This document shows positions 1-64,000 of a stretch of 64,000 nt of DNA, piece by piece. Both the position numbers and the translations under genes were made by a program. Position 1 is the first letter of the stretch; each line of letters begins with the position of its first letter. Source of the DNA: Microbacterium sp. USTB-Y (GTDB taxonomy: Bacteria; Actinomycetota; Actinomycetes; Actinomycetales; Microbacteriaceae); the NCBI RefSeq assembly GCF_023703415.1, contig NZ_JAGMTU010000003.1, forward strand, positions 248,001 to 312,000, in the 5' to 3' direction. The notes under the pieces were generated by a model, which had not been told where the DNA came from, searched no databases, and saw only the letters and a list, made by a program, of their open reading frames with translations.

Positions 1-39
1 GACGTCGAAGAGGCGTTGGCGGCGGCGCTCATCGCCTGA
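1..39 (+). CDS. 3' end of an unidentified gene (partial)
   Basis: Frame 1 is open from the window edge to a TGA at 37-39 and would encode a protein ending in an Ala/Leu-rich helix (…EEALAAALIA). Only 12 codons are visible, so neither the product nor the reality of the gene can be established. The 117 bases that follow, up to the convergent glycosyltransferase, show no other gene. Confidence 0.3.
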   Translation, partial: DVEEALAAALIA

Positions 40-156
40 TTGACACCGCGTCTGGGTGGCATGGGTGGTGCCGCCGCGGGAACGGTCTACATCGCCTTCG
101 AGTCCCTCCAGGGGCCCACCGGCAACGCAGCGCTCTAACTGCCCCCGTCCCCCTCC

Positions 157-1368
157 TCAGCCGCCGCTCGCCCGCCCATACACCTCGAGCATCGCGGCCG
201 TCCGCGACGACTGCCGGAAGTCGGCGGAGACCTGCGGATCCGGCTCGGGGGCACGGCCGCCTGCGATGTCGGCCGCGGCGAGACGCAGGGTCTCGGCGAG
301 CGCGGCCACCCGCCCCGGCTCGTCCCGGGCATCGGGCACGGCCCAGAGCCCGCCGCCCAGCTCACCGGCGATGTCGGGGTCGCTCACGATCGTCGGGGTG
401 CCGAGGGTGGCCGCCTCGAACGGGGTCATGCCCTGGGTCTCGAAGCCGATGGACGTCTGCACGACGGCGTCGGCGGCGGCGATCCGGGCGAGCACGTCCG
501 CGTAGCCGATCCGTCCGGCGAAGTGGATGCGCGGCCGGGAGGCGCGCGCGGCGATGCGCTCGGCGGCGCGCAGCTGGGCCCCGCCGCCCACGATCTCGAT
601 GTCGGTGTCCACGTCGCTCGCGACGACGGCCTCCAGGAACGGCAGCAGGCGCTTCTCGGGACTCATCCGGCCGAGCCAGATGAATCGCGGCCGCCCGGGG
701 GCGCGCTCCGTCGGAGCCGCCGCGAGCACCTGCTCGCGCACCTCGTCGTCGATGCCGTTCCAGATCACGTCCACGGATCCGAAGACGCCGTGCTGCTCGA
801 GCCGGCGGGCGAAGTGCCCCGACGGCGCGGTCACGGCCCGCGACTCCGCGGCGACCCCGGCGAGATACGCCCACCCGTCGGCACCGCGCGGCTGCGGCCC
901 GATCCCGCGCAGCGCCGTGCGCCGCCACAGGTTCAGCGCACCCAGCACGGGCCGGTGCAGCGGGGTGACCGCGGCGATGCCCACATCCACCCGGTTGTGC
1001 ATCGTGTGCACGGCGGGGATGCCGTGCCGATGCGCGAAGCGATGTCCGATGAACGCGCCCCAGAAGTCGGCCTGCACGTGCACCAGGTCGACCGGGGGCC
1101 GCCGGGTCATCGCGCGGTCGAGGAAGCGGTCAGTGCGCCGCCCCGGCCAGGTCAGCGAGTACTCGCGGTCGGCCGTGATCGGGATCGAAGGAAGGTCGAT
1201 GTAGCCGGGATCCCCCGCCGCGTCCCCGCCGCGCGCCGAGTGCATCCGCGGTGCGACGATCGTGACCGTGTGCCCTGCCCGCTCCAGGTAGGTGCGCTGC
1301 AGCCGCATCGAGACCTGCGCGCCACCCAGCGACTCGGCGTGCTGGTCGGCGAAGAAGACGATGTGCAT
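157..1368 (-). CDS. GT4-family glycosyltransferase
   Basis: A 403-residue GT-B fold glycosyltransferase, probably cytoplasmic or membrane-associated, transferring a sugar from a nucleotide-sugar to a cell-envelope lipid or glycan. The N-terminus (MHIVFFAD, then GGAQVSMRL) is a typical acceptor domain. The C-terminal donor domain has WLGRMSPEKR and an E-x7-E motif within FETQGMTPFEA, which retaining GT4 enzymes use to bind the donor nucleotide-sugar. The ATG at 1368 was chosen because GGAG lies eight bases upstream, inside the end of the preceding gene. It follows the second glycosyltransferase after only five bases, so the two form one transcript. Acceptor and sugar cannot be read from the sequence. 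Confidence 0.85.
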   Translation of the reverse strand: MHIVFFADQHAESLGGAQVSMRLQRTYLERAGHTVTIVAPRMHSARGGDAAGDPGYIDLPSIPITADREYSLTWPGRRTDRFLDRAMTRRPPVDLVHVQADFWGAFIGHRFAHRHGIPAVHTMHNRVDVGIAAVTPLHRPVLGALNLWRRTALRGIGPQPRGADGWAYLAGVAAESRAVTAPSGHFARRLEQHGVFGSVDVIWNGIDDEVREQVLAAAPTERAPGRPRFIWLGRMSPEKRLLPFLEAVVASDVDTDIEIVGGGAQLRAAERIAARASRPRIHFAGRIGYADVLARIAAADAVVQTSIGFETQGMTPFEAATLGTPTIVSDPDIAGELGGGLWAVPDARDEPGRVAALAETLRLAAADIAGGRAPEPDPQVSADFRQSSRTAAMLEVYGRASGG

Positions 1369-1373
1369 CCGGT

Positions 1374-2609
1374 CTACTCCGGCAGCGGCTCGTCGCGGTA
1401 CAGCGCCTCGAAGGTGTCCAGCGTGCGGTTGATGTCGTGCACGGCGACGCCGTCGAGCGATGCTCGCTGCATCCGCTCGTACTCGGCCGGATCCGCGGTG
1501 AGCACGTCGGTGAGACGCGCCGCGAGCTCGTTCACGTTGCCCGGCTCGAACAGGTAGCCGTTCACGCCGTCCTGCACGAGGTGCGGCAGGGCCACGGCGT
1601 CGGCCGCGACGATCGGCAGCGCCGAGGCCATCGCCTCCATGGTCGCGATGGACTGCAGCTCGGCGATCGAGGCGATCACGAACAGCGAGGCGCGGCTCAG
1701 CAGCGCGCGCAGCTCGGCGTCGGTGGTGCGGCCGTGGAAGGTGACGCGGTCCTGCAGGCCGAGCTGCTGCGTGAGCGCCTCGAGCTGCTTGCGCTGGTCG
1801 CCGCCGCCGACGATGTCGAACGTCACGTCGAGAGCCGGATCCAGCTTGGTCATCGCCTTGAGGATGACCTCGACCTGCTTCTCGGCGGTGAGCCGGCCCA
1901 CGAACACGATGCGGTTCTTCTCGCGCGGGCCGATGACGGGCGTGTACTGCGTGCGGTCGATGCCGCAGCTGACCGGGATGACGCCCTCGACGTCGATCGT
2001 GCGCTCGAGGAAGTCGGCGGCGCGGCGGGTCGGGGTGGTCACCGCGCGGGTGAGCGCGAACGTCCGGCTCGCGTCGGCCCAGGCGAGGCGCAGCACGATG
2101 TCGTCGATGAACTTCGGCATCGTCGTGTGGTCGAGGATGTTCTCGGCCATGACGTGGTTGGTGGCGATCACCGGGATGCCGCGCTCGTGCGCGATCCGCG
2201 ACAGACCCCGCCCGATCACGATGTGCGACTGGATGTGCACGACGTCGGGCTGCACGGCGTCGAGCACCTGGCGCGCATAGTGCTTCGAACGCCACGGCCA
2301 GACGAACCGCAGCCAGTCGTGCGGAGCCCAGCGCACCGACGGCAGCCGGTGCAGGGTCATCGCCTCGCCCTCGATCACCTCGGTGCGGGGCTTGGCCGTG
2401 CGGTAGGCCTGGTTCGGAGCCACGACGTGCACGTCGTGGCCGCGCTGCACGAGGCCGGCCGCGAGGCGCTCCGTGAACCGGGCCGCGCCGTTCACGTCGG
2501 GCGAGAAGGTGTCGGCACCGATGAGGATCCGCAGCGGGCGCGGCTCGGCCGGGACGGACGCGGCGGTGTCGGAGGTGGCCTGCGGGCGATGGTCGCCGGG
2601 GGAAGTCAC
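1374..2609 (-). CDS. GT4-family glycosyltransferase, first gene of pair
   Basis: A 411-residue retaining glycosyltransferase. After a short Pro/Ala-rich leader, the N-terminal domain begins LRILIGADTFSPDVNG, with the acceptor-loop signature found in actinobacterial mannosyl- and glucosyltransferases that act on lipids. The donor domain has FVGRLTAEKQ and the E-x7-E motif (ELQSIATMEA). It is the first gene of the two-gene operon with the downstream GT4, so the enzymes may add successive sugars to the same glycolipid or wall polymer. No signal peptide or membrane segment is evident. Family assignment is firm; the precise product is not. Confidence 0.87.
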   Translation of the reverse strand: MTSPGDHRPQATSDTAASVPAEPRPLRILIGADTFSPDVNGAARFTERLAAGLVQRGHDVHVVAPNQAYRTAKPRTEVIEGEAMTLHRLPSVRWAPHDWLRFVWPWRSKHYARQVLDAVQPDVVHIQSHIVIGRGLSRIAHERGIPVIATNHVMAENILDHTTMPKFIDDIVLRLAWADASRTFALTRAVTTPTRRAADFLERTIDVEGVIPVSCGIDRTQYTPVIGPREKNRIVFVGRLTAEKQVEVILKAMTKLDPALDVTFDIVGGGDQRKQLEALTQQLGLQDRVTFHGRTTDAELRALLSRASLFVIASIAELQSIATMEAMASALPIVAADAVALPHLVQDGVNGYLFEPGNVNELAARLTDVLTADPAEYERMQRASLDGVAVHDINRTLDTFEALYRDEPLPE

Positions 2610-2790
2610 GTGATTGCTGCCTTTTGCTGGGCCGCGGCGCCGGCGAGCGCCTCATCGGCCGCTCGAACCCCGCGGAGATGGCCTGGATCGGGCGCTGGCC
2701 ACTCTACCCGAGGGGCCTGGGGATCCGACGGAGGCCGGCACGGGCCCGCCGCGGTCGGGCCGGCACGGCCCTGCCGCGGTCCCGCGCCGG

Positions 2791-2922
2791 CCCGGCAGGG
2801 TTCGGCGCCCGGCCCGGCAGGGTTCGGCGCCCGGCCCGGCAGGGTTCGGCGCCCGGCCCGGCAGGGTTCGGCGCCCGGCCCGGCAGGGTTCGGCGCCCAG
2901 CCCGCGAGGGTTCGGCGCCCCG
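2791..2922. repeat. 22-bp tandem repeat array, six copies
   Basis: The 22-base unit CCCGGCAGGGTTCGGCGCCC+GG starts at 2791, 2813, 2835, 2857 and 2879, with a sixth degraded copy at 2901. The first four copies are identical and the fifth differs near its end. It lies in the 495-base gap (2610-3104) between the glycosyltransferase operon and the polysaccharide lyase, where no convincing gene exists. There are no spacers between units, so it is not a CRISPR. Confidence 0.9.
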
Positions 2923-2938
2923 CCCCCGGGTTCCGTAT

Positions 2939-3005
2939 TCAGGCTGGATCCGTGTCCCTGGCGGTTTTCCGGCCGGAACGGCGCGGATCCGAGGATCCAG
3001 CCTGA
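2939..3005. repeat. 13-bp perfect inverted repeat enclosing a palindrome
   Basis: TCAGGCTGGATCC (2939-2951) and its exact complement GGATCCAGCCTGA (2993-3005) flank 41 bases that contain the 12-base palindrome TTCCGGCCGGAA. It lies downstream of the polysaccharide lyase stop (3105), so it could terminate that transcript, but there is no T-run and the loop is long. It could instead be a small palindromic element. Confidence 0.6.
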
Positions 3006-3104
3006 GTTGTGTCGACGTCGGACGGACGACCGGAGCTCGCGCCCCCGTGTCACCCGCGTGGGACCGCGGCCGCCCGGCGGATCGCCGGCCGGCCGCGGCC
3101 GCGA

Positions 3105-5567
3105 TCACGCGCCGAGGACGATCCTCTTGGCGTGCCCGTGTCCGTCCAGGTCGAACTCCAGGGTGAGCGGCGCCGTGCCGACGACCCGCACCCCGTCGTC
3201 CCCTTCGACCACCGTCGACGAGGCGACGTCGGCGAGCACGACCCGTGCGGTCGTCTGCGTGCGGCTCGGGTCGGACAGCACGACCGTCGTGCGGCCCGCG
3301 TCGGTGCGCACGGCGAGCGAGCAGGGCCCGCCGACCGTCACGCCGTACGCCGGCGCCGCGTCGGCGGGCGTCGCCTGGAAGAAGTTCGCGAGGACGAGGC
3401 CCTGACCCGCCACGCGGATCGCCTGCGCCTGCGCGTTGTTCGCCAGCACCTCGACGCTCGGCGCGCCCGACTCCGCGAACGTGACCGAGTGCGCGACGTT
3501 CGGCAGCACCATGTAGGCATAGCCCCCGCCGGACGGGTTCGTGCCGTGGTGGTGGGTGAGGGTGACGTAGTCGCGGTTCTTCACGTCGGTCGTGCCGCCG
3601 GTGTCGGATCCGGAGTTGATCGTCTGCCAGTCGCCCGAGCGCGGAACGACCTGCACGTCGATCGCTCCGGAGACGTTCTCGCCCTTGAGGAAGACGTAGC
3701 CGCCGTGACCCATGATGTGCACGTTGCGCTTGACGGTGATCGCCCCGTCCGCCGCGGCGAGGGCCCGGTTGCGGTTGTCGGTGCGCACGTTCGGCACGGT
3801 TCCCGGCGCGAACGAACGGTTGTCGATCGTGGTGAACACGTCGAACCCCGACGCCGACGTGATCGCCGCCCCCAGGCACACCACTTTGTCGTCGAGGAAG
3901 AACCACGACTTGCGCGCGCTGAGCGACTTGTCGAAGTTCAGGTGGTCCATGCCCTGGATGCCCCAGCGCTCATCGAGCGCGAGACCGCCGCCGAACGCCT
4001 GGAACGCGCGCGGGATGCCCGTGCCGTCGGTCGCGCCGTTCGCCCGCGGCGCCGCCGTCACCGTCGTGCCCGGCAGCCGGTACGGGTCGACCGTGGGCCA
4101 GAAGTCGGCGCTGTACTGAGCCGGATCCGCCGAGCTGTAGAAGAACGTCATTCCGTCGCCCTGATACCAGCCGAGGTTGTTCTCCTTGTTGCCCCACTCG
4201 TAGCGACCGATCCGCTTCGACGAGACGTTGACGACGGCGCTGAAGCCCGGCCGGTGATGCACGAGCCTGTCCTGGTCGCCGAACGCCTTCGTGGAGACCG
4301 GGGCGTCGGCCGGCGTGACCGAGCCGTCGGCGAGGATCGAGGTCACGAGCAGCGACTTCGCCACCGTCTGCGTGGGCAGGCCGTAGAGCTTCTCGTCGGT
4401 GCAGCGCTGCAGCCAGCCCTTCACGAGCGAGAGGTAGCGGCCGCGGTACGGCTCGCCTGCTCCCTGGGCCAGCAGCAGGATCGCGGTGATCGCCGCGGCA
4501 CCGTCGACGTAGTCCGGCTCCGCCTGCCGCGACACCGCGCGCCCGCGGACGGCCTCCATCATGCGGCCATTCCAGATGAACGGCGCATAGGAGGCCTCGA
4601 CCGCATCGAGGATCACCGACTTCTTCGGATCCGTCACGTCCCAGTCGCTCCCGCCGAGGAGCCCGAGGATCTCGGCGATGCCGCCGAGCGTCACCACACC
4701 GTAGGTGCCGACGTAGGGCAGGTAGGTGTGCTGCACGAAGGATCCGTCGACATAGAAGCCGTCGCCGCTCGTGACGTAGCCGAACACGCTGTTCTTGCCG
4801 GCGCGCACCGTGTCGCTGAGGGCGTCGCGGGCCAGCGCGATCTCGTCCGGACGGCCGTCGAGGATCCCGCGCAGCGCGCAGGACAGCGCCTTGTCGGTGC
4901 GGTTGGCGCCGGTCTCGGCGAGGCTCGTCGCCCGCCCGCGCCAGTTCGGATCGGGCGTGAAGTACCGCGCGGCGGCCAGAAGCGCGGTGCGCACGTCGGC
5001 CGGGACCTCCTCGTGCAGCAGGACGCAGATGTCGGCCGCCTTGCGGGGCACGCCGATCTCCCAGAACCACCAGTTGCCGACCGGAGACTTGCCCGCCTTG
5101 TAGATGTTCGCGCTGAGCCAGGTCAGCGCATCCACGAGATCGGCCGCGAGCGCGGCGTCGCCGTACTGCGCGCATCCCGCGGTCGCGTAGGCGAGCGCGA
5201 GGTCGAAGATGCGGTTGAAGGTGACGCCCATGTTCCCGGACAGGACCGTGCCGGTCACTCCCGTGAGAGGCAGGTCGCTCCAGATGCCGGGGGACGCCGC
5301 CGGGCGCACCATGGCGTTCCACGACGCGGTCGCCGCGTCGCTCATCCCGCTCAGCACACCGGCGAGCTCGGGCACGGACGCCGCACTGCCGTCGCCGGCG
5401 AGCATGACGGCGCGGCGCTGGACGAGCAGCGCGAGCGGGTCGTCGGCGGCGGTCCGGACTCCGCCGGGAAGCGTACGGGCGCTCGCCGATCCGCCGGCGA
5501 CGGCGACGAGAGCACCGGCTCCGAGCAGTCCGAGCAGGGCGCGGCGGTTCATTTCGAGGGGGGACAT
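3105..5567 (-). CDS. Secreted polysaccharide lyase family 8 (hyaluronate/chondroitin/xanthan lyase type)
   Basis: An 820-residue extracellular lyase that cleaves acidic polysaccharides by beta-elimination. A twin-arginine signal (NRRALLGLLGAGALVA) occupies the N-terminus. The alpha/alpha-toroid catalytic domain has NWWFWEIGVP with the conserved Asn at about residue 165, then FVQH-TYLPYVGTYG placing His280 and Tyr289 nine residues apart as in PL8 enzymes, followed by the Arg-containing segment RGRAVSR. The beta-sandwich domains follow. ATG at 5567 was chosen for GGAGG six bases upstream; 5552 and 5570 are alternatives. An imperfect palindrome around GCGC at 5608-5624 could be a LacI-type operator. 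Substrate among hyaluronate, chondroitin and xanthan cannot be told. Confidence 0.88.
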   Translation of the reverse strand: MSPLEMNRRALLGLLGAGALVAVAGGSASARTLPGGVRTAADDPLALLVQRRAVMLAGDGSAASVPELAGVLSGMSDAATASWNAMVRPAASPGIWSDLPLTGVTGTVLSGNMGVTFNRIFDLALAYATAGCAQYGDAALAADLVDALTWLSANIYKAGKSPVGNWWFWEIGVPRKAADICVLLHEEVPADVRTALLAAARYFTPDPNWRGRATSLAETGANRTDKALSCALRGILDGRPDEIALARDALSDTVRAGKNSVFGYVTSGDGFYVDGSFVQHTYLPYVGTYGVVTLGGIAEILGLLGGSDWDVTDPKKSVILDAVEASYAPFIWNGRMMEAVRGRAVSRQAEPDYVDGAAAITAILLLAQGAGEPYRGRYLSLVKGWLQRCTDEKLYGLPTQTVAKSLLVTSILADGSVTPADAPVSTKAFGDQDRLVHHRPGFSAVVNVSSKRIGRYEWGNKENNLGWYQGDGMTFFYSSADPAQYSADFWPTVDPYRLPGTTVTAAPRANGATDGTGIPRAFQAFGGGLALDERWGIQGMDHLNFDKSLSARKSWFFLDDKVVCLGAAITSASGFDVFTTIDNRSFAPGTVPNVRTDNRNRALAAADGAITVKRNVHIMGHGGYVFLKGENVSGAIDVQVVPRSGDWQTINSGSDTGGTTDVKNRDYVTLTHHHGTNPSGGGYAYMVLPNVAHSVTFAESGAPSVEVLANNAQAQAIRVAGQGLVLANFFQATPADAAPAYGVTVGGPCSLAVRTDAGRTTVVLSDPSRTQTTARVVLADVASSTVVEGDDGVRVVGTAPLTLEFDLDGHGHAKRIVLGA

Positions 5568-5707
5568 CATCGGCCTCCGGGTCGTTCGGGGAAGGATTCG
5601 CGGACCATGGTATGCGCTTTCCCAACCAAATAGTAGAGGCGGTGTACATATTTCATCGCGCCCTGGACGCACGGCGGACCCCCACCTTCGCCCCCTACGC
5701 TCTGAGC

Positions 5708-6298
5708 ATGCGCCTGCTCGCCGACGCCGACCCCGAACGCTGGATCCCCGTGACCGGATCCCTCGGCCTGCGTGGTCGCCGGCACCGCAAGGCTGCGATC
5801 GGCATGCTGCTGGGCCAGCTGAACGGTGCGGCGGGCGCGACGCAGCGCCCCGGGTCCGGCTTCGGCGCCTGGGCGCTCAGCCAGGCGGCGCCGTTCCTCA
5901 TGCGCAAGGCCGACGGGCGCGTGCTCGTATGGACGTGGAAGGCGGAGCCCGAGCTGATCGTCGCGATGGCGAGCGCCCAGGAGCTCACGCCGCAGGTGCG
6001 CACCGCCCGCGCCATGATGCCGATGGAGTACGACGACACCGAGGCGTTCCGCAACCCCTACCTGGGCGTGGGTGAGAAGCTCGTGGTGCCGCTGCCGGTC
6101 GAGCCCGGCGCACCGCCGTTCGCGACCTACACGTGGGACACGGGCACGCACCTCATCACGCTGCAAGCGGTGTGCGCCGACCGGGAGCGCTTCGGCACCG
6201 TGATCGGCGCGGTGGACGAGATCGCGCGCACGCTGCGCTCCCAGGACGAGCTTTCCGTCGGCGAGTCCGGACCCGTGCTGCGGCTGCCGCCGGCCTGA
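5708..6298 (+). CDS. Conserved hypothetical protein
   Basis: A 196-residue soluble protein without signal peptide or membrane segment, beginning MRLLADADPERWIP. I do not recognise a characterised family. An upstream in-frame start at 5612 exists, but TACGCT at 5697-5702, a good -10 box, sits six bases before the ATG at 5708 and suggests a leaderless transcript starting there. It is transcribed away from the polysaccharide lyase and converges on the YjbR-like gene. An 8-bp inverted repeat (6302-6309/6343-6350) lies between the convergent stops. Confidence 0.7.
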   Translation: MRLLADADPERWIPVTGSLGLRGRRHRKAAIGMLLGQLNGAAGATQRPGSGFGAWALSQAAPFLMRKADGRVLVWTWKAEPELIVAMASAQELTPQVRTARAMMPMEYDDTEAFRNPYLGVGEKLVVPLPVEPGAPPFATYTWDTGTHLITLQAVCADRERFGTVIGAVDEIARTLRSQDELSVGESGPVLRLPPA

Positions 6299-6344
6299 CC
6301 GGCCTGAGCCCGCCGGCCGCGCACACACCGCCCTGTCCGCACGC

Positions 6345-6755
6345 TCAGGCGAGGCCGCGTTCGTCCAGCCACTGCCGGGCGACGGCCTTCGGCGCCCGCA
6401 GAAGCCAGGCGTCGGCGATGACCTCCCCGAGCTGATCGGGCGCGATCTCGTCGAGCCGCAGCAGCACCGCCGGATAGCCTGCGAAGTGCGGGATGGTGAA
6501 GAAGATCCGCGGGTCCGCCGCGACGAGCTCGGCGGCGAGAGCCACCGACTCGGTGCGCACCGCGAGCACCGGCCCGTCCGGCCAGGCGCGGCCCAGCTCG
6601 GCGAGCTGGCGCAGGTCGGTCTGCGACGGCCCGCGCATCCAGGCGATCTGGCCGCCGTTGCAGCGCCAGCCGGGGGCGCCCGTGTGGCCGCCGACGCGCT
6701 CCTCGACGCCGGGAAGCGCGAGGGCGAGGGTGCGGACGTCGTCGATCGTGGCCAT
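6345..6755 (-). CDS. MmcQ/YjbR family protein
   Basis: A 136-residue protein of the MmcQ/YjbR (CyaY-like fold) family, marked by the N-terminal MATIDDVRTLALALPGVEE, a central segment with IAWMRGP, and the C-terminal LLRAPKAVARQWLDE typical of the family. Members are small, often annotated as DNA-binding, with no agreed biochemical role. ATG at 6755 follows GGGAGG by nine bases. Monocistronic, convergent with the preceding gene. Confidence 0.85.
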   Translation of the reverse strand: MATIDDVRTLALALPGVEERVGGHTGAPGWRCNGGQIAWMRGPSQTDLRQLAELGRAWPDGPVLAVRTESVALAAELVAADPRIFFTIPHFAGYPAVLLRLDEIAPDQLGEVIADAWLLRAPKAVARQWLDERGLA

Positions 6756-6917
6756 GGATCCGATCCTCCCCGTCCCTGGGGGATGGCTCAACCCTTCTGA
6801 TCTTCTACTCGCCCTGCACAGCCGACGGCGTCCTCCCGTTCTGCACAGCTCGCACAATCGGCCGACGATCCCGTCCGCACCGCTGACACACTGGCCCGAA
6901 CGGCGCAGAATGGAGGC

Positions 6918-7181
6918 ATGGACATGACCGAACCGCAGGTGTGGACCCTCATCGGCGTCTTCACTGCGATCATGCTCGGCGGCATGACCCTGATGACGAC
7001 CCTGCTGACGAAGACGATCGAGGCGCGCTTCGACGGGCTGCGCGGCGAGATGACCGGGCTGCGCGGCGAGATGAACGCCCGCTTCGACTCGGTGAACTCC
7101 CGACTCGAGAAGATCGAGCACACGGTCGACCGCCTCGACGACGAGGTCAGCGGTCTCGCGAAGCGGGTGTGGGGGTCCTGA
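6918..7181 (+). CDS. Small membrane-anchored coiled-coil protein, paralogue A
   Basis: An 87-residue protein with one N-terminal hydrophobic segment (residues about 8-30, IMLGGMTLMTTLL) followed by a charged heptad-like helix rich in RFD, RGEM and SRLEKIE, ending at VWGS. It is a close paralogue of the protein at 14380-14796: the first 13 residues are identical and even the ribosome-binding segment GGAGGCATGGACATGACC is the same. Probably inserted in the membrane with a cytoplasmic coiled coil that self-associates; function unknown. Its last 35 bases overlap the 3' end of the convergent reductase gene. Confidence 0.75.
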   Translation: MDMTEPQVWTLIGVFTAIMLGGMTLMTTLLTKTIEARFDGLRGEMTGLRGEMNARFDSVNSRLEKIEHTVDRLDDEVSGLAKRVWGS

Positions 7182-7758
7182 GCCGCACGGAGGACGATCG
7201 GCGGAACTCCAAGAGCGTCACGCCGGAGTCGAATGCCGTCGACGCGGTGCGCGTGAACGCCTCCGGGGCGTAGCCGCTCCGCCCGAACAGCGGGATCCCG
7301 TCGCCGAAGAGCACGGGGTGCACCTTCAGCACCAGGCGGTCGATCTCCCCGGCGAGCTGCGCGGCGAGCGCCCCGCCGCCGCAGAGCCAGATGCCGCTGC
7401 CGGCCTCGGCCTTGAGTCGGCGGACGACCGGGACCGGATCCTCGTCGGCGAACTCCACGCCCTCGACCGGCTCCGCCTCGCGGTGCGTGAAGACGACCTG
7501 GCGCAGGTGGCGGTAGGGGCTCGTCAGGGTCGGGAGCCCGACCGCGTACGTGTTCCAGCCCATGAGCACGGTGTCGAACAGGGCACGGTCCTGCGTGAGG
7601 CCGATCGCCTCGGCATAGGCGGTGGGGAACGCATCGGGGAAACGCGCGCCGAGCGCCGCCATGTGGTCGCCCCCGTAGAGGAAGGCGTCGAACTGCCCGT
7701 CGGGACCGGCGATGAAGCCGTCCAGCGTGACGGCGATGTAGTGCGTGAGCTCTCGCAC
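7147..7758 (-). CDS. Dihydrofolate reductase-like (RibD C-terminal domain) protein
   Basis: A 203-residue protein of the RibD C-terminal/DHFR-like fold, NADPH-binding oxidoreductases often found as stand-alone genes. Motifs are the N-terminal LTHYIAVTLDGFIAGPDGQ, LMGWNTY, and the glycine-rich nucleotide-binding IWLCGGGALAAQL. The GTG at 7758 follows GGAGG; a second GTG lies at 7779. The C-terminal 20 or so residues overlap the convergent gene and look unconserved, so the stop may have drifted. It is divergent from a TetR gene with a shared operator between them, which suggests TetR control of this gene. Substrate unknown. Confidence 0.8.
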   Translation of the reverse strand: MRELTHYIAVTLDGFIAGPDGQFDAFLYGGDHMAALGARFPDAFPTAYAEAIGLTQDRALFDTVLMGWNTYAVGLPTLTSPYRHLRQVVFTHREAEPVEGVEFADEDPVPVVRRLKAEAGSGIWLCGGGALAAQLAGEIDRLVLKVHPVLFGDGIPLFGRSGYAPEAFTRTASTAFDSGVTLLEFRRSSSVRLRTPTPASRDR

Positions 7759-7809
7759 AGGTCCTCCGATCCTCGGCACAATCCACGACAGGTGCAGTGA
7801 TTGGAGACT

Positions 7810-7823
7810 ACAACAGATGTTGT
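7810..7823. promoter_or_regulatory. Palindromic operator, TetR/DHFR-like divergent region
   Basis: ACAACA-GA-TGTTGT is a perfect inverted repeat midway between the DHFR-like gene (start 7758, minus) and the TetR gene (start 7844, plus). Its position and symmetry suit a dimeric TetR repressor controlling both genes. Confidence 0.6.
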
Positions 7824-7843
7824 GGTTGCGCTACTCTGAGGAC

Positions 7844-8416
7844 ATGGCGAAGAACGAAGCGCGCAGAAGCGCCCTGGCCGATGCCGGCATCGCCGTGCTC
7901 GCCCGGGAGGGCTCGCGTGGGCTCACGCACCGCGCCGTCGACGACGAGGCCCAGGTGCCGACCGGCACCGCCTCGAATTACTTCCGCACCCGGGACGCAC
8001 TGGTCTCGGCACTCCTGGAGCGCATCTGGATCCGCCTCGGCCCCACCTCCGAGGATCTTGCGCTGCGCGCGCCCCGGGAGCCGAGCCGCGCGCTGTTCGC
8101 CGACTACACGCGCGACATCGTGCGACGGCTCACCGCCGATCGCGCCGCCACCCTCGCCCTGTTCGAGCTGCGGCTCGAGGCCACCCGCCGACCCGCCCTC
8201 GCGGCGGCGCTCGCGCAGTGGCAGCAGGCGTCCCTCGACGCCGACGTCGCCTTCAACACCGCGGCGGGGCTGCCGGGCGGGCGTGCGGAGATCGCGCTGT
8301 TCCACTACGCGGTCGAAGGCCTCGTCTTCGACCGGCTCACCTCCCCGATCGACCCGGGGACGCCGACCGACGACGTCGTGGACGCCCTGGTCGCGGGGCT
8401 GCTGCCCCAGGCCTGA
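7844..8416 (+). CDS. TetR/AcrR family transcriptional regulator
   Basis: A 190-residue repressor. Residues about 5-50 form the TetR helix-turn-helix, with ALADAGIAVLAREGSRGLTHRAVDDEA, VPTGTASNYF and RTRDAL in the expected order. The remaining helices are the variable ligand-binding domain. The ATG at 7844 was preferred to an upstream in-frame start because the protein then begins right at the first DNA-binding helix, as in the family. Likely autoregulates through the palindrome at 7810-7823 and controls the divergent DHFR-like gene. Inducer unknown. Confidence 0.88.
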   Translation: MAKNEARRSALADAGIAVLAREGSRGLTHRAVDDEAQVPTGTASNYFRTRDALVSALLERIWIRLGPTSEDLALRAPREPSRALFADYTRDIVRRLTADRAATLALFELRLEATRRPALAAALAQWQQASLDADVAFNTAAGLPGGRAEIALFHYAVEGLVFDRLTSPIDPGTPTDDVVDALVAGLLPQA

Positions 8417-8446
8417 CCCGCCGCCGAGCGACAGGGCGGAGAGGCG

Positions 8447-10078
8447 TCAGACGTTCACGTCCCCCACGAGGTTCACGCGGATCCCCATGCCGTCCAGCAT
8501 CGCGGCCTTCGCCACGAGCGCCTTGTCCGCGGTCTCCGCATCGGGCGCGTAGACGAGCTGGGCGTGGTTGGCCTTGTGGCGCGCCATGAACTGGTCGCGG
8601 CTCTGGCCGTGCAGCACGACGTGCGCGATCGGCCACTCGGGGTTCGTGGCATCCTTGCGGCGCTGCGTCTCCTCGGCGGGGAGCTCGACGACGGTCCCGC
8701 GGAACACGTCCGCCTGCAGCACGCCGTCGGCGATGAAGATGCGGGAGAGCACGACCTCCCCCGGCTTCGAGACGCCGTTGATCGTGGCCCCTCCCGCCGG
8801 GAAGAACACGTGCCCCTGCCGCCAGCCCTCGGCCTTGTCCCAGCCGCCCAGGTGCGAGGCGGGGACGGATCCGGAGATCTCGTAGACCCAGACGAAGTCG
8901 TCGCCGAACTGCTCGCCCCAGCGCACGTCGTGCAGCGTGTTGTCGGGGACGAGGCCCATCGCCCGCCACACCCGGTCGGTCACGAGCGCGTCGACCGCGA
9001 CGCCCTCGTCCGCCTCGTTGAAGTGCGGGAACGCCCGCCCCTCGTGCAGGATCCGGGATCCGTCGCGCGAGGTCACCGGTGGGCGCTCGGTGGAGTTCAG
9101 GATCCCCTCGGCGAGATCCGAGGCGGGCACGAGGTCCTTCAGTCCCTGCTGGTACTGGATCCCGACCGCATCGAGGCCGAAGTCGTCGGCGATGCGGAGG
9201 GCGGCGACGTACATCTTGAGCTGCCATTGCACCTGCTCGCGGGTGAGTTCGGTGGCCCCGTCCTCGCTGTAGCGGAAGGTCATGCCGTGCGTGATGAGCC
9301 AGTCGTAGGCGGCGTCCGCCTCGGCGTCCGTCACGGTCAGCATCTCGGCGTAGAGCGCCGACTGCGAGAGGCGCTCCTTGTAGATGCCGGTGCGGTTGAG
9401 CAGCTCGTCGTCGAAGATCGCGTTGTACATGCCCATGCAGCCCTCGTCGAAGACGCCGATGATGGCCTTGTCGGCGCGCAGCTGCGCGGCGAGCGCCTCG
9501 CCGAGCTGCTTCTCGGGCGAGTCCGGGAGCTCCGGCAGGGCGCGCACGTGCGAGGCGTCGTGCGTGATGCGCCCGGTCTCGGTCCACTCCGCAAGACCCT
9601 CGCGGAACCAGGGGTCGGTGAAGTCCACCGACCAGATGGTGGAGTACGGCTTGCCCATCTTCGTGAGGCCCGCGTTGAGCCCGAGCAGCCCGACGAGGCC
9701 GGGCCAGTCCGGTGCGAAGTTGGCGGTGGTGAGGATCGGACCGCGGTGCGTGCGCAGCCCCGCCAGCACGTGGTGGGAGTACTGCCAGTTGGCGGTGGCG
9801 ACGATCAGCGGCGCGTCCTCGGGGATGCGCGTGAACACCTCCATCCCCATGCGCTGGCTCGAGATGTAGCCGTGGCCGGTGGCCGGATCCACACCGAACG
9901 GGCGGATCACCGTCCAGCCCAGGTCCTCGAAGGCGGCGGTGACCGCGGCCTCGGTCGCGGCCTGCACCGGCCAGCCCGCGACGTTGGCCGACTCGCGGAG
10001 GTCGCCGGAGGTGATCAGGTAGGCGGTCTTCGGCGCGGATGCGGGGCGCTCGATCGGCGCGGGGAGGGCGTAGCTCAT
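8447..10078 (-). CDS. L-fucose isomerase-like protein, proposed D-arabinose isomerase
   Basis: A 543-residue cytoplasmic protein resembling the L-fucose/L-arabinose isomerase family (COG2407-like), with an N-terminal Rossmann-like region, VFDEGCMGMYNAIFDDE in the middle (acidic residues suited to binding a divalent metal) and a C-terminal beta-rich domain. L-fucose isomerases also act on D-arabinose, which shares the relevant stereochemistry. As the last gene of an operon with GH116 and an FGGY kinase, behind a LacI operator, I infer it converts D-arabinose to D-ribulose. ATG at 10078 follows GGAGA by five bases. Substrate is inference; the family call is moderately strong. Confidence 0.72.
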   Translation of the reverse strand: MSYALPAPIERPASAPKTAYLITSGDLRESANVAGWPVQAATEAAVTAAFEDLGWTVIRPFGVDPATGHGYISSQRMGMEVFTRIPEDAPLIVATANWQYSHHVLAGLRTHRGPILTTANFAPDWPGLVGLLGLNAGLTKMGKPYSTIWSVDFTDPWFREGLAEWTETGRITHDASHVRALPELPDSPEKQLGEALAAQLRADKAIIGVFDEGCMGMYNAIFDDELLNRTGIYKERLSQSALYAEMLTVTDAEADAAYDWLITHGMTFRYSEDGATELTREQVQWQLKMYVAALRIADDFGLDAVGIQYQQGLKDLVPASDLAEGILNSTERPPVTSRDGSRILHEGRAFPHFNEADEGVAVDALVTDRVWRAMGLVPDNTLHDVRWGEQFGDDFVWVYEISGSVPASHLGGWDKAEGWRQGHVFFPAGGATINGVSKPGEVVLSRIFIADGVLQADVFRGTVVELPAEETQRRKDATNPEWPIAHVVLHGQSRDQFMARHKANHAQLVYAPDAETADKALVAKAAMLDGMGIRVNLVGDVNV

Positions 10079-10123
10079 GGGATTCTCCGGTTGCTGGATG
10101 GTGGTCACGTCGGTGGTAGCCGC

Positions 10124-12691
10124 TCAGGCGGGCGGCGGGAAGGTACGGGGTTCGCCCGGGACGAGTCGCACGTCGTGCGCGAGCAGGGCGCCGTGCAGCC
10201 GCAGCTCGGCGAGGTCGAGCGCTCCGCCGTCGAGCCGCAGGGTCAGCGCGCCCCCGTCGATCTCGGCGCATCCCCAGCCGGTGCCCGTGGTGAAGAGGAA
10301 CCGCACGGGGGCGCCCTCGGCGAACGCGCCGGCCGCGGGCGCGAACGACAGCGTGCGGGCCGGGGCGTCCCACTGCGCGCCGCTCGCCCCCAGCAGCAGC
10401 GCCCAGGACGCGAGCGAGCGCGCGTAGTGGTTGCCGCACTCGATCTCGTTCCAGGGGTTGCGATGCGTCCCGTCGTAGCGCGAACGCAGCGCGCGCTCGA
10501 CGCGCAGCGCGTCGTCGACGCGCCCCGCGTAGAGCAGCGTGGCCGCGACCTGGTGCTCGACTCCCGTCCACACCTCGTCGGAGTAGACGAACGGGATGGC
10601 GGGACGCCCGCCGCGCGGCCAGGAGGCGAGCAGCAGGCCGCCCTCGTCGTTCAGCGCGTAGACCCGCTGAGTGCTCTCGTGCGCAGAGAGGTCGGCCCGG
10701 TGGTTGTGCGCGACGATCGCGGCGAGCGCGCTGTCGAGGTGCGCGGGCGGCAGCAGCGGGCCGAGTCCGTTCAGATACGCATGGAACTGACCGAGCAGCT
10801 GGTCCGAGAGCACCCCGTCGCCGTACTGGTAGCGGTGCGCGTCGACGTCGTCGATCACCTGCCGGTAGTACTCGCCGGTGAAGAGCACGTCGTCCATCGC
10901 CGCGGCCACGTGATCGGCTCTCGCGGACCAGTTCCTGGCCCGCTCCGTCTCCCCCAGGTGGGCGGCCAGGCGCGCTCCGGCGCGGAGGGCGGCGAGGTAC
11001 ACGCCGTTGGCGAGCGGATCGATCCCGTGGAACTCGATGTCGTAGGTGTTGTGCAGCTCTCCGTCCAGCAGCCCGTCGCCGTCGCGGTCCCACTCGCGGG
11101 TCGCGTGCTCGAGGGTCCGCACCGCCGCGGGCCAGAGCTCGCGCAGGAACGCGTCGTCGCCCGAGAACCGCCATTCGCGATGCAGCCGGAGGAAGGTGCC
11201 GAGCTGCCCGTCGACGGCGGGCCCGATGAACCACGGAGCGGATCCGAACACGCGGTTGCCGCGGAACCTCTGCGCACCGTCCGCATCGGTCTCGAGCAGG
11301 AACTCCGGGCGGCGCGCGCTGCGCTCGAGCGCCGGGAACAGCCAGGCGACGGTCTGCGCGTAGGACCAGACGTGCGTGCAGGTCCCCTCGCACGACCCGC
11401 CGTGGTCGAAGGACCCCTCCCAAGCCGCGAACACCGGCCCCTCGCCCAGGGCGGGGTTCGGCGACTCCAGCACGAAGCAGGTCGTGGACCGCACCGCGGC
11501 GATGTTCGCGCCGATCGCGTCGGCGAGCACCGGGTCGAGCGTGCCGCCGTAGAGCGCCTCGACGAAGGCGTCCGTCGCGGCCTCGAGCGCGGGGAGCTCC
11601 CGGTGCAGGTGCGTCGCCGCGGACCAGGCATCGGGCCAGAGCGCGGCGTAGTGGTTGCGCACGACAGGCGGCAGGGACGGATCCACGGGGGCGTCGTCGA
11701 AGACGATGTGCCCGTGCCAGCCGCGCCGCCGGTTCGGGAACGACCAGCTCAGCACGAACTCGAAGTCGCGCGTCTCGCCGGGGACGAGCGTGTGGACGAT
11801 GCCGAGGGATCCGGTGCGCAGCCGCGGCAGCTTCGCGAGCATCTGCTCCTCGGTGAGCGGCGGGGCATCCGGATCCGCGTCCTTCTCGGCGAACAGCCCG
11901 CGCGGGCGGTCTTCGAGCGTGAGCCGCGACTCGGCGTCGAGCAGCCCGTCGGCGGTGAGGTCGCTCCAGAACATCCGGGCGCCGTCGGGCCAGTAACTCG
12001 TGACCCATTGCGGCTTGACCGTGGTGGAGGCGTCGGCGGTGGTGAGGGCGAGGGTGCCGTAACCGGGGTCGTCACCGGGGAGGTCGATGCCGAAGTCGAG
12101 GCCGCGCACCTCCCCGTCATCGCGCCAGCGGACGCTCTGCGTGCCGCGCATGCCCCAGGGGGCGTCGGGGCCCGGTTCGCCGCGGCCCGCCGTGTGCGAG
12201 ACGCTGCCGGCGACCGTGACCGCGACGGGCGCGTCGCCGGGATTCGAAACCCGGTAGCGCAGCACGGCCGCGGGGATGCCCGAGGCGTCGGCGTCGAGCG
12301 GGACGAGCGGCGTGAAGGCGTGCAGCGTCACGTCGACGGGCAGCGTGCGGTCGGCGAAGTCGATGTCGACCACGGGGTACTCCCCGTGCATCGTCGCCGC
12401 CTCGAGGCGAGGGAGGCCGACGAGATCGTCGAACGAGAAGCCGGCGTCGAGGTCGCGTCGCCCCGTCATGCGCGCCTCGAGAACGCGGGTGACGGGCTCG
12501 GCCCCCTCCGGTGCCGCGTGGATCGCGAAGAACGTGCGCGGATTGCGGCGATCCTTGTCGGGGTGGTTCTCGAGCTCCCAGTCGCGCAGTTCGCCGCGCG
12601 CTCCGAGCGAGACGTTGCCCGTGCCGATGCCGCCGAGGGGGAACGCCGCGCGCTCCGCGGTGTGCGGGACGGGACGGGCCCGGCGCGTCAT
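10124..12691 (-). CDS. GH116 glycoside hydrolase, proposed exo-beta-D-arabinofuranosidase
   Basis: An 855-residue GH116 enzyme of GBA2-like architecture: an N-terminal beta-sandwich starting PLGGIGTGNVSLG, then an (alpha/alpha)6 domain. The nucleophile Glu545 lies in GELHNTYD after DRDGDGLLD, and the acid/base Asp705 in YSDEVWTGVEHQ, both as in the family. NPWNEIECGNHYARS follows. No signal peptide, so it acts in the cytoplasm on imported oligosaccharides. GH116 includes beta-glucosidases, beta-xylosidases and beta-D-arabinofuranosidases; the neighbouring GH172 and GH183 families argue for the last. The start overlaps the kinase stop by four bases (ATGA), showing co-translation. Confidence 0.88.
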   Translation of the reverse strand: MTRRARPVPHTAERAAFPLGGIGTGNVSLGARGELRDWELENHPDKDRRNPRTFFAIHAAPEGAEPVTRVLEARMTGRRDLDAGFSFDDLVGLPRLEAATMHGEYPVVDIDFADRTLPVDVTLHAFTPLVPLDADASGIPAAVLRYRVSNPGDAPVAVTVAGSVSHTAGRGEPGPDAPWGMRGTQSVRWRDDGEVRGLDFGIDLPGDDPGYGTLALTTADASTTVKPQWVTSYWPDGARMFWSDLTADGLLDAESRLTLEDRPRGLFAEKDADPDAPPLTEEQMLAKLPRLRTGSLGIVHTLVPGETRDFEFVLSWSFPNRRRGWHGHIVFDDAPVDPSLPPVVRNHYAALWPDAWSAATHLHRELPALEAATDAFVEALYGGTLDPVLADAIGANIAAVRSTTCFVLESPNPALGEGPVFAAWEGSFDHGGSCEGTCTHVWSYAQTVAWLFPALERSARRPEFLLETDADGAQRFRGNRVFGSAPWFIGPAVDGQLGTFLRLHREWRFSGDDAFLRELWPAAVRTLEHATREWDRDGDGLLDGELHNTYDIEFHGIDPLANGVYLAALRAGARLAAHLGETERARNWSARADHVAAAMDDVLFTGEYYRQVIDDVDAHRYQYGDGVLSDQLLGQFHAYLNGLGPLLPPAHLDSALAAIVAHNHRADLSAHESTQRVYALNDEGGLLLASWPRGGRPAIPFVYSDEVWTGVEHQVAATLLYAGRVDDALRVERALRSRYDGTHRNPWNEIECGNHYARSLASWALLLGASGAQWDAPARTLSFAPAAGAFAEGAPVRFLFTTGTGWGCAEIDGGALTLRLDGGALDLAELRLHGALLAHDVRLVPGEPRTFPPPA

Positions 12692-14196
12692 GCCGGCACC
12701 TCCCGCTCGTCATCGGCGCGCTGCTGCTCCGCGAGTTCGTGCACGACCTCCGCGGTGCCCGCGTACAGCCGCAGGTAGCGGTCGAAGAGCGCGTCGTACG
12801 CGGAGGCCAGGGCGGGATCGGGAGCGATCGTCGTCACGACCGGGTTCCAGTCCGCGATCGCCGGTGCGGGGTCGGTCACGGCGCCCGCGGCGAGGAAGGC
12901 CGCGCCGTAGCTCGCGCCGATCGTGATCTGCGGCACTTCCTGCGCGAGCCCGGTCGCATCGGACACGATCTGCAGCCAGAGCCGCCCCTGGGTGCCTCCG
13001 CCGACCGCGACGATCCGGCGGATGTCCGCGCCCGCGTCGCGCATCGTCTGCACGTTGTGCCGCACGCCGAGCGCGGTCGCCTCCAGCGCCGCCCGGTACA
13101 GGTCGCCCCGGCCGTGGTCCAGGGTGAGACCCGCGATCACGCCGCGCGCATCCGGATCCTGGATCGGCGTTCGCTCGCCCGCGAAGTACGGCAGCATCAC
13201 GAGCCCGCGCGCGCCCGGGCCGGACGCCTCGGCCTCGGCGAGCAGTTCGGGGTAGTCGGATCCCGTCAGGTCCTTCAGCCAGGCGGTGAGCGCGCCCGAG
13301 GTCGAGAGGCCGCCGGCGAGGTTGCGGGTGCCTGCTAACGCGCCCGCCGTCGTCCACATGGAGGGCGTCCGCAGCGTCTCCTCCCCCGTGGCGACGAGGA
13401 ACATCGTGGTGCCGTACATGAGCATGAGGTCGCCGACGCCGTGCGCACCGACGCTGACCGCTTCGGTCCAGGCGTCGATCGTGCCGGCGATGACCGGTGT
13501 GCCCTCGGGGATCCCGGTGACGAGGGCCGCCTCGGCGGTCACCAGGCCCGCGACATCCCCCGCCCAGAGCAGCGCGGGCTGCTCGAGCGGCGCCGCATAG
13601 CGCTGCCACCATTCGTCGTGCCAGCGCTCGTGCTCGATGTCGTACAGGGGCGAGACCTGGCTGGCGGACTGATGGTCCAGCACGTAGGCGCCGGTGAGCC
13701 GGTGCGCGAGCCACGAGGCCGGCATGAAGAGCCGCCGGGCCCGCTCCCACGCTCCCGGATCCTCGTCATGGATCCAGAGGATCTTCGGGCCTGCGGCCTG
13801 CGAGGTGAGGACGGATCCGCCCACGCGCGTGATCTCGGCGACGCCCAGGTCGGCCGTCATCCGTGCGATCTGCTCCCCGGCGCGCGTGTCGACGCCGTAG
13901 AGGACGGCCGGGCGGACCGGCTCACCCGCCGCGTCGACCAGCAGGATGCACGGCCCCATGCCGCTCACCCCGACCGCGGCGATCTCGGCGTCCGGCACGG
14001 CGGCGCGCAGCTCCCGGGCGAGGGAGACGAACTCGTCCCACCAGATCCCGCCGTCCATCTCGACCCAGCCGGTGCGCGGGCGGCTCACCTCGTGCGTCCG
14101 GGTCGCCTGGGCGAGGATCGCGCCGTCGGCATCCACGAGGACGCCCTTGCTGCTGGAGGTGCCGATGTCGACACCGATGGTGCACCGCACGCGCAT
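12688..14196 (-). CDS. FGGY-family carbohydrate kinase, proposed D-ribulokinase
   Basis: A 502-residue sugar kinase of the FGGY family. The N-terminal ATPase lobe starts TIGVDIGTSSSKGVLVD, then GVSGMGPCILLVD; GTIDAWTEAVSVG and the adenosine-site VGGGTQGRLWLQ mark the second lobe. Xylulokinase is the nearest common annotation. Being the first gene of an operon with a D-arabinose-isomerase-like enzyme, it is inferred to phosphorylate D-ribulose to D-ribulose 5-phosphate, feeding the pentose phosphate pathway. Its promoter carries a LacI operator in the spacer. The kinase call is firm, the substrate inferred. Confidence 0.87.
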   Translation of the reverse strand: MRVRCTIGVDIGTSSSKGVLVDADGAILAQATRTHEVSRPRTGWVEMDGGIWWDEFVSLARELRAAVPDAEIAAVGVSGMGPCILLVDAAGEPVRPAVLYGVDTRAGEQIARMTADLGVAEITRVGGSVLTSQAAGPKILWIHDEDPGAWERARRLFMPASWLAHRLTGAYVLDHQSASQVSPLYDIEHERWHDEWWQRYAAPLEQPALLWAGDVAGLVTAEAALVTGIPEGTPVIAGTIDAWTEAVSVGAHGVGDLMLMYGTTMFLVATGEETLRTPSMWTTAGALAGTRNLAGGLSTSGALTAWLKDLTGSDYPELLAEAEASGPGARGLVMLPYFAGERTPIQDPDARGVIAGLTLDHGRGDLYRAALEATALGVRHNVQTMRDAGADIRRIVAVGGGTQGRLWLQIVSDATGLAQEVPQITIGASYGAAFLAAGAVTDPAPAIADWNPVVTTIAPDPALASAYDALFDRYLRLYAGTAEVVHELAEQQRADDEREVPA

Positions 14197-14231
14197 CCTC
14201 CTCGATCGCTCGTCCTGGCCGGACGGCGATC

Positions 14232-14260
14232 ACACTACGCGAAATCGATTTCAAGCGCAA
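14232..14260 (-). promoter_or_regulatory. LacI-regulated promoter of kinase-GH116-isomerase operon
   Basis: Read on the minus strand: -35 TTGCGC, a 17-base spacer and -10 TAGTGT. The spacer holds the perfect palindrome GAAATCGATTTC (14241-14252), so a bound repressor would block polymerase. The same operator recurs at 26264-26275 and 26397-26408, with a variant at 15828-15839. Confidence 0.8.
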
Positions 14261-14379
14261 TCGGCCCGAGACCGTCCTCCACAGCGCCCGATGAGCGCGC
14301 CTTCTCCCCTGATTCTGTGAAACCGACTTCGAGACCTTTGGCTGATGACAGGCTCGGAACGACCGAAGACACTGGAGGC

Positions 14380-14796
14380 ATGGACATGACCGAACCGCAG
14401 GTGTGGACCCTGATCGGACTCTTCGCCGCGATCATGCTCGGCGGCATGACGCTCATGACGACGCTTCTCACGAAGGCGATCAACGGACGGCTCGAAGCCC
14501 TCGAGGGCCGGTTCGACGGCAGATTTGATGCCCTCGTGGGCCGGTTCGACGGCAGATTCGAGGCCCTCGAGGGCCGGTTCGACGGCAGATTCGAGACCAT
14601 CGACGGCAAGTTCGAGGGCCTCCGCGGCGAGATGAACGCCCGCTTCGAAGCCATGGACGCCCGCTTCGAGGCGATGGACGGCAGGATCACCGGACTCCGT
14701 GCCGAGATGAGCGCCCGCTTCGACGCGGTGGACGTCAAGGTCTCGGCGCTCGACAAGGATGTGGCGGCGCTGGCCGACCGCCTCTGGCACTCCTGA
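14380..14796 (+). CDS. Small membrane-anchored coiled-coil protein, paralogue B
   Basis: A 138-residue paralogue of the 6918-7181 protein, starting MDMTEPQVWTLIG and with the same N-terminal membrane segment. The longer cytoplasmic helix is built from 11-residue units such as GRFDGRFEALE, then MNARFEAMDARFEAMDGR, predicting an extended coiled coil. RBS GGAGG is one base before the ATG in the paralogue-conserved arrangement GGAGGCATG; GGAGG-C spacing is short, so initiation at the second ATG (14386) is possible. Converges on the lacI-type gene. Function unknown. Confidence 0.75.
   Translation: MDMTEPQVWTLIGLFAAIMLGGMTLMTTLLTKAINGRLEALEGRFDGRFDALVGRFDGRFEALEGRFDGRFETIDGKFEGLRGEMNARFEAMDARFEAMDGRITGLRAEMSARFDAVDVKVSALDKDVAALADRLWHS
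14506..14604 (+). repeat. 33-bp in-frame tandem repeat within coiled-coil gene
   Basis: Three copies of a 33-base unit starting GGCCGGTTCGACGGCAGATT at 14506, 14539 and 14572; the last diverges at its end. Each adds one 11-residue turn of coiled coil, accounting for part of the length difference from the paralogue at 6918. Confidence 0.85.
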
Positions 14797-14803
14797 GCGG
14801 GGG

Positions 14804-15784
14804 TCAGCGCGAGACGGTCGCCGCCTGGATCTCGTTGCGCAGCACGACGGTGCGGGCGGGCTGATCGTCGCCGCCGATCCGGTCGAGGAGCATCCGGGCG
14901 GCGGTCACGCCCATGTGGCGCGCGGGCAGGCGTACGACGGTGACCACGCTCGGCGACAGCGTCGTGAACGGCAGCGAGCCGACGACCGCGACGCCCATCG
15001 CGGGCGGGGTGAGACCGCGCTCGGTGAGCACCTGGATCGCGCCGACGCCGATGAGGTTGTTGCCGGCGACGACGGCGTCGGGCGGCTCGGGCAACGCCAG
15101 CAGCTCCGCCATCGTCTCGCGCCCGCCGTCCACCCGGAACGACGAGAACCGCAGCAGCTCGGGATCCGCGGGGAGGCCGTGCGCCTTCAGCGCGGCACGC
15201 CAGCCGTCGGCGCGCTCGACCGCGGTCTCGATGTGCTCCGGGCCCGCGATGTGCGCGATGCGCGTGTATCCGGCCTCGATCAGCTGCTCGGTCGCGCTGC
15301 GGCCGGCGTCCCGGTTCGCCATGACGACCCCGTCGATGTCGTAGCCCGTGCTGCGATCGACCGCGACCACCGGCCGACCCGTCTCCAGCAGCTCGTCGAG
15401 AGAGGTGTGGTCGGACGCCGCGGCGAGGATCACGCCGGACATGTGCTCGGCGATCGCGATGCGCAGGTAGGTCTGCTCCTTCTCCACCTGGGCGTCGGAG
15501 TTGCAGAGCACGACCGAATAGCCGGCCTCGGAGGCGACATCCTCGACACCGCGCGCCATCTCGGTGAAGTACGGGTTCTCGATGTCGGGGATGACGAGCG
15601 CGATCACCTCGGAGCTCTGCCGCCGCAGCGTCCGGGCCGTGCGATTCGGGAAGAACTTCAGCTGGGCGGCCGCCTGACGCACCGCCGCGACCTTCTCATC
15701 CGAGACGCCCGCGCCGTTGAACACGCGCGACACCGTCGCAGGAGACACGCCGGCGAGACGCGCTACGTCGTAGATGGTCGCCAT
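14804..15784 (-). CDS. LacI family repressor, proposed regulator of the D-arabinan regulon
   Basis: A 326-residue LacI/GalR regulator: residues 1-25 are the helix-turn-helix (TIYDVARLAGVSPATVSRVFN), followed by the hinge and a periplasmic-binding-like core (VIALVIPDIENPYFTEMARG, GVVMANRDAGRSATEQLIEAG). It is divergent from GH172, with an operator between them, so it likely represses itself, GH172 and the two other units with the same operator. The inducer is probably D-arabinose, D-ribulose or a short D-arabinan oligosaccharide (inference). Confidence 0.9.
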   Translation of the reverse strand: MATIYDVARLAGVSPATVSRVFNGAGVSDEKVAAVRQAAAQLKFFPNRTARTLRRQSSEVIALVIPDIENPYFTEMARGVEDVASEAGYSVVLCNSDAQVEKEQTYLRIAIAEHMSGVILAAASDHTSLDELLETGRPVVAVDRSTGYDIDGVVMANRDAGRSATEQLIEAGYTRIAHIAGPEHIETAVERADGWRAALKAHGLPADPELLRFSSFRVDGGRETMAELLALPEPPDAVVAGNNLIGVGAIQVLTERGLTPPAMGVAVVGSLPFTTLSPSVVTVVRLPARHMGVTAARMLLDRIGGDDQPARTVVLRNEIQAATVSR

Positions 15785-15814
15785 CCGGTCCTGCCTTCTG
15801 TTGTCCGTCAGGAC

Positions 15815-15864
15815 ACATTACCGTGATGAAATCGATTGCAACAGTGAGTGGGAATCGGTAGGGT
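15815..15864. promoter_or_regulatory. Divergent promoters with LacI operator, lacI-type gene/GH172
   Basis: The operator variant GAAATCGATTGC is at 15828-15839. The hexamer TTGCAA (15836-15841), its own complement, serves as -35 in both directions: rightward with a 17-base spacer to TAGGGT (15859-15864) for GH172, leftward with a 15-base spacer to TAATGT (15820-15815) for the repressor gene. Repressor binding would cover both -35 boxes. Confidence 0.72.
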
Positions 15865-15932
15865 GGCCGCACGCGCCGTCGCGGACGCCACGCGCGGATC
15901 CACCCCACCACGACCCGAGGACGTGCCCCGCC

Positions 15933-17060
15933 ATGACTCTTACCGACCTGTCGTCCCTGTCCGCCCTGAGGACCGTGCAGACCCGGTCCATCTCCCCGGA
16001 GAACTTCGACGGCGCCGTCGGCGGCGGAGCCAGGGCGACCGAGGGCACCGGGGCCGACTGCGCGCGCGACCTCGGGCCCGGATGGAAGATCTCCCCGAGC
16101 GTCGACATCGCCGCGGGCGCGACGTTCGACCTCGCCTCGATCGAGGGGGCGGGCCGGATCACCCACATCTGGATCACCACGCACACCGACAACTGGCGCA
16201 CGCTCATCCTGCGCGCCTACTGGGACGGCGCCGACGAACCCGCCGTCGAGGTGCCCTACGGCGACTTCTTCTGCAACGGCTGGGGCGTGTTCGCGCAGGT
16301 GAACTCGCAGGTGATCGCCGCGAACCCGCACGGCGGCTTCAACTCCTACTGGCCGATGCCGTTCCGCGACGGCGCACGCCTCACGATCGAGAACACCTCG
16401 GCGGTCGACGTGCGCGTCTACTACCAGGTGACCTACGAGATCGGCGGCGACTACTCCGCCGACGGGTACTTCCACGCGCAGTGGCGCCGCTCGAACCCGC
16501 TCGAGGAGCTCGTGCCGCACACGATCCTCGAGGGCGTCGAGGGCCGGGGGCAGTACGTCGGCACCTACATCGCGTGGGGCGTGAACTCCAACGGCTGGTG
16601 GGGCGAGGGCGAGATCAAGTTCTACCTCGACGACGACACCGACCACCCCACGATCTGCGGCACGGGAACCGAGGACTACTTCGGCGGCGCGTGGAACTTC
16701 GACATCCCGGGTCAGGGGTACACGACGTTCTCGACGCCCTATCTCGGCATGCCCCAGGTGATCCGTCCCGACGGGCTCTACCTCTCGCAACAGCGCTTCG
16801 GCATGTACCGCTGGCACCTCGCGGATCCGATCCACTTCTCCACCGGGATCCCGAAGGTCGACATCCAGGCGCTCGGGTGGCGCAGCGGCTGGCGCTACCT
16901 GCCCCTGCGCGACGACATCGCCTCCACCGCGATGTTCTACCTGGACCGGCCGACGGCCCGCCGCCCGAAGGCGCCCAGCGCAGACGACATGGAGGTGCAC
17001 CTAGGAACGGCCCCCGTGCCGGACCTGGGATCCACTCCCCCGCGCGAACCGCGCAGCTGA
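15933..17060 (+). CDS. GH172 (DUF2961) glycoside hydrolase, proposed exo-alpha-D-arabinofuranosidase
   Basis: A 375-residue DUF2961/GH172 protein. Diagnostic segments are GRITHIWITTHT, the pair VPYGDFFCNGWG and GTGTEDYFGGAWNFDIPGQG, where Glu247 in TEDYF corresponds to a conserved catalytic acidic residue. Characterised GH172 enzymes include difructose-dianhydride hydrolases/synthases and exo-acting alpha-D-arabinofuranosidases. No signal peptide, so cytoplasmic. Divergent from the LacI regulator with an operator overlapping its -35 box. ATG at 15933 has only a weak, distant GAGG; an upstream start is possible but would extend into the promoter. Family firm, substrate inferred from context. 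Confidence 0.86.
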   Translation: MTLTDLSSLSALRTVQTRSISPENFDGAVGGGARATEGTGADCARDLGPGWKISPSVDIAAGATFDLASIEGAGRITHIWITTHTDNWRTLILRAYWDGADEPAVEVPYGDFFCNGWGVFAQVNSQVIAANPHGGFNSYWPMPFRDGARLTIENTSAVDVRVYYQVTYEIGGDYSADGYFHAQWRRSNPLEELVPHTILEGVEGRGQYVGTYIAWGVNSNGWWGEGEIKFYLDDDTDHPTICGTGTEDYFGGAWNFDIPGQGYTTFSTPYLGMPQVIRPDGLYLSQQRFGMYRWHLADPIHFSTGIPKVDIQALGWRSGWRYLPLRDDIASTAMFYLDRPTARRPKAPSADDMEVHLGTAPVPDLGSTPPREPRS

Positions 17061-17138
17061 CGCCGTCGCACGAGCGAGTCGCGAGCGAGTCGCGCATGCG
17101 CCGCGCGGTCTTCTTCTCCGCGCCGGGTCGGCCGGAGC

Positions 17139-17570
17139 TCAGGCCAGTGCACGCACCGGGCCGCGCAGCACGGCGCGGTCGAGGCCGTAGCGCCCGGCGC
17201 CGGTGAAGGCGAGGGCGAGCGCCCCCGCGCCGAGCACGGCCGCGAACTCCCAGCCTCCGTCACCGACCCAGATGCCGTTGCCGAGGTGCACGAGCACGAT
17301 GGCGCCGATCATGTCGGCCGCCAGCAGCACGCCCACCGGACGTGTGAACAGGCCGGCGATGAGCAGGATCCCTCCGACGAGCTCGAGGAAGGCGATCACG
17401 GGTCCGGCGATCTCGGGCAGCGGCGCGCCCATGCCCGCGAAGGCCTGGACCGTGCCGGGCAGGGTGTACTCGAAGACCTTCTGCGCGCCGTGCGCGGCGA
17501 AGACGCCGCCCACGACGAGGCGCAGGACGAGGAGTCCGAGAGAGGCGGCGGGCTTCGTGGTGTTCGTCAT
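17139..17570 (-). CDS. DoxX family membrane protein
   Basis: A 143-residue integral membrane protein with four hydrophobic helices and the family opening LGLLVLRLVVGGVFAAHGAQKVF. GGILLIAGLFTRPVGVLLAADM is also typical. DoxX-family proteins are found in membrane redox and detoxification complexes; no precise role can be given. ATG at 17570 follows AAGGAG by nine bases. It lies downstream of, and separated by a terminator from, the sigK-rskA genes. Confidence 0.87.
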   Translation of the reverse strand: MTNTTKPAASLGLLVLRLVVGGVFAAHGAQKVFEYTLPGTVQAFAGMGAPLPEIAGPVIAFLELVGGILLIAGLFTRPVGVLLAADMIGAIVLVHLGNGIWVGDGGWEFAAVLGAGALALAFTGAGRYGLDRAVLRGPVRALA

Positions 17571-17689
17571 TCCGGACAGCTCCTTCGTGGCAGGACACCG
17601 CGGCGAGCGCGGCTCGGGGCAGCCGCCCCGGCCCTCCACGCTACGGAGCCGCCCCTGTCATGTTTCTGAACGCAGGCTCAATATCCGGT

Positions 17690-17716
17690 GACGGCGCCGT
17701 CCGGGCGGGCGCCGTC
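17690..17716 (-). terminator. Hairpin terminator after rskA
   Basis: GACGGCGCC (17690-17698) pairs perfectly with GGCGCCGTC (17708-17716) over a nine-base loop, beginning 17 bases after the rskA stop in the minus direction. There is no U-tract, as is common in actinobacteria. Confidence 0.65.
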
Positions 17717-17732
17717 GGAAGACTCGAACGCC

Positions 17733-18587
17733 TCAGGACGTGGGGATGACGATGATGGGCTGACTCGTCGGCTTCCCCGTGGGGGATCCGCCGGCCTGCT
17801 CCACCGTCACGGCGATCGCGTCGCCCGCATGCATGCTCCCGCTCAGCTGCGCCGTCGTCGTTCCCGGCTCGGCGGCGAAGACGCCGGCGGACACCGGGCC
17901 GTCGCCGCGGACGAACCACAGCTCGTAGGTCTGCTTTCCGCCGAGCGGCTCGAGGCCGTCCGACACGAGCACCGCCGTGCCGATCGACGCCGACCAGTGC
18001 GCCGTCGCATGACCGCCCGAGGGCAGCGACACGGTCTTCTGCGCCGCATCGGGCGCGTTCTCGATCCGGTCGAGCGCGACGACGGCCGCGGGGCGCAGCA
18101 GCTGCGGGATGACGACCGCGGCGCCCACGCCGAGACCGAGGATCAGCACGAGGCAGGCGGCGAGGGCGAACATCAGCCGTCGCGGTCGACGCGACACGTC
18201 CGCGGCTCCCGCGTCGGATGCGCTGCGCGAGTCCTCCGGAGCGACGGGACCGGGGGCCGCGCCGGCGACGGGGGCATCGGCCGGCACCGGCTCTGAGGCC
18301 GGTTCCGGCGCGAGCGCATCCTCTGCCGCCACCGAGGGCGCGTCCTCGGGATCAGCGCTCTGCGGCGTCACCGCGATGCGGGCGAGGAGGGCGTCGCGAA
18401 GGGCCGGCGGAGGTGCGACGGAGGTCGCCCCCTCGGCGAGGAGCGCGGCGGTGTCGGCATCGTCCTCGGCGATCGCCGACCACTCGGGGTGCGCGGCGAG
18501 CGCGGCCCGATAGCGTCGCTCGTCCTCCGCCGACAGCGCCCCCAGGCTGTGGCCGGCGGCCAGCTCGGCGAACTCCGGCTCGTTCAT
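17733..18587 (-). CDS. rskA: Anti-sigma-K factor RskA
   Basis: A 284-residue single-pass membrane anti-sigma factor. The N-terminal cytoplasmic domain (FAELAAGHSLGALSAEDERRY) has the RskA signature; a Pro/Ala-rich linker leads to a membrane helix at about residues 137-158 (LMFALAACLVLILGLGVGAA), then an extracytoplasmic RskA C-terminal domain with QTYELWFVRGDGPVSAGVF. It holds SigK inactive until regulated proteolysis releases it. Start overlaps the sigma gene stop by four bases (ATGA). No zinc-binding HxxxCxxC motif is present, as expected for RskA. Confidence 0.92.
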   Translation of the reverse strand: MNEPEFAELAAGHSLGALSAEDERRYRAALAAHPEWSAIAEDDADTAALLAEGATSVAPPPALRDALLARIAVTPQSADPEDAPSVAAEDALAPEPASEPVPADAPVAGAAPGPVAPEDSRSASDAGAADVSRRPRRLMFALAACLVLILGLGVGAAVVIPQLLRPAAVVALDRIENAPDAAQKTVSLPSGGHATAHWSASIGTAVLVSDGLEPLGGKQTYELWFVRGDGPVSAGVFAAEPGTTTAQLSGSMHAGDAIAVTVEQAGGSPTGKPTSQPIIVIPTS

Positions 18588-19183
18588 GCGTTCACCCCCC
18601 AGTGCGTCCGAAGACGCGTGAGTCCATCTCTCATGCGGGTCTTCACCGTTCCCAGCGGTGATCCCGTGATCGTGGCGATCTCGCTCTGCGAGTATCCGCC
18701 GTAGTACGCGAGCACGAGCGCCTCGCGTTGCGCATCCGGCAGGGCGGAGAGGGCGCCGACCACCCGGTCCGCATCGATCGACAGCTCGGCCTGCTCGGCG
18801 ACGCTGTCATGGGCGACGTCGAGGTCGCGCGCCCCGACCCGCACGTCGCGGTCGGCGCTGGCCTGCGAGGCCCGCACGCGGTCCACCGCCCGACGATGCG
18901 CGATCGTCAGGATCCAGGTCCGCCCCCGGCCTCGATCCGAGGCGAAGCGCGAAGCGGTCTGCCAGATCTCCAGGAAGACCTCCTGCAGCACCTCCTCGCT
19001 CTGCGAGCGATTCACCAGCACGCGGAGGATGAGGCCGAAGACGCGCGGGGACAGCATGTCGTAGAGTTCGGCGAACGCCGGCTGATCGCCCTGCGCCACC
19101 CGCACCAGCAGCGCGGAGGCGGGGTCGTCGCCGCCGTCCTGCTCGGCGTGCTCCCGATCGTCGATCACCATGGCTTCCAGCAT
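18584..19183 (-). CDS. sigK: ECF RNA polymerase sigma factor SigK
   Basis: A 199-residue ECF sigma factor. Region 2 is around residues 35-100 (AFAELYDMLSPRVFGLILRVL, EEVLQEVFLEIWQTASRF, WILTIAHRRAVDRVR) and region 4 around 140-195 (LPDAQREALVLAYYGGYSQSEIA, GSPLGTVKTRMRDGL). ATG at 19183 was chosen for GGAGG six bases upstream. Co-translated with rskA. Its likely targets are the adjacent fasciclin lipoprotein and molybdopterin oxidoreductase, whose promoters resemble the mycobacterial SigK consensus. Confidence 0.92.
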   Translation of the reverse strand: MLEAMVIDDREHAEQDGGDDPASALLVRVAQGDQPAFAELYDMLSPRVFGLILRVLVNRSQSEEVLQEVFLEIWQTASRFASDRGRGRTWILTIAHRRAVDRVRASQASADRDVRVGARDLDVAHDSVAEQAELSIDADRVVGALSALPDAQREALVLAYYGGYSQSEIATITGSPLGTVKTRMRDGLTRLRTHWGVNA

Positions 19184-19264
19184 GCCTCACCTCCCCACCC
19201 CGTCCCGGCAATGCGTCGCTGATGAGCACTGCCGAGTCCCCGGGTCCGCCGCCCCTCCGCGCCG

Positions 19265-19311
19265 GACCGGACCGCATGTTCGGGCGGTGCCGTCGATCAT
19301 GCGGTCCGGTC
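19265..19311. terminator. 14-bp perfect inverted repeat between fasciclin gene and sigK
   Basis: GACCGGACCGCATG (19265-19278) and CATGCGGTCCGGTC (19298-19311) form a strong stem with a 19-base loop, 22 bases after the fasciclin stop in the minus direction. It probably terminates the fasciclin transcript. The arm/loop boundary also holds CCGAAC on the minus strand, the SigK-type -10, but no matching -35 is seen at the right distance. Confidence 0.6.
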
Positions 19312-19333
19312 TGTGTCGCGAGGGCGCAGATCC

Positions 19334-20011
19334 TTACTGGGCCGGCGGCATCAGGACGGAGTCGATGAGGTACACGGTCGCGTTCGCGGTGTGGACGCCG
19401 CCGCAGATCACGTTCGCGTCGTTGACCTTGAGGCTGTCGCCCGATCCGGTCACCGTCACCTCGCCGCCCTCGACGGTCTTGTGGGTCCCGACGATGTCCT
19501 TCGGCGAGATCTGACCGGCGACGACGTGGTAGGTCAGGATCTTGCTGAGCGTGTCGGCCCCGGCGTCGGTCTTCAGCGTGTCGATGGTGGCGGGGTCGAT
19601 CTTCTTGAACGCGTCATCGACGGGTGCGAACACGGTGAACTCGCTTCCGTTGAGCGTGTCGACCAGGTTCACCTTCGGGTTGAGCTTGCCGGAGACCGCC
19701 GCGACCAGCGTGGTCAGCAGCGGGTTGTTGCTGGCGGCCGTCGCCACCGGGTCCTGAGCCATCCCGGCGACCGAACCCGCGCCGGAGGGGACCTGCTGCG
19801 CGTACGCGGCGCACCCGGGGCCGACCAGATCGGCCGCCGGATCCATCGTCTGCGACGGGGACGCCTCCGGCGAGCTGACGGGCGGGGCCGACGACGAGCC
19901 GGACGACGAGCCGGACGACGACGAGCATCCCGTGAGGGCGAGCGCCGTGGCGGCCAGCAGGCCGGCGGTGACGAGCGAGACCTTGGTGTGCAGGCGAGCG
20001 GTGGATCGCAT
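19334..20011 (-). CDS. Fasciclin-domain lipoprotein (MPT83/MPT70-like)
   Basis: A 225-residue surface lipoprotein. Signal peptide with lipobox LTGC (Cys at about 29), a Ser/Pro-rich tether, then one FAS1 domain ([65 protein letters not shown]). FAS1 domains mediate adhesion or ligand binding. In mycobacteria the homologues MPT70/MPT83 are the main SigK targets, matching the gene order here. ATG at 20011 follows AAGGAG. Transcribed from a SigK-like promoter at 20064-20090. Confidence 0.9.
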
Positions 20012-20063
20012 GATCTTCTCCTTTGACTGGTGCATCGCGACCGTTCATCGGCCGACACGATGC

Positions 20064-20090
20064 GTTCGGAGCCGTGCACCCAGCGGATTG
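20064..20090 (-). promoter_or_regulatory. Putative SigK promoter of fasciclin gene
   Basis: On the minus strand: CAATCC (20090-20085), 15 bases, CCGAAC (20069-20064). The divergent oxidoreductase gene has CCATCC-15-CCGAAC. Both resemble the mycobacterial SigK consensus (CCATCC/CCGAAT), which supports a shared SigK regulon. Confidence 0.65.
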
Positions 20091-20106
20091 GATCCGGATC
20101 GATGCA

Positions 20107-20133
20107 CCATCCGTTCGGCCGCCCGCACCGAAC
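20107..20133 (+). promoter_or_regulatory. Putative SigK promoter of molybdopterin oxidoreductase gene
   Basis: CCATCC (20107-20112), 15 bases, CCGAAC (20128-20133), ending eight bases before the ATG at 20141, so the transcript should be leaderless or nearly so. Confidence 0.68.
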
Positions 20134-20140
20134 CCAGGAC

Positions 20141-21703
20141 ATGGAACACAAGACAGGAAGTCACGGCGGGCGCGGCTGGGCGGCGCTCGCCGGCGTCGTC
20201 AGCGGCGCGGTGTTCGTCGCCGTCGCCGAGATCACGGCCTTCGCCGCCGCCCGCGACGCGAGCCCGCTGCTGGCGGCCGGCTCGTTCGTCATCGACATCG
20301 TGCCGCAGTGGGCCAAGGAGCTCGCGATCGACCTCTTCGGCGCGAACGACAAGCTCTTCCTCCTGCTGACCCTCGGCGTCGGAGTGCTGCTGGCCGCCGC
20401 GGCGGCCGGCCTCCTCGAGCGCCGCCGCCGCCTCGCCGGCGTCGCGGTGTTCGCCGTCGCCGGTGCCGCCGGGCTGGCGGCGGCCCTGACGCGCACGGGG
20501 GCGACGCCGTTGTCCGCCCTGCCCTCGCTCGCCGGCACGATCGCGGGCTGCGTCTTCCTGACGATGTCGATCGCGGCGCTGCGCCGATGGCGCGCGCCCG
20601 GGGCCGCCGGCGACGGGGCGTCGGGGCCGGACCGCCGGCGCTTCCTCCTCCTGACCGCGGTGGGCGGGGTCACCGCGATCGTCGTGGGCACGGGAGCCCG
20701 GATCGGGACGATGGCGACGACCTCCGTCGCCTCCGTGCGCAAGGCGCTCCGCCTACCAGAGCCGCTGTCCCGGATCACCGTGCCCGCCGGCGCCGAGCTC
20801 GACATCCCGGGGCTCTCCCCGCTGTTCACCCCGAACGCGGACTTCTACCGCGTCGACACCGCCCTGACGGTGCCGTCCCTGGCCCCGGCGGACTGGCGGC
20901 TGACGGTCGACGGCATGGTCGGCGAGAAGGTGGAGCTGAGCTTCGACGAGCTGCTGCGGATGGGGCTGCGGGAGTACGCCGTGACGCTGACCTGCGTGTC
21001 GAACCAGGTCGGCGGCGACCTCGTCGGCACCGCACGGTGGCTGGGCGTCCCCGTCCGCGAGGTGCTCGCCCGCGCCAAGCCCGAGCAGGGCGCCGACATG
21101 GTGCTCTCCCGCAGCGTCGACGGCTTCACCGCGAGCACGCCGCTGGACGCGCTCACGGATCCGGGCAGGGATGCGATCCTCGCCGTCGCGATGAACGGCG
21201 AGCCCCTGCCGCCGGAGCACGGCTTCCCGGTGCGGATGGTCGTGCCGGGGCTCTACGGCTATGTCTCGGCGACGAAGTGGCTCACCCGGATGACGGTCAC
21301 GACGTTCGAGAAGGACCAGGCCTACTGGACGCCTCGCGGGTACAGCGCACAGGCGCCGATCAAGCTGTCGAGCCGGATCGACACGCCGCGCATCGACAAG
21401 GAGATCCCTCCGGGAGCCGCCCGGATCGCCGGGGTCGCCTGGGCGCAGACGGTGGGGATCGCGCGGGTCGAGGTGCAGATCGACGGCGGGGCCTGGCAGA
21501 CCGCGACGCTGTCCACCCCGGTCAGCGCCGACACCTGGGTGCAGTGGTTCCTGGACTGGAACGCGACCAGCGGCAGCCACACCCTCGTCGTCCGCGCCAC
21601 CGATCGGAACGGCCGGATGCAGGAGCAGGAGCGCACCCCGATCGCGCCGAACGGATCGACCGGCTGGCAGTCCACCGTCGTCCGCGTGGGCACCGCGGGC
21701 TGA
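20141..21703 (+). CDS. Membrane-anchored molybdopterin-dependent oxidoreductase (sulfite oxidase family)
   Basis: A 520-residue fusion. Residues about 10-165 form a four- to five-helix membrane domain, followed by an RRRFLLLTAVGG segment that looks like a twin-arginine export signal, then a sulfite-oxidase-type molybdopterin domain (FYRVDTAL, GLREYAVTLTCVSNQVGGDLVG with the Mo-ligand Cys285, KWLTRMTVTTF) and a C-terminal Mo-co dimerisation/Ig-like domain. Likely a YedY/MsrP-like enzyme facing outside, perhaps repairing oxidised proteins or reducing sulfoxides (inference). Divergent from the fasciclin gene, probably SigK-controlled. Confidence 0.88.
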   Translation: MEHKTGSHGGRGWAALAGVVSGAVFVAVAEITAFAAARDASPLLAAGSFVIDIVPQWAKELAIDLFGANDKLFLLLTLGVGVLLAAAAAGLLERRRRLAGVAVFAVAGAAGLAAALTRTGATPLSALPSLAGTIAGCVFLTMSIAALRRWRAPGAAGDGASGPDRRRFLLLTAVGGVTAIVVGTGARIGTMATTSVASVRKALRLPEPLSRITVPAGAELDIPGLSPLFTPNADFYRVDTALTVPSLAPADWRLTVDGMVGEKVELSFDELLRMGLREYAVTLTCVSNQVGGDLVGTARWLGVPVREVLARAKPEQGADMVLSRSVDGFTASTPLDALTDPGRDAILAVAMNGEPLPPEHGFPVRMVVPGLYGYVSATKWLTRMTVTTFEKDQAYWTPRGYSAQAPIKLSSRIDTPRIDKEIPPGAARIAGVAWAQTVGIARVEVQIDGGAWQTATLSTPVSADTWVQWFLDWNATSGSHTLVVRATDRNGRMQEQERTPIAPNGSTGWQSTVVRVGTAG

Positions 21704-21724
21704 GCGGCGCGACCGGTCGGAGCC

Positions 21725-22828
21725 TCAGACGAGCCCCTGGACCCGGAACTGCTCCACGTGGTAGACGCTGTTGTTCCCGGTGTTCCACTGGCTCACGCCG
21801 AGGTGCAGATCCGACAGGGTGGAGCCGGGGATGATGTACCCGCCGTAGAGCTGCGCGACGTGACTGGCGTCCTCCGCGCCCCACTCGCACCCCGTGAGCA
21901 GCGTGGTCTTCGCGGCCGTGTAGAGGTTGTCGGTCGGGGTGTTCAGCACCATCGCGTCGATCCGGTAGGCGCCGGCGTTGAACCAGGTGAGGATCCACTT
22001 CCCGCCGAGGGGCCGCAGGCACATCTCGCCGAACTTCCCCGGCAGCACCTCGGTCGCCTGGTTGCCCCACCCCCAGGCGCCGTTCGCATAGCCCCAGGGC
22101 TGGTAGGCCGACAGCGCGGTCATGCTGTTCTGCGGCACCCGGTAGAGCACGATGCCCTTGTCGCGCTGGAAGCCGGTGCCGTAGATGTACACGTAGCCGT
22201 CGTTGCCCTGTCCCCACGTGATGCACTGGAAGCGGCCGCCGGCCATGTCCGCGGGGAACTTGAGGCCGGTGTGCTGCCAGGTCGCACCGGAGTCGTCGGA
22301 CTGCCACAGCTCGGTCCAGCGCACCGCCCCGAAAGTGGGCCCGTTCACGATCGCGTGCAGGTACATGCGGGTTCCGATCGTGATCACATCCGAGGGGATC
22401 ACGGTCTCGTAATAGGCGTCGTGCGGGTAGTACCAGAGCTGGGGGGCGGTGACCTGCGTGTTCGCGCCCGCGCCTGCCGCCCCGCTGAACACGACGCCGG
22501 TGGCGAGGTCGCTCGTCGACGAGTACAGCGCGACCGGCGAGCGCCAGTCGGTGCCGCCCACGGCGTCGGCCCAGGTGTCCCCGAAGACGAAGAGCAGACG
22601 GCCGTCGGGCGTGCGCGCGGGGATCCCGAGATCGGTGGCCCCCACTCCGTACTGCACTCCGGCCTGGGTGCCGGCGAGCACCTTGAGCCTCGTGACGGTG
22701 AGCCCGGCCGCGGCCGCGGGGCCGGCCCCCAGTGCGGAGACGCCGAGCGCGGCTCCCGCGGCGAGGGCTCCCTGCAGGAGACCCCGGCGGGTCAGTGCGT
22801 GGACGGGACGGGTCGGTCGTTCGGACAT
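21725..22828 (-). CDS. Secreted GH183 (DUF4185) protein, proposed endo-D-arabinanase
   Basis: A 367-residue exported protein: a twin-arginine signal (LTRRGLLQGALAAGAALGVSA) and then a five-bladed-propeller-type DUF4185 domain, with GRLLFVFGDTWAD, SDDSGATWQHTGL, FQCITWGQGNDGYVYIYGTGF and WNTGNNSVYHVEQF. DUF4185 proteins are now classed as GH183, endo-acting D-arabinanases active on mycobacterial arabinogalactan and lipoarabinomannan. It is the only exported enzyme of the locus and the last gene of the LacI-controlled ABC operon, 29 bases after the second permease, consistent with releasing oligosaccharides for that importer. Confidence 0.83.
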   Translation of the reverse strand: MSERPTRPVHALTRRGLLQGALAAGAALGVSALGAGPAAAAGLTVTRLKVLAGTQAGVQYGVGATDLGIPARTPDGRLLFVFGDTWADAVGGTDWRSPVALYSSTSDLATGVVFSGAAGAGANTQVTAPQLWYYPHDAYYETVIPSDVITIGTRMYLHAIVNGPTFGAVRWTELWQSDDSGATWQHTGLKFPADMAGGRFQCITWGQGNDGYVYIYGTGFQRDKGIVLYRVPQNSMTALSAYQPWGYANGAWGWGNQATEVLPGKFGEMCLRPLGGKWILTWFNAGAYRIDAMVLNTPTDNLYTAAKTTLLTGCEWGAEDASHVAQLYGGYIIPGSTLSDLHLGVSQWNTGNNSVYHVEQFRVQGLV

Positions 22829-22857
22829 GGCATTCTCCCCTTCGAGAACACGGCCGC

Positions 22858-23769
22858 CTATTTGAGGCCGGCCATCTTGATGTTGCCGATGATCTGGCGC
22901 TGGAAGATGAGGAACAGGATCACGACCGGAGCCGCCGCCAGCACGGATCCGGCCATCAGCAGCCCGAGCTCGCTCGAGCCGCGTCCGGTGCGGAACTCCG
23001 CCAGGTACTGCTGCAGCACGAACTTCTCCGGCGACGTGATCGTCATGATCGGCCAGACGTAGGAGTTCCAGTAGGCGAGGAACGCCGTGATCCCCATCAC
23101 CACGAACGGCGGCTTCGACAGCGGCAGGAAGATGCGCACGAAGATCCCGAAGCGGCCGCAGCCGTCCAGCATCGCGGCCTCCTCGAGGCTGGCCGGGATG
23201 TTCAGGTAGAACTGCCGGATGAAGAAGACCGACGCCGCGCTTGCAGCCCCCGGGATCACCAGCACGGCGAGCGTGTCCAGCATCGCGAGCTTCGTCACCA
23301 CGATGAAGCTCGTGAGCAGGATCGTCATGCCCGGGATGAACATCGTCGTGATGACGGCGACCCACAGCGTGCGCTGGAACCGGAACTGCAACCGCGCGAA
23401 CGCGTAGGCGGCGAGCGAGTTCACCGTGAGGCTCAGCACCGTGAACAGGATGGCGCCGAGGAACGTCCAGCCCAGGGTGCGCAGGAACGTCGCGTCACCG
23501 AGGATCTTGGTGTAGTTGTCCCAGTGCCACACCTCGGGGAAGAACTGGAACGGCGTGCTCAGCACCTCGGTCTTCGCCTTGAAGCCGGCGATCACCATCC
23601 AGGCGAGAGGGAACAGCGCCGCGACCAGGAACAGCAGGCCGACGAACGCCTTGCCGACGAGGATCGCCCAGCCCGTGACGCCGTGCGGCGCCGTGAACCG
23701 GCGGTGGTCCTTTCCGGCCAGGACGATCCGGGTGGTCTCCAGGGCGGTGGTCGGGGAGGTCGCACTCAT
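22858..23769 (-). CDS. Carbohydrate ABC transporter permease (MalG type)
   Basis: A 303-residue inner-membrane permease with six predicted helices and the EAA loop (ASLEEAAMLDGCGRFGIFVRIFLPLSKP) that contacts the ATPase. The N-terminal 40 residues are cytoplasmic. Starts within the stop of the preceding permease (TGATG). Forms the translocation channel with the MalF-type partner. No ATPase gene is present in this operon; such importers often share one encoded elsewhere. Confidence 0.9.
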   Translation of the reverse strand: MSATSPTTALETTRIVLAGKDHRRFTAPHGVTGWAILVGKAFVGLLFLVAALFPLAWMVIAGFKAKTEVLSTPFQFFPEVWHWDNYTKILGDATFLRTLGWTFLGAILFTVLSLTVNSLAAYAFARLQFRFQRTLWVAVITTMFIPGMTILLTSFIVVTKLAMLDTLAVLVIPGAASAASVFFIRQFYLNIPASLEEAAMLDGCGRFGIFVRIFLPLSKPPFVVMGITAFLAYWNSYVWPIMTITSPEKFVLQQYLAEFRTGRGSSELGLLMAGSVLAAAPVVILFLIFQRQIIGNIKMAGLK

Positions 23770-24695
23770 CAGTCGACGAGCCTTTCGGAGTTGATGAACT
23801 TGAAGACGAGCGCCGAGACGGATCCCAGCACGACGAAGAGCAGCAGGGCCGCGGCGATCGAATAGCCCACGTTCACGTCGTTGCGGAAGTGGTTGAAGAT
23901 GAACAGGTTCGGCAGCGTGGTCGAGTCCAGCGGTCCGCCCTGCGTCATGACGAGGGGCAGCTCGAACTGCTGGATCGCGGCGACGAAGCCGGTGATCAGC
24001 AGGTAGAGGAACACGTTCTTCATCTGGGGCATCGTGATGTAGAAGGTCTTCTGCCACCAGCCGGCGCCCTCCATCGCCGCGGCCTCGTAGTACTCCGTCG
24101 GGATGTCCACCATGGCGGCGACCATGATGAGCGAGGTGATACCCATGCCGAGCCACACCGCGGGCACCGCCACGGAGAGCAGCGCCCACGCGGGATCCCC
24201 GATCCACGCCACGGGGTCGATGTGGAACACGGCGAGCACGGCGTTCAGGATGCCGCCGTCGTAGGTGTAGATCAGCACGAACACGATCGACGCGATCACG
24301 GACGAGATGATCGTCGGGATGTAGATGCTGACCTTGAGCACGGTCGCGAACCGCCGGGAGACGCTCACGACGAGGCTCGCGAACAGAAACGCCAGCACGA
24401 GCATCGGCGGCACCGTCATCAGGACGAACAGGAATCCGCGGCCGATCGTCGCGACGAACAGCGGATCCGTCAGCACGTCGACGTAGTTCTTCCCGCCGAC
24501 GAACTGCGGGTCCTTGTAGAAGCTCCAGTCCTGGAACGAGAGGAACGCCGCGTACACCGCCGGCCAGGCGACGAAGATCCCGAGCAGGATCACCACGGGG
24601 GCGAGCAGCAGGTAGGCGAGCTTCGTGTCGCGGTACCGGTGCCGGTCCGCTCTGCGCTTGGCTGCGCGCCGGTCGTCGATCGCTTGCGTGGTCAT
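23769..24695 (-). CDS. Carbohydrate ABC transporter permease (MalF type)
   Basis: A 308-residue permease with six helices (first LAYLLLAPVVILLGIFVAWPAVYA) and the EAA-loop segment YYEAAAMEGAGWWQKTFYITMPQM. ATG at 24695 has GGAGA six bases upstream. Second gene of the binding protein-permease-permease-GH183 operon. Proposed to import D-arabinan oligosaccharides or D-arabinose. Confidence 0.9.
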   Translation of the reverse strand: MTTQAIDDRRAAKRRADRHRYRDTKLAYLLLAPVVILLGIFVAWPAVYAAFLSFQDWSFYKDPQFVGGKNYVDVLTDPLFVATIGRGFLFVLMTVPPMLVLAFLFASLVVSVSRRFATVLKVSIYIPTIISSVIASIVFVLIYTYDGGILNAVLAVFHIDPVAWIGDPAWALLSVAVPAVWLGMGITSLIMVAAMVDIPTEYYEAAAMEGAGWWQKTFYITMPQMKNVFLYLLITGFVAAIQQFELPLVMTQGGPLDSTTLPNLFIFNHFRNDVNVGYSIAAALLLFVVLGSVSALVFKFINSERLVD

Positions 24696-24778
24696 CGGTG
24701 CTCTCCGTCGGGGGGATGGTGCGGGGCCAGGCTGCGCGGTCGGGGACGGCCGCACAGCGGTCCCCGACCGCGCCGCGC

Positions 24779-26149
24779 TCACTTCTTCGGAGCCTTGCTC
24801 GGCAGATCCTGCGACTGGATCACCTTCTGGATCGCGGCGTCCGCGGTCTTGATGGCGTCGTCCGGCGAAGCCGCGCCCTTCATGACCGACTCCATCGCGG
24901 TGCCGACCGCGAGCGAGACGTCCCACGGGTAGGTCGGCTCGGGGATCGCGTCGGGCGCGATGTCGTTCGTGATCACGCTCGACCACGGCGCCTTCGCGGC
25001 GGCCTCGTCCTTGGCGACGGCCTCCTGCACCGATTTGCGCACGGGGACCTTGGTGAACTGCGTGTTCACGAAGAACGGCACGAGGTTCTGCGGATCACCG
25101 GCGAGCGACCACTCCAGGAACTTCCCGGCGGCGTCGGCGTGCTTGCTCTTCGCGTCGATGACCCACTTGAAGTTGCCGAGCGTGGTGGCGGTGCGGCCGT
25201 CGGCGTTGGAGGCGTTCGGGAAGGCGCCGATGCCCGTCTTGGTGAGCAGGTCCGGGTAGTCGGATCCGATCTCCGACATCATCCAGGAGCCGGAGACCTT
25301 GAAGGCGACCTTCTTCTGGCCGAAGTCCTTGCCCTCGACGTAGGCGGCGAGCGCCTGCTTGGGCATGTATCCCTTGTCCCACAGCTCCTTGTACTTCGAC
25401 ATCAGGTCGCGGTACGCGGCGTTGTCGATGTCCGGGGACTTCCAGTCGTCGGTGAGCGCCGTGTGCCCGGCGAAGTTGTACTGCTGGCCGACGGTCGACC
25501 AGGCGAACGTGATGGCGTCGGACGCGGGCGAGATGCAGTACTGCCCCTGGGCGAGCGTCGGCTGGATCTTGGCGCAGTCGGCGAGCAGGTCGTCCCAGGT
25601 CGCGGGGCCCTTGTCCGTGTCCACACCGGCCTTGGAGAGCATGTCCTTGTTCCAGAACAGCACGGTCTGGGCCTCCTGCAGGAGGGGGTAGGCGTAGTAG
25701 GTGCCGCCGATCTCGGACACCGACTTCGCCGAGTCGATGATCTCGTCCAGCTTGGAGGTGTCGACGACCTTGCCGAGGTCGTACAGCTGACCGGCGTTGA
25801 CCGCGTCCTGGATGCTGCCGGAGTGGGTGTAGATGTCGGGCGCCTTGCCCGCGGCCTGGGCCGCCTTCATCTTCTGGTCCCACGCGTCGGCGGGGATCTC
25901 GGTGTCCTTGACGACGATCTTGTCCTGGGAGGCGTTGAACTTCTTGACGATGTCCTTGTACCAGGCGTTCTCGGGCGGGGTGAACGTGCGGTGCCAGAAC
26001 TCGATGGTGGTCTTGCCGCTGGAGTCGCCTCCGTCCCCGGCGGCCTGCCCCGGAGTGCTCGAGCCGCAGCCCGCGAGCAGTCCAACCGCCGTGATGCCGC
26101 CGAGCGCGGCCATCACGACCCGGCGCGTGCGCTGTGTGTCCGTCTTCAT
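24779..26149 (-). CDS. Sugar ABC transporter substrate-binding lipoprotein
   Basis: A 456-residue extracytoplasmic binding protein. Lipobox LAGC near residue 28 follows a basic, hydrophobic signal. The cluster-B sugar-binding fold opens TTIEFWHRTFTPPENAWYKDIVKKF and includes GSIQDAVNAGQLYDLG and VSGSWMMSEIGSDYP. ATG at 26149 follows GAGGAGG. First gene of the LacI-controlled operon. Ligand not readable; D-arabinose oligosaccharides are inferred from the neighbouring GH183, GH172 and GH116 genes. Confidence 0.9.
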   Translation of the reverse strand: MKTDTQRTRRVVMAALGGITAVGLLAGCGSSTPGQAAGDGGDSSGKTTIEFWHRTFTPPENAWYKDIVKKFNASQDKIVVKDTEIPADAWDQKMKAAQAAGKAPDIYTHSGSIQDAVNAGQLYDLGKVVDTSKLDEIIDSAKSVSEIGGTYYAYPLLQEAQTVLFWNKDMLSKAGVDTDKGPATWDDLLADCAKIQPTLAQGQYCISPASDAITFAWSTVGQQYNFAGHTALTDDWKSPDIDNAAYRDLMSKYKELWDKGYMPKQALAAYVEGKDFGQKKVAFKVSGSWMMSEIGSDYPDLLTKTGIGAFPNASNADGRTATTLGNFKWVIDAKSKHADAAGKFLEWSLAGDPQNLVPFFVNTQFTKVPVRKSVQEAVAKDEAAAKAPWSSVITNDIAPDAIPEPTYPWDVSLAVGTAMESVMKGAASPDDAIKTADAAIQKVIQSQDLPSKAPKK

Positions 26150-26254
26150 GGGTTCCTCCTCGGGAACACGACTTCCTCGTCGATTCGGTGCTGGGTCCGG
26201 CACAGGCGTCCGGGTCCGCGGTCGCGCTGAGTCGGCATCGACCGGGCTGCACCC

Positions 26255-26283
26255 AGGGTAGGCGAAATCGATTTCAGATACAA
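26255..26283 (-). promoter_or_regulatory. LacI-regulated promoter of ABC transporter-GH183 operon
   Basis: On the minus strand: -35 TTGTAT, 17-base spacer, -10 TACCCT; the spacer contains GAAATCGATTTC (26264-26275), the same arrangement as the kinase operon promoter at 14232-14260. It lies in the 341-base gap 26150-26490, which holds this promoter, a second operator and no gene. Confidence 0.8.
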
Positions 26284-26396
26284 GACACTCGTGGATGATC
26301 CCGGGCGCGCCCCCTACTCGGGTGTCGTGGTGGCGCTCTACGGCACACAGGGAAACAGGTCTCGATGCCCGCAGCGCCTCAGGGCACATGAGGCAG

Positions 26397-26408
26397 GAAA
26401 TCGATTTC
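26397..26408. promoter_or_regulatory. Second, upstream LacI operator
   Basis: A further perfect GAAATCGATTTC, 133 bases (centre to centre) from the promoter operator. With no gene starting here in the other direction, it probably supports repression by DNA looping between two repressor dimers. Confidence 0.7.
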
Positions 26409-26490
26409 ATGCCCTGGATCGAGACCCTAGCGGTCGCACGGCACCGGATCGGGACGGCGCGACCGCGCGCGGCCCTGCACCGGACGCGCC

Positions 26491-26958
26491 TCAGCGTCGG
26501 CTGTCGTCCGGGTCGTCGGCGAGTTCCTCGTCCGACGCCTCGGTGCGGCTCCCCCAGGGGCGCCACAGCACGACCTCGGTCGACCGACGGATCCGCCGTC
26601 CCGACGGCACGGCCATGATGGATCCGGTCGCACCGGCGGCGAAGACCCGCACGCCGGGGCGGGAGGCGCGCTCTTCGCGCAGGGAATGCTCGAGCTCGAC
26701 CACGCGGCGGCGGAGCGTGCGCACCTCATCCTCGAGGTCGAGCAGCTTCGCGATCGCCGGCAGGCTCATGCCCTCGCTGGACAGCTGGGCGACCTCGCGC
26801 AGCTGGGCGATGTCGCGCTGGGAGTATCGGCGGGATCCGCCCCGCGTGCGGCCGGGCACGACCAGCCCGATCCGGTCGTACTGGCGGAGGGTCTGCGGGT
26901 GCATGCCGGCCAGTTCGGCGGCGACCGCGATCGCGAAGATCGGGGTGTCGGCGCTCAT
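26491..26958 (-). CDS. hspR: Heat-shock repressor HspR (MerR family)
   Basis: A 155-residue MerR-type repressor of the chaperone operon. FAIAVAAELAGMHPQTLRQYDRIGLVVPGRTRGGSRRYSQRD is the winged-helix DNA-binding domain, followed by a dimerisation coiled coil (LLDLEDEVRTLRRRVVELEHSLREE) and a basic-acidic tail. ATG at 26958 gives the usual HspR start; ATG at 26973 is possible but has no ribosome-binding site. It normally binds HAIR operators with DnaK as co-repressor; two HAIR sites precede dnaK here. Separated from dnaJ by a hairpin, so expression may be partly uncoupled. Confidence 0.92.
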   Translation of the reverse strand: MSADTPIFAIAVAAELAGMHPQTLRQYDRIGLVVPGRTRGGSRRYSQRDIAQLREVAQLSSEGMSLPAIAKLLDLEDEVRTLRRRVVELEHSLREERASRPGVRVFAAGATGSIMAVPSGRRIRRSTEVVLWRPWGSRTEASDEELADDPDDSRR

Positions 26959-27009
26959 GCGCTCATCGCCCATGGCGCACCGCGTTTCGACTCTGCCGGC
27001 ACAAGGTCG

Positions 27010-27059
27010 ACTGACCGAGATCAGGAGAATCCACAGGGATCCACCTGATCTCGGTCAGT
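27010..27059 (-). terminator. 16-bp inverted repeat between dnaJ and hspR
   Basis: ACTGACCGAGATCAGG (27010-27025) and CCTGATCTCGGTCAGT (27044-27059) are perfect complements with an 18-base loop, 43 bases after the dnaJ stop. It probably terminates or attenuates the dnaK-grpE-dnaJ message before hspR. Confidence 0.65.
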
Positions 27060-27102
27060 TCGCCCGTTCTCGGCACGGAGAGAGCCCGAGCGGAGGCGCT
27101 CA

Positions 27103-28092
27103 TCACGCCCGCGCCTTCGCCAGAAGCTCGGCGCGCGGGTTCTCCGCGGGCTCGGCGGCGCGGAAGCGCTCGAGCGCCTCGCGTGCGGCCTCGTCCAGAT
27201 GCGCCGGCACGGCGACCTGGACCTCGGCGAGCAGGTCCCCCGAGCCCTTGGACGTGGTGACGCCGCGTCCCTTGACCCGCAGCACCCGGCCGGACGGCGT
27301 TCCCGCCGCGACCTTGAGCTTGACCGGATCCCCGCCGAGCGTCGGCACCTCGATGGTGGCGCCAAGGGCCGCCTCCGTGAACGTCACCGGCACGGTCACC
27401 CGCAGGTTCAGCCCGTCACGGGTGAACACCGGATGGGGCTTCACGGAGACCTGCACCACGATGTCGCCGTTCTCGCCGCCGTCGGGCGAAGGCCGCCCGC
27501 GACCGCGCAGACGGATCTTCTGCCCGTCCTTCACCCCCGCGGGGATCTTCACCTTGAGCGGACGGCCGTCCTCGCCCTGCAGCGTGACGGTCTCGCCCTG
27601 CACCGCGGTCGCGAACGACAGCGTCGTGCGGGCCGTGACGTCGGCGCCCTTCTGGGGCCCGCCGAAGCCGCGGAAGCCGCCGGACGGCTGTCCGAACCGA
27701 CCGGATCCGAACGACCCTCCGCCGCCCTGGTTGAACATCGCGAAGATGTCGTCGAAGTCGGCGGTCTGGCTGCCGCGGCCCCGGTTGAACGCGCTGAACA
27801 CGTCGTCGAAGCCGCCGTTGCCGGCGCTGCCGGGCGCGGTGAACCGCGCCCCGCCGGCGCCCATCGCGCGGATCTGGTCGTACTCGGCGCGCTGCTCGGT
27901 GTCGGAGAGCACCGAGTACGCCTCGCTGATCTCCTTGAACTTCGCCTCCGCCGCGGCATCGCCGGGGTTGGAGTCGGGGTGGTACTTGCGTGCGAGCTTG
28001 CGGTAGGTCTTCTTCAGGTCCGCCTCGGAGATGTCCTTCGAGACGCCGAGGGTCTTGTAGAAGTCCTTGTCGAACCAGTCCTGGCTAGCCAT
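27103..28092 (-). CDS. dnaJ: DnaJ-type co-chaperone without zinc finger
   Basis: A 329-residue J-domain protein that stimulates DnaK ATPase and delivers substrates. The J domain is residues about 9-75 with the essential HPD (ARKYHPDSN). A long Gly/Phe-rich linker (about 85-155, GGGGSFGSGRFGQPSGG) leads to the two C-terminal substrate-binding domains (VTLQGEDGRPLKVKIPAG, LRGRGRPSPDGGENGD). The four CxxCxGxG zinc-binding repeats of classical DnaJ are absent, so it is CbpA-like (type II), although it is in the dnaK operon. Start lies 11 bases after grpE. Confidence 0.92.
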   Translation of the reverse strand: MASQDWFDKDFYKTLGVSKDISEADLKKTYRKLARKYHPDSNPGDAAAEAKFKEISEAYSVLSDTEQRAEYDQIRAMGAGGARFTAPGSAGNGGFDDVFSAFNRGRGSQTADFDDIFAMFNQGGGGSFGSGRFGQPSGGFRGFGGPQKGADVTARTTLSFATAVQGETVTLQGEDGRPLKVKIPAGVKDGQKIRLRGRGRPSPDGGENGDIVVQVSVKPHPVFTRDGLNLRVTVPVTFTEAALGATIEVPTLGGDPVKLKVAAGTPSGRVLRVKGRGVTTSKGSGDLLAEVQVAVPAHLDEAAREALERFRAAEPAENPRAELLAKARA

Positions 28093-28103
28093 CGACCACC
28101 CCC

Positions 28104-28724
28104 CTACTCAGCAGGAACGGCGACGACGACCTTGGCAGGACGCAGCTCGACGTCGCCCAGGCGGTAGCCCACCTCGACGACCTCCAGCACGACGGTCTTC
28201 TCGACGCCCGGGGTGGGCTGCTGGAAGATCGCCTCGTGCTGCTGCGGGTCGAACTCGTCGCCCTTCTCGCCGTAGGAGACCACGCCGAGACGCTCGGCGA
28301 CCGAACGGACCTTCTCGGCGATCGCGGCGAAGGGCGTGCCCTCCTGCAGATCGCCGTGCTGGGCGGCGCGGTCGAGATCGTCGAGCACGGGGAGCAGGCC
28401 CTTGGCGGCCTCGCCCTTCGCGCGCTGGATCTCGACGCCGCGCTGCTCCTCGGTGCGGCGGCGGTAGTTCGCGTACTCGGCCTGGAGGCGCTTGAGGTCG
28501 ACGAGCAGGGTGTGCTCGGCGTCGGCGAGCGCCGCGTCCTCCGCGGCGTCCTCGGCGAGCGCGTCGTCGCTCGGCGCCGTGTTCAGGATGTCGTCGACCG
28601 TGAGCTCGTCGGCGTCCTGCGCGTCACCGGCCCCGGCCGCGGGGCCGGACGCGTTCGCGCCCGACCCCTGGCCGCCGACCTCACGGCCCTCTTCGGGCTC
28701 TTCGAAGTCCTTGGGATCCGTCAT
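28104..28724 (-). CDS. grpE: Nucleotide exchange factor GrpE
   Basis: A 206-residue exchange factor that releases ADP from DnaK. An acidic, disordered N-terminus (about 1-60) precedes the long dimerisation helix (LLVDLKRLQAEYANYRRRTEEQ) and the C-terminal beta domain (FDPQQHEAIFQQPTPGVEKTVVLEVVEVGYRLGDVELRPAKVVVA). Translationally coupled to dnaK by TAATG. Confidence 0.95.
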   Translation of the reverse strand: MTDPKDFEEPEEGREVGGQGSGANASGPAAGAGDAQDADELTVDDILNTAPSDDALAEDAAEDAALADAEHTLLVDLKRLQAEYANYRRRTEEQRGVEIQRAKGEAAKGLLPVLDDLDRAAQHGDLQEGTPFAAIAEKVRSVAERLGVVSYGEKGDEFDPQQHEAIFQQPTPGVEKTVVLEVVEVGYRLGDVELRPAKVVVAVPAE

Positions 28725-30580
28725 TACTTCTTCTCGTCCTCGTCGTCCACGACCTCGGCGTCCACGACGTCCTCATCGGACGCGGCGCCCTCGGCCGCCG
28801 GCTCGCCCTGCGGGGCGGAGGCCGCGTCGGCCTGGGACTGCGCGTAGATCGCCTCGCCGAGCTTCGTCTGCGACTGGTTCAGCTTCTCGAACGCGGTCTT
28901 CACGGCCTCGTCGTCCTCGCCCGCCAGTGCGGTCTTGAGCGCGTCGACGTCGGCCTTGACCTCGGTCTTCACGTCCTCGGGGAGCTTGTCCTCGTTCTCC
29001 GAGATGAGCTTCTCGATCGAGTAGGACAGCGTCTCGGCCTGGTTGCGGACCTCGGCCGACTCGCGGCGCTTCTTGTCCTCGGCGGCGTGCTCCTCGGCCT
29101 CGCGCACCATGCGGTCGATGTCGTCCTTCGAGAGCGAGGATCCGCCCGTGATGGTCATCGACTGCTCCTTGCCTGTGCCCTTGTCCTTGGCGGACACGTG
29201 CACGATGCCGTTCGCGTCGATGTCGAAGGTGACCTCGATCTGCGGGATGCCGCGCGGAGCCGGCGCGATGCCGGTCAGCTCGAAGGTGCCCAGCGGCTTG
29301 TTGTCGCGGGTGAACTCGCGCTCGCCCTGGAAGACCTGGATCGCGACCGACGGCTGGTTGTCGTCGGCGGTGGTGAAGGTCTCGCTCCGCTTGGTCGGGA
29401 TGGCCGTGTTGCGCTCGATGAGCTTGGTCATCATGCCGCCCTTGGTCTCGATGCCGAGGCTCAGCGGGGTGACGTCGATGAGCAGGACGTCCTTGCGCTC
29501 GCCCTTCAGGACGCCGGCCTGGAGGGCGGCGCCGACGGCGACGACCTCGTCCGGGTTCACGCCCTTGTTGGCCTCCTTGCCGGTCTCGCGCTTGACGAGC
29601 TCGGCCACGGCGGGCATACGGGTGGAACCGCCGACGAGCACGACGTGCGCGATGTCGCCGACCTTGATGCCGGCCTCGCGGATGACGTCCTCGAAGGGCT
29701 TCTTGGTGCGGTCGAGGAGGTCCTTGGTGAGGTCCTCGAACTTGGCGCGGGTGATCGTCTCGGAAAGCGACACGGGGCCGTTCTCGGTGAGCGACAGGTA
29801 CGGCAGGTTGACGCTGGTCGACGTCGAGGAGCTGAGCTCCTTCTTCGCCTGCTCCGCGGCCTCCTTGAGGCGCTGCAGCGCGATCTTGTCGCCGGAGACG
29901 TCGACGCCGGTCGAGTCCTTGAACTGCTTGATCAGGTAGTCGACGAGGCGCTGGTCCCAGTCGTCGCCGCCGAGGCGGTTGTCACCCGCGGTGGCGCGCA
30001 CCTGGATCGTGGAGAAGTCGTCGTCCTTGCCCACCTCGAGCAGGGACACGTCGAACGTGCCGCCACCCAGGTCGAAGACGAGGATGAGCTCGTCCTCCTT
30101 GCCCTTGTCGAGGCCGTAGGCCAGGGCGGCCGCGGTGGGCTCGTTGATGATGCGCAGCACGTTGAGGCCGCTGATCTCGCCGGCCTCCTTCGTGGCCTGA
30201 CGCTCGGCGTCGTTGAAGTACGCCGGGACGGTGATGACCGCGTCGGTGACCGTGTCGCCCAGGTAGGCCTCGGCGTCGCGCTTGAGCTTCATGAGGATGC
30301 GCGAGGAGATCTCCTGCGGCGTCCACTTCTTGCCGTCGACGTCGAAGGACCAGTCGGTGCCCATGTGGCGCTTGACCGATGCGATCGTGCGGTCGACGTT
30401 GGTGACGGCCTGGCGCTTCGCGGTCTCGCCGACGAGCACCTCCCCGTCCTTGGTGAAGGCGACCACCGACGGGGTGGTGCGGAAGCCTTCTGCGTTGGCG
30501 ATGACCTTGGGCTCGCCGCCCTCGAGGACGCTGACGACGGAGTTCGTCGTACCGAGGTCGATACCGACAGCACGTGCCAT
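28724..30580 (-). CDS. dnaK: Chaperone DnaK (Hsp70)
   Basis: A 618-residue Hsp70: ATPase domain from [17 protein letters not shown] through [17 protein letters not shown] and [13 protein letters not shown]; interdomain linker [12 protein letters not shown]; substrate-binding domain and helical lid; acidic tail ending in EDEKK. ATG at 30580 with GGAG upstream. First gene of dnaK-grpE-dnaJ, transcribed from a promoter flanked by two HAIR elements. Confidence 0.98.
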
Positions 30581-30650
30581 TTGTTTTCTCCTTCAGTCGG
30601 AAGTGCGGAAAAGTCTGCGCGGCCGCAGCCCCCGAGAAGGAACCCGGAAA

Positions 30651-30671
30651 CCTGAGTCGCGATGACTCAAC
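30651..30671. promoter_or_regulatory. HAIR element 1 (HspR operator)
   Basis: CCTGAGT-N7-ACTCAAC matches the HspR consensus CTTGAGT-N7-ACTCAAG at 12 of 14 positions. It ends on the first base of the -10 box of the dnaK promoter. Confidence 0.85.
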
Positions 30672-30698
30672 GATACGCCGACCGTCAAGGGATGTCAA
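30670..30698 (-). promoter_or_regulatory. dnaK promoter
   Basis: On the minus strand: -35 TTGACA (30698-30693), 17-base spacer, -10 TATCGT (30675-30670). It is a near-consensus housekeeping promoter placed between two HAIR operators, explaining strong induced and low basal expression. Confidence 0.82.
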
Positions 30699-30702
30699 CA
30701 AA

Positions 30703-30723
30703 CTTGATATGACTCAACTCAAC
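30703..30723. promoter_or_regulatory. HAIR element 2 (HspR operator)
   Basis: CTTGATA-N7-ACTCAAC, four bases upstream of the dnaK -35 box; a weaker match to the HAIR consensus (11 of 14). Confidence 0.72.
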
Positions 30724-30831
30724 TTTTGCGAAGGGCTCGGAACACCGTCCCCGCGGGGATCCCCGTGGGGGGAACCGCCGGACCGGACTGCCCATCGACG
30801 CGGCATTCAGCTGATCCCTAAGATCGGCGTC

Positions 30832-31509
30832 ATGACGACTCACTCGCGCACTGCGTCAGCCGCGCTCCGTCTCGGCGCCGTCGGCCTGCTGCTCGCCGCC
30901 GCCCTTCCGCTGAGCGCCTGCGGCTTCCCGTTCACCCCGTACGCCGGCGGTGCGAAGAACCTCGGCGCCACGTCCGCCCCCGCGTCGACCGATGAGCCGT
31001 CCGTCGACGACCCCACCCCCTCCAGCACCCGATCGTTGCGCTTCGACGACCCGTCCCTGCCCGCCGGCAGCCACGTGGAGTGGTCGGACGGACTGATCGC
31101 CGACTCCCGCTGGACGGTCGACAAGCCCGATGACGGCAACGGCGGCTGGTCGTACGCCACGGTCGACGGCATCTGCGTCGCTCAGTTCTGGCAGGGCACC
31201 TCCTCGTCGACGGGCGCGAAGGACGACCGCGAGGCGAGCGATCTCATGCTGGCCGCGCTGACCGAGGCGACCGTCGCGGACGTGACCGCGGCCGCGCGCG
31301 ACCTCGCACTCGAGAGCGCCTCCGACGGCGGCTACGAGATCGACTCGCGCGCGGTCCAGGGGCACAACGACGCCGCGACCTGGGTCATCCAGGCGAGGGT
31401 GTTCGAGAAGGCCGGATCCGGGCTGTACTTCATCCTGGACTGCACGGACGGAAGCGCCTCGACGGTCGCCGACGAGATCGTGGAGAAGAACCGGGTGCTG
31501 GTGTACTGA
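30832..31509 (+). CDS. Hypothetical lipoprotein
   Basis: A 225-residue exported protein with a basic, hydrophobic signal peptide and lipobox LSAC (Cys about 30). A Ser/Thr/Pro-rich linker precedes a globular domain (VEWSDGLIADSRWTVDKP, WSYATVDGICVAQFWQGT) with one further Cys pair (GIC, LDC) that could form a disulfide. I do not recognise the family. Monocistronic, convergent with the DUF3817 gene. Confidence 0.78.
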   Translation: MTTHSRTASAALRLGAVGLLLAAALPLSACGFPFTPYAGGAKNLGATSAPASTDEPSVDDPTPSSTRSLRFDDPSLPAGSHVEWSDGLIADSRWTVDKPDDGNGGWSYATVDGICVAQFWQGTSSSTGAKDDREASDLMLAALTEATVADVTAAARDLALESASDGGYEIDSRAVQGHNDAATWVIQARVFEKAGSGLYFILDCTDGSASTVADEIVEKNRVLVY

Positions 31510-31525
31510 GCGGCGCTTCCGCGTC

Positions 31526-31990
31526 TCAGTGCGACCCTCCGGGAGGGCCGATCAGCAGCAGCACGGCGAAGAGGGCGGCGACCGCGGCGACGATGAGCAG
31601 CGCGAGCACCCACGGCCGGTGCAGGAACCAGCGCATGGTGCGGTCGTACCAGGCCGCGTCGCGCGGGTCGTCGGTCTGCTCCAGACGCCAGGCGCCGGCG
31701 AGACGTCCCGTGCGGTGCAGCCAGATCTCGGCGGGGATCGTGGCGTAGGGGACGATCGCGCTCGCGATCGCGACGACCGCGACGCCGACGCCCCAGCGCT
31801 GGTGGAACGCCAGCAGCACCGCGGTCGCGGCGTAGGAGAGGAACACGAAGCCGTGGATGGATCCGGCGATCGTGACGAGCACCGGAGGCAGGCCCGTGGC
31901 GCGGCCGACGAGCGCGCCGATCAGCAGGGTCCAGGTGATGGCCTCGGCGATCGCGAGCACGCGGAACAGGCGGGCGGGAGTGGTGAACAC
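31526..31990 (-). CDS. DUF3817 family membrane protein
   Basis: A 154-residue integral membrane protein with four hydrophobic helices. The opening RLFRVLAIAEAITWTLLI and SIHGFVFLSYAATAVLL are DUF3817 signatures. GTG at 31990 follows GAGGAGAG closely. Role unknown; the family is common in actinobacteria as a small stand-alone gene. Confidence 0.83.
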   Translation of the reverse strand: MFTTPARLFRVLAIAEAITWTLLIGALVGRATGLPPVLVTIAGSIHGFVFLSYAATAVLLAFHQRWGVGVAVVAIASAIVPYATIPAEIWLHRTGRLAGAWRLEQTDDPRDAAWYDRTMRWFLHRPWVLALLIVAAVAALFAVLLLIGPPGGSH

Positions 31991-32084
31991 GGCTCTCCTC
32001 GGGTCGGGTGCTTCCAGCGTATGCAGCGGCCCCAGGGCGCCGCCTGCCCGGGGCCTCCACCTTTCGGACGGTTTCCGGCCGCCC

Positions 32085-32114
32085 TCGACAGGAGGCGACC
32101 CCGGCCCGTAGACT
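32085..32114 (+). promoter_or_regulatory. Promoter of leader peptide/RIO kinase transcript
   Basis: TCGACA (32085-32090), 18-base spacer, TAGACT (32109-32114). Transcription would start near 32121, giving a leader that contains the 14-codon ORF and a hairpin before the kinase gene. Confidence 0.55.
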
Positions 32115-32160
32115 CGGCGGGCGCCGGGACCCGCCCGGGATCCGAGGGAAGGAGCTGACG

Positions 32161-32205
32161 ATGAACGTCTCTGTTGTCGCGCCCTTCGCCCCCCTTCTTC
32201 CCTGA
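32161..32205 (+). CDS. Putative 14-residue leader peptide upstream of RIO-like kinase
   Basis: ATG preceded by GGAGCTGACG encodes MNVSVVAPFAPLLP and stops at 32205, immediately followed by GGCCGC (32206-32211), which pairs with GCGGCC (32231-32236) over a 19-base loop just before the kinase ribosome-binding site. A good Shine-Dalgarno site on such a short frame and the adjacent hairpin suggest translational or transcriptional attenuation. It could instead be fortuitous. Confidence 0.45.
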   Translation: MNVSVVAPFAPLLP

Positions 32206-32253
32206 GGCCGCCCGCCCGACGCTTCCGCGAGCGGCCCCGACCCGGAGCCCCTC

Positions 32254-33132
32254 GTGATCCCTTCCTCCGCATCCCCGGATGCCTCTGCTTCTTTCTTCCT
32301 CTCCGCCGCCGACGACGACGATCTCGGTCTCTCCTTCGCCGATGTCGACCTGGCCGACGGGCAGCGCTGGACCACCTGGCCGACCGCGACGCCCACCGAG
32401 CGCGGGCCGGAGCCGCGCCCAGGCTGGGTGGTGACCTCGGCGGGCGCCGTCGACACCGAGCTCGGCATCCTCAAGACCGGCAAGGAGGCCGATGTCTTCC
32501 TGCTCGAACGGGCGGTGCCCGGCGATCCTGCTCAGCGCACCCTGCTCGCCGCCAAGCGCTACCGCAGCCCCGATCACCGCGCCTTCCACCGCTCCGCCGT
32601 CTACACCGAGGGGCGACGCACCCGGAACTCGCGGGACGCCAGGGCGCTCGCGCGCAAGAGCGAGCACGGCCGCGAGGTCGCCGCGGCGCAGTGGTCGTTC
32701 GCGGAGTTCGAGGCGCTGCGCCGGATGCACGAGCTCGGGGCGCCCGTGCCCTACCCGGTGCAGGTGACCGGCACCGAAGTGCTCATGGAGTTCATCGGAT
32801 CCGCCGACGGTGTCGGCGCGCCCCGGCTCGCGCAGGTGCGGCACCACCCCGACCTGCTCGCCGAGCTGTTCGCGCAGGTCGGCGACCTCATGCGCGTGTT
32901 CGCACGTGCCGGGCTGGCCCACGGCGACCTCTCGCCGTACAACCTGCTCGTGCACGACGGCCGCGTGGTGGTGATCGACCTGCCGCAGATCGTGGACACC
33001 GTGGCGAACCCGCAGGGCCTGGACCTGCTGCATCGCGACTGCGTCAACGTGTGCGACTGGTTCGCCCGGCAGCGCCTCGACGTCGACGCCGAGGCCCTGT
33101 TCGGCGAGCTGGTCGCGGAGTCGTTCGGGTGA
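32254..33132 (+). CDS. RIO-type serine/threonine protein kinase
   Basis: A 292-residue kinase of the RIO family. The degraded glycine loop GILKTGKEADVFLLE, the ATP-binding lysine in LAAKRYR, the catalytic loop LAHGDLSPYNLLV and the metal-binding VVVIDLPQIVD are all in order. An N-terminal Ser/Ala/Asp-rich stretch (about 1-60) is probably disordered. GTG at 32254 follows GGAG. Bacterial RIO kinases are poorly understood; a role in ribosome or translation control is only suggested by their archaeal and eukaryotic relatives. Confidence 0.85.
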   Translation: MIPSSASPDASASFFLSAADDDDLGLSFADVDLADGQRWTTWPTATPTERGPEPRPGWVVTSAGAVDTELGILKTGKEADVFLLERAVPGDPAQRTLLAAKRYRSPDHRAFHRSAVYTEGRRTRNSRDARALARKSEHGREVAAAQWSFAEFEALRRMHELGAPVPYPVQVTGTEVLMEFIGSADGVGAPRLAQVRHHPDLLAELFAQVGDLMRVFARAGLAHGDLSPYNLLVHDGRVVVIDLPQIVDTVANPQGLDLLHRDCVNVCDWFARQRLDVDAEALFGELVAESFG

Positions 33133-33200
33133 GGCGGCCAGATTTCGACGTGTGAACCGCCGAGCGGACCGCGGCGGGCGGATCCGCATACACTCCGACC

Positions 33201-33935
33201 ATGACCCGCCCCGCTCTGCTCGCCGTCTCGCACGGCACCGACGACGCGGCCGGCGCTGCCGCGATCGCCCTGCTCGTGCAGCGCGTCTCCGAGCGGCTGA
33301 ACGGTGCGGGCGGGCCGCACTCGGCGTCGGATCCGTCGCGGGTCGAGGTGCGCTCCGGTTTCGTCGACGTGCAGCAGCCCGACGCCCCGACCGCCCTCGC
33401 CGCGGTCGACGGGCCGGTCGTGGTGGTGCCGCTGCTGCTGTCCCAGGGCTTCCACGTACGGGTCGATCTGGGGCGCGCCGTGGCCGCCCGCGCGGACGCG
33501 GTGGTGACGGATCCGCTCGGCCCCGATGCGCGCCTCGCGGAGGTGCTCGCCCAGCGGCTCGCCGAAGCCGGCGCCGCCGAGGACCCCGCGGCGCCGGTCG
33601 TGCTGGCGGTCGCCGGATCCCGCGATCCGCGCTCCCTTCCCGACGCGGAGGAGTCGGCACGCCTGCTGGCCGCGCGGCTCGGGAGCGCGGTGGTGCCCGC
33701 GTACCTCGCCGCGCGCGAGCCGCGCCTCGCCGACGCGCTGGACGCGCACCCCGGCTCCCCCGTCGCGACGTACCTCCTCGCGCACGGCTACTTCTTCGAC
33801 GTGGCGGGGCGCATCACGGGATCCGGCCTGCTGACCGAACCCCTGCTGGACGACGGCGAGCCCCCGCAGCCGCTCGTCGACCTCGTGGTCGACCGCTATC
33901 GCGAAGGCGTCGCGCAGCTCGCCGCGCGCGCCTGA
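33201..33935 (+). CDS. Sirohydrochlorin chelatase (CbiX/SirB-like)
   Basis: A 244-residue protein with two CbiX-like halves: PALLAVSHGTDD carries the metal-binding His of the first, and TYLLAHGYFFDVAGR that of the second. It inserts Fe(II) into sirohydrochlorin to make siroheme, the cofactor of the sulfite reductase encoded next. It has its own terminator (33936-34007), so it is not obligatorily co-transcribed with that gene. A cobalt chelatase role is possible but siroheme fits the context. Confidence 0.85.
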   Translation: MTRPALLAVSHGTDDAAGAAAIALLVQRVSERLNGAGGPHSASDPSRVEVRSGFVDVQQPDAPTALAAVDGPVVVVPLLLSQGFHVRVDLGRAVAARADAVVTDPLGPDARLAEVLAQRLAEAGAAEDPAAPVVLAVAGSRDPRSLPDAEESARLLAARLGSAVVPAYLAAREPRLADALDAHPGSPVATYLLAHGYFFDVAGRITGSGLLTEPLLDDGEPPQPLVDLVVDRYREGVAQLAARA

Positions 33936-34007
33936 GACGGCGTGATGGCAGTCGTGGCGCCGTCCACCCGCGCTCCACGGCCGGGAGCCACGACTGGGAT
34001 CGCCGTC
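33936..34007 (+). terminator. Nested hairpin after chelatase gene
   Basis: GACGGCG/CGCCGTC (33936-33942/34001-34007) encloses CAGTCGTGGC/GCCACGACTG (33949-33958/33987-33996), starting on the last base of the stop codon. It likely ends the chelatase transcript and insulates the sulfur operon. Confidence 0.6.
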
Positions 34008-34076
34008 GGATGCACGGGCCGGATCCGCACGGCGGGCGCTCCATTGAACCGCATCCACCCCGGAGGAAACTGGACC

Positions 34077-34112
34077 ATGTCGAACAATGACGCTCCGTGT
34101 CGGAGGCGATGA
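34077..34112 (+). CDS. Putative cysteine-sensing leader peptide of the sulfur operon
   Basis: An 11-codon frame, MSNNDAPCRRR, with GGAGG ten bases upstream of its ATG. It ends 43 bases before the sulfite reductase start. The Cys codon TGT (34098-34100) sits exactly in the loop of a CTCCG-TGT-CGGAG inverted repeat. Actinobacterial sulfur operons are known to be attenuated by short ORFs with Cys codons near their end, often followed by Arg, so this is a reasonable candidate although it has one Cys only. Confidence 0.5.
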   Translation: MSNNDAPCRRR

Positions 34113-34155
34113 CACAGACGGGCGGATCCGGCGGGTGCGCACGTAGCGTGTCGGC

Positions 34156-35892
34156 ATGTCTCCCGAACCGACCACCGCCGTGCCCGCCGCGCCCGTCCGC
34201 GGCGCTCGCACCCGCACCGCCCGCGTGCCCACCAAGCCGCACGGTCAGTGGGCCGTCGACGGCACGGAGCCCCTGAACGGCAACGAGGAGTTCAAGCTCG
34301 CCGACAACGGCCTGAACGTGCGCGAGCGGATCGAGGGCGAGTACGCGCAGGGCGGCTTCGCGTCGATCGACCCGACCGATCTGCACGGGCGGTTCCGCTG
34401 GTGGGGCCTGTACACGCAGCGCAAGCCCGGCATCGACGGCGGCCGCACCGCGACGCTGACCCCGGAGGAGCTCGAGGACGAGTACTTCATGCTGCGGGTC
34501 CGCATCGACGGCGGCCAGCTGACCACCGAGCAGCTGCGCGTGATCGGCGGCATCTCGACGGAGTTCGCGCGCGACACCGCCGACTTCACCGACCGGCAGA
34601 ACATCCAGCTGCACTGGATCCGCATCGAGGACGTCCCCGAGGTCTGGCGCCGCCTGGAAGACGTCGACCTCAGCACCACCGAGGCCTGCGGCGACGTCCC
34701 CCGGGTGATCCTCGGATCCCCCGTGGCCGGGATCGCCGCCGACGAGATCATCGATCCGACGCCGCAGATCCGCGAGATCGTCGACCGCTTCATCGGCGAC
34801 GAGACTCTCGCGAACCTGCCCCGCAAGTACAAGACCGCGATCACCGGGCACCCCAGTCAGGATGTGGTGCACGAGATCAACGACTGCGCGTTCGTCGCGT
34901 ACGAGCACCCCGAGCTCGGCATCGGCTACGACCTGTGGGTCGGCGGCGCGCTGTCGACCGTGCCGCGCCTCGGCGAGCGCCTCGGCGCGTTCGTCGCACC
35001 CGAGCGCGTCGCGGAAGTATGGCACGCGGTCACGCGGATCTTCCGCGACTACGGTTACCGCCGGCTGCGCAACAAGGCGCGGCTGAAGTTCCTGCTGGCC
35101 GACTGGGGCGTCGAGCGCTTCCGCGAGGTGCTCGAGACCGAGTACCTCGACTCCCCGCTGCCCGACGGCCCCGCCGCCCCGAAGCCCGTGGGACGCGGCG
35201 ACCACGTCGGCGTGCACCGTCAGAAGGACGGCCTGTTCTACGTCGGCGCGGCGCCCGCCGTCGGCCGGGTCTCCGGCACGGCGCTCACGGCTCTCGCCGA
35301 CCTCGCCGAGGAGCACGGATCCTCGCGGATCCGCACCACGCCGTACCAGAAGGTGCTCGTGCTGGACGTCGCCGAGGACCGTGTCGAGTCCCTGATCGCC
35401 GGGCTGTCCGCGATCGGGCTCGAGGCACGGCCGAGCCTGTTCCGCCGCGCGACGATCGCCTGCACCGGGATCGAGTTCTGCAAGCTCGCGATCGTGGAGA
35501 CGAAGGTCAACGCAGCCCAGGCGATCGAGCAGCTCGAGGAGCGCCTGGGCGCGCTCGAGCCCGAGATCGGCCGGCCGATCACCCTGCACGTGAACGGCTG
35601 CCCGAACTCCTGCGCCCGGATCCAGACGGCGGACATCGGCCTCAAGGGCCAGCTCGTCACCATCGACGGCGAGCAGGTGCCCGGCTACCAGGTGCACCTC
35701 GGCGGCGGGCTCGCGAACGCCGACCGCGAGGAGGCGGGCCTGGGCCGCACGGTCCGCGGCCTGAAGGTGCCCGCCGACGGCATCGCCGACTACGCGGAGC
35801 GCGTGATCCGGCGCTACCTCGCCGATCGCGCCGACGCCGACGAGACCTTCGCCACCTGGGCGCACCGAGCCGACGAGGAGGCGCTGGTATGA
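34156..35892 (+). CDS. sirA: Ferredoxin-dependent sulfite reductase (siroheme [4Fe-4S])
   Basis: A 578-residue assimilatory reductase converting sulfite to sulfide with six electrons. It has two ferredoxin-like/sulfite-reductase repeats, and the cluster ligands CTGIEFC (Cx5C) and CPNSC (Cx3C) near the C-terminus. The substrate-binding NIQLHWIRIEDVPEV lies in the first half. Assimilatory nitrite reductases are related, but the cysH-cysD-cysN genes decide for sulfite. TAGCGT at 34143-34148 could be a -10 box giving a second, leaderless transcript. Co-translated with cysH (ATGA). Confidence 0.93.
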   Translation: MSPEPTTAVPAAPVRGARTRTARVPTKPHGQWAVDGTEPLNGNEEFKLADNGLNVRERIEGEYAQGGFASIDPTDLHGRFRWWGLYTQRKPGIDGGRTATLTPEELEDEYFMLRVRIDGGQLTTEQLRVIGGISTEFARDTADFTDRQNIQLHWIRIEDVPEVWRRLEDVDLSTTEACGDVPRVILGSPVAGIAADEIIDPTPQIREIVDRFIGDETLANLPRKYKTAITGHPSQDVVHEINDCAFVAYEHPELGIGYDLWVGGALSTVPRLGERLGAFVAPERVAEVWHAVTRIFRDYGYRRLRNKARLKFLLADWGVERFREVLETEYLDSPLPDGPAAPKPVGRGDHVGVHRQKDGLFYVGAAPAVGRVSGTALTALADLAEEHGSSRIRTTPYQKVLVLDVAEDRVESLIAGLSAIGLEARPSLFRRATIACTGIEFCKLAIVETKVNAAQAIEQLEERLGALEPEIGRPITLHVNGCPNSCARIQTADIGLKGQLVTIDGEQVPGYQVHLGGGLANADREEAGLGRTVRGLKVPADGIADYAERVIRRYLADRADADETFATWAHRADEEALV

Positions 35893-36629
35893 GCACCGCC
35901 GTGGAGGTGCGGCCGGCCCGGCGCTCGCTCGACGAGCTGCGCGCCCTCGCCGAGCGCGGCGCCGCCGAGCTGCGCAGCGGATCCGCCGACGAGGCCTCCC
36001 CCGCGGAGGTCGTCGCCTGGGTCGCCGCGAACGTCTCCCCCCGCCTCGCCGCCGTCGCCTGCTCGATGGCCGACGCCGCCCTGCCGCACCTGGTGGCGGA
36101 GTCGATCCCGGGCGTCGATGTGCTGTTCCTCGACACCGGCTACCACTTCCTGGAGACGACGTTCACCCGCGACGAGGTCGCCCGCACGCTCGACGTGCGC
36201 ATCGTCGACGTGAAGCCCGCGCAGACCGTGCGCGAGCAGGATGCGGAGTACGGCAAGGACCTGTTCTCCCGGGATCCGGCGCTGTGCTGCGAGATGCGCA
36301 AGGTCGCCCCGCTGCAACAGGCCCTCGGCGGCTACGAGGTGTGGTTCACCGGCGTGCGCCGCGACGAGGCCCCCACCCGGGCGAACACGCCGCTGATCAC
36401 GTTCGACGAGCGCAACGGCCTGATCAAGGTCAACCCCGTCGCGAGCTGGTCGTTCGACGACCTCATCGCCTACGCGACCGCGCACGAGGTCGTCGTGAAT
36501 CCCCTGGTCGCGAACGGCTATCCCTCGATCGGCTGCGCGCCGTGCACCAAGCCCGTCGCCGCGGGCGAAGACCCCCGCTCGGGCCGCTGGGCCGGGCTCG
36601 CCAAGACCGAATGCGGACTCCACGTATGA
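35889..36629 (+). CDS. cysH: Adenylylsulfate (APS) reductase CysH
   Basis: A 246-residue reductase converting adenylylsulfate to sulfite and AMP. The PP-loop-like core has DVLFLDTGYHFLET. The CCEMRK and GCAPC motifs supply the four cysteines of a [4Fe-4S] cluster, which marks APS- rather than PAPS-using enzymes, and the C-terminal TECGLH holds the catalytic cysteine reduced by thioredoxin. Overlaps the genes on both sides by four bases. Confidence 0.93.
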   Translation: MSTAVEVRPARRSLDELRALAERGAAELRSGSADEASPAEVVAWVAANVSPRLAAVACSMADAALPHLVAESIPGVDVLFLDTGYHFLETTFTRDEVARTLDVRIVDVKPAQTVREQDAEYGKDLFSRDPALCCEMRKVAPLQQALGGYEVWFTGVRRDEAPTRANTPLITFDERNGLIKVNPVASWSFDDLIAYATAHEVVVNPLVANGYPSIGCAPCTKPVAAGEDPRSGRWAGLAKTECGLHV

Positions 36630-37576
36630 GCATCATCGACACCCTGCCCGCTCCCGCCGAGACCCTCGCCGGGCCCGACGCCGGTTCCCTCACCGGGCTC
36701 GACCTGCTCGAGGCCGAGGCGATCCACATCATCCGCGAGGTCGTGGCCGAGTTCGAGCGCCCCGTGCTGCTGTTCTCCGGCGGCAAGGACTCCGTGCTGG
36801 TGCTGCACCTCGCCGCCCGCGCCTTCGCGCCGGGCCGGATCCCCTTCCCCGTGCTGCACGTCGACACCGGGCACAACTTCGACGAGGTCATCCGGTTCCG
36901 CGACGAGACCGTCGAGCGGCTCGGGCTGAAGCTCGAGGTCGCGCGCGTGCAGGACTACATCGATGACGGCCGCCTCGCCGAGCGTCCGGACGGCACCCGC
37001 AACGTGCTGCAGACCCAGCCGCTGCTCGACGCGATCGCCGCGGGCAAGCACGACGCCGTGTTCGGCGGCGCCCGCCGCGACGAGGACAAGGCGCGCGCCA
37101 AGGAGCGCATCATCTCGCTGCGCGACGAGTTCGGGCAGTGGGATCCGCGCAACCAGCGCCCGGAGCTGTGGAGCCTGTACAACGGCCGGCACACCCCGGG
37201 CAAGCACGTGCGCGCGTTCCCGATCTCGAACTGGACCGAGCTGGACGTCTGGCGCTACATCGCCCGCGAGCGGATCCCGCTCCCCCCGCTGTACCTGGCG
37301 CACGAGCGCGAGGTCTTCCGCCGCGACGGGATGTGGTGGGCCGTGAACGAGCACGCGCAGCCCCGCGAGGGCGAGCAGGTCGAGCGCCGCACGGTCCGCT
37401 ACCGCACGGTTGGCGACGCGAGCTGCACGGGCGCCGTCGAGTCCGACGCGTCCACCGTCGACCAGGTGGTCTCCGAGGTCGCCCGCTCCACGCTCACCGA
37501 GCGCGGCGCCACCCGCGCCGACGACCGGATCAGCGAGGCCGCCATGGAGGACCGCAAGAAGAACGGATACTTCTGA
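36626..37576 (+). CDS. cysD: Sulfate adenylyltransferase subunit CysD
   Basis: A 316-residue ATP sulfurylase small subunit forming adenylylsulfate from ATP and sulfate. The N-type PP-loop VLLFSGGKDSVLVLHLAARAF is at about residue 47, followed by VLHVDTGHNFDEVI, FGGARRDEDKARAKER and FPISNWTELDVWRYI. Starts within the cysH stop; its stop overlaps the cysN start. Confidence 0.96.
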   Translation: MSIIDTLPAPAETLAGPDAGSLTGLDLLEAEAIHIIREVVAEFERPVLLFSGGKDSVLVLHLAARAFAPGRIPFPVLHVDTGHNFDEVIRFRDETVERLGLKLEVARVQDYIDDGRLAERPDGTRNVLQTQPLLDAIAAGKHDAVFGGARRDEDKARAKERIISLRDEFGQWDPRNQRPELWSLYNGRHTPGKHVRAFPISNWTELDVWRYIARERIPLPPLYLAHEREVFRRDGMWWAVNEHAQPREGEQVERRTVRYRTVGDASCTGAVESDASTVDQVVSEVARSTLTERGATRADDRISEAAMEDRKKNGYF

Positions 37577-39003
37577 TGAGCACGATAGAGCCCGCCCCCG
37601 CCGGGGTCGTTGAGCGAGCGCAGCGAGACGAAACGCGGCAGCCCGCGGGGAACCGCGTTTCGTCTCGGTCGGCTTCGCCGTCCTCGCTCAACGACCCCAT
37701 CGTCGACCTCGGCGACACGACCCTGTTCCGGTTCGCCACGGCCGGATCCGTCGACGACGGCAAGTCCACCCTCGTGGGCCGGCTGCTGCACGACGCGAAG
37801 GCGATCCTCGCGGACCAGCTCGAGCAGGTGGCGCGCACCTCCGCCGACCGCGGCTTCGCGCACGGCGAGTTCGACTTCGCGCTGCTCACCGACGGCCTGC
37901 GCGCCGAGCGCGAGCAGGGCATCACGATCGACGTCGCGTACCGGTACTTCGCGACCGATGCGCGCAGCTTCATCCTCGCCGACTGCCCCGGGCACGTGCA
38001 GTACACCCGCAACATGGTCACCGGATCCGCGACCGCCGACGCCGTGGTCGTGCTCATCGACGCGCGCAAGGGCGTCGTGGAGCAGACGCGGCGGCACCTC
38101 GCGGTGGTGTCGCTGCTGCGCGTGCCGCACGTGATCGTCGCCGTCAACAAGATCGACCTCACCGGCTTCGACGAGGCGCGCTACCGCGCCGTCGAGGAGC
38201 AGGCGCTCGCGGTCGCGGCGGAGCTGGGTCTCATCGACACGCATGTGATCCCGGTCTCGGCGCTGGAGGGCGACAACATCGTGGATCCGTCCGCGCGCAC
38301 GCCCTGGTACGACGGCCCCACCCTGCGCGAGCTGCTGGAGACCCTCCCGGCGCGCCAGGCCGAGGAGGACGCCGCCTTCCGCCTCCCGGTGCAGACCGTG
38401 ATCCGTCCGCAGGGCGGGATCTCCGCCCTCGTCGACGACGCGGAGGTCGACGACCTGCGCGACTACCGCGGGTTCGCCGGACGCGTGGCGAGCGGATCCG
38501 TGCGGGTGGGCGACCGTGTGCAGGTCTTCCCCGGCGGGCACGAGACGACGGTCACCGGAATCCGCGTCGCCGGTCGCGTGGCCGAGGCCGCGCATACGGC
38601 GCAGTCCATCGCGGTGACCCTCGCCGACGAGGTGGACGCGGCCCGCGGCGCGCTCATCGCGACCGCCGGCACCGTGCCGAGCGGTCACCAGGAGGCCGAG
38701 GTCGAGATCTTCCAGCTCGACGTGCGCCCGATCGCGCCGGGGGCGCGGGTGCTCGCCAAGCACGGCACCGCGACCGTACAGGCGATCGTGGCCGAGGTGC
38801 TCTCCCGCCGCGACCTCGACACCCTCGCCCTGGAGGACGCCGCCGAGCTGGCCGTGAACGAGATCGGGCGGGTGCGGATCCGCTTCGCGTCGCCCCTGCC
38901 CCTGGAGCCGTACGCCGACGATCGGGAGGGCGGCGCCCTGCTGCTCATCCATCCTGTCGACGGAGCGACCCTCGCCGCCGCGACGGTCGTCGCGGCGGCA
39001 TAG
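37576..39003 (+). CDS. cysN: Sulfate adenylyltransferase GTPase subunit CysN, with repeat-encoded N-terminal insert
   Basis: A 475-residue EF-Tu-like GTPase driving APS synthesis by CysD. GTP motifs are TAGSVDDGKSTLVGRLL, DCPGH and NKIDL; beta-barrel domains follow. It lacks a fused APS kinase, as expected with APS reduction. Residues about 10-41 (GVVERAQRDETRQPAGN… to SSLNDP) are encoded by a 96-base palindromic element (37603-37698) placed in frame between a normal start and the conserved DLGDTTLFRF. The insert is almost certainly an unstructured extension before the GTPase domain. Confidence 0.95.
   Translation: MSTIEPAPAGVVERAQRDETRQPAGNRVSSRSASPSSLNDPIVDLGDTTLFRFATAGSVDDGKSTLVGRLLHDAKAILADQLEQVARTSADRGFAHGEFDFALLTDGLRAEREQGITIDVAYRYFATDARSFILADCPGHVQYTRNMVTGSATADAVVVLIDARKGVVEQTRRHLAVVSLLRVPHVIVAVNKIDLTGFDEARYRAVEEQALAVAAELGLIDTHVIPVSALEGDNIVDPSARTPWYDGPTLRELLETLPARQAEEDAAFRLPVQTVIRPQGGISALVDDAEVDDLRDYRGFAGRVASGSVRVGDRVQVFPGGHETTVTGIRVAGRVAEAAHTAQSIAVTLADEVDAARGALIATAGTVPSGHQEAEVEIFQLDVRPIAPGARVLAKHGTATVQAIVAEVLSRRDLDTLALEDAAELAVNEIGRVRIRFASPLPLEPYADDREGGALLLIHPVDGATLAAATVVAAA
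37603..37698. repeat. Palindromic element copy 1, inside cysN
   Basis: Terminal inverted repeats GGGGTCGTTGAGCGAG (37603-37618) and CTCGCTCAACGACCCC (37683-37698) are perfect over 16 bases. A nested pair GAGACGAAACGCGG (37625-37638)/CCGCGTTTCGTCTC (37653-37666) gives a second stem. Length 96 bases, a multiple of three, so the frame is kept. Related copies are at 41018-41178 and 42757-42908. Confidence 0.92.
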
Positions 39004-39010
39004 GACGGCG

Positions 39011-39080
39011 GAGCGAGACGAAACGCCGTCTTCCGCAGAGCGCCGCGCTCGTCTCGCCTCCGCGCGCGCAACGACCACAG
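39011..39080. repeat. Degenerate palindromic element between cysN and the ABC importer
   Basis: GCGAGACGAAACGCCG and, further on, TCGTCTCGC followed by CAACGACC resemble the core and end of the palindromic family, without intact ends. GCGAGACGA (39013-39021) pairs with TCGTCTCGC (39049-39057). It lies in the 113-base intergenic gap and may act as a terminator or be a decayed copy. Confidence 0.55.
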
Positions 39081-39116
39081 AGACCACTCACCCGAAGAAC
39101 GCCTAAGGAGGCGACA

Positions 39117-40202
39117 GTGAATCGCAAGACCCGTATCGCAACGGCTCGTTACAGTGCGGCTTTGGCCACCCTCGGACTCGCGATGGCGATGCTCGCCGGC
39201 TGCGCCTCCGGTCAGGCCTCGGCGACCGACAAGACCGAGAAGCTCGACACCGTGCGGGTCGGCTACTTCGCCACGGTCACGCACGCCCCGGCGCTCGTCG
39301 GCGTCGAGAAGGGCTTCCTGCAGAAGGAGCTGGGGAAGACCGCGCTCAAGACCGAGGTCTTCAACGCGGGCCCCGCGGCCATCGAGGCGCTCTCGGCCGG
39401 CGCGATCGACGCCACCTACATCGGCCCGAACCCGGCCATCAACTCGTACATCAAGTCGGCGGGCGCCTCGGTGCGCGTCATCGCGGGGGCCACCAGCGGC
39501 GGCGCGTCGCTCGTGGTGCGCGACGGCATCACCAGCGCCGCGGATCTGAAGGGCAAGACGCTGGCGACGCCGCAGCTCGGCAACACCCAGGACGTCGCGC
39601 TGCGCACCTGGCTCTCCTCGAAGGGGCTGAAGACCAGCATCACCGGCGGCGGCGACGTGAACATCACGCCGACCGACAACGCGCAGACTCTCGCCCTGTT
39701 CAAGAACGGGCAGCTCGACGGCGCCTGGCTGCCGGAGCCCTGGGCGTCTCGCCTGGTCGTCGAGGCCGGGGCGCACGTGCTGCAGGACGAGCGCGACCTC
39801 TGGCCCGGCGGGAAGTTCCCCACCACCGTGCTCCTCGTCAGCAAGGACTTCGCGGACAAGCACCCCGACGCCGTGAAGGAACTCGTGGCCGGGCACCTGG
39901 ATGCGCTCGACTGGATCGCGAAGAACCCGACCGAGGTCGGCACGGTCGTCAACGCCGCGCTGCAGAAGGCCACCGGCAAGCCCCTGGCCGACGACGTGCT
40001 CACGCCGTCGCTCGCGAACGTGTCGTTCTCGGCGGATCCGAACGCCCAGGCGTTCGCGACCCTCGTGAAGAACGGCGTCACCGCGGGCACGCAGACGAAG
40101 GGCTCGATCGACGGCCTGTTCGACCTCACGGCGCTCAACGCGGCGCTGAAGGAGCGCGGCGAGAAGGCCGTCGACGACGGCGGACTGGGCGCGAGGAAAT
40201 GA
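39117..40202 (+). CDS. Ssu/Tau-type ABC transporter substrate-binding lipoprotein
   Basis: A 361-residue binding protein of the NMT1/SsuA-like family with lipobox LAGC (about residue 29). VRVGYFATVTHAPALVGVEKGF and GAIDATYIGPNPAINSYI are typical; GAWLPEPWASRLV closes the second lobe. GTG at 39117 follows AAGGAGG. Within a sulfate-assimilation operon it probably captures an organosulfur compound (alkanesulfonate, taurine, sulfate ester), but no sulfonate monooxygenase is adjacent, so the ligand is open. Confidence 0.85.
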   Translation: MNRKTRIATARYSAALATLGLAMAMLAGCASGQASATDKTEKLDTVRVGYFATVTHAPALVGVEKGFLQKELGKTALKTEVFNAGPAAIEALSAGAIDATYIGPNPAINSYIKSAGASVRVIAGATSGGASLVVRDGITSAADLKGKTLATPQLGNTQDVALRTWLSSKGLKTSITGGGDVNITPTDNAQTLALFKNGQLDGAWLPEPWASRLVVEAGAHVLQDERDLWPGGKFPTTVLLVSKDFADKHPDAVKELVAGHLDALDWIAKNPTEVGTVVNAALQKATGKPLADDVLTPSLANVSFSADPNAQAFATLVKNGVTAGTQTKGSIDGLFDLTALNAALKERGEKAVDDGGLGARK

Positions 40203-40999
40203 CCGCCCCGCTCGCGCCGAGCTTCGACGGGGTCACCCCGGTCCTGCCCGCTCCGGATCCGGTGGATCCGGCCGTGCGTCTCGCGCACGTCACGAAGCGG
40301 TACGGATCCGGCCCCGTCGTGCTGGACGACGTCTCGCTCGACATCGCACCGGGAGAGTTCGTCTGCCTGCTCGGCGCGAGCGGCTGCGGCAAGTCGACGC
40401 TGCTGAACCTCATCGCGGGCCTCGAGCCCGTCTCCGCCGGCACGCTCACCGCTCCGCCGGAGGGCGCCGCGGTGATGTTCCAGGATGCGGCGCTCATGCC
40501 CTGGCTGAGCGCGCGCCGCAACGTCGAGCTCGCCCTGCGCCTGCGCGGCGTGCCGCGCGCCGAACGCCGGGCGGAGGCGCTGCGCCTGCTGGGGATCGTG
40601 AACCTCGCCGACGCCGCGGACAAGCGCCCGCACGAGCTCTCCGGCGGCATGCGGCAGCGGGTGGCGCTGGCCCGCGCCCTCGCCCAGGACCGCCCGGTGC
40701 TGCTCATGGATGAGCCCTTCGCGGCGCTCGACGCCATCACGCGCGACCTGCTGCACGAGGTCCTCGAGAACGTGTGGCGCGAGACCGGCCGCACGATCGT
40801 GTTCGTCACCCACAACGTGCGCGAGGCCGCCCGCCTCGGCGAGCGCGTGGTGCTGCTCGGCAGCCGTCCCGGCCGGATCTCCCGCGAATGGCGCGTGGCG
40901 CGCACCCGCGGCCGGCGCATCGAGTCGCCCGAGGTGTCGGCGCTGGCCGCCGAGATCACCGTCGAGCTGCGGAAGGAGATCCGCCGCAATGCCTCTTGA
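40199..40999 (+). CDS. Ssu/Tau-type ABC transporter ATP-binding protein
   Basis: A 266-residue ABC ATPase: Walker A GASGCGKST, Q-loop in MFQDAALMPW, signature LSGGMRQRVALARAL, Walker B VLLMDEPFAALD, H-loop FVTHNVREA. Powers the importer with the lipoprotein before and the permease after it. Overlaps both (4 and 11 bases). Confidence 0.92.
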   Translation: MTAPLAPSFDGVTPVLPAPDPVDPAVRLAHVTKRYGSGPVVLDDVSLDIAPGEFVCLLGASGCGKSTLLNLIAGLEPVSAGTLTAPPEGAAVMFQDAALMPWLSARRNVELALRLRGVPRAERRAEALRLLGIVNLADAADKRPHELSGGMRQRVALARALAQDRPVLLMDEPFAALDAITRDLLHEVLENVWRETGRTIVFVTHNVREAARLGERVVLLGSRPGRISREWRVARTRGRRIESPEVSALAAEITVELRKEIRRNAS

Positions 41000-42026
41000 G
41001 AACGCCGTCCCCGCCTCGGGGTCGTTGAGCGAAGACGAGCGCAGCCTCCCCTCGGGGTCGTTGAGCGAGGACGAGCGCAGCGAGACCGAGACGAAACGCG
41101 GCTCCCTCGCAGGCGGCCGAGACGGAACGTCGCACCCTCGTCTCGCTCCGGCTGCGCCGGGGCTCGCTCAACGACCCCATGGAGAGCTCGAGGGCCTCGA
41201 CCGCCTGCAGACCGTGGAGATCGGATCCGCATCCCGCACGCGCGAGCGCCTGCGCGCGGTGCTGCCGCCGGTCGGTCTGCTGGTGCTGCTGCTCGCCGCC
41301 TGGCAGCTCTACATCGTCATCGCCCAGCCGCGCCCCGACAAGGCGCCGAGCCCCGCGCAGGTGCTGGGCGCCCTCGGCGACGCCTGGCAGTCGGGCCGGC
41401 TGCAGGAGTCGGTGCTCACGAGCCTCGAACGCGGCGGCATCGGCTTCGTGGTCGCGATCGCGGTCGGCACCCCGCTCGGCCTGCTCCTGGCGGAGTGGAA
41501 GCTGCTCCGCCGCGCCGCGGGACCGCTGATCTCCGGGCTCCAGGTGCTGCCGTCCGTGGCCTGGGTGCCCGCGGCGATCATCTGGTTCGGTCTGTCGGAT
41601 GCGACCGCGTACTTCGTGATCCTGATGGGGGCGATCCCCTCGATCGTGAACGGGCTGCTGGCCGGCATCGACCAGGTGCCGCCGCAGCTGCGCCGGGTGG
41701 GCACCGTGCTCGGCGCGGGCCGCCTGCAGGCGGCGACGGCGATCGTGCTGCCCGCGGCTCTCCCCGGCTACCTCGCCGGGCTCAAGCAGGGCTGGGCGTT
41801 CTCCTGGCGCTCGCTCATGGCCGCCGAGATCATCACGACCGGTGGATCCATCGGCTTCGGTCTCGGGACGATGCTCGACCAGTCCCGCGAGCTCGCGGAT
41901 CTTCCCGGCGTGCTCGCGACCATCATCCTGATCCTGGCGATCGGCATCCTCATCGAGCTGGCGCTGTTCGCGCCGATCGAGCGGGCCGTGCTGCGCCGCC
42001 GCGGACTCCTGCTCGGAGGTGCCTGA
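40989..42026 (+). CDS. Ssu/Tau-type ABC transporter permease with repeat-encoded N-terminus
   Basis: A 345-residue permease. Residues about 90-345 form the normal six-helix SsuC-like domain (LLVLLLAAWQLYIVIAQP, VAWVPAAIIWFGLSD, EAA-like loop LRRVGTVLGAGRLQAATAIVLPAALPGYLAGL). Residues about 10-65 come from a 161-base palindromic repeat cluster (41018-41178), giving SGSLSEDERS twice and then TETKRG…PGLAQRP. No other start with a ribosome-binding site is visible between the repeat and the first helix, so the extension is probably made, or translation restarts by coupling. Confidence 0.88.
   Translation: MPLENAVPASGSLSEDERSLPSGSLSEDERSETETKRGSLAGGRDGTSHPRLAPAAPGLAQRPHGELEGLDRLQTVEIGSASRTRERLRAVLPPVGLLVLLLAAWQLYIVIAQPRPDKAPSPAQVLGALGDAWQSGRLQESVLTSLERGGIGFVVAIAVGTPLGLLLAEWKLLRRAAGPLISGLQVLPSVAWVPAAIIWFGLSDATAYFVILMGAIPSIVNGLLAGIDQVPPQLRRVGTVLGAGRLQAATAIVLPAALPGYLAGLKQGWAFSWRSLMAAEIITTGGSIGFGLGTMLDQSRELADLPGVLATIILILAIGILIELALFAPIERAVLRRRGLLLGGA
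41018..41178. repeat. Palindromic element copy 2 (compound), inside permease gene
   Basis: Left end GGGGTCGTTGAGCG occurs twice (from 41018 and from 41054), then the core GAGACGAAACGCGG, and a single right end CTCGCTCAACGACCCC (41163-41178). The intact pair 41054-41069/41163-41178 is perfect over 16 bases. The doubled left end suggests partial duplication or nested insertion. Confidence 0.9.
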
Positions 42027-42949
42027 TGTCCTACGGAACCGTGACTCTGGTCGGAGCGGGCCCCGGCGACGCCGGCCTGCTGACGCTGCGGGGGCTCCGC
42101 GCCCTCGAACGCGCCGACGTGATCGTCGCCGATCGGCTCGGCGCGCGCGCCGTGCTCGACCAGCTCGCCGCCGAGGGCGTGGTCCTCACCGCCGAGGTGA
42201 TCGACGTCGGCAAGACTCCGGGGCACCACCCGGTGCCGCAGCAGGAGATCAACGCGCTGCTCGTGCGGCACGCCCGCGCCGGCCGCGAGGTCGTGCGTCT
42301 CAAGGGCGGGGATCCGTTCGTGCTGGGCCGCGGCCGGGAGGAGTCGCTCTACTGCGAGGCCGAGGGCATTGCGGTGAGCGTCGTCCCCGGCGTGACCAGC
42401 GCCGTCTCCGTGCCCGCCGTGGCCGGCATCCCGCTGACGCACCGCGGCGTCGCGACGGCGTTCACCGTCGCGAGCGCGCACGATCCGATCGAGCAGCTGC
42501 CCGGCGGATCCGATCACACCGTCGTGCTGCTCATGGGCATCGGCACCCTCGCGCACACCGCCGGGATCCTCGCCCGCGGCGAGCGCGGCGCCGACTGCCC
42601 CGTCGCCATCGTCGAGGACGGCTACGGCGCCGCCGAGCGCGTCACCATCGGCACGCTCGGCACGATCGCCGGGCTCGCCGCCGTGCGCCAGGTGCGCAAC
42701 CCCGCCGTCGTCGTGGTGGGCGACGTGGTGCGGCTGAGCCCCCACGCCGCACTTTCGGGGTCGTTGAGCGAGGACGCCGCAGGCGACCGAGACGAAACGC
42801 GGCACCCCCGCAAGAGCACCGCGTTTCGTCTCCCTCCGGCTTCGCCGGTGCTCGCTCAACGACCCCGGCAAGACATCCCGGCTGCGCCGGTGCTCGCTCA
42901 ACGACCCCCTGCACACGCCCGATCCGACCGAAAGACCCTGCAGCCGTGA
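42026..42949 (+). CDS. cobA: Uroporphyrinogen-III C-methyltransferase with repeat-encoded C-terminus
   Basis: A 307-residue SAM-dependent enzyme making precorrin-2, the first step towards siroheme. The SUMT core occupies residues 1-244: [22 protein letters not shown] (SAM loop), [45 protein letters not shown], and it ends with the usual [13 protein letters not shown]. The last 63 or so residues ([16 protein letters not shown]… VLAQRP …) derive from a palindromic repeat cluster. Precorrin-2 dehydrogenase is not encoded in the window. Confidence 0.93.
42757..42908. repeat. Palindromic element copy 3 (compound), 3' end of cobA
   Basis: Left end GGGGTCGTTGAGCGAG (42757-42772), inner stem GAGACGAAACGCGG (42789-42802)/CCGCGTTTCGTCTC (42819-42832), right end CTCGCTCAACGACCCC (42851-42866), and a second right end at 42893-42908. 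It extends the methyltransferase reading frame up to the start of the next gene. Confidence 0.92.
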
Positions 42950-44355
42950 CCGACCTCCACCCCTCCTCCCCGCTCCGCGTCGCGATCGTCGGCGCCGGTC
43001 CCGCCGGGATCTACGCCGGCAACATCCTGTCGAACGCGATCGCCGCCCGGTCCGACGGCAGCACGGTCGAGATCGACCTGTTCGAGTCGCTCCCCGCGCC
43101 CTACGGCCTCATCCGCTACGGCGTCGCCCCCGACCACCCGCGCATCAAGGGCATCGTGAACTCGCTGCACGAGATGCTCGACGCTCAGGGCGTCGACGCG
43201 GAACGTCGCACCATCCGCTTCCTCGGCAACATCGAGGTGGGACGCGACGTGTCGATCGACGAGCTGCAGGCCCGCTACCACGCCGTGGTGCTCGCGACCG
43301 GGGCCATCCGCGACGCCGCGCTGCGCATCCCCGGGGTCGACCTGCCCGGCTCCTACGGCGCCGCGGACTTCGTCTCGTGGTTCGACGGCCACCCCGACGT
43401 GCCCCGCACCTGGCCGCTCGTGGACGAGCAGGTCGCGGTGATCGGCAACGGCAACGTCGCCCTCGACGTCGCCCGCATCCTCGCCAAGCTGCCGCAGGAC
43501 CTGCGCAGCACCGAGGTGCCCGACAACGTGCTCGCCGGTCTCGAGGCCTCCGCCGTCACCGACGTGCACGTGTTCGGCCGCCGCGGCCCCGCCGACATCA
43601 AGTTCACCCCGATCGAGCTGCGCGAGCTCGGCGAGGTCGCGGGCGTCGACATCATCGTCGACGACGCGGACTTCGCAGAGGTGGATCCGGCCGCGGCGGG
43701 GACCAACCAGCTAAAGATCATGCTGCGCACGCTGAACGCCTGGCGCGACCGTCCGGAGAACCGCGGCGAGAGCACGGGGGCGACCCGCCGCCTGCACCTG
43801 CACTTCTGGCACGCGCCGGTGGAGATCCTCGGATCCGACCGCGTCGAGAAGGTGCGTTTCGAGCGCACGGCGCCGAGCGAGGACGGATCCGTCTCGGGAA
43901 CCGGCGCCTTCGTCGAGTACCCGATCACCGCCGTGTACCGGGCCGTCGGCTACTTCGGCTCGCCGATCGTCGACGTGCCGTTCGACGACCGGCGCGGCGT
44001 GGTTCCCAACGACGGCGGCCGTGTCGACGGCACGCCGGGAGTGTACGCGACCGGCTGGATCAAGCGGGGCCCGGTCGGCCTGATCGGCCACACCAAGTCC
44101 GACGCCACCGAGACCATCGCGAACCTGCTCGAGGACGCCGACGCCGGCCGTCTCGCCGACCCGACCGAGACGGCGGACATCCTCGACCTGCTCGCCGAGC
44201 GCGAGGTCGAGGTGACCACGTGGGACGGCTGGCTCGAGCTCGACGCGCACGAGCGCGCGCTCGGCGCCGCGCACGAGCACACCCGCGAGCGGGTCAAGGT
44301 CGTGCCGCGCGAGGAGCAGGTCGAGATCTCGCGCAGCGGGGCGCTCGCCCGATGA
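42946..44355 (+). CDS. fprA: Ferredoxin-NADP(+) reductase (FprA-like)
   Basis: A 469-residue flavoprotein of the adrenodoxin-reductase type. FAD loop [17 protein letters not shown], then [19 protein letters not shown], and NADP loop [19 protein letters not shown]; the C-terminal [23 protein letters not shown] is characteristic. It moves electrons from NADPH to the ferredoxin encoded next and thus to sulfite reductase. GTG start overlaps cobA by four bases. Confidence 0.93.
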
Positions 44356-44681
44356 CCTACGTGATCGCGCTGCCCTGCGTGGACGTGAAGGACCGCGCGT
44401 GCATCGACGAGTGCCCGGTCGACTGCATCTACGAGGGCGAGCGCTCCCTCTACATCCACCCCGACGAGTGCGTCGACTGCGGCGCCTGCGAACCGGTCTG
44501 CCCGGTCGAGGCGATCTACTACGAGGACGACCTGCCCGACGAGTGGAGCGACTACTACACCGCGAACGTGGCGTTCTTCGACGAGATCGGATCCCCGGGC
44601 GGCGCGGCGAAGGTCGGCGCCTACGCCTTCGACCACCCGCTGGTCGCCGCGCTCCCGCCCCAGGCGGACGGTCATGACTGA
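44352..44681 (+). CDS. fdxA: Ferredoxin FdxA-type ([3Fe-4S]/[4Fe-4S])
   Basis: A 109-residue bacterial ferredoxin: [25 protein letters not shown]… followed by [21 protein letters not shown]. The cysteine spacing is that of seven-iron actinobacterial ferredoxins. It links the FprA-like reductase to sulfite reductase. Overlaps the genes on both sides. Confidence 0.94.
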
Positions 44682-45600
44682 CGACGTCTACGACGTGCTC
44701 ATCGTCGGCGGAGGGCCCGCCGGGCTCTCCGCCGCGCTGAACCTCGCCCGCTCGCTCGCGCGCGTGCTGGTCGTCGACGCGGACCGGCCGCGCAACGCCG
44801 CGACCCTCGTCTCGCACGGCTTCCTCACCCGCGACGGGATCCCGCCGCACGAGCTGCGGCGCATCGCCCGCGAGGAGCTCGCCGCCTACCCGAACGTCAC
44901 GATCCGCACCCGCGAACGCGTGTTCGAGCTCGCCGCGGACGGATCCGGCTTCGTCGCCGAGGTCGGCCGGCGGGCGCCGGAGGCCACGGTCCGCGCGCAC
45001 CGCGTCCTGCTCGCCACCGGCCTGCGCGAGACCTTGCCCGAGGTCCCGAACCTGCGCGGCTTCTACGGCGTGAGCCTGTTCAGCTGCGCGGCCTGCGACG
45101 CCTGGGAGCTGCAGGGCCGCCCGCTCGCCCTCATCGGGGAGACGCCAGACCTCGCCGCACGCGCCCGGCTCATCGCGCGCTGGACGACCCGGCTCACGGT
45201 CTTCACGAACGGCTCCGACGCGGTCGACACCGCGGAGGAGGCCGAGCTCGCGGCCGCCGGCATCGCCGTCGAACGCAGCCCGATCACCGAGCTGCACGGC
45301 GAGCGAGGCGCCCTCACCGCCATCAGCCTCGCCGACGGATCCCAGCACGCGGTCGAGGGCGGCTTCGTGCGCCCCGAGTGGGAGACCGACCTGTCGTTCC
45401 TGCCCTCGCTCGCGCCCGATCTCGACGCCCACGGCCACCTCGCCGCCGACCGCGCCGGCCGCACCAGCGTGCCCGGGCTGTACGCCGCGGGCGACGTGGC
45501 CTCGCCCGGACCGCAGCAGCTCATCGTCGCCGCGGGCGCCGGCGCCCGGGTCGCCGCGGTCATGATCCACGACTCGATCGGCGTCGCGACGGCGCACTGA
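44674..45600 (+). CDS. Thioredoxin-reductase-like flavoprotein
   Basis: A 308-residue pyridine nucleotide-disulfide oxidoreductase. FAD loop [19 protein letters not shown], redox-active pair in [10 protein letters not shown] (CxxC), and the C-terminal FAD site [27 protein letters not shown]. The usual GxGxxA NAD(P) loop is degenerate ([14 protein letters not shown]), so cofactor use may be unusual. Last gene of the sulfur operon; it could reduce the thioredoxin needed by APS reductase or act as another ferredoxin-type reductase. Confidence 0.85.
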
Positions 45601-45630
45601 CGCACCCGGGAAACCCGGGCGCGTCAGTGC
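45594..45630. terminator. Bidirectional terminator, sulfur operon/catabolic operon
   Basis: GCACTGACGC (45594-45603) pairs with GCGTCAGTGC (45621-45630), and inside it CCCGGG-AAA-CCCGGG (45605-45619) forms a second stem. It overlaps the stop of the TrxR-like gene and lies 23 bases from the convergent stop, a strong symmetrical hairpin. Confidence 0.82.
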
Positions 45631-45652
45631 GGTGCGGAGCCGAGTCCGTCAC

Positions 45653-47065
45653 TCAGCCCGTGCGGGAGAACGCCGAGGCGATCTCGCTGCCGGTGCGTCG
45701 TGCGAAGGTCACGGTGCGCAGCACGGACATGGCGCCCGGGTACTCGCCGTACCAGACGCCGGTGACGACCCCGGCACCGTACAGGCCCGGGATCGCCGTG
45801 CCGCGGGGCGTGACCACGCGCCCCTGCAGGTCGATGCGAATGCCGCCGTAGCTGAACGTCGATGCCGTCGCGAGCGGATACGCGAAGAAGGGCGCCTCGG
45901 CGATCGGAAGCGCCCAGTTCGTCTTGTCGACCTCCAGCCCGCGCGTGTGCTTGCCGTCGAGGACAGCGGGGTCGAACTCGCCGTCGACGACGGCGTCGTT
46001 GAAGCGCGCGATCTCCTCTTCGAGGGCGTTCGGCGGGACCCCGATCAGCCCGGCCAGCTCGGCCAGCGTGTCGGCGCGGTACGGCTCGATGTCGCTCTGG
46101 TTGAGGAACCCCCAGCCCGGGATCCGGGCGGCGCGCGCATCGAAGACGAAGGACGCGGTCGCATCGTGGTCGCGCCACACCGACCACGCGAGCGGAGCGT
46201 TGAGCGCCTCGGGCGTCGCGGATCCCTCATCGACGAATCGGCGACCGCGGCCGTCCACGATCACTCCGAAGGGGATCCCGAAGATCCCGGCATCCGGCTT
46301 GGACGTCCGTTCGTCGACGAGCTGGACGTGCAGCCGGTCGAACTGGCCCGCGGTCGCCGCGCCGAGCTCGGTCGCCATGCGCAGTCCGTCGCCGGTGTTG
46401 AAGCGGAGTCCGGGGACGACCGGACGGATGCGCCCGGCGCGCGGGCCGACGTACCGGGTGACCGCTTCCAGACTGCCTTCGAAGCCCCCGGTGGCCAGGA
46501 CCACCGCGTCGGCGGCGATCCGGCGGGTGAGCCCGTCCGGGCCGCGCGCGGTCACGCCGTTCACCCGGCCGTCCTCGTCCGTCAGCAGCTGCAGCGCCTC
46601 GGTGTCATAGCGGATCTCCACGCCCGGGATCTCCTCGAGACGCGAGCAGAACGCCTCGACGAGGCTGGCTCCCCCGCCCACCATCGCGCCGTAGTCGTTC
46701 GCCATCGCGAACGGCGGGCGCTGATGCGCGATCTGCACGCCGTGATCCTCGAGCCACGCCACGGTCGCGGCGCCCTCCTGCTCGATCACCCGGAAGTACG
46801 GCTCGTCCACATCGGTATGCGACGCCAGGATCCGTTCGATGACTCCGGCGTCGACGACGCCCTCTCTATCGACGGTCACGTTGACCCAGGACCATCGCGT
46901 CGCTCCCCCGCGCTCGGCGCGCGGGGCACGCTCCACGAGGGTCACCCGCGGGGTGCGGCCCGAACGCTCGGCCTCCTCCAGGAACGACAGCGCGACGCTC
47001 AAGCCGCCGGCGCCGCAGCCGACGACGAGCAGGTCGACGGGCGCGGCCCCTTCCTCGGCGCTCAT
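45653..47065 (-). CDS. FAD-dependent dehydrogenase (fumarate reductase/succinate dehydrogenase flavoprotein-like)
   Basis: A 470-residue flavoprotein. FAD loop LLVVGCGAGGLSVALSFLEEA, second FAD segment AVVLATGGFEGSLEAV, C-terminal GLYGAGVVTGVWYGEYPGAMSVL. The fold resembles tricarballylate and 3-ketosteroid dehydrogenases, which oxidise or reduce a carbon-carbon bond next to a carbonyl or carboxyl group. Last gene of an operon with cyclase, RidA and FAH-type enzymes, overlapping the cyclase by four bases. Substrate unknown. Confidence 0.83.
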   Translation of the reverse strand: MSAEEGAAPVDLLVVGCGAGGLSVALSFLEEAERSGRTPRVTLVERAPRAERGGATRWSWVNVTVDREGVVDAGVIERILASHTDVDEPYFRVIEQEGAATVAWLEDHGVQIAHQRPPFAMANDYGAMVGGGASLVEAFCSRLEEIPGVEIRYDTEALQLLTDEDGRVNGVTARGPDGLTRRIAADAVVLATGGFEGSLEAVTRYVGPRAGRIRPVVPGLRFNTGDGLRMATELGAATAGQFDRLHVQLVDERTSKPDAGIFGIPFGVIVDGRGRRFVDEGSATPEALNAPLAWSVWRDHDATASFVFDARAARIPGWGFLNQSDIEPYRADTLAELAGLIGVPPNALEEEIARFNDAVVDGEFDPAVLDGKHTRGLEVDKTNWALPIAEAPFFAYPLATASTFSYGGIRIDLQGRVVTPRGTAIPGLYGAGVVTGVWYGEYPGAMSVLRTVTFARRTGSEIASAFSRTG

Positions 47066-47844
47066 TCCGGCTCACCCCCGTCCGGCACGAACGCGAACAC
47101 CCGGGCAGGCCCTGCGGTCCCGCCCACGAGCGGCAGCGGCGCGACGACGATCCAGGCTCCCGCCGCCGGCAGCGCGTCGAGGTTGCGCAACGAGGTCAGC
47201 CCGTACTTGTCGGATCCGAGCAGGTAGTAGTGGCCGGGACCGAACGCACCGGGGTCGTCCTCGGCATCGTCCGCCTCCGGACCGGCTCCCAGGCCGTCGA
47301 TGCCGATGGCCTCGACGCCGAGGCCGGACAGATGCGGGTGCGCGGCGAGCCATTTGGCCGCCTTCAGGGTGAGACCGGGCCAGACGTTGTCGTTCAGGAA
47401 GCGTTCCGGATCCTCGCCGCGCGCGCTCCAGCCCGTCCGCACGAGGAGCCAAGTCCCCGGCTGCATCCGCCCGTGCTCCGCCTCCCAGTCCTCCAGGTCG
47501 GCCACCGTCACGAGATAGCCGGGGTTCTCGTCCACCGCCGCCGTGCGGTCGAGGACGGCAACGGGTCCGACGAGCCGGTCCGGCGGGATCTGGTCGACGG
47601 AACGCCCGTCGCGGCCGCTGATCCAATGTCGAGGGGCGTCGACGTGCGTACCGGCGTGCTCCCCGAGCGTGATGTCGCTCCACGACCAGCCCGGCCCGTG
47701 CTCATCGAAGTCGCTGACCGGGGTGAACGTCAGGCCGGCGGTCGGCGCGAAGGGCGCGGGCACCGGCACCACGGGCGTGGTCGGGCTCAGCGGCGTCGTC
47801 AGGTCGACGATGCGCGCGCCGAGGAAGGGGGTCGGGCTGGTCAT
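47062..47844 (-). CDS. Cyclase/kynurenine formamidase-like hydrolase
   Basis: A 260-residue metal-dependent hydrolase of the putative cyclase family. ARIVDLTTPLSPTTP opens the domain and LGEHAGTHVDAPRHW carries the HxGTHxDxPxH metal site, followed by VLVRTGW-type segments. Characterised members hydrolyse N-formylkynurenine or cyclic amides/isatin. Starts within the RidA stop (ATGA). Confidence 0.87.
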   Translation of the reverse strand: MTSPTPFLGARIVDLTTPLSPTTPVVPVPAPFAPTAGLTFTPVSDFDEHGPGWSWSDITLGEHAGTHVDAPRHWISGRDGRSVDQIPPDRLVGPVAVLDRTAAVDENPGYLVTVADLEDWEAEHGRMQPGTWLLVRTGWSARGEDPERFLNDNVWPGLTLKAAKWLAAHPHLSGLGVEAIGIDGLGAGPEADDAEDDPGAFGPGHYYLLGSDKYGLTSLRNLDALPAAGAWIVVAPLPLVGGTAGPARVFAFVPDGGEPE

Positions 47845-48311
47845 GAGTTGTCTCCGTTCGGGTGTGTCGGATGGGGAGCCGGGGCATCGCCGGCGAAGTG
47901 CGGGAGGTACGCCCTGACTTCGACCTCGATGAGCATTCCCGGGCCGAGGAACTCGGCGACGTAGCCGCTGCCGACGAAGCCCCGCTGCGGGATCCGCTCC
48001 CGGAAGATCTCGTTCAGGGTGCCGAAGTCCTCGGCACGGGCCAGGGTCGCGTGCACCTCGTAGACGTGCTCGAAGCCGGCGTCCACCGCAGCCAGCACGA
48101 TGGCGATGTTGTCGAACGCCAGGTCCGCCTGCGCACGGAAGCCCGCGGGCAGGCGCCGGTCCTCGACCGGGCCGGTCAGGTTCGTCAGCGCCGAGGTTCC
48201 GGACACGGTGAGCCACGGACCGATCCGCATCGCGCGGTCGAAGTGCCCGGCGGGCGGGGCGAGGTCCGACGGGTTGATCGCCTCGATGAACGGGCGGTCA
48301 GCGGGCATCAT
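47841..48311 (-). CDS. RidA/YjgF family protein
   Basis: A 156-residue member of the RidA superfamily, which hydrolyses enamines/imines or deaminates unsaturated amino acids such as 2-aminomuconate. Core segments are GPWLTVSGTSAL, QADLAFDNIAIVLAAVDAGFEHVYEV and MLIEVEVRAYLP. The Arg that binds the carboxylate in deaminating members (usually in the sequence R-A) is not obvious, so it may be a specialised subfamily. ATG at 48311 has GAGGAGG eight bases upstream. Confidence 0.83.
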   Translation of the reverse strand: MMPADRPFIEAINPSDLAPPAGHFDRAMRIGPWLTVSGTSALTNLTGPVEDRRLPAGFRAQADLAFDNIAIVLAAVDAGFEHVYEVHATLARAEDFGTLNEIFRERIPQRGFVGSGYVAEFLGPGMLIEVEVRAYLPHFAGDAPAPHPTHPNGDNS

Positions 48312-49273
48312 CACGGTTGCCTCCTCGGGGGCGTGATCGGGTGGGCGGAGGGGAGCGGACCGGCCTCGTCGACGACGGGCGTGCGCATACGGCCGAGACC
48401 GGTGATCTCGGCTTCGACGACGTCCCCCGGCTGCAGGAAGACCGGCGGGTCCTGTTCGAAACCGCACCCGGACGGGGATCCGGAGAGGATCACGTCACCC
48501 GGTTCGAGCGGGAGGCCGGCACTCACGAAGGAGATCAGCTCCGCGACCCCGGTGATCATGTCGGTCGCGCGCGCGTGCTGCCGCGCGGATCCGTTCACGC
48601 TCAGACGCAGGATCAGATCGACGGGCGCGGCCACCTCGTCGGCGGTGAGCAGCCAGGGTCCGAGCGGGCAGAACGTCGGAAAGCCCTTCGCCCGGGTGAG
48701 CTGCAGGGAGAGGGGATGCGCAAGACCCGCCCCGAGGGCGATGTCACGGGCGGACACGTCGTCGGCCACGACGAAGCCGGCCACGTGGGCGAGGGCGCGC
48801 TCCGGAGGGACCCGATGAGCGGCCGCGCCGATCACGATGCCGAGCTCGACCTCGTGGTCCAGAGCGGCGGTCTCGGGCGGGCGGACGATCTCGTCGTACG
48901 GGCCGCACACCGCGGACGGCGGCTTGAGAAACAGGACCGGATCCCCGGCGCGGGTGTCGAGGCCGGCCGCGTGCGACGGATAGTTCATGCCGACTCCGAC
49001 GACGAGGCGCGGCTTCGGGATCGGCGCACCGATCCGGCGCGTCCCGAGCCTCTCCCGAAGCCGCTGCGCGGCCGGGCCGGCCAGCCACTCCGCGAGATCC
49101 GCGCGCCTGCTCACCAGGTCGCTCAGGTGACGGATCCGCACGCCGTACCGCGCGGCCAGGGCGCGCAGCGGGACGACGACCGCCTCGGGCGACGGCACGC
49201 CGTCTGATCCGTCGTCGTCGAGCAGGGCGAACGGCTCCTCGGCGCCGACAGGCCCCGCGCTCAGCAGCCGCAT
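48311..49273 (-). CDS. Fumarylacetoacetate hydrolase (FAH) family enzyme
   Basis: A 320-residue FAH-superfamily protein. RLVVGVGMNYPSHAAG begins the catalytic domain; acidic metal ligands lie in LDHEVELGIVIG and FVVADDVSARD; ILSGSPSGCGFEQDPPVFLQPGDVVEAEI is the C-terminal signature. Members cleave or decarboxylate 2-oxo acids (acylpyruvases, oxalocrotonate decarboxylases). First gene of the four-gene operon, 185 bases from the pucR-type gene. Confidence 0.87.
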   Translation of the reverse strand: MRLLSAGPVGAEEPFALLDDDGSDGVPSPEAVVVPLRALAARYGVRIRHLSDLVSRRADLAEWLAGPAAQRLRERLGTRRIGAPIPKPRLVVGVGMNYPSHAAGLDTRAGDPVLFLKPPSAVCGPYDEIVRPPETAALDHEVELGIVIGAAAHRVPPERALAHVAGFVVADDVSARDIALGAGLAHPLSLQLTRAKGFPTFCPLGPWLLTADEVAAPVDLILRLSVNGSARQHARATDMITGVAELISFVSAGLPLEPGDVILSGSPSGCGFEQDPPVFLQPGDVVEAEITGLGRMRTPVVDEAGPLPSAHPITPPRRQP

Positions 49274-49458
49274 GCGCGGCCCCCGTCCTCATCGACCATG
49301 ACTGCTCCCTCGTGCTGTCGTTTCGACGACACTAGGAGCAGGGTCCCCCCGACTTCGTCGGCGGATCACTGCGATTCAGGACCGGTTCTTGGTGGATTCC
49401 CCGAGGGACCGATCACCTCGATCGGGGGCACCCTCGCCCGCAGGCGACGGGCGGAGTC

Positions 49459-50592
49459 TCAGCGCGGCGGCCCGATCGACAGCATCGACAGCGCGAGGCC
49501 GTCGAAGCGCCGCGGGTCGTGGCCGGTCAGTTCCTGCCATCGATCCAGACGGTAGGCGACCGTGTTGGGGTGCAACTGCAGCGCGGCGGCGGCCGCGGCC
49601 AAGCTGAACCCCTCGTCGGCGAAGGCGCGCACCGCCTCGGCGAGACCGGGATGCTCCGCCGCCACCGCCTTCGCATCGCCGTACAGCGGGGTGAGCCGGG
49701 TGCGCGCGTCGACGAGCCCCGAGTGCAGCCACGCGCGTTCGAAGAACGACACCGAGTCCGGCCACGCGACGCGCAACGCCCGCTCGGCGTCGCCGATGCT
49801 CGTCTCGGCCCCGGAGACACCAGGCCGCTCCAGCCCGACTCCGACGCTCCCGCGACCGGGCAGCTGGCGGTGCACCTCCTCGGACACCGCCTCCGGGGAG
49901 GCGCCCTGGCAGAGCACGATCATCAGGGTGCCGTGAAGCCCCGCGTGATTCGTGCCGGGCAGCCGCGACAGCCCCTTCTGCAGCAACTCGAGGTCTCCCT
50001 CCACCCAGGGCCCCGCCTCGGTGCAGACCGCGCGGAAGAGGCCACCGGGCACGAATCCGAGCCGCCGCGCGTTCTCGACCGCATCGCCCTCCGCCGCGTC
50101 GCCCGCGCGGACGGATTCCAGCAGGCGCTGACGAAGCACGACCTGCCGCCCGTGCGCGCCCCCGCCCCCCGCGAACGCCTCGGCGACGTGCGCGCTCGTC
50201 TTCTGGATCCACGACCACAGGGGATCCGCCAGCTGCACCAGAGTGCTCGGCGCGATCCCGTCGACGTGCGACAACGCGTCCCACACATCCCGCCCGACCA
50301 CGTGGAACGCGGCGAGCACGTCCTGCACGGGTATGCCGGCGGCCTCCCGGCGCAGCGCCGCGTAGCGGATCGCCCTGGCGTCCTCCGCCGAGAGGGATCC
50401 GTCTGCGGCGAGCGCGTGCAGGAGCGCCCTGATCGTGTCGCGCACGGTTGCACGGTGCGTCTCGAGCGGCACCAGGGCGTATCCGGCGATCTCGGCGCGC
50501 ACATGGTCGGTCGTCTCGGCGGCGAGCGCGTCGAGCCCTTCCTCGACCTGTGCGCACGCGCGGTGCGCCGCGGTCCTCTTCCTCGTCGTCAT
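49459..50592 (-). CDS. PucR-type transcriptional regulator
   Basis: A 377-residue regulator. The N-terminal half is an all-helical sensor region (ADGSLSAEDARAIRYAALRREAAGIPVQDVLAAFHVVG). The middle resembles a degenerate GGDEF-like domain, and the C-terminal PucR helix-turn-helix is LAAAAAALQLHPNTVAYRLDRWQELTGHDP. It sits between the two catabolic operons and is the obvious candidate for controlling both. Effector unknown. Confidence 0.87.
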   Translation of the reverse strand: MTTRKRTAAHRACAQVEEGLDALAAETTDHVRAEIAGYALVPLETHRATVRDTIRALLHALAADGSLSAEDARAIRYAALRREAAGIPVQDVLAAFHVVGRDVWDALSHVDGIAPSTLVQLADPLWSWIQKTSAHVAEAFAGGGGAHGRQVVLRQRLLESVRAGDAAEGDAVENARRLGFVPGGLFRAVCTEAGPWVEGDLELLQKGLSRLPGTNHAGLHGTLMIVLCQGASPEAVSEEVHRQLPGRGSVGVGLERPGVSGAETSIGDAERALRVAWPDSVSFFERAWLHSGLVDARTRLTPLYGDAKAVAAEHPGLAEAVRAFADEGFSLAAAAAALQLHPNTVAYRLDRWQELTGHDPRRFDGLALSMLSIGPPR

Positions 50593-50633
50593 GCCTCTCC
50601 CCGGGCGGCCGGCCGTCCCTCGTGGAATGCAGG

Positions 50634-52115
50634 CTACTCCGCGGTTTCGAGCAGCCGCGCCCAGGGGTGCGAGGCGGGTCCGGTGCCGATGCCGTCCCAG
50701 GCCGTGCGGCGAGCCGGATCCGGATCGGGAACGCATCCGGCGCCCGCCTCTCCGAAGCGGAACTCGTGCCGCTCCGTCTCCGAATAGGCGCGCCAGGCCG
50801 GATCGGGGATCCCGGTGCGCGCGAACCCGCTCAGGCATCGGTCTGCGGTCCGATCCGGGGTCATGCCGAAGAACGCCGGCACCTCCGCGCCGTGGGCGGC
50901 CGATCCTGTCGCCCCCGGCAGGTCGTACCGGTACACGTAGGTCGCCGTGGCGCCTCCGGCCAGGCGCGCCTCTGCGAGACGGAGACTGCGGATGCGGAAC
51001 TGGTCGGAGGCGATCGTCAGCCAGAGCTCGCCCGGCGGGGCGGCGGGGAGGAGCCCGCGGTAGGTGCGCAGCAGCGCATCCGCGTCCTGCGGATGATCCA
51101 GCCCGTCCGCGACGAGACGCTGCAGCTCCTGGGGCGACAGGTCGCGGGATGCGGCGTCCGGATCCATCCCGAGCACGATGTGGGACTCGTCGCGGGCGGT
51201 GCCGACGATGAGCGGGATGCGGGCGCCGATGCCGGCTCCGGCCGCCGCCGTGGGGGCGAGCGGAAGCGGGGCGCGGCCGACGACGGGCGAGAAGCGCATG
51301 CTGTGCGGACCGGGGACGGCGCCCGCGCCGAGGTGCTCCTGCATCTGCAGGAGCACCTCGGTCGGCACCCCGCGGAGGCCGGACACGAGACGGTCGGCGT
51401 CACCGGTGAGCGCCAGCGCGTCGACTGCGGCGGCTCGGGTGTCGCCCGCGCGCGCGGGGTCGTTGAGGTCGAACTCCGGGCCGGCCATGATCACCGCGCC
51501 GTGCATGAGCCCCTCCGCCGCCGGCGTGCTCAGCAGCATCGACGTCTTGCCTCCGCCGCCCGAGTGCCCCACGACCGTGACGCGGTCCGGGTCGCCGCCG
51601 AAGGCGGCGATGTTCCCCTGGATCCAGTGCAGCGCCGCGATGAGGTCGAGGTGACCGGCGAGACCGGATGCGGAGACGCCGAGGGGCTCCAGATCCAGGA
51701 ACCCGAGCACGCCGAGCCGGTGCGTCACGGAGACGACGACCAGGTCGTGTTCGGCGCTCAGTCGCGCCCCGTCGCTGTCGGGTTCGAGCGAGGAACCGGC
51801 GAAGTAGCCTCCGCCGTGCAGCCAGACGACGACGGGGCGAAGGCCGTGCACGGACGGCGTGACGACGTCGAGGAAGAGGCAGTCCTCGCTCATGCCGCGC
51901 CCGGCGTCGGCCAGCGGGCTCGCGGGCTGAGGCGCGATCGGCCCCGGCGACGCGGATCCGCGGACCCCCGTCCACGGCGGCATCGGCACCGGCGGGGCGA
52001 ACCGCCTCTCGTCCACCGGGGCCAGGGCGTAGGGCACCCGATGAAAACGGAGCAGGCCGCCGTCCCGGTGGCCGGCGAGACGTCCCGAGGGCGTGGACAG
52101 GAGGAGCTCAGGCAC
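50634..52115 (-). CDS. Type-B carboxylesterase
   Basis: A 493-residue esterase of the cholinesterase/para-nitrobenzyl esterase family. LFLDVVTPSVHGLRPVVVWLHGGGYFAGSS contains the oxyanion hole, VTVVGHSGGGGKTSMLL the nucleophile serine (GxSxG), and the acidic and His residues follow in the C-terminal half (FFGMTP region). No signal peptide, so cytoplasmic. Third gene of the MFS-hydrolase-esterase operon, overlapping the preceding gene by eight bases. Likely releases an imported ester. Confidence 0.88.
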   Translation of the reverse strand: MPELLLSTPSGRLAGHRDGGLLRFHRVPYALAPVDERRFAPPVPMPPWTGVRGSASPGPIAPQPASPLADAGRGMSEDCLFLDVVTPSVHGLRPVVVWLHGGGYFAGSSLEPDSDGARLSAEHDLVVVSVTHRLGVLGFLDLEPLGVSASGLAGHLDLIAALHWIQGNIAAFGGDPDRVTVVGHSGGGGKTSMLLSTPAAEGLMHGAVIMAGPEFDLNDPARAGDTRAAAVDALALTGDADRLVSGLRGVPTEVLLQMQEHLGAGAVPGPHSMRFSPVVGRAPLPLAPTAAAGAGIGARIPLIVGTARDESHIVLGMDPDAASRDLSPQELQRLVADGLDHPQDADALLRTYRGLLPAAPPGELWLTIASDQFRIRSLRLAEARLAGGATATYVYRYDLPGATGSAAHGAEVPAFFGMTPDRTADRCLSGFARTGIPDPAWRAYSETERHEFRFGEAGAGCVPDPDPARRTAWDGIGTGPASHPWARLLETAE

Positions 52116-52989
52116 GCGCGGCCTCGGCTTCTGCGGCCCGGATGTGCTCGCCGATCAGCGCGGAGATCCGCACGGCCGCGGTGTCGAGCAGCCAGTGCCC
52201 GCCCTCGTCGAGCTCCACCATCCGGAACGGGCCGCGCGCGAACCGTGCGCAGAGCGCGGCCGTGGCCGGCAGCAGCGCCGGGCCCTGACTGAAGACGTAG
52301 AGCGCCGGCACGGCGACCGGCGGGACTTCGGCCATCGCCTCGACGGGGATGAGGTGCCAGGCTACTGCTGCCTCGAGCACCTCCGGATCCCGCAGCCGCG
52401 CGACCGTCTCGCGGACCAGTTCCGGGCGCATCCCCGATGCGGCGAGGAATGCCCTGAGTCCGGCGGCGTCGTCGCGCAGCAACTGCTCCGCCGCCGGGCG
52501 CGGAGGGCTCATGCTCTCCAGCTCGTCCCAGGCTCGGCGCTGCGCCGGGTCGGTGCGCACCCCTTCGGCGAAGGCCGCAGGGTGGGGGAAACGCAGCGCG
52601 GTGAGTGATGCGATCCGGTCCGGATGCGCCGCGGCGGTCGACCAGCTCTGCAGCGCGCCCTGACCGAAGCCGGCGAGGTGCACACGATCCCATCCGAGCG
52701 CATCTGCGACGCCGACCGCGTCGGCGACCACCGCATCGAGCGAGTACTGGTCCAGCGGCACCCTCGCCTCCGGCGAGTAGCCGCGCTGATCGAAGGCGAC
52801 CGTGCGGATCCCCTGCTCCGCGAGCAGCGGGGCGACGCGGTCCCAGCTCCCCGCGTGCTGCGGGAAGCCGTGCAGGGCGAGGAGCGGGACGCCGTCCGCG
52901 GGCCCCCAGGAGACGGCGTGGAATCGGAGGCCTCCGGCGTCGACGGCGAACTCGGACGATGCGTCCGTCGCGCCCCGCCCGCCCGTCAC
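52108..52989 (-). CDS. Alpha/beta hydrolase lacking the nucleophile serine
   Basis: A 293-residue alpha/beta-hydrolase-fold protein with the oxyanion segment LLALHGFPQHAGSW, VAFDQRGYSPEAR, and the terminal catalytic-type His in DEGGHWLLD. The nucleophile elbow reads LAGFGQGALQ, with Gly109 where Ser (or Asp/Cys) is expected; GGT differs from the Ser codon AGT by one base. It may therefore be non-catalytic, use another mechanism, or have lost activity. GTG at 52989 overlaps the MFS stop by four bases (GTGA). Confidence 0.8.
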   Translation of the reverse strand: MTGGRGATDASSEFAVDAGGLRFHAVSWGPADGVPLLALHGFPQHAGSWDRVAPLLAEQGIRTVAFDQRGYSPEARVPLDQYSLDAVVADAVGVADALGWDRVHLAGFGQGALQSWSTAAAHPDRIASLTALRFPHPAAFAEGVRTDPAQRRAWDELESMSPPRPAAEQLLRDDAAGLRAFLAASGMRPELVRETVARLRDPEVLEAAVAWHLIPVEAMAEVPPVAVPALYVFSQGPALLPATAALCARFARGPFRMVELDEGGHWLLDTAAVRISALIGEHIRAAEAEAARA

Positions 52990-54269
52990 GGGCGGGCCTT
53001 CGAAGCGGCCGCAGCGGACCCTGCCGGCACCGTGGCGGGGAGCACCACGTCCTCGATCGCCTCTGCGGTAGGCCGAGCACGCCGGAGCAGCACCGCGGCG
53101 ACGATCCCGGCGACGGTGGGCACCGCGATGCCGAGGAAGAGCTGGGTCGTGCTGAACCCCGCGGCGAGCATGGCGCCTCCGGCCCAGCCGCCGCCGAGGC
53201 GACCGATCTGCCCTGCCCCGTTCGCCCAGGAGACGCCGGTCGCGTTCGCCCGCGCGGGATACAGCGCGGTCGCAAGAGTGGGAAGCACGGCGTTGGATCC
53301 GGCGATCGTGAAGGCGATCGCGCAGATCGCCGCGAGGAAGCCCCCGATTCCGAGATCGACCACGGCGAGCAGGATGATCCCCACGGTGCCGACGCCCCAG
53401 ACCGCGGCCAGCACGGAGCGCGGGTCCCAGCGTCGCAGCGCGAAGCCGAGTCCGAGCTGCCCCAGCAGACCGCACAGGCCGAACAGGCCGGTGACGAGCG
53501 CCGAGCTCCCCGCGCCCAGACCGTAACGCTCGACCATGAGCGGCAGATAGGTCGCGATGAGGTAGGCGACGCCGAGACCGACGGCGAAGCAGATCCAGGT
53601 GAGGATGGTGGACACGAGATACCGGCGGGCGAACAGCGTCCCGACGGCGCTGCGGTCATCGGCGGCCGCCACCGGCGCGAGATCGTCGAACCGTTCCGGT
53701 CGACGCGGCAGCACGCGCAGCAGGAACGGCACCAGCACGAGCGAGAGAGCGCCGCTGATGATCACCAGGGCCCGCCAGCCCGCTGTGGGGATGACCACCG
53801 CAGCGAGCACACTGCCCAGGATGAAGCCGAACGCTCCGCCCGACCAGACCAGGCTCACCATGTGCGATCTGCTGCGCTCGGAGGCGAGCTCCGCCACCTG
53901 AGCGATGACGACCGGCACGAGAGCGCCGAGTCCGACACACGCGGCCAGCCGCACGATCATCAGCCCGGCCATCCCGGGGACCGCCGCGGTCGCGACCGTC
54001 AGCAGCGAGAACTCCAGCGCGCAGACGACGATCACGGGCCGGCAGCCGAAGCGGTCGGCGAGCGGGCCCGCGAGGTAGCCGCCGATCGCGCCGGCGACGA
54101 CGCTGAGGGTGACGAGGAGAGTGATGTCCTCGATGCTCGTCCCCCACTCCTCCATGACGCGAGGGAAGACGAAGCTCGCCACGACGAGGTCGAGTCCCTC
54201 GGCGACCATGGCCAGCATCAGGATGAACAGGGCGAGACGGATCCGAGGTCGTGCAGTCGACGTTGACAT
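52986..54269 (-). CDS. MFS transporter (aromatic acid/H+ symporter-like)
   Basis: A 427-residue twelve-helix transporter. The N-terminal MAEGLDLVVASFVFPRVMEEWG and loop 2-3 GPLADRFGCRPVIVV match the aromatic acid:H+ symporter group, and VPVVIAQVAELASERSR continues the pattern. First gene of the operon with hydrolase and esterase, so it probably imports the ester or aromatic/acid substrate. ATG at 54269 follows GGAG by six bases. The 273 bases upstream (54270-54542) hold no gene I can support. Confidence 0.87.
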   Translation of the reverse strand: MSTSTARPRIRLALFILMLAMVAEGLDLVVASFVFPRVMEEWGTSIEDITLLVTLSVVAGAIGGYLAGPLADRFGCRPVIVVCALEFSLLTVATAAVPGMAGLMIVRLAACVGLGALVPVVIAQVAELASERSRSHMVSLVWSGGAFGFILGSVLAAVVIPTAGWRALVIISGALSLVLVPFLLRVLPRRPERFDDLAPVAAADDRSAVGTLFARRYLVSTILTWICFAVGLGVAYLIATYLPLMVERYGLGAGSSALVTGLFGLCGLLGQLGLGFALRRWDPRSVLAAVWGVGTVGIILLAVVDLGIGGFLAAICAIAFTIAGSNAVLPTLATALYPARANATGVSWANGAGQIGRLGGGWAGGAMLAAGFSTTQLFLGIAVPTVAGIVAAVLLRRARPTAEAIEDVVLPATVPAGSAAAASKARP

Positions 54270-54542
54270 GTGAATCTCCGGGCTCGGGTTGACCGGCACG
54301 AACAGTGCCGTGCGGGCACGCTAACGAGCCGCGGAGCCGTTCGGCATCGGCGATTCCCCAACTCGTTCCCGTCGATCCCACAGCGAGCGCCGGCGTGCCG
54401 CACTTCGCACGGAGATGTGCGCTTGACTCGGAGAGATTCCCGCTTTTCGTCCGAGGTTGCCGCACAGTTCCGAACGAAGCGCCCGCGGGACGCTCACGCG
54501 GAGAGCGGATGCGGCCGGGGGATCCCCGCCGCGGGACGCCAC

Positions 54543-55097
54543 CTAGCCCTCCGCCGCCCGCACGGCCTCCAGCAGCGCCACCAGCGGCCGCGGGATCCGG
54601 GCGGCGGGCAGCGCCGCGATCACATCGGCCGCGAAGACCGTCTTGCGTCCGCTCGCCGTGCCCGCGAACCGGTGCAGCTGCGCGTCGACGGAGCGCACGC
54701 GCTGCGCGGGCTGCCCCTGGAACACCCGGAACAGCGCGAGCTCCCCGCGGGCATCGAGGGTCTGCAGCACCAGCTCGGGGCCGGCGGCCCGGATCACCTC
54801 GTCCTCCAGATCCTGCTCGCATCCGAAGAACCCGCATCGGGCGACCGCCGCCGGGTCGGCTTCGCCGGCGGGCAGCAGGCGGCCGGCGACGAGAGCGCCG
54901 ACCACGTAGCGCAGCTCGGCCGCGTCATAGAGCCCGAGCACCGGCACCGCCGGATCCCGTCGCTCCAGCCAGGAACGCAGGTTCGTGATGCCGCCGAGCG
55001 AGACCACGTCCGCACGGAGCTCCTCCCCGCGCACGCGCGCCGCCGCGATCAGGGCGAGCCGGTCGCTCTCCCCTTCGACCAGGACCACGGGCGGCAC
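54543..55097 (-). CDS. TOPRIM-like domain protein
   Basis: A 184-residue small protein whose VVLVEGESDRLALIAAA resembles the glutamate motif of TOPRIM domains and VPVLGLYDAAELRY the aspartate motif, as in OLD-family nucleases and primases. The second Asp of the usual DxD is not evident, so catalysis is uncertain. GTG start at 55097 lies six bases after the MOSC gene stop, suggesting an operon, but no strong ribosome-binding site is seen. Confidence 0.6.
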   Translation of the reverse strand: MPPVVLVEGESDRLALIAAARVRGEELRADVVSLGGITNLRSWLERRDPAVPVLGLYDAAELRYVVGALVAGRLLPAGEADPAAVARCGFFGCEQDLEDEVIRAAGPELVLQTLDARGELALFRVFQGQPAQRVRSVDAQLHRFAGTASGRKTVFAADVIAALPAARIPRPLVALLEAVRAAEG

Positions 55098-55103
55098 GAG
55101 CGG

Positions 55104-55646
55104 TCAGACCCGGGTCAGCGGAAAGTGCGGAGGGGGCGGGAGCTTCACCTGGATCGGGTCTCCGGGAGCCACGGATCCGCTGCGCGAGACGATGCCCATG
55201 ACGCCGGCGAGACGGACGACCCGGCCCTCATCATCGGTGCGCACGACCTGCTTCAGCAGCCCCGGCTGGAAGTCGTTGATCTGCTGGCAGGGGTTGCGCA
55301 GCCCGGTCACGGTGACCACGGCCTGGGATCCGATGCGCAGCCGGGTCCCGACCGGGAGCGCGAGCAGATCCACGTCGCCGGTCGTGATGTTCTCGCCGAG
55401 GCTCCCGGGGGCGACCTCGTGTCCCGCCGCGCGGAGGTCGGCGAAGAGCTCTTCGTGGATCAGGTGCACCTGGCGGAGGTTCGGCTGCGACGGATCCGCC
55501 GCGACCCGGGAGCGGTGCTGCACCGTCGGACCGGCATGCGCATCGCCGACGACCCCCACGCCCTCGACCAGCGCGATCTCGCCGCGCGGGGCTTTGCTGA
55601 ACCCGTGCACGGGGCTGGAATGAACCGCGACCACTCGACCCGTCAT
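55104..55646 (-). CDS. MOSC domain protein
   Basis: A 180-residue MOSC (molybdenum cofactor sulfurase C-terminal) protein. RQVHLIHEELFADL, PGSLGENITTGDVDLLALPVGTRLRIG and VTGLRNPCQQINDFQPGLLK with the conserved Cys are diagnostic. MOSC proteins handle sulfur on molybdenum cofactor or act in N-hydroxyl reduction and toxin resistance (YiiM type). It could serve the molybdenum enzyme elsewhere in the window, but there is no direct link. Confidence 0.88.
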   Translation of the reverse strand: MTGRVVAVHSSPVHGFSKAPRGEIALVEGVGVVGDAHAGPTVQHRSRVAADPSQPNLRQVHLIHEELFADLRAAGHEVAPGSLGENITTGDVDLLALPVGTRLRIGSQAVVTVTGLRNPCQQINDFQPGLLKQVVRTDDEGRVVRLAGVMGIVSRSGSVAPGDPIQVKLPPPPHFPLTRV

Positions 55647-55819
55647 GGGTTCATCGTGCCACGCCGTGCATCTCGACAACCCGACCGCACGCGCACGCCG
55701 CCCCACCCCGACGAAGCCCGGGCGCAGCCGTCGCGAGCGGGCCCGCCCCGCCGCCGGCCGCGCTCCTGATTCCGGCGCGCCGCTACCCTCCGTTCACCCC
55801 CACCCACGAGACTTCCTGC

Positions 55820-57235
55820 ATGAGCAACGGCGATCATCCCGAACCCCAGGCTGCCGCGAACAGCGGAGCCGTCGCTGTGGTGGGTCTCGAGCTGCGCGGG
55901 GACGAGCCGGCGCCCAAGAAGCAGGTCTACTCCTGGGCGCTCTGGGACTGGGCGACGCAGCCGTTCCACTCGGTGATCCTGACCTTCATCTTCACGGCGC
56001 TGTATCTGACGTCCGACGCGTTCCTGCCTGCCGGGCTCGCCTCGCTCCCCGACAAGGACCCGGCGAAGGTCGCCGGGATCGCCGAGCTCACGAGCGGCCT
56101 CGGGCTCGGCGGCACCATCGCCGGCTTCGCGATCCTGCTGCTCGCCCCCGTGCTCGGACAACGCGCCGATGCGGCCGGCCGCCAGAAGTTGTGGCTCGGG
56201 ATCGGCACCGGCGCCCTGATCCTGTGCATGCTCGGGCTCTGGTTCGTCACGCCGAGTCCGTCGCTGTTCTGGCTGGGGGTCGCGCTGATCTCCGCCGGCG
56301 TGGTCTTCAGCGAGATCGCCTCCGTGAACTCGAACGCGATGCTCATCTCGATCGCGAACGCGAAGACGGTCGGACGGATCTCGGGCCTCGGCTGGGGCTT
56401 CGGCTACCTCGGCGGCATCGTCGCGCTCGTGCTGGTGATCGTGTTCTACATGGCGGACTGGTTCGGACTCTCCGCGGACGGCGGGCTGCCGTTCCGCATC
56501 ATCGCGGTGGGATGCGCGGTGTGGGCGATCGCATTCTCGATCCCGATCTTCCTGAACGTGCCGGAGCCGTCGCTGGGCCGGGCGGACCGGAAGGTCGGCT
56601 TCTTCGCGTCGTACGCGCTGCTCGTGAAGGACGTGATCGGGCTCTACCGCAACCCGAGCACGCGCACCACGTTCTGGTTCCTGGTCGCGAGCGCCGTGTT
56701 CCGCGACGGCCTGGGAGCGGTCTTCACCTTCGGCGCCGTGATCGCGAGCACGGTCTTCCATTTCACGTTCCTCGACCTCGTGATCTTCGGCGTCGCGGCG
56801 AACCTCATCGCCGGCGTGTCCACGATCCTGGCCGGGCGTCTCGATGACCGCTGGGGTCCGAAGCGGCTGATCCTCATCTCACTCGCCAGCATGTGCGTCG
56901 CGGGCATCGCGGTGTTCGCCCTGGTCGACACCGGGCCGATCGCCTACTGGATCGGCGGCCTGATCCTGTGCGCATTCGTCGGTCCCGCGCAGTCCGCAGG
57001 GCGGTCGTTCCTGGCCCGGGTCACCCCGGCGGGCCGGGAGGGCGAGGTCTTCGGCCTCTACGCCACGACGGGCCGCGCCGCGAGCTGGATCGCCCAGGGC
57101 GCGTGGACGCTGCTGATCATCCTGACCGGCAACACGAAGTTCGGGATCCTCGGGATCGTCGCCGTGCTGCTCGCCGGGCTCCTTCTGCTGCTGCCGGTCA
57201 AGGAGGCGCGGAGCAGCGTCCGCCTCTCGCACTAG
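55820..57235 (+). CDS. UMF1-type MFS transporter
   Basis: A 471-residue transporter of the UMF1/Atg22-like MFS family. VYSWALWDWATQPFHSVIL is the family-typical first helix and FSEIASVNSNAMLISIANAK and SGLGWGFGYLGGIVALVLV follow; FVGPAQSAGRSFLARVTPAGREGEVFGLYATTGRAASW is the C-terminal signature. Substrate is unknown for most members. ATG at 55820 has no strong ribosome-binding site. Monocistronic. Confidence 0.87.
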   Translation: MSNGDHPEPQAAANSGAVAVVGLELRGDEPAPKKQVYSWALWDWATQPFHSVILTFIFTALYLTSDAFLPAGLASLPDKDPAKVAGIAELTSGLGLGGTIAGFAILLLAPVLGQRADAAGRQKLWLGIGTGALILCMLGLWFVTPSPSLFWLGVALISAGVVFSEIASVNSNAMLISIANAKTVGRISGLGWGFGYLGGIVALVLVIVFYMADWFGLSADGGLPFRIIAVGCAVWAIAFSIPIFLNVPEPSLGRADRKVGFFASYALLVKDVIGLYRNPSTRTTFWFLVASAVFRDGLGAVFTFGAVIASTVFHFTFLDLVIFGVAANLIAGVSTILAGRLDDRWGPKRLILISLASMCVAGIAVFALVDTGPIAYWIGGLILCAFVGPAQSAGRSFLARVTPAGREGEVFGLYATTGRAASWIAQGAWTLLIILTGNTKFGILGIVAVLLAGLLLLLPVKEARSSVRLSH

Positions 57236-57251
57236 AGCCGGTTTTCGACGC

Positions 57252-57308
57252 TCAGGTCGCACTTTCTGCGCCGAACGACGGCTCTGAAGAGCAGATAGTG
57301 CGACCTGA
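57252..57308. terminator. Bidirectional hairpin between UMF1 transporter and TetR gene
   Basis: TCAGGTCGCACTTTCTGC (57252-57269) pairs with GCAGATAGTGCGACCTGA (57291-57308) over 17 of 18 positions with a 21-base loop, between convergent stops. Confidence 0.72.
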
Positions 57309-57350
57309 AGCAGATCCCGGGCCCGTCCGCGGATCCGGCGACGGATCCGG

Positions 57351-58043
57351 CTACTCGTCCAGCGGCACCAGGAGCGCCGGCTCCGCGCCCGCCGCGCGCA
57401 GGCGGTCCCGCATCGCTCGCGCCGCGAGCAGATAAGGACGCTCGTCCTGCAGCAGCAGCGACCTCGAGTTCGCCTCCTCGTTGAGCGCCGCGAGCTCGAA
57501 CGCGAGCAGCTCGGGATCCGTGCCTTCGGCGAGCTCCCCCGCGGCGATCGCGAAGCGCGCCTGGGCTTCGAGGTAGCCGTACCAGTCCACGAGCGCGGAG
57601 CGAACCGCGTCGCGCACCGGACCGGGCTTGGAGTCGACGTCGGCGGCCGTCGCGGCGAAGAAGCAGCCGCCCGTGAACACCCGGTCGCGGGAGTAGTCCA
57701 GCGCGTTGCGCAGCAGCGCCGAGAGCCTCTGCGCGCCCCGCGGGGCGGTGCGTGCCCGCTCGACGATGAGCGCGGTGAAGACGTCCCTCGCCGCCGCGAC
57801 GGTGGCCAGCTGCAGCCCCTCCTTGCTCTGGAACAGGGTCGCGATGCTGCTCTTGCCGCGGCCGGACGCCGTGGCCAGCCGCCCGATCGTGAGCCCGTCG
57901 AGGCCGTCGACCGAGGCGAGGTCGGTGGCGCTGTGCAGCACCGTGCGCCGGGAGGCGTCGCCGCGCGTGCGCCGCCCATCCGCGGCGGGGCGCGACGGGA
58001 CCGTCACGCTCTCATGCGGATCCTGAACGGCGGGCTTCGACAT
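57351..58043 (-). CDS. TetR family transcriptional regulator
   Basis: A 230-residue TetR regulator. A basic N-terminal arm precedes the HTH (VLHSATDLASVDGLDGLTIGRLATASGRGKSSIATLFQSKEGL); the C-terminal domain (FTGGCFFAATAADVDSKPG, LAFELAALNEEANS) is of the TetR_C type with a conserved GGCF. Divergent from an alpha/beta hydrolase gene, which it probably controls through the symmetric TACGTACG-rich DNA between them (58050-58100). Confidence 0.88.
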   Translation of the reverse strand: MSKPAVQDPHESVTVPSRPAADGRRTRGDASRRTVLHSATDLASVDGLDGLTIGRLATASGRGKSSIATLFQSKEGLQLATVAAARDVFTALIVERARTAPRGAQRLSALLRNALDYSRDRVFTGGCFFAATAADVDSKPGPVRDAVRSALVDWYGYLEAQARFAIAAGELAEGTDPELLAFELAALNEEANSRSLLLQDERPYLLAARAMRDRLRAAGAEPALLVPLDE

Positions 58044-58049
58044 GCCCCT

Positions 58050-58100
58050 AGTGTACGTACGATCGTTCGCGTAATCTACGTATGAACGTACGTATACTTT
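58050..58100. promoter_or_regulatory. Operator region between TetR and hydrolase genes
   Basis: AT-richer DNA with repeated, partly palindromic ACGTACG/CGTACGT elements (TGTACGTACGATCGTTCG and TATGAACGTACGTATA). It covers both divergent promoters and is the likely TetR binding site. Confidence 0.55.
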
Positions 58101-58121
58101 TCGCTCGCCGAAGGAGACCCG

Positions 58122-59090
58122 ATGCTCGCCACCGCCCGACTCCTCGCCGCCGGCGTCCGCGCCTCCGGCCCGCTCCTGCCCGCACTGTCGGCCCGGCTCG
58201 CGCTGCGCCTGTTCTTCACGACCGCGCCCCGCATGGCCGTGCGCGATGCCGACCTGGCCACGCATCGAGAGGCACGCCGCGAGCGGATCCTGCTCCGCGG
58301 ATCCGAGGTCGTCGCCTACCGCTGGGGTCGCGGCGAACGCGCCGTCCTGCTCCTGCACGGCTGGCAGGGGCGCGCCTCCCAGTTCGCCCCGCTCGTGCGC
58401 GAACTCGTCGCCGAGGGGTTCCGGGTGACGTCGTTCGACGCCCCGGCGCACGGCGCGTCGGGCGGCAGCGACACCGACCTCCGCGACTGGGTGGAGGTCG
58501 CGTCGCTGCTCGAACGCGCCGACGGGCCTTTCCACGCGATCGTGGGTCACTCGTTCGGCGGACTCGCCGCCCTCACCGCGGCGCGCACGAGCACCCCCGC
58601 ACCCCGGGTCGCCGTGATCGCGGGCGCCGCGTCGCCGGCGGCGTTCCTGGCGGAGTTCTCCCGGGCGCTGCAGCTGAGCCCTGCGGTCGCGGAGCGGTTC
58701 GAGCGCCGATTCGCGGCGCGCTTCGGGCTCGACGCCGCCGGGGTGGCCGCCGCCTACGACGCGGCGCGGGATCCGCTCCCCGCGGAGACCGCGCTACTCG
58801 TGGCCCACGATCGCGCCGATCGCCGGATGCCCGACGCCGATGCGCTGCGTCTGCATGCGGCCCACGGCGGCCGGTCCACGCTGCTGCGCACGGACGGCCT
58901 CGGGCACAACCGGATCCTGCAGGCCGACGCCGTGCTGGACGCCGTGCTCGACCTCGCCCGCACCGATGCCGATCCGTCACCGTCGCCATCGCCGCGCCTG
59001 CGGACAGAGCGCACCGTCCCGCCGATCCCGGACCTCCGCGATGGTGTCCGGCGCGAGAGCGGAGCACCGCACCCCGCGACCGCGCACTGA
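58122..59090 (+). CDS. Alpha/beta hydrolase
   Basis: A 322-residue hydrolase. VLLLHGWQGRASQF is the oxyanion region, FDAPAHGAS precedes the nucleophile elbow AIVGHSFGGLAAL (GxSxG), and the His is in DGLGHNRILQ. The N-terminal 35 residues are hydrophobic and basic and may associate with the membrane. ATG at 58122 follows AAGGAG. Likely controlled by the divergent TetR. Substrate unknown. Confidence 0.87.
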   Translation: MLATARLLAAGVRASGPLLPALSARLALRLFFTTAPRMAVRDADLATHREARRERILLRGSEVVAYRWGRGERAVLLLHGWQGRASQFAPLVRELVAEGFRVTSFDAPAHGASGGSDTDLRDWVEVASLLERADGPFHAIVGHSFGGLAALTAARTSTPAPRVAVIAGAASPAAFLAEFSRALQLSPAVAERFERRFAARFGLDAAGVAAAYDAARDPLPAETALLVAHDRADRRMPDADALRLHAAHGGRSTLLRTDGLGHNRILQADAVLDAVLDLARTDADPSPSPSPRLRTERTVPPIPDLRDGVRRESGAPHPATAH

Positions 59091-59116
59091 GCGCCGGCCG
59101 GCGCGAGGGCGCTCAG
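59087..59116. terminator. Bidirectional hairpin between hydrolase and MarR genes
   Basis: CTGAGCGCC (59087-59095) and GGCGCTCAG (59108-59116) pair perfectly over a 12-base loop and include both convergent stop codons. Confidence 0.68.
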
Positions 59117-59700
59117 CTCCAGTTCGCCGCGACTTTGGCGAGCAGGCGGGCGAACTCCGCCTGCTCCTCCGCCGTCAGCGCCGACATCGCGCGACGCAGC
59201 ATCTCCCGCCGGTCCCCCCGGACGCCCCTGCCGAGACGCCGCCCCTCATCGGTGAGCACGATGCGGGTGCGCCGGGCGTCGTCCGGATCGGCCTCCCGAC
59301 GCAGCCAGCCGCGCTCCACGCCCTGCTGCACCAGGCGGGACGCCCGCGGCTGATCCACGCCGATCGCCTCGCCGAGCGCGCTCACGCTGAGCGGACCCGA
59401 CGCCAGCGCCTCGAGCATGCGGACGCGCGCGGGGGCCTCCCCTCGCACTCCACTCCAGACTCCGACACCCTCGGATCCGCCCTCGCGCCGCCGCCCGTGC
59501 GGCCCGCGGTGCATCCCCTCGTGATCCCCGTGCGCGCCGTACGGACCGCCGTGCCCGTGGAACCCGTCGTGCGCGCCTGCGGCGTGCGGATCCCCGAAGC
59601 GATCGTGCGCGCGCGGCAGCCGGGGCCCGCGCCCGCGCAACAGGCCGAGCGCGGCGACGATCGCGTCGAGGGGATCCGGGTTCTCAGCGTCTTGAGGCAC
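59113..59700 (-). CDS. MarR-type regulator with N-terminal histidine-rich region
   Basis: A 195-residue winged-helix regulator. Residues about 25-75 are His/Gly-rich (HDGFHGHGGPYGAHGDHEGMHRGPHG), apparently a metal-binding segment, followed by a MarR domain (VRMLEALASGPLSVSALGEAIGVDQPRASRLVQQGVERGWLRREADPDDARRTRIVLTDEG). GTG at 59700 is a few bases after a near-consensus -10 box (TAAAAT), so translation may be leaderless. Divergent from another His-rich winged-helix gene, sharing palindromic DNA. Possibly a metal-responsive repressor. Confidence 0.82.
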   Translation of the reverse strand: MPQDAENPDPLDAIVAALGLLRGRGPRLPRAHDRFGDPHAAGAHDGFHGHGGPYGAHGDHEGMHRGPHGRRREGGSEGVGVWSGVRGEAPARVRMLEALASGPLSVSALGEAIGVDQPRASRLVQQGVERGWLRREADPDDARRTRIVLTDEGRRLGRGVRGDRREMLRRAMSALTAEEQAEFARLLAKVAANWS

Positions 59701-59708
59701 GAGCTGAT

Positions 59709-59762
59709 TTTACATGCGACTTGACATGGATCCCAATTGCATGTCACACTGCATGTACATGC
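59709..59762. promoter_or_regulatory. Shared palindromic control region of the two His-rich regulators
   Basis: For the minus gene, TTGGGA, 18 bases, TAAAAT precede the GTG. Overlapping these are the inverted repeat TGACATG (59722-59728)/CATGTCA (59740-59746) and the perfect palindrome GCATGTACATGC (59751-59762), likely operator sites for one or both regulators. Confidence 0.65.
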
Positions 59763-59892
59763 CAGATGACAAGCATTGACAGGATCCTTCCTCCGCTCAC
59801 GTCGTTCCCGTCGGTAACACCGGGGGGCTCGGGGCCCTGCCGCCGCCCGAGGGCGTGAGCCGACGTCATCCTCAGACCAGAACAGGAACACC

Positions 59893-60708
59893 ATGAACAC
59901 CTCAGAGAACACACCCGAGAACGCATCCTCCGACCAGAGCCGCCCGTTCGGCTTCTGGATCACCGCCACCGACCGCCTGCTGGCGGCCCGGTTCGCCACC
60001 GCCTTCGAGGACGAGGGGATCACCCGCCGCGAGTGGCGGGTCCTCAACGTCGTCGACGGCACGGTCCCGATCGGCCGCGAGCTCCCGGACCGCGCCCTGC
60101 GCCCGCTCCTCGATCTCGGCTGGATCGAGCGCACCGCCGACGGATGGGCGCTCACAGCCGACGGCTCCGCCGCCCGTGCTCGGCTCAGCACCGCCGTCGA
60201 GGAGATCCGCGACGAGGTCGCCGCGCTCCTCGACCCGGAGGAGTTCGCCACGATGGCGGCCTCCCTCGAGAAGCTCGCCCGCGGGCTCGGCTACGAGGAG
60301 GGCACGCGCCTCCCCCGTCGCCGCGGCACGCGTCGCGACGGCGACCGCGACCACCGGCGCGGGCATGGGCACCACCGGCACGGGCGCTCCGCCCACGGCG
60401 AGCACCGCGACCACGACGGGCGTCACGGGCACGGCGAGCACTCCGCTTCGTGCGAGCACGCCGGCCACCACGGGCGTCACTGCCACGGCGAGCGCACGGC
60501 GCACGACGAGCGGGCCGGTTTCGGCCGGTTCGCGGTCCAGCCCGGTTTCGTTTGGTTCGCCGAGCAGCCCGGCTTCGGCCGCGAGTGGCTGCGCCGCGAG
60601 CACGGCCACGGCGAGCACGCCGGCGGCAGGGGACCGCGCGGCGGAGACCACCGCCACGCCCCCGCGCACCTCCACATCCACCTGCACGACGGCCGCCACA
60701 ACGGCTGA
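59893..60708 (+). CDS. Winged-helix protein with long histidine-rich C-terminal tail
   Basis: A 271-residue protein. Residues about 18-130 resemble a MarR-like fold (FGFWITATDRLLAARFATAFEDEGITRREWRVLNVV, LLDLGWIERTADGWALTADG). From about 140 to the end it is dominated by His, Arg, Gly and Asp (HRRGHGHHRHGRSAHGEHRD, HLHIHLHD), with two Cys, which would bind metals such as Ni, Zn or Co. It could be a metal sensor, a metal store, or both. Divergent from the other His-rich regulator and followed by a strong terminator. Confidence 0.78.
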   Translation: MNTSENTPENASSDQSRPFGFWITATDRLLAARFATAFEDEGITRREWRVLNVVDGTVPIGRELPDRALRPLLDLGWIERTADGWALTADGSAARARLSTAVEEIRDEVAALLDPEEFATMAASLEKLARGLGYEEGTRLPRRRGTRRDGDRDHRRGHGHHRHGRSAHGEHRDHDGRHGHGEHSASCEHAGHHGRHCHGERTAHDERAGFGRFAVQPGFVWFAEQPGFGREWLRREHGHGEHAGGRGPRGGDHRHAPAHLHIHLHDGRHNG

Positions 60709-60720
60709 TCGCATCCCCTG

Positions 60721-60752
60721 CGGCCCCCGCGCCCTCACCGGCGCGGGGGCCG
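60721..60752 (+). terminator. Strong GC hairpin terminator
   Basis: CGGCCCCCGCGCC (60721-60733) pairs perfectly with GGCGCGGGGGCCG (60740-60752) over a six-base loop, 12 bases after the His-rich gene stop, followed by TCTCCGTT. Confidence 0.85.
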
Positions 60753-60840
60753 TCTCCGTTCTCCCGTCGAGCGCCGGCGAGCCCGACCGCCTTCCTCAGC
60801 GCGAGGAATACGCTTGCCGCGTACGCTGTTGCCCCCTGGC

Positions 60841-61752
60841 ATGACCCTTCTCGCGCCCGGCCCGTCGCCCGCGGCCGTCCCGGGTGCGGCTGCGCCGTCC
60901 GGGGGCGCGGTCGAAGCCCTCCTCTCCGCGATCGACGTGCAGTTGCGCCGGCAGGTGCGGATCGCACCGGATCCGGCCGAGACCATCGCGCTCGACCGGG
61001 ACGCGCTGTCGATCGTCTACGTCATCGACGGCGCGGTGCACACCCGCTGCGGCGACAAGCCGCTGTCGCTCGCCCAGGGCGATGCCCTGCTCACCCCGGG
61101 CCGCGTGCCGATGTCGGTCAAGACCGACCCGGGGACGCGGATCCTGGTGTCGACCCTCACGCTCGTCCCGCACGCGAGGCACATCGCCGACGCGCTGCCC
61201 GATGTGGCCCTGGTGCGCGATTTCGCCCACCACGAGCCCGCCGCGGCGGCTCTCGCCTCGCAGGTCGGGCTCGACATGACGACGCTGCCCGTCGATCCCT
61301 CGGCGATCCAGGAGGCGAGCCGCGACGGCGATGCGGTGGTCTGCCGCATGATGGCGAACACCGTGCTCGTCTCGGTGATCCGCGCCTGGGCCGCGCACGG
61401 CTGCGCCCCCGCCGGCTGGCCCGCGCGCACCAGCGACCCGTTCCTGGAGAGAGTGATCGAGGCGATCCACGCGGCCCCGGGCAACGACTGGAGCGTCGAG
61501 GGGCTCGCCAGCGTCGGCGCCATGTCCCGCACGGTCTTCGCAGAGCGGTTCCGCGCAGCCTTCGGCGTCTCTCCGGCCAGCTACGTGACCGAGGTGCGGA
61601 TCCGCGCCGCCCAGGACCGGCTGGTGCTGGGGTGCCTGGTCAGCGAGATCTCCCGCGACCTGGGCTACAGCTCGGATGAGGGCTTCAGCCGCGCGTTCCG
61701 CCGGCGCACCGGGCAGACGCCCACCGCCTGGCGCGAGGCCCGCACGGCCTGA
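60841..61752 (+). CDS. AraC family transcriptional regulator
   Basis: A 303-residue AraC/XylS regulator: N-terminal cupin-like sensor domain (IVYVIDGAVHTRCGDKPLSLAQGDALLTPG) and C-terminal double HTH (WSVEGLASVGAMSRTVFAERFRAAFG, ISRDLGYSSDEGFSRAFRRRTGQTPTAWR). TACGCT at 60822-60827 suits a leaderless start at ATG 60841; a TTG at 60814 would add nine residues. Converges on an MFS exporter gene that it may control. Confidence 0.88.
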   Translation: MTLLAPGPSPAAVPGAAAPSGGAVEALLSAIDVQLRRQVRIAPDPAETIALDRDALSIVYVIDGAVHTRCGDKPLSLAQGDALLTPGRVPMSVKTDPGTRILVSTLTLVPHARHIADALPDVALVRDFAHHEPAAAALASQVGLDMTTLPVDPSAIQEASRDGDAVVCRMMANTVLVSVIRAWAAHGCAPAGWPARTSDPFLERVIEAIHAAPGNDWSVEGLASVGAMSRTVFAERFRAAFGVSPASYVTEVRIRAAQDRLVLGCLVSEISRDLGYSSDEGFSRAFRRRTGQTPTAWREARTA

Positions 61753-61837
61753 GGCCGCGGCGCGCCCTGTCGCGCCGCCGGCCCATCGATCGGGCCGCGC
61801 CTGACAATGCCGGATCCCGCGGGCTCCCCGCCGTCGA

Positions 61838-61912
61838 TTCTGAAGGACGATGGCAACTTCTGAGGATGGATCCGCCCGGGTCCTCCTTCAGAATTGGCAT
61901 CGTCCTTCGGAA
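61838..61912. repeat. Long imperfect inverted repeat between AraC and MFS genes
   Basis: Arms of about 35 bases (61838-61873 and 61878-61912) form an imperfect hairpin with a four-base turn. Each arm holds TTCTGAAGGACGATG-like and TTCTGAGGA-like segments, so the element is also internally repetitive. It may terminate both convergent transcripts; its length and internal repeats also fit a small palindromic insertion. Confidence 0.7.
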
Positions 61913-61932
61913 CTGAGGGACCGCCGCCCGGG

Positions 61933-63132
61933 TCAGCGGGCGCGGCCGGCGAGCCCGAAGAGCACGGCGCCGACGACGAGCACGACGGCACCGATCGTGT
62001 ACACCTGGGCGATGCCGATCCCGTCCACCAGCGCCCCGCCGACGGCCGCCGCCGTCATGATCGCCGCCTGGAAACCCATGACGACCAGGCTCCCGCCCGC
62101 CTCGAGACGGTCGGGCATCCGGTGTCCGATCCAGGTGTTCACGATGAGCAGCCAGGAGGCGAAGAAGAAGCCCCAGAGCAGCACGATCGCACCGATCGCG
62201 AACAGGGATCCCGACAGCAGGATCAGCAGCAGCACGGTCGCCGCCATCGCGAGCGGCGCGATCACGGCGAGCACGCGGTACGCGCGATCGACGAACATCC
62301 CGAACACGATGTTGCCGACGAAGCCGCCGACGCCGAACAGGGCGAGCAGCACGATGACGGTGCTCTCGCCGATCACGGCGCCTCCGTCCTGCACGCGCTC
62401 CAGCGCCAGGCGGATGTACGTGTAGGCCAGGAAGTGGCCGAGCACCACGAGCACGTGCCCGACGATGCCGAGCCCGATCCCCGGACGACGAACCGTCTCC
62501 ACGAGGGCGGACAGGCGCGCGGCGCCCTCGGCCGGCACCGACGGCAGCAGGATCCGCAGCGCGACCGCGAGCACGGCGGTCGCGCCCGCGGCGATCCCGA
62601 AGACGCCGCGCCAGTCGACCGCCTGGCTGAGCAGCACACCCAGCGGAATGCCCGCCACGGTCGCCAGCGTCGTGCCGGCCGTGGTGAACATGACCGCGCG
62701 GCCCAGGCGCTCGGGGCCGGCGATCCGCGCGGCGACCGTCACCGACATCGACCAGAACCCGCTGAGCGCGCCGCCGAGCAGCACCCGGGCGAGCAGCAGC
62801 AGCGGCAGGCTCGGAGCGACCGCCACGATGACGTTCGACACCGTCGCGCCGACCGCCATCCACACGAGCAGCGAGCGCCGGTCCAGACGCGGCAGCATGA
62901 GCCCGATGGTCGGGGCGACGATGAGTCCTGCGAGGGCGGTCACGGTCACCATCTGTCCGGCCTGCCCCGGGGTCACGCCGATCTCCGCGGCGATGTCGGT
63001 GAGCAGACCTCCGGGGAGGAATTCGGCGGTGACGAGCAGGAAGCTCGTCGCCATCATGACGAGCAGCGCGCCGTAGCGCATCGGCTGCGGGCCGACGCCG
63101 GAGGCGAGAGGCACGGGTGCGGTCGTGGTCAT
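61933..63132 (-). CDS. MFS drug/sugar efflux transporter
   Basis: A 399-residue twelve-helix exporter of the DHA1 group. YGALLVMMATSFLLVTAEFLPGGLLTDIAAEIGVT starts helix 1, with the loop MLPRLDRRSLLVWM and the motif-C-like region TTAGTTLATVAGIPLGVLLSQAVDWRGVFGIAAG typical of CmlA/arabinose-efflux proteins. Substrate unknown. ATG at 63132. Confidence 0.87.
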   Translation of the reverse strand: MTTTAPVPLASGVGPQPMRYGALLVMMATSFLLVTAEFLPGGLLTDIAAEIGVTPGQAGQMVTVTALAGLIVAPTIGLMLPRLDRRSLLVWMAVGATVSNVIVAVAPSLPLLLLARVLLGGALSGFWSMSVTVAARIAGPERLGRAVMFTTAGTTLATVAGIPLGVLLSQAVDWRGVFGIAAGATAVLAVALRILLPSVPAEGAARLSALVETVRRPGIGLGIVGHVLVVLGHFLAYTYIRLALERVQDGGAVIGESTVIVLLALFGVGGFVGNIVFGMFVDRAYRVLAVIAPLAMAATVLLLILLSGSLFAIGAIVLLWGFFFASWLLIVNTWIGHRMPDRLEAGGSLVVMGFQAAIMTAAAVGGALVDGIGIAQVYTIGAVVLVVGAVLFGLAGRAR

Positions 63133-63223
63133 GCTTCCAGCCTTCCGTGCGCGCGACGTCCGCGCCCGATCATGCGTCCGGCCGATCCGACCGATCGTCC
63201 GGATCGCGGTCCCTGTGCCGCGG

Positions 63224-63889
63224 TCAGAAGAGCGGAACCAGGGCCGGGAACGAGGCTGCGGCCACCGGGAACGGCCAGGCGCCGTTCGCGACGAGCACGG
63301 CGATCAGCACGATCGCGCCGATGAGCAGCACCGCCAGGAAGAGGAAGACGAGCGCGACGAGGCCGAAGTATCCGCCGCCGCCTCGTTCCGGAGCAGGCGG
63401 CGGCCCGGGACGCTCGGGCGGCAGCGCGGGGAGCGGAGACAGCCCGTCCGAGGCGGCAGGCGCGGGAGCGGAGTGAGGCGCCGGGGGCGCGATGGCTACG
63501 ACCGCGGGGGGCGGCGCCGTGGGCCCGGGAGCCGGCTCCTCCGGTCCGGGAGCCGACTCGCCGAACAGGGCGGGATCCGGATCCGCGAGGATCGCGGCGA
63601 GACCCGGGGTCTCCTCGGCGGGGGCCGCCTCCTCCGGGGCCGCGAGCAGGTCGGCGAGCGCGGCGCTCTCCTCCGCGGGGGCGATCTCCGGGTCGGCCAG
63701 GAGGCCGGCGAGGCCGGCGCTCTCGGCCGCGGGCGCGTCGGGATCGGGCGCGGACGACGGGCCGGGGTGCGACGCAAGCGGCTCCGGAGCGTCCGATGCG
63801 AGCGGATCCGGCGCGTCCGACGCGAGCGGATCCGGCGCGGCCGACGCGCCCGGGTGCGACGCGAGCGGATCCGTCTCCTCGCCGGACAC
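63224..63889 (-). CDS. Pro/Ala-rich single-pass membrane protein
   Basis: A 221-residue protein with an acidic, Pro/Ala/Ser-rich, presumably disordered cytoplasmic region (about 1-170) and one membrane helix (about 175-200, FGLVALVFLFLAVLLIGAIVLIAVLV). The first 45 residues contain tandem DPLASDAP units (about 63770-63860, near-identical 30-base repeats) and the middle contains ADLLAxPEEAAPAEE-like units. I do not recognise a family. GTG at 63889 is one base after the upstream gene's stop, indicating an operon. Confidence 0.65.
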   Translation of the reverse strand: MSGEETDPLASHPGASAAPDPLASDAPDPLASDAPEPLASHPGPSSAPDPDAPAAESAGLAGLLADPEIAPAEESAALADLLAAPEEAAPAEETPGLAAILADPDPALFGESAPGPEEPAPGPTAPPPAVVAIAPPAPHSAPAPAASDGLSPLPALPPERPGPPPAPERGGGGYFGLVALVFLFLAVLLIGAIVLIAVLVANGAWPFPVAAASFPALVPLF

Positions 63890-63890
63890 G

Positions 63891-64000
63891 TCAGGCCCCC
63901 GTGGACCCCGCGTCGGTGACGCCGACGTCGGTGCGGTGGAAGTTCTGGAAGGAGCGCGACGCCGTGGGCCCGCGCTGCCCCTGGTAACGGTTGCCGTACG
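63891..64000 (-). CDS. 3' end of an unidentified gene (partial)
   Basis: The minus strand is open from the window edge to a TGA at 63893-63891, and the protein would end [12 protein letters not shown]… [17 protein letters not shown]. Codon use fits a real gene, and it is immediately followed by the Pro/Ala-rich membrane protein. I cannot name the family from 35 residues. Confidence 0.5.

Follow-up and report, generated by a model that had tools for sequence, protein, structure and literature searches.

A probable D-arabinan utilisation locus in Microbacterium, orthologous to a published system, and its predicted LacI regulon

To our knowledge, D-arabinan is almost confined to mycobacteria and their relatives, and enzymes able to cleave it serve as tools for work on the mycobacterial wall. 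The closest described system is the D-arabinan locus MIAR_33170-33320 of Microbacterium arabinogalactanolyticum (Shimokawa et al. 2023, PMC10509167), the main text of which names the importer, the isomerase and the kinase and gives the pathway to D-ribulose 5-phosphate. According to the same text, the hydrolase and binding-protein genes of this species were induced by D-arabinose and by a mycobacterial wall extract. A preliminary description of the DNA examined here had regarded the transporter, the downstream catabolism and the whole circuit as less described; this claim of novelty was mostly wrong, because the main text of PMC10509167 already describes a locus of this type together with its catabolism and induction. 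The words LacI, regulator, repressor and promoter are absent from that main text. The present locus is a further, well-supported example of a system already in print, with a regulator and an operator that we did not find in the main text of PMC10509167.

We analysed a 64-kb stretch of Microbacterium DNA (the window), in which genes were called from codon-position GC content and from family searches. Nine genes and a common operator spanned positions 8447-26408 (Table 1), and every gene named in the preliminary description was present. The locus is not continuous, however, since a block of about 4.6 kb that is unrelated to sugar use interrupts it at 17139-21703. The kinase, GH116 and isomerase genes, in this order of transcription, lie on the minus strand, as does an operon of the binding-protein gene, two permease genes and the GH183 gene. 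The GH172 gene is oriented opposite to these minus-strand genes, and lacI stands separately. Three units with one operator had been proposed; the operator is indeed common to them, but there are four copies rather than one for each unit, two of them before the binding-protein gene. By Pfam, the ABC importer parts of the locus are the binding protein and the two permeases, and no importer ATPase gene was seen within the locus.

Table 1. Features of the locus in the window
Feature	Position	Strand	Evidence
Isomerase, L-fucose/D-arabinose isomerase fold (predicted D-arabinose isomerase)	8447..10108	-	PF02952, fold match
GH116 exo-beta-D-arabinofuranosidase (by similarity), no visible leader	10124..12691	-	similarity to ExoMA2 8IC6/8IC7
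FGGY sugar kinase (predicted D-ribulokinase)	12688..14196	-	PF00370, PF02782
Putative promoter, kinase-GH116-isomerase operon: TTGCGC, operator, TAGTGT, 17-base spacer	14232..14260	-	0/100 shuffles
Operator 1, perfect GAAATCGATTTC	14241..14252	.	pattern search
LacI-family repressor of the locus (putative)	14804..15784	-	PF00356, PF00532; matches operator presence in 55/55 loci
Operator 2, one base off (GAAATCGATTGC), between lacI and GH172	15828..15839	.	pattern search
GH172 exo-alpha-D-arabinofuranosidase (by similarity), no visible leader	15933..17060	+	similarity to ExoMA1 8IC8
GH183 (DUF4185) endo-D-arabinanase (predicted), twin-arginine leader	21725..22828	-	PF13810 241.9 bits
ABC sugar permease	22858..23769	-	PF00528; 85% to L116
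ABC sugar permease	23769..24695	-	PF00528; 83% to L116
Lipoprotein sugar-binding protein	24779..26149	-	PF13416, PF01547; lipobox LLAGC; 82% to L117
Putative promoter, binding protein-permease-GH183 operon: TTGTAT, operator, TACCCT, 17-base spacer	26255..26283	-	
Operator 3, perfect	26264..26275	.	pattern search
Operator 4, perfect, 133 bases upstream of operator 3 (start to start)	26397..26408	.	pattern search

The interrupting block, which lies between the GH172 and GH183 genes, encodes a DoxX-like protein, an RskA-type anti-sigma factor (PF10099), an ECF-type sigma factor, a fasciclin-like lipoprotein and a molybdopterin oxidoreductase (PF00174), the DoxX, sigma and fasciclin labels having been given by reading the sequence. 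Presumably it resembles the mycobacterial SigK-RskA-MPT70/83 group, and blocks of this type are present in two other genomes (G249 and G317) too. Two related small plus-strand genes (MDMTEPQVWTLIG...), at 14380-14796 and 6918-7181, flank the kinase-GH116-isomerase operon and encode a membrane segment and repeats. Their relatives lie beside the isomerase gene in locus L123 and beside the kinase gene in L132.

As a reference, we used a genome (G012) whose GH172 protein is identical to the PDB 8IC8 stretch at 368/368 residues and which was therefore taken as M. arabinogalactanolyticum. Placed by similarity scores rather than by trees, the window GH116 protein (domains PF12215 and PF04685) scored 1546 bits against ExoMA2, of GH116 subfamily 4, as compared to 88 for the next match, a Tlr0193 protein, and at most 77 for glucosidases. 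The GH172 protein (PF11175, DUF2961, 289.3 bits) scored 823 bits against ExoMA1, followed by the fructan-type alphaFFase1 with 114 bits. Alignment to characterised members, which had been proposed as a check, thus placed GH116 with ExoMA2 and not with glucosidases, and GH172 with ExoMA1 and not with the fructan-type enzyme. The two proteins are 78.7% (GH116) and 91.4% (GH172) identical to their G012 counterparts. The catalytic residues Glu431 and Asp557 and the recognition residues Arg483 and His446 of GH116 are all kept, and GH172 keeps Asn253 in place of the Gly of fructosidases. In the main text of PMC10509167, from which these residue numbers are taken, Asn253 blocks fructose, and Arg483 and His446 recognise arabinose.

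The GH183 protein is 82.2% identical to the protein of G012 that was assigned as EndoMA2 via gene order, not via its published sequence, and it keeps the equivalents of D33, D51, E243 and R198. Trp138, a stacking residue of EndoMA1, which was recognised through its extra C-terminal domain and the residue numbering, has no aligned partner in EndoMA2 or in the window protein. When GH183 was searched against the PDB at E values up to 10, five matches but no EndoMA1 entry were returned (none was 8HHV or 8IC1 by code), and the G012 locus was used to establish its orthology. Reading of the sequences revealed a twin-arginine leader on GH183 and a lipobox on the binding protein, whereas no leader was visible on GH116 or GH172; this agrees with the earlier view that GH183 is Tat-exported and that the other two lack export signals. 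Judged from these alignments, the three hydrolases are orthologues of the assayed M. arabinogalactanolyticum enzymes, and the window GH183 is predicted to have endo activity on arabinogalactan and lipoarabinomannan. Its gene is the sole DUF4185 match in the 4.11 Mb genome. In the near relatives G249 and G317 (loci L118 and L120), an EndoMA1-type GH183 gene directly follows the GH172 gene; the window genome has none, and has either lost it or never had one. Because this enzyme of its near relatives is missing, the strain may digest the polymer poorly.

A fucose/D-arabinose-isomerase-like enzyme had also been proposed, and this was borne out by fold and profile. In the isomerase, the only Pfam domain recognised was the C-terminal one (PF02952; 40.1 bits, over the cut-off). 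Its AF2 model (pLDDT 84) matched E. coli FucI (L-fucose isomerase, 1FUI) with a Z score of 36.0 and the Bacillus pallidus D-arabinose isomerase (3A9R) with 34.6, over 332-333 residues at 17-19% identity. A family-profile search gave 3A9R as the best match (E 1.5e-9), while a single-sequence phmmer search against the PDB gave none. The Mn-site presumably consists of Glu, Asp and His. The invariant Glu334 and His515 are paired with a Glu and a His in the 3A9R sequence, and the invariant Asp373, as read from the profile alignment, lies three columns off its presumed 3A9R partner. The kinase contains the FGGY domains, and its best PDB match was 3IFR; it fell below all NCBIfam equivalog cut-offs, the best being XylB (302.8 vs 380.25). 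D-Arabinose and D-ribulose are candidate substrates of isomerase and kinase, respectively, given the low identity of the former and the scores of the latter.

The operator GAAATCGATTTC is a perfect 12-base palindrome that occurs three times in the locus, in addition to the variant GAAATCGATTGC at a fourth place. When TGAAATCGATTTCR was searched with up to two mismatches, nine matches at five places were found in the window as compared to 0.14 expected; the match at 14318, with two mismatches, was left out of the operator count. A search of the 4.11 Mb genome for GAAATCGATTTC or GAAATCGATTGC gave four places, each within the locus, and a reversed control pattern gave none. These results indicate that the common operator of the preliminary description is real. 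In the putative kinase and binding-protein promoters, the operator lies inside the 17-base spacer between a TTG box and a TANNNT box. TANNNT was found exactly three bases after the operator at 37/37 first-gene sites (two rows are repeats), at 12/12 binding-protein sites and in 19/22 loci that hold the catabolic genes without polymer genes (stand-alone loci). A TTG box at exactly 17 bases was found at 23/37, 12/12 and 2/22 of these sites, respectively, and several operator sites without it have a TTG one base further out. A repressor bound at these operators would be expected to block RNA polymerase.

The candidate regulator is a LacI protein with a helix-turn-helix and a sugar-binding domain, whose best NCBIfam score (RbsR, 178.6 bits) is far under the RbsR cut-off of 531. 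We compared the presence of LacI, counted at 60% identity or more, with that of the operator, counted at no more than one mismatch upstream of the operon, in a sample of 55 loci, of which 25, including the window, had polymer genes and 30 did not. Both were present in 48 loci and both absent in seven, one of which has a 52% LacI relative; no locus was mixed. Four independent evolutionary contrasts were all concordant (p 0.125; too few for significance alone). The pattern suggests that LacI binds the operator sites. Beyond the genus, perfect sites lie before the operon, lacI or GH172 in Sanguibacter, Cryobacterium, Rhodoglobus, Promicromonospora, Agromyces, Flexivirga and several Streptomyces loci; the site of Actinotalea and some Streptomyces loci carries one mismatch, and loci L051 and L054 yielded none. 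The regulatory layer thus appears to be a dedicated and widely conserved regulon. We found no report of this regulator or operator in the literature, in which PMC10509167 was covered by its main text.

Among 366 genomes of the genus, an isomerase orthologue was present in 160 and a GH172 orthologue in 71. All 71 also have a DUF4185 match; of the 295 others, one (the incomplete genome G236) has a strong match and 17 have a weak one. The perfect operator occurred in 70/71 genomes with a GH172 orthologue, 53 of which have three copies, in 55 of the 89 that have the isomerase without a GH172 orthologue (34/89 lack it), and in 2/206 without an isomerase orthologue. In these 89 genomes, the isomerase is usually accompanied by LacI and kinase. 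In the first ten operator-bearing genomes without GH172 orthologue that were examined, the site precedes kinase and isomerase genes beside the same LacI (10/10), with no GH116, GH172 or GH183 match in the stretch read. Among 20 further stand-alone loci, some of them without operator, six had no LacI, one had a 52% relative and six had no kinase match. The existence of this core by itself suggests that the use of D-arabinose is a trait separable from that of D-arabinan.

On an isomerase tree, which is not a species tree and whose bootstrap had not settled, the label with or without polymer genes needs 17 changes, nine of them forced by well-supported branches. Shuffled labels needed 18.4-18.5 changes on average, and 149-160 of 500 shuffles were as low as 17. 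Separate isomerase lineages for loci with and without polymer genes were not supported, as 17 changes is close to the shuffled result. The polymer genes seem to have been repeatedly gained and lost around the isomerase core. Three stand-alone LacI-kinase-isomerase loci (L122, L125 and L127) adjoin genes for dihydrodipicolinate-synthase-family proteins, and a tripartite tricarboxylate-type receptor, a short-chain dehydrogenase or a PfkB kinase lies nearby in single cases. GH172 relatives of about 57-69% identity occur outside Streptomyces as well (L057, L058 and L062-L115; Paenibacillus, Chloroflexi, Nakamurella and others), mostly without other locus genes in the stretch compared.

The operators differ in quality according to their place. 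Polymer genes were found in 38 rows, which represent 36 distinct loci (L037/L170 and L043/L161 were taken as the same records), one of them, L046, from Sanguibacter. Among these loci, all 35 first-gene (kinase-side) operators found were perfect, that of L156 being present but beyond the 400-base limit of the count. All 12 binding-protein operators found were also perfect; 25/38 rows contained no binding-protein match of at least 55% identity within the stretch, and the site of L116 lay outside the stretch counted and was seen in L117. The lacI/GH172 operator, by comparison, has exactly one mismatch in 35/36 distinct loci. L172 is the exception: there, lacI does not adjoin GH172, and perfect copies accompany the same one-mismatch site. 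In four loci outside these counts (L048, L049, L050 and L059), the one-mismatch lacI/GH172 site was found in 4/4 and a perfect first-gene site in 3/3 evaluated. The altered base is C, G or T and never the palindromic A (letter counts include the two repeats), and it changed five times among 25 loci on the tree; in L046, another position is altered instead. The repeated replacement of this base without restoration suggests selection for a weaker lacI/GH172 site. An overlapping promoter box could also cause the mismatch. Upstream of 23 stand-alone lacI genes, we found a site with one mismatch in two cases, with two mismatches in eight and none in 13, and these half-decayed sites speak for lacI autoregulation too.

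A weak operator at GH172 is consistent with how mildly this gene is induced in the sister species according to the main text of PMC10509167, 3.5- and 6.0-fold as compared to more than 10-fold. However, operator quality alone as the determinant of induction strength was not borne out: that text gives strong induction for MIAR_33220 and MIAR_33230 (assigned via gene order), two GH183 genes that lie downstream of GH172, and no operator with two or fewer mismatches was found between GH172 and these genes. A broader idea, which we hold only tentatively and think may well be wrong, is that of a plug-in system: a core of LacI, kinase and isomerase, widespread in the genus, that senses D-arabinose and that the polymer module has joined and left many times, with a repressor that senses D-arabinose or D-ribulose and a GH172/lacI operator selected to be weak, so that GH172 leaks and primes the regulon. 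The leaked intracellular enzyme would turn the first imported oligosaccharides into inducer. If so, a little GH172 would always be made and would start the whole regulon.

We have little doubt that the locus is a D-arabinan utilisation locus orthologous to that of M. arabinogalactanolyticum, working via the steps proposed here and with a dedicated LacI. We observed its gene content, the orthology and key residues of its enzymes, the isomerase fold, the operators and the link of LacI to operator across genomes, and regard the D-arabinan reading as very likely. Secreted GH183 endo-D-arabinanase would cut mycobacterial arabinogalactan and lipoarabinomannan, and the ABC importer, with an ATPase presumably encoded elsewhere, would take up the oligosaccharides. 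GH172 and GH116 would release D-arabinose inside the cell, to be converted by isomerase and kinase to D-ribulose and then D-ribulose 5-phosphate. The dedicated LacI is predicted to bind GAAATCGATTTC, which in the kinase and transporter promoters immediately precedes the -10 box, and to let go on a monosaccharide-level signal, probably D-arabinose or D-ribulose. Since the stand-alone loci keep the same repressor and site without polymer enzymes, the signal should not depend on those enzymes, and the natural inducer is probably a monosaccharide or ketose. The induction by free D-arabinose given in the main text of PMC10509167 agrees with this. The genus comparison thus yields a simple prediction on the signal sensed by such bacteria. 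This makes the LacI a candidate sensor that responds to D-arabinose, the operator is a genome-wide handle for seeking further D-arabinan genes, and the strain may feed on mycobacterial wall arabinan, presumably in soil.

Other explanations were considered. A different furanoside or beta-glycoside polymer (fructan, L-arabinan or a beta-glucoside) as the target of the locus, with D-arabinan as an effect of family names, is in our judgement very improbable. GH116 and GH172 are multi-specific families, and of 56 loci (L060-L115) whose GH172 relative is about 57-62% identical, only 10 have a GH183 match in the stretch compared; yet the window GH116 and GH172 proteins resemble D-Araf-specific enzymes at the 78.7% and 91.4% identity given above, keep Asn253 and Arg483/His446, and GH172 orthologue and DUF4185 occur together in 71/71 genomes. 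We give hardly any credence to the idea that the genes remodel the bacterium's own wall, because the locus encodes an importer, an isomerase, a kinase and a sugar-type repressor, and we know of no D-arabinan in Microbacterium. What favours such a role is that GH183, according to the abstract of PMC10115798, is conserved in mycobacteria. It may remodel the wall there. The scavenging of D-arabino-oligosaccharides released by others, and of free D-arabinose, by a strain inefficient on the polymer seems unlikely but deserves more weight, and it overlaps with our main explanation, from which it differs by a weaker first step. The hydrolase-free core is common in the genus, near relatives keep the additional EndoMA1 type, and the sole DUF4185 match is of the EndoMA2 type, which leaves larger products than EndoMA1 (PMC10509167, main text). 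However, the EndoMA2 counterpart acts on both lipoarabinomannan and arabinogalactan in the same text, and the window GH183 gene has a leader and an open frame and sits in an operon predicted to be regulated.

As to regulation, GAAATCGATTTC might be the site of a broad catabolite-type LacI regulator, with the local LacI as a bystander. The palindrome is of the generic LacI type, it also occurs in Streptomyces loci with a LacI of just 51-54% identity, and G001 and G074 each have a single perfect site at a distance from the LacI-kinase-isomerase genes (L133 position 5436 and L131 position 5589), which possibly marks an extra regulon member. A broad regulator nevertheless seems improbable to us, given that the only four places in the window genome are all in the locus, that 204/206 genomes without isomerase orthologue lack the site, and that no site was present upstream of the operon in 7/7 sampled loci without this LacI. 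We therefore continue to favour the dedicated LacI.

The regulator has the same domain make-up as LacI-family pentose repressors (RbsR-like), but its own operator and gene set, and the isomerase shares the fold of 1FUI and 3A9R at only the low identity noted above. The D-arabinan PUL of Dysgonomonas gadei (Al-Jourani et al. 2023, PMC10115798) is a Bacteroidota system for mycobacterial D-arabinan that also has GH172 and GH183 (DUF4185); in its abstract and outline, we found no LacI circuit like that of the window. Like Gram-positive D-arabinan PULs, the window combines endo, exo-alpha and exo-beta enzymes with an importer, an isomerase and a kinase. Compared with M. arabinogalactanolyticum itself (G012), the window genome has one DUF4185 gene instead of four, and a sigma/anti-sigma block lies between GH172 and GH183. 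In both, the PUL contains GH116, kinase, isomerase, LacI, GH172, a GH183 at the EndoMA2 position and the ABC importer, with the same gene order, the same operators and protein identities of 77-92%.
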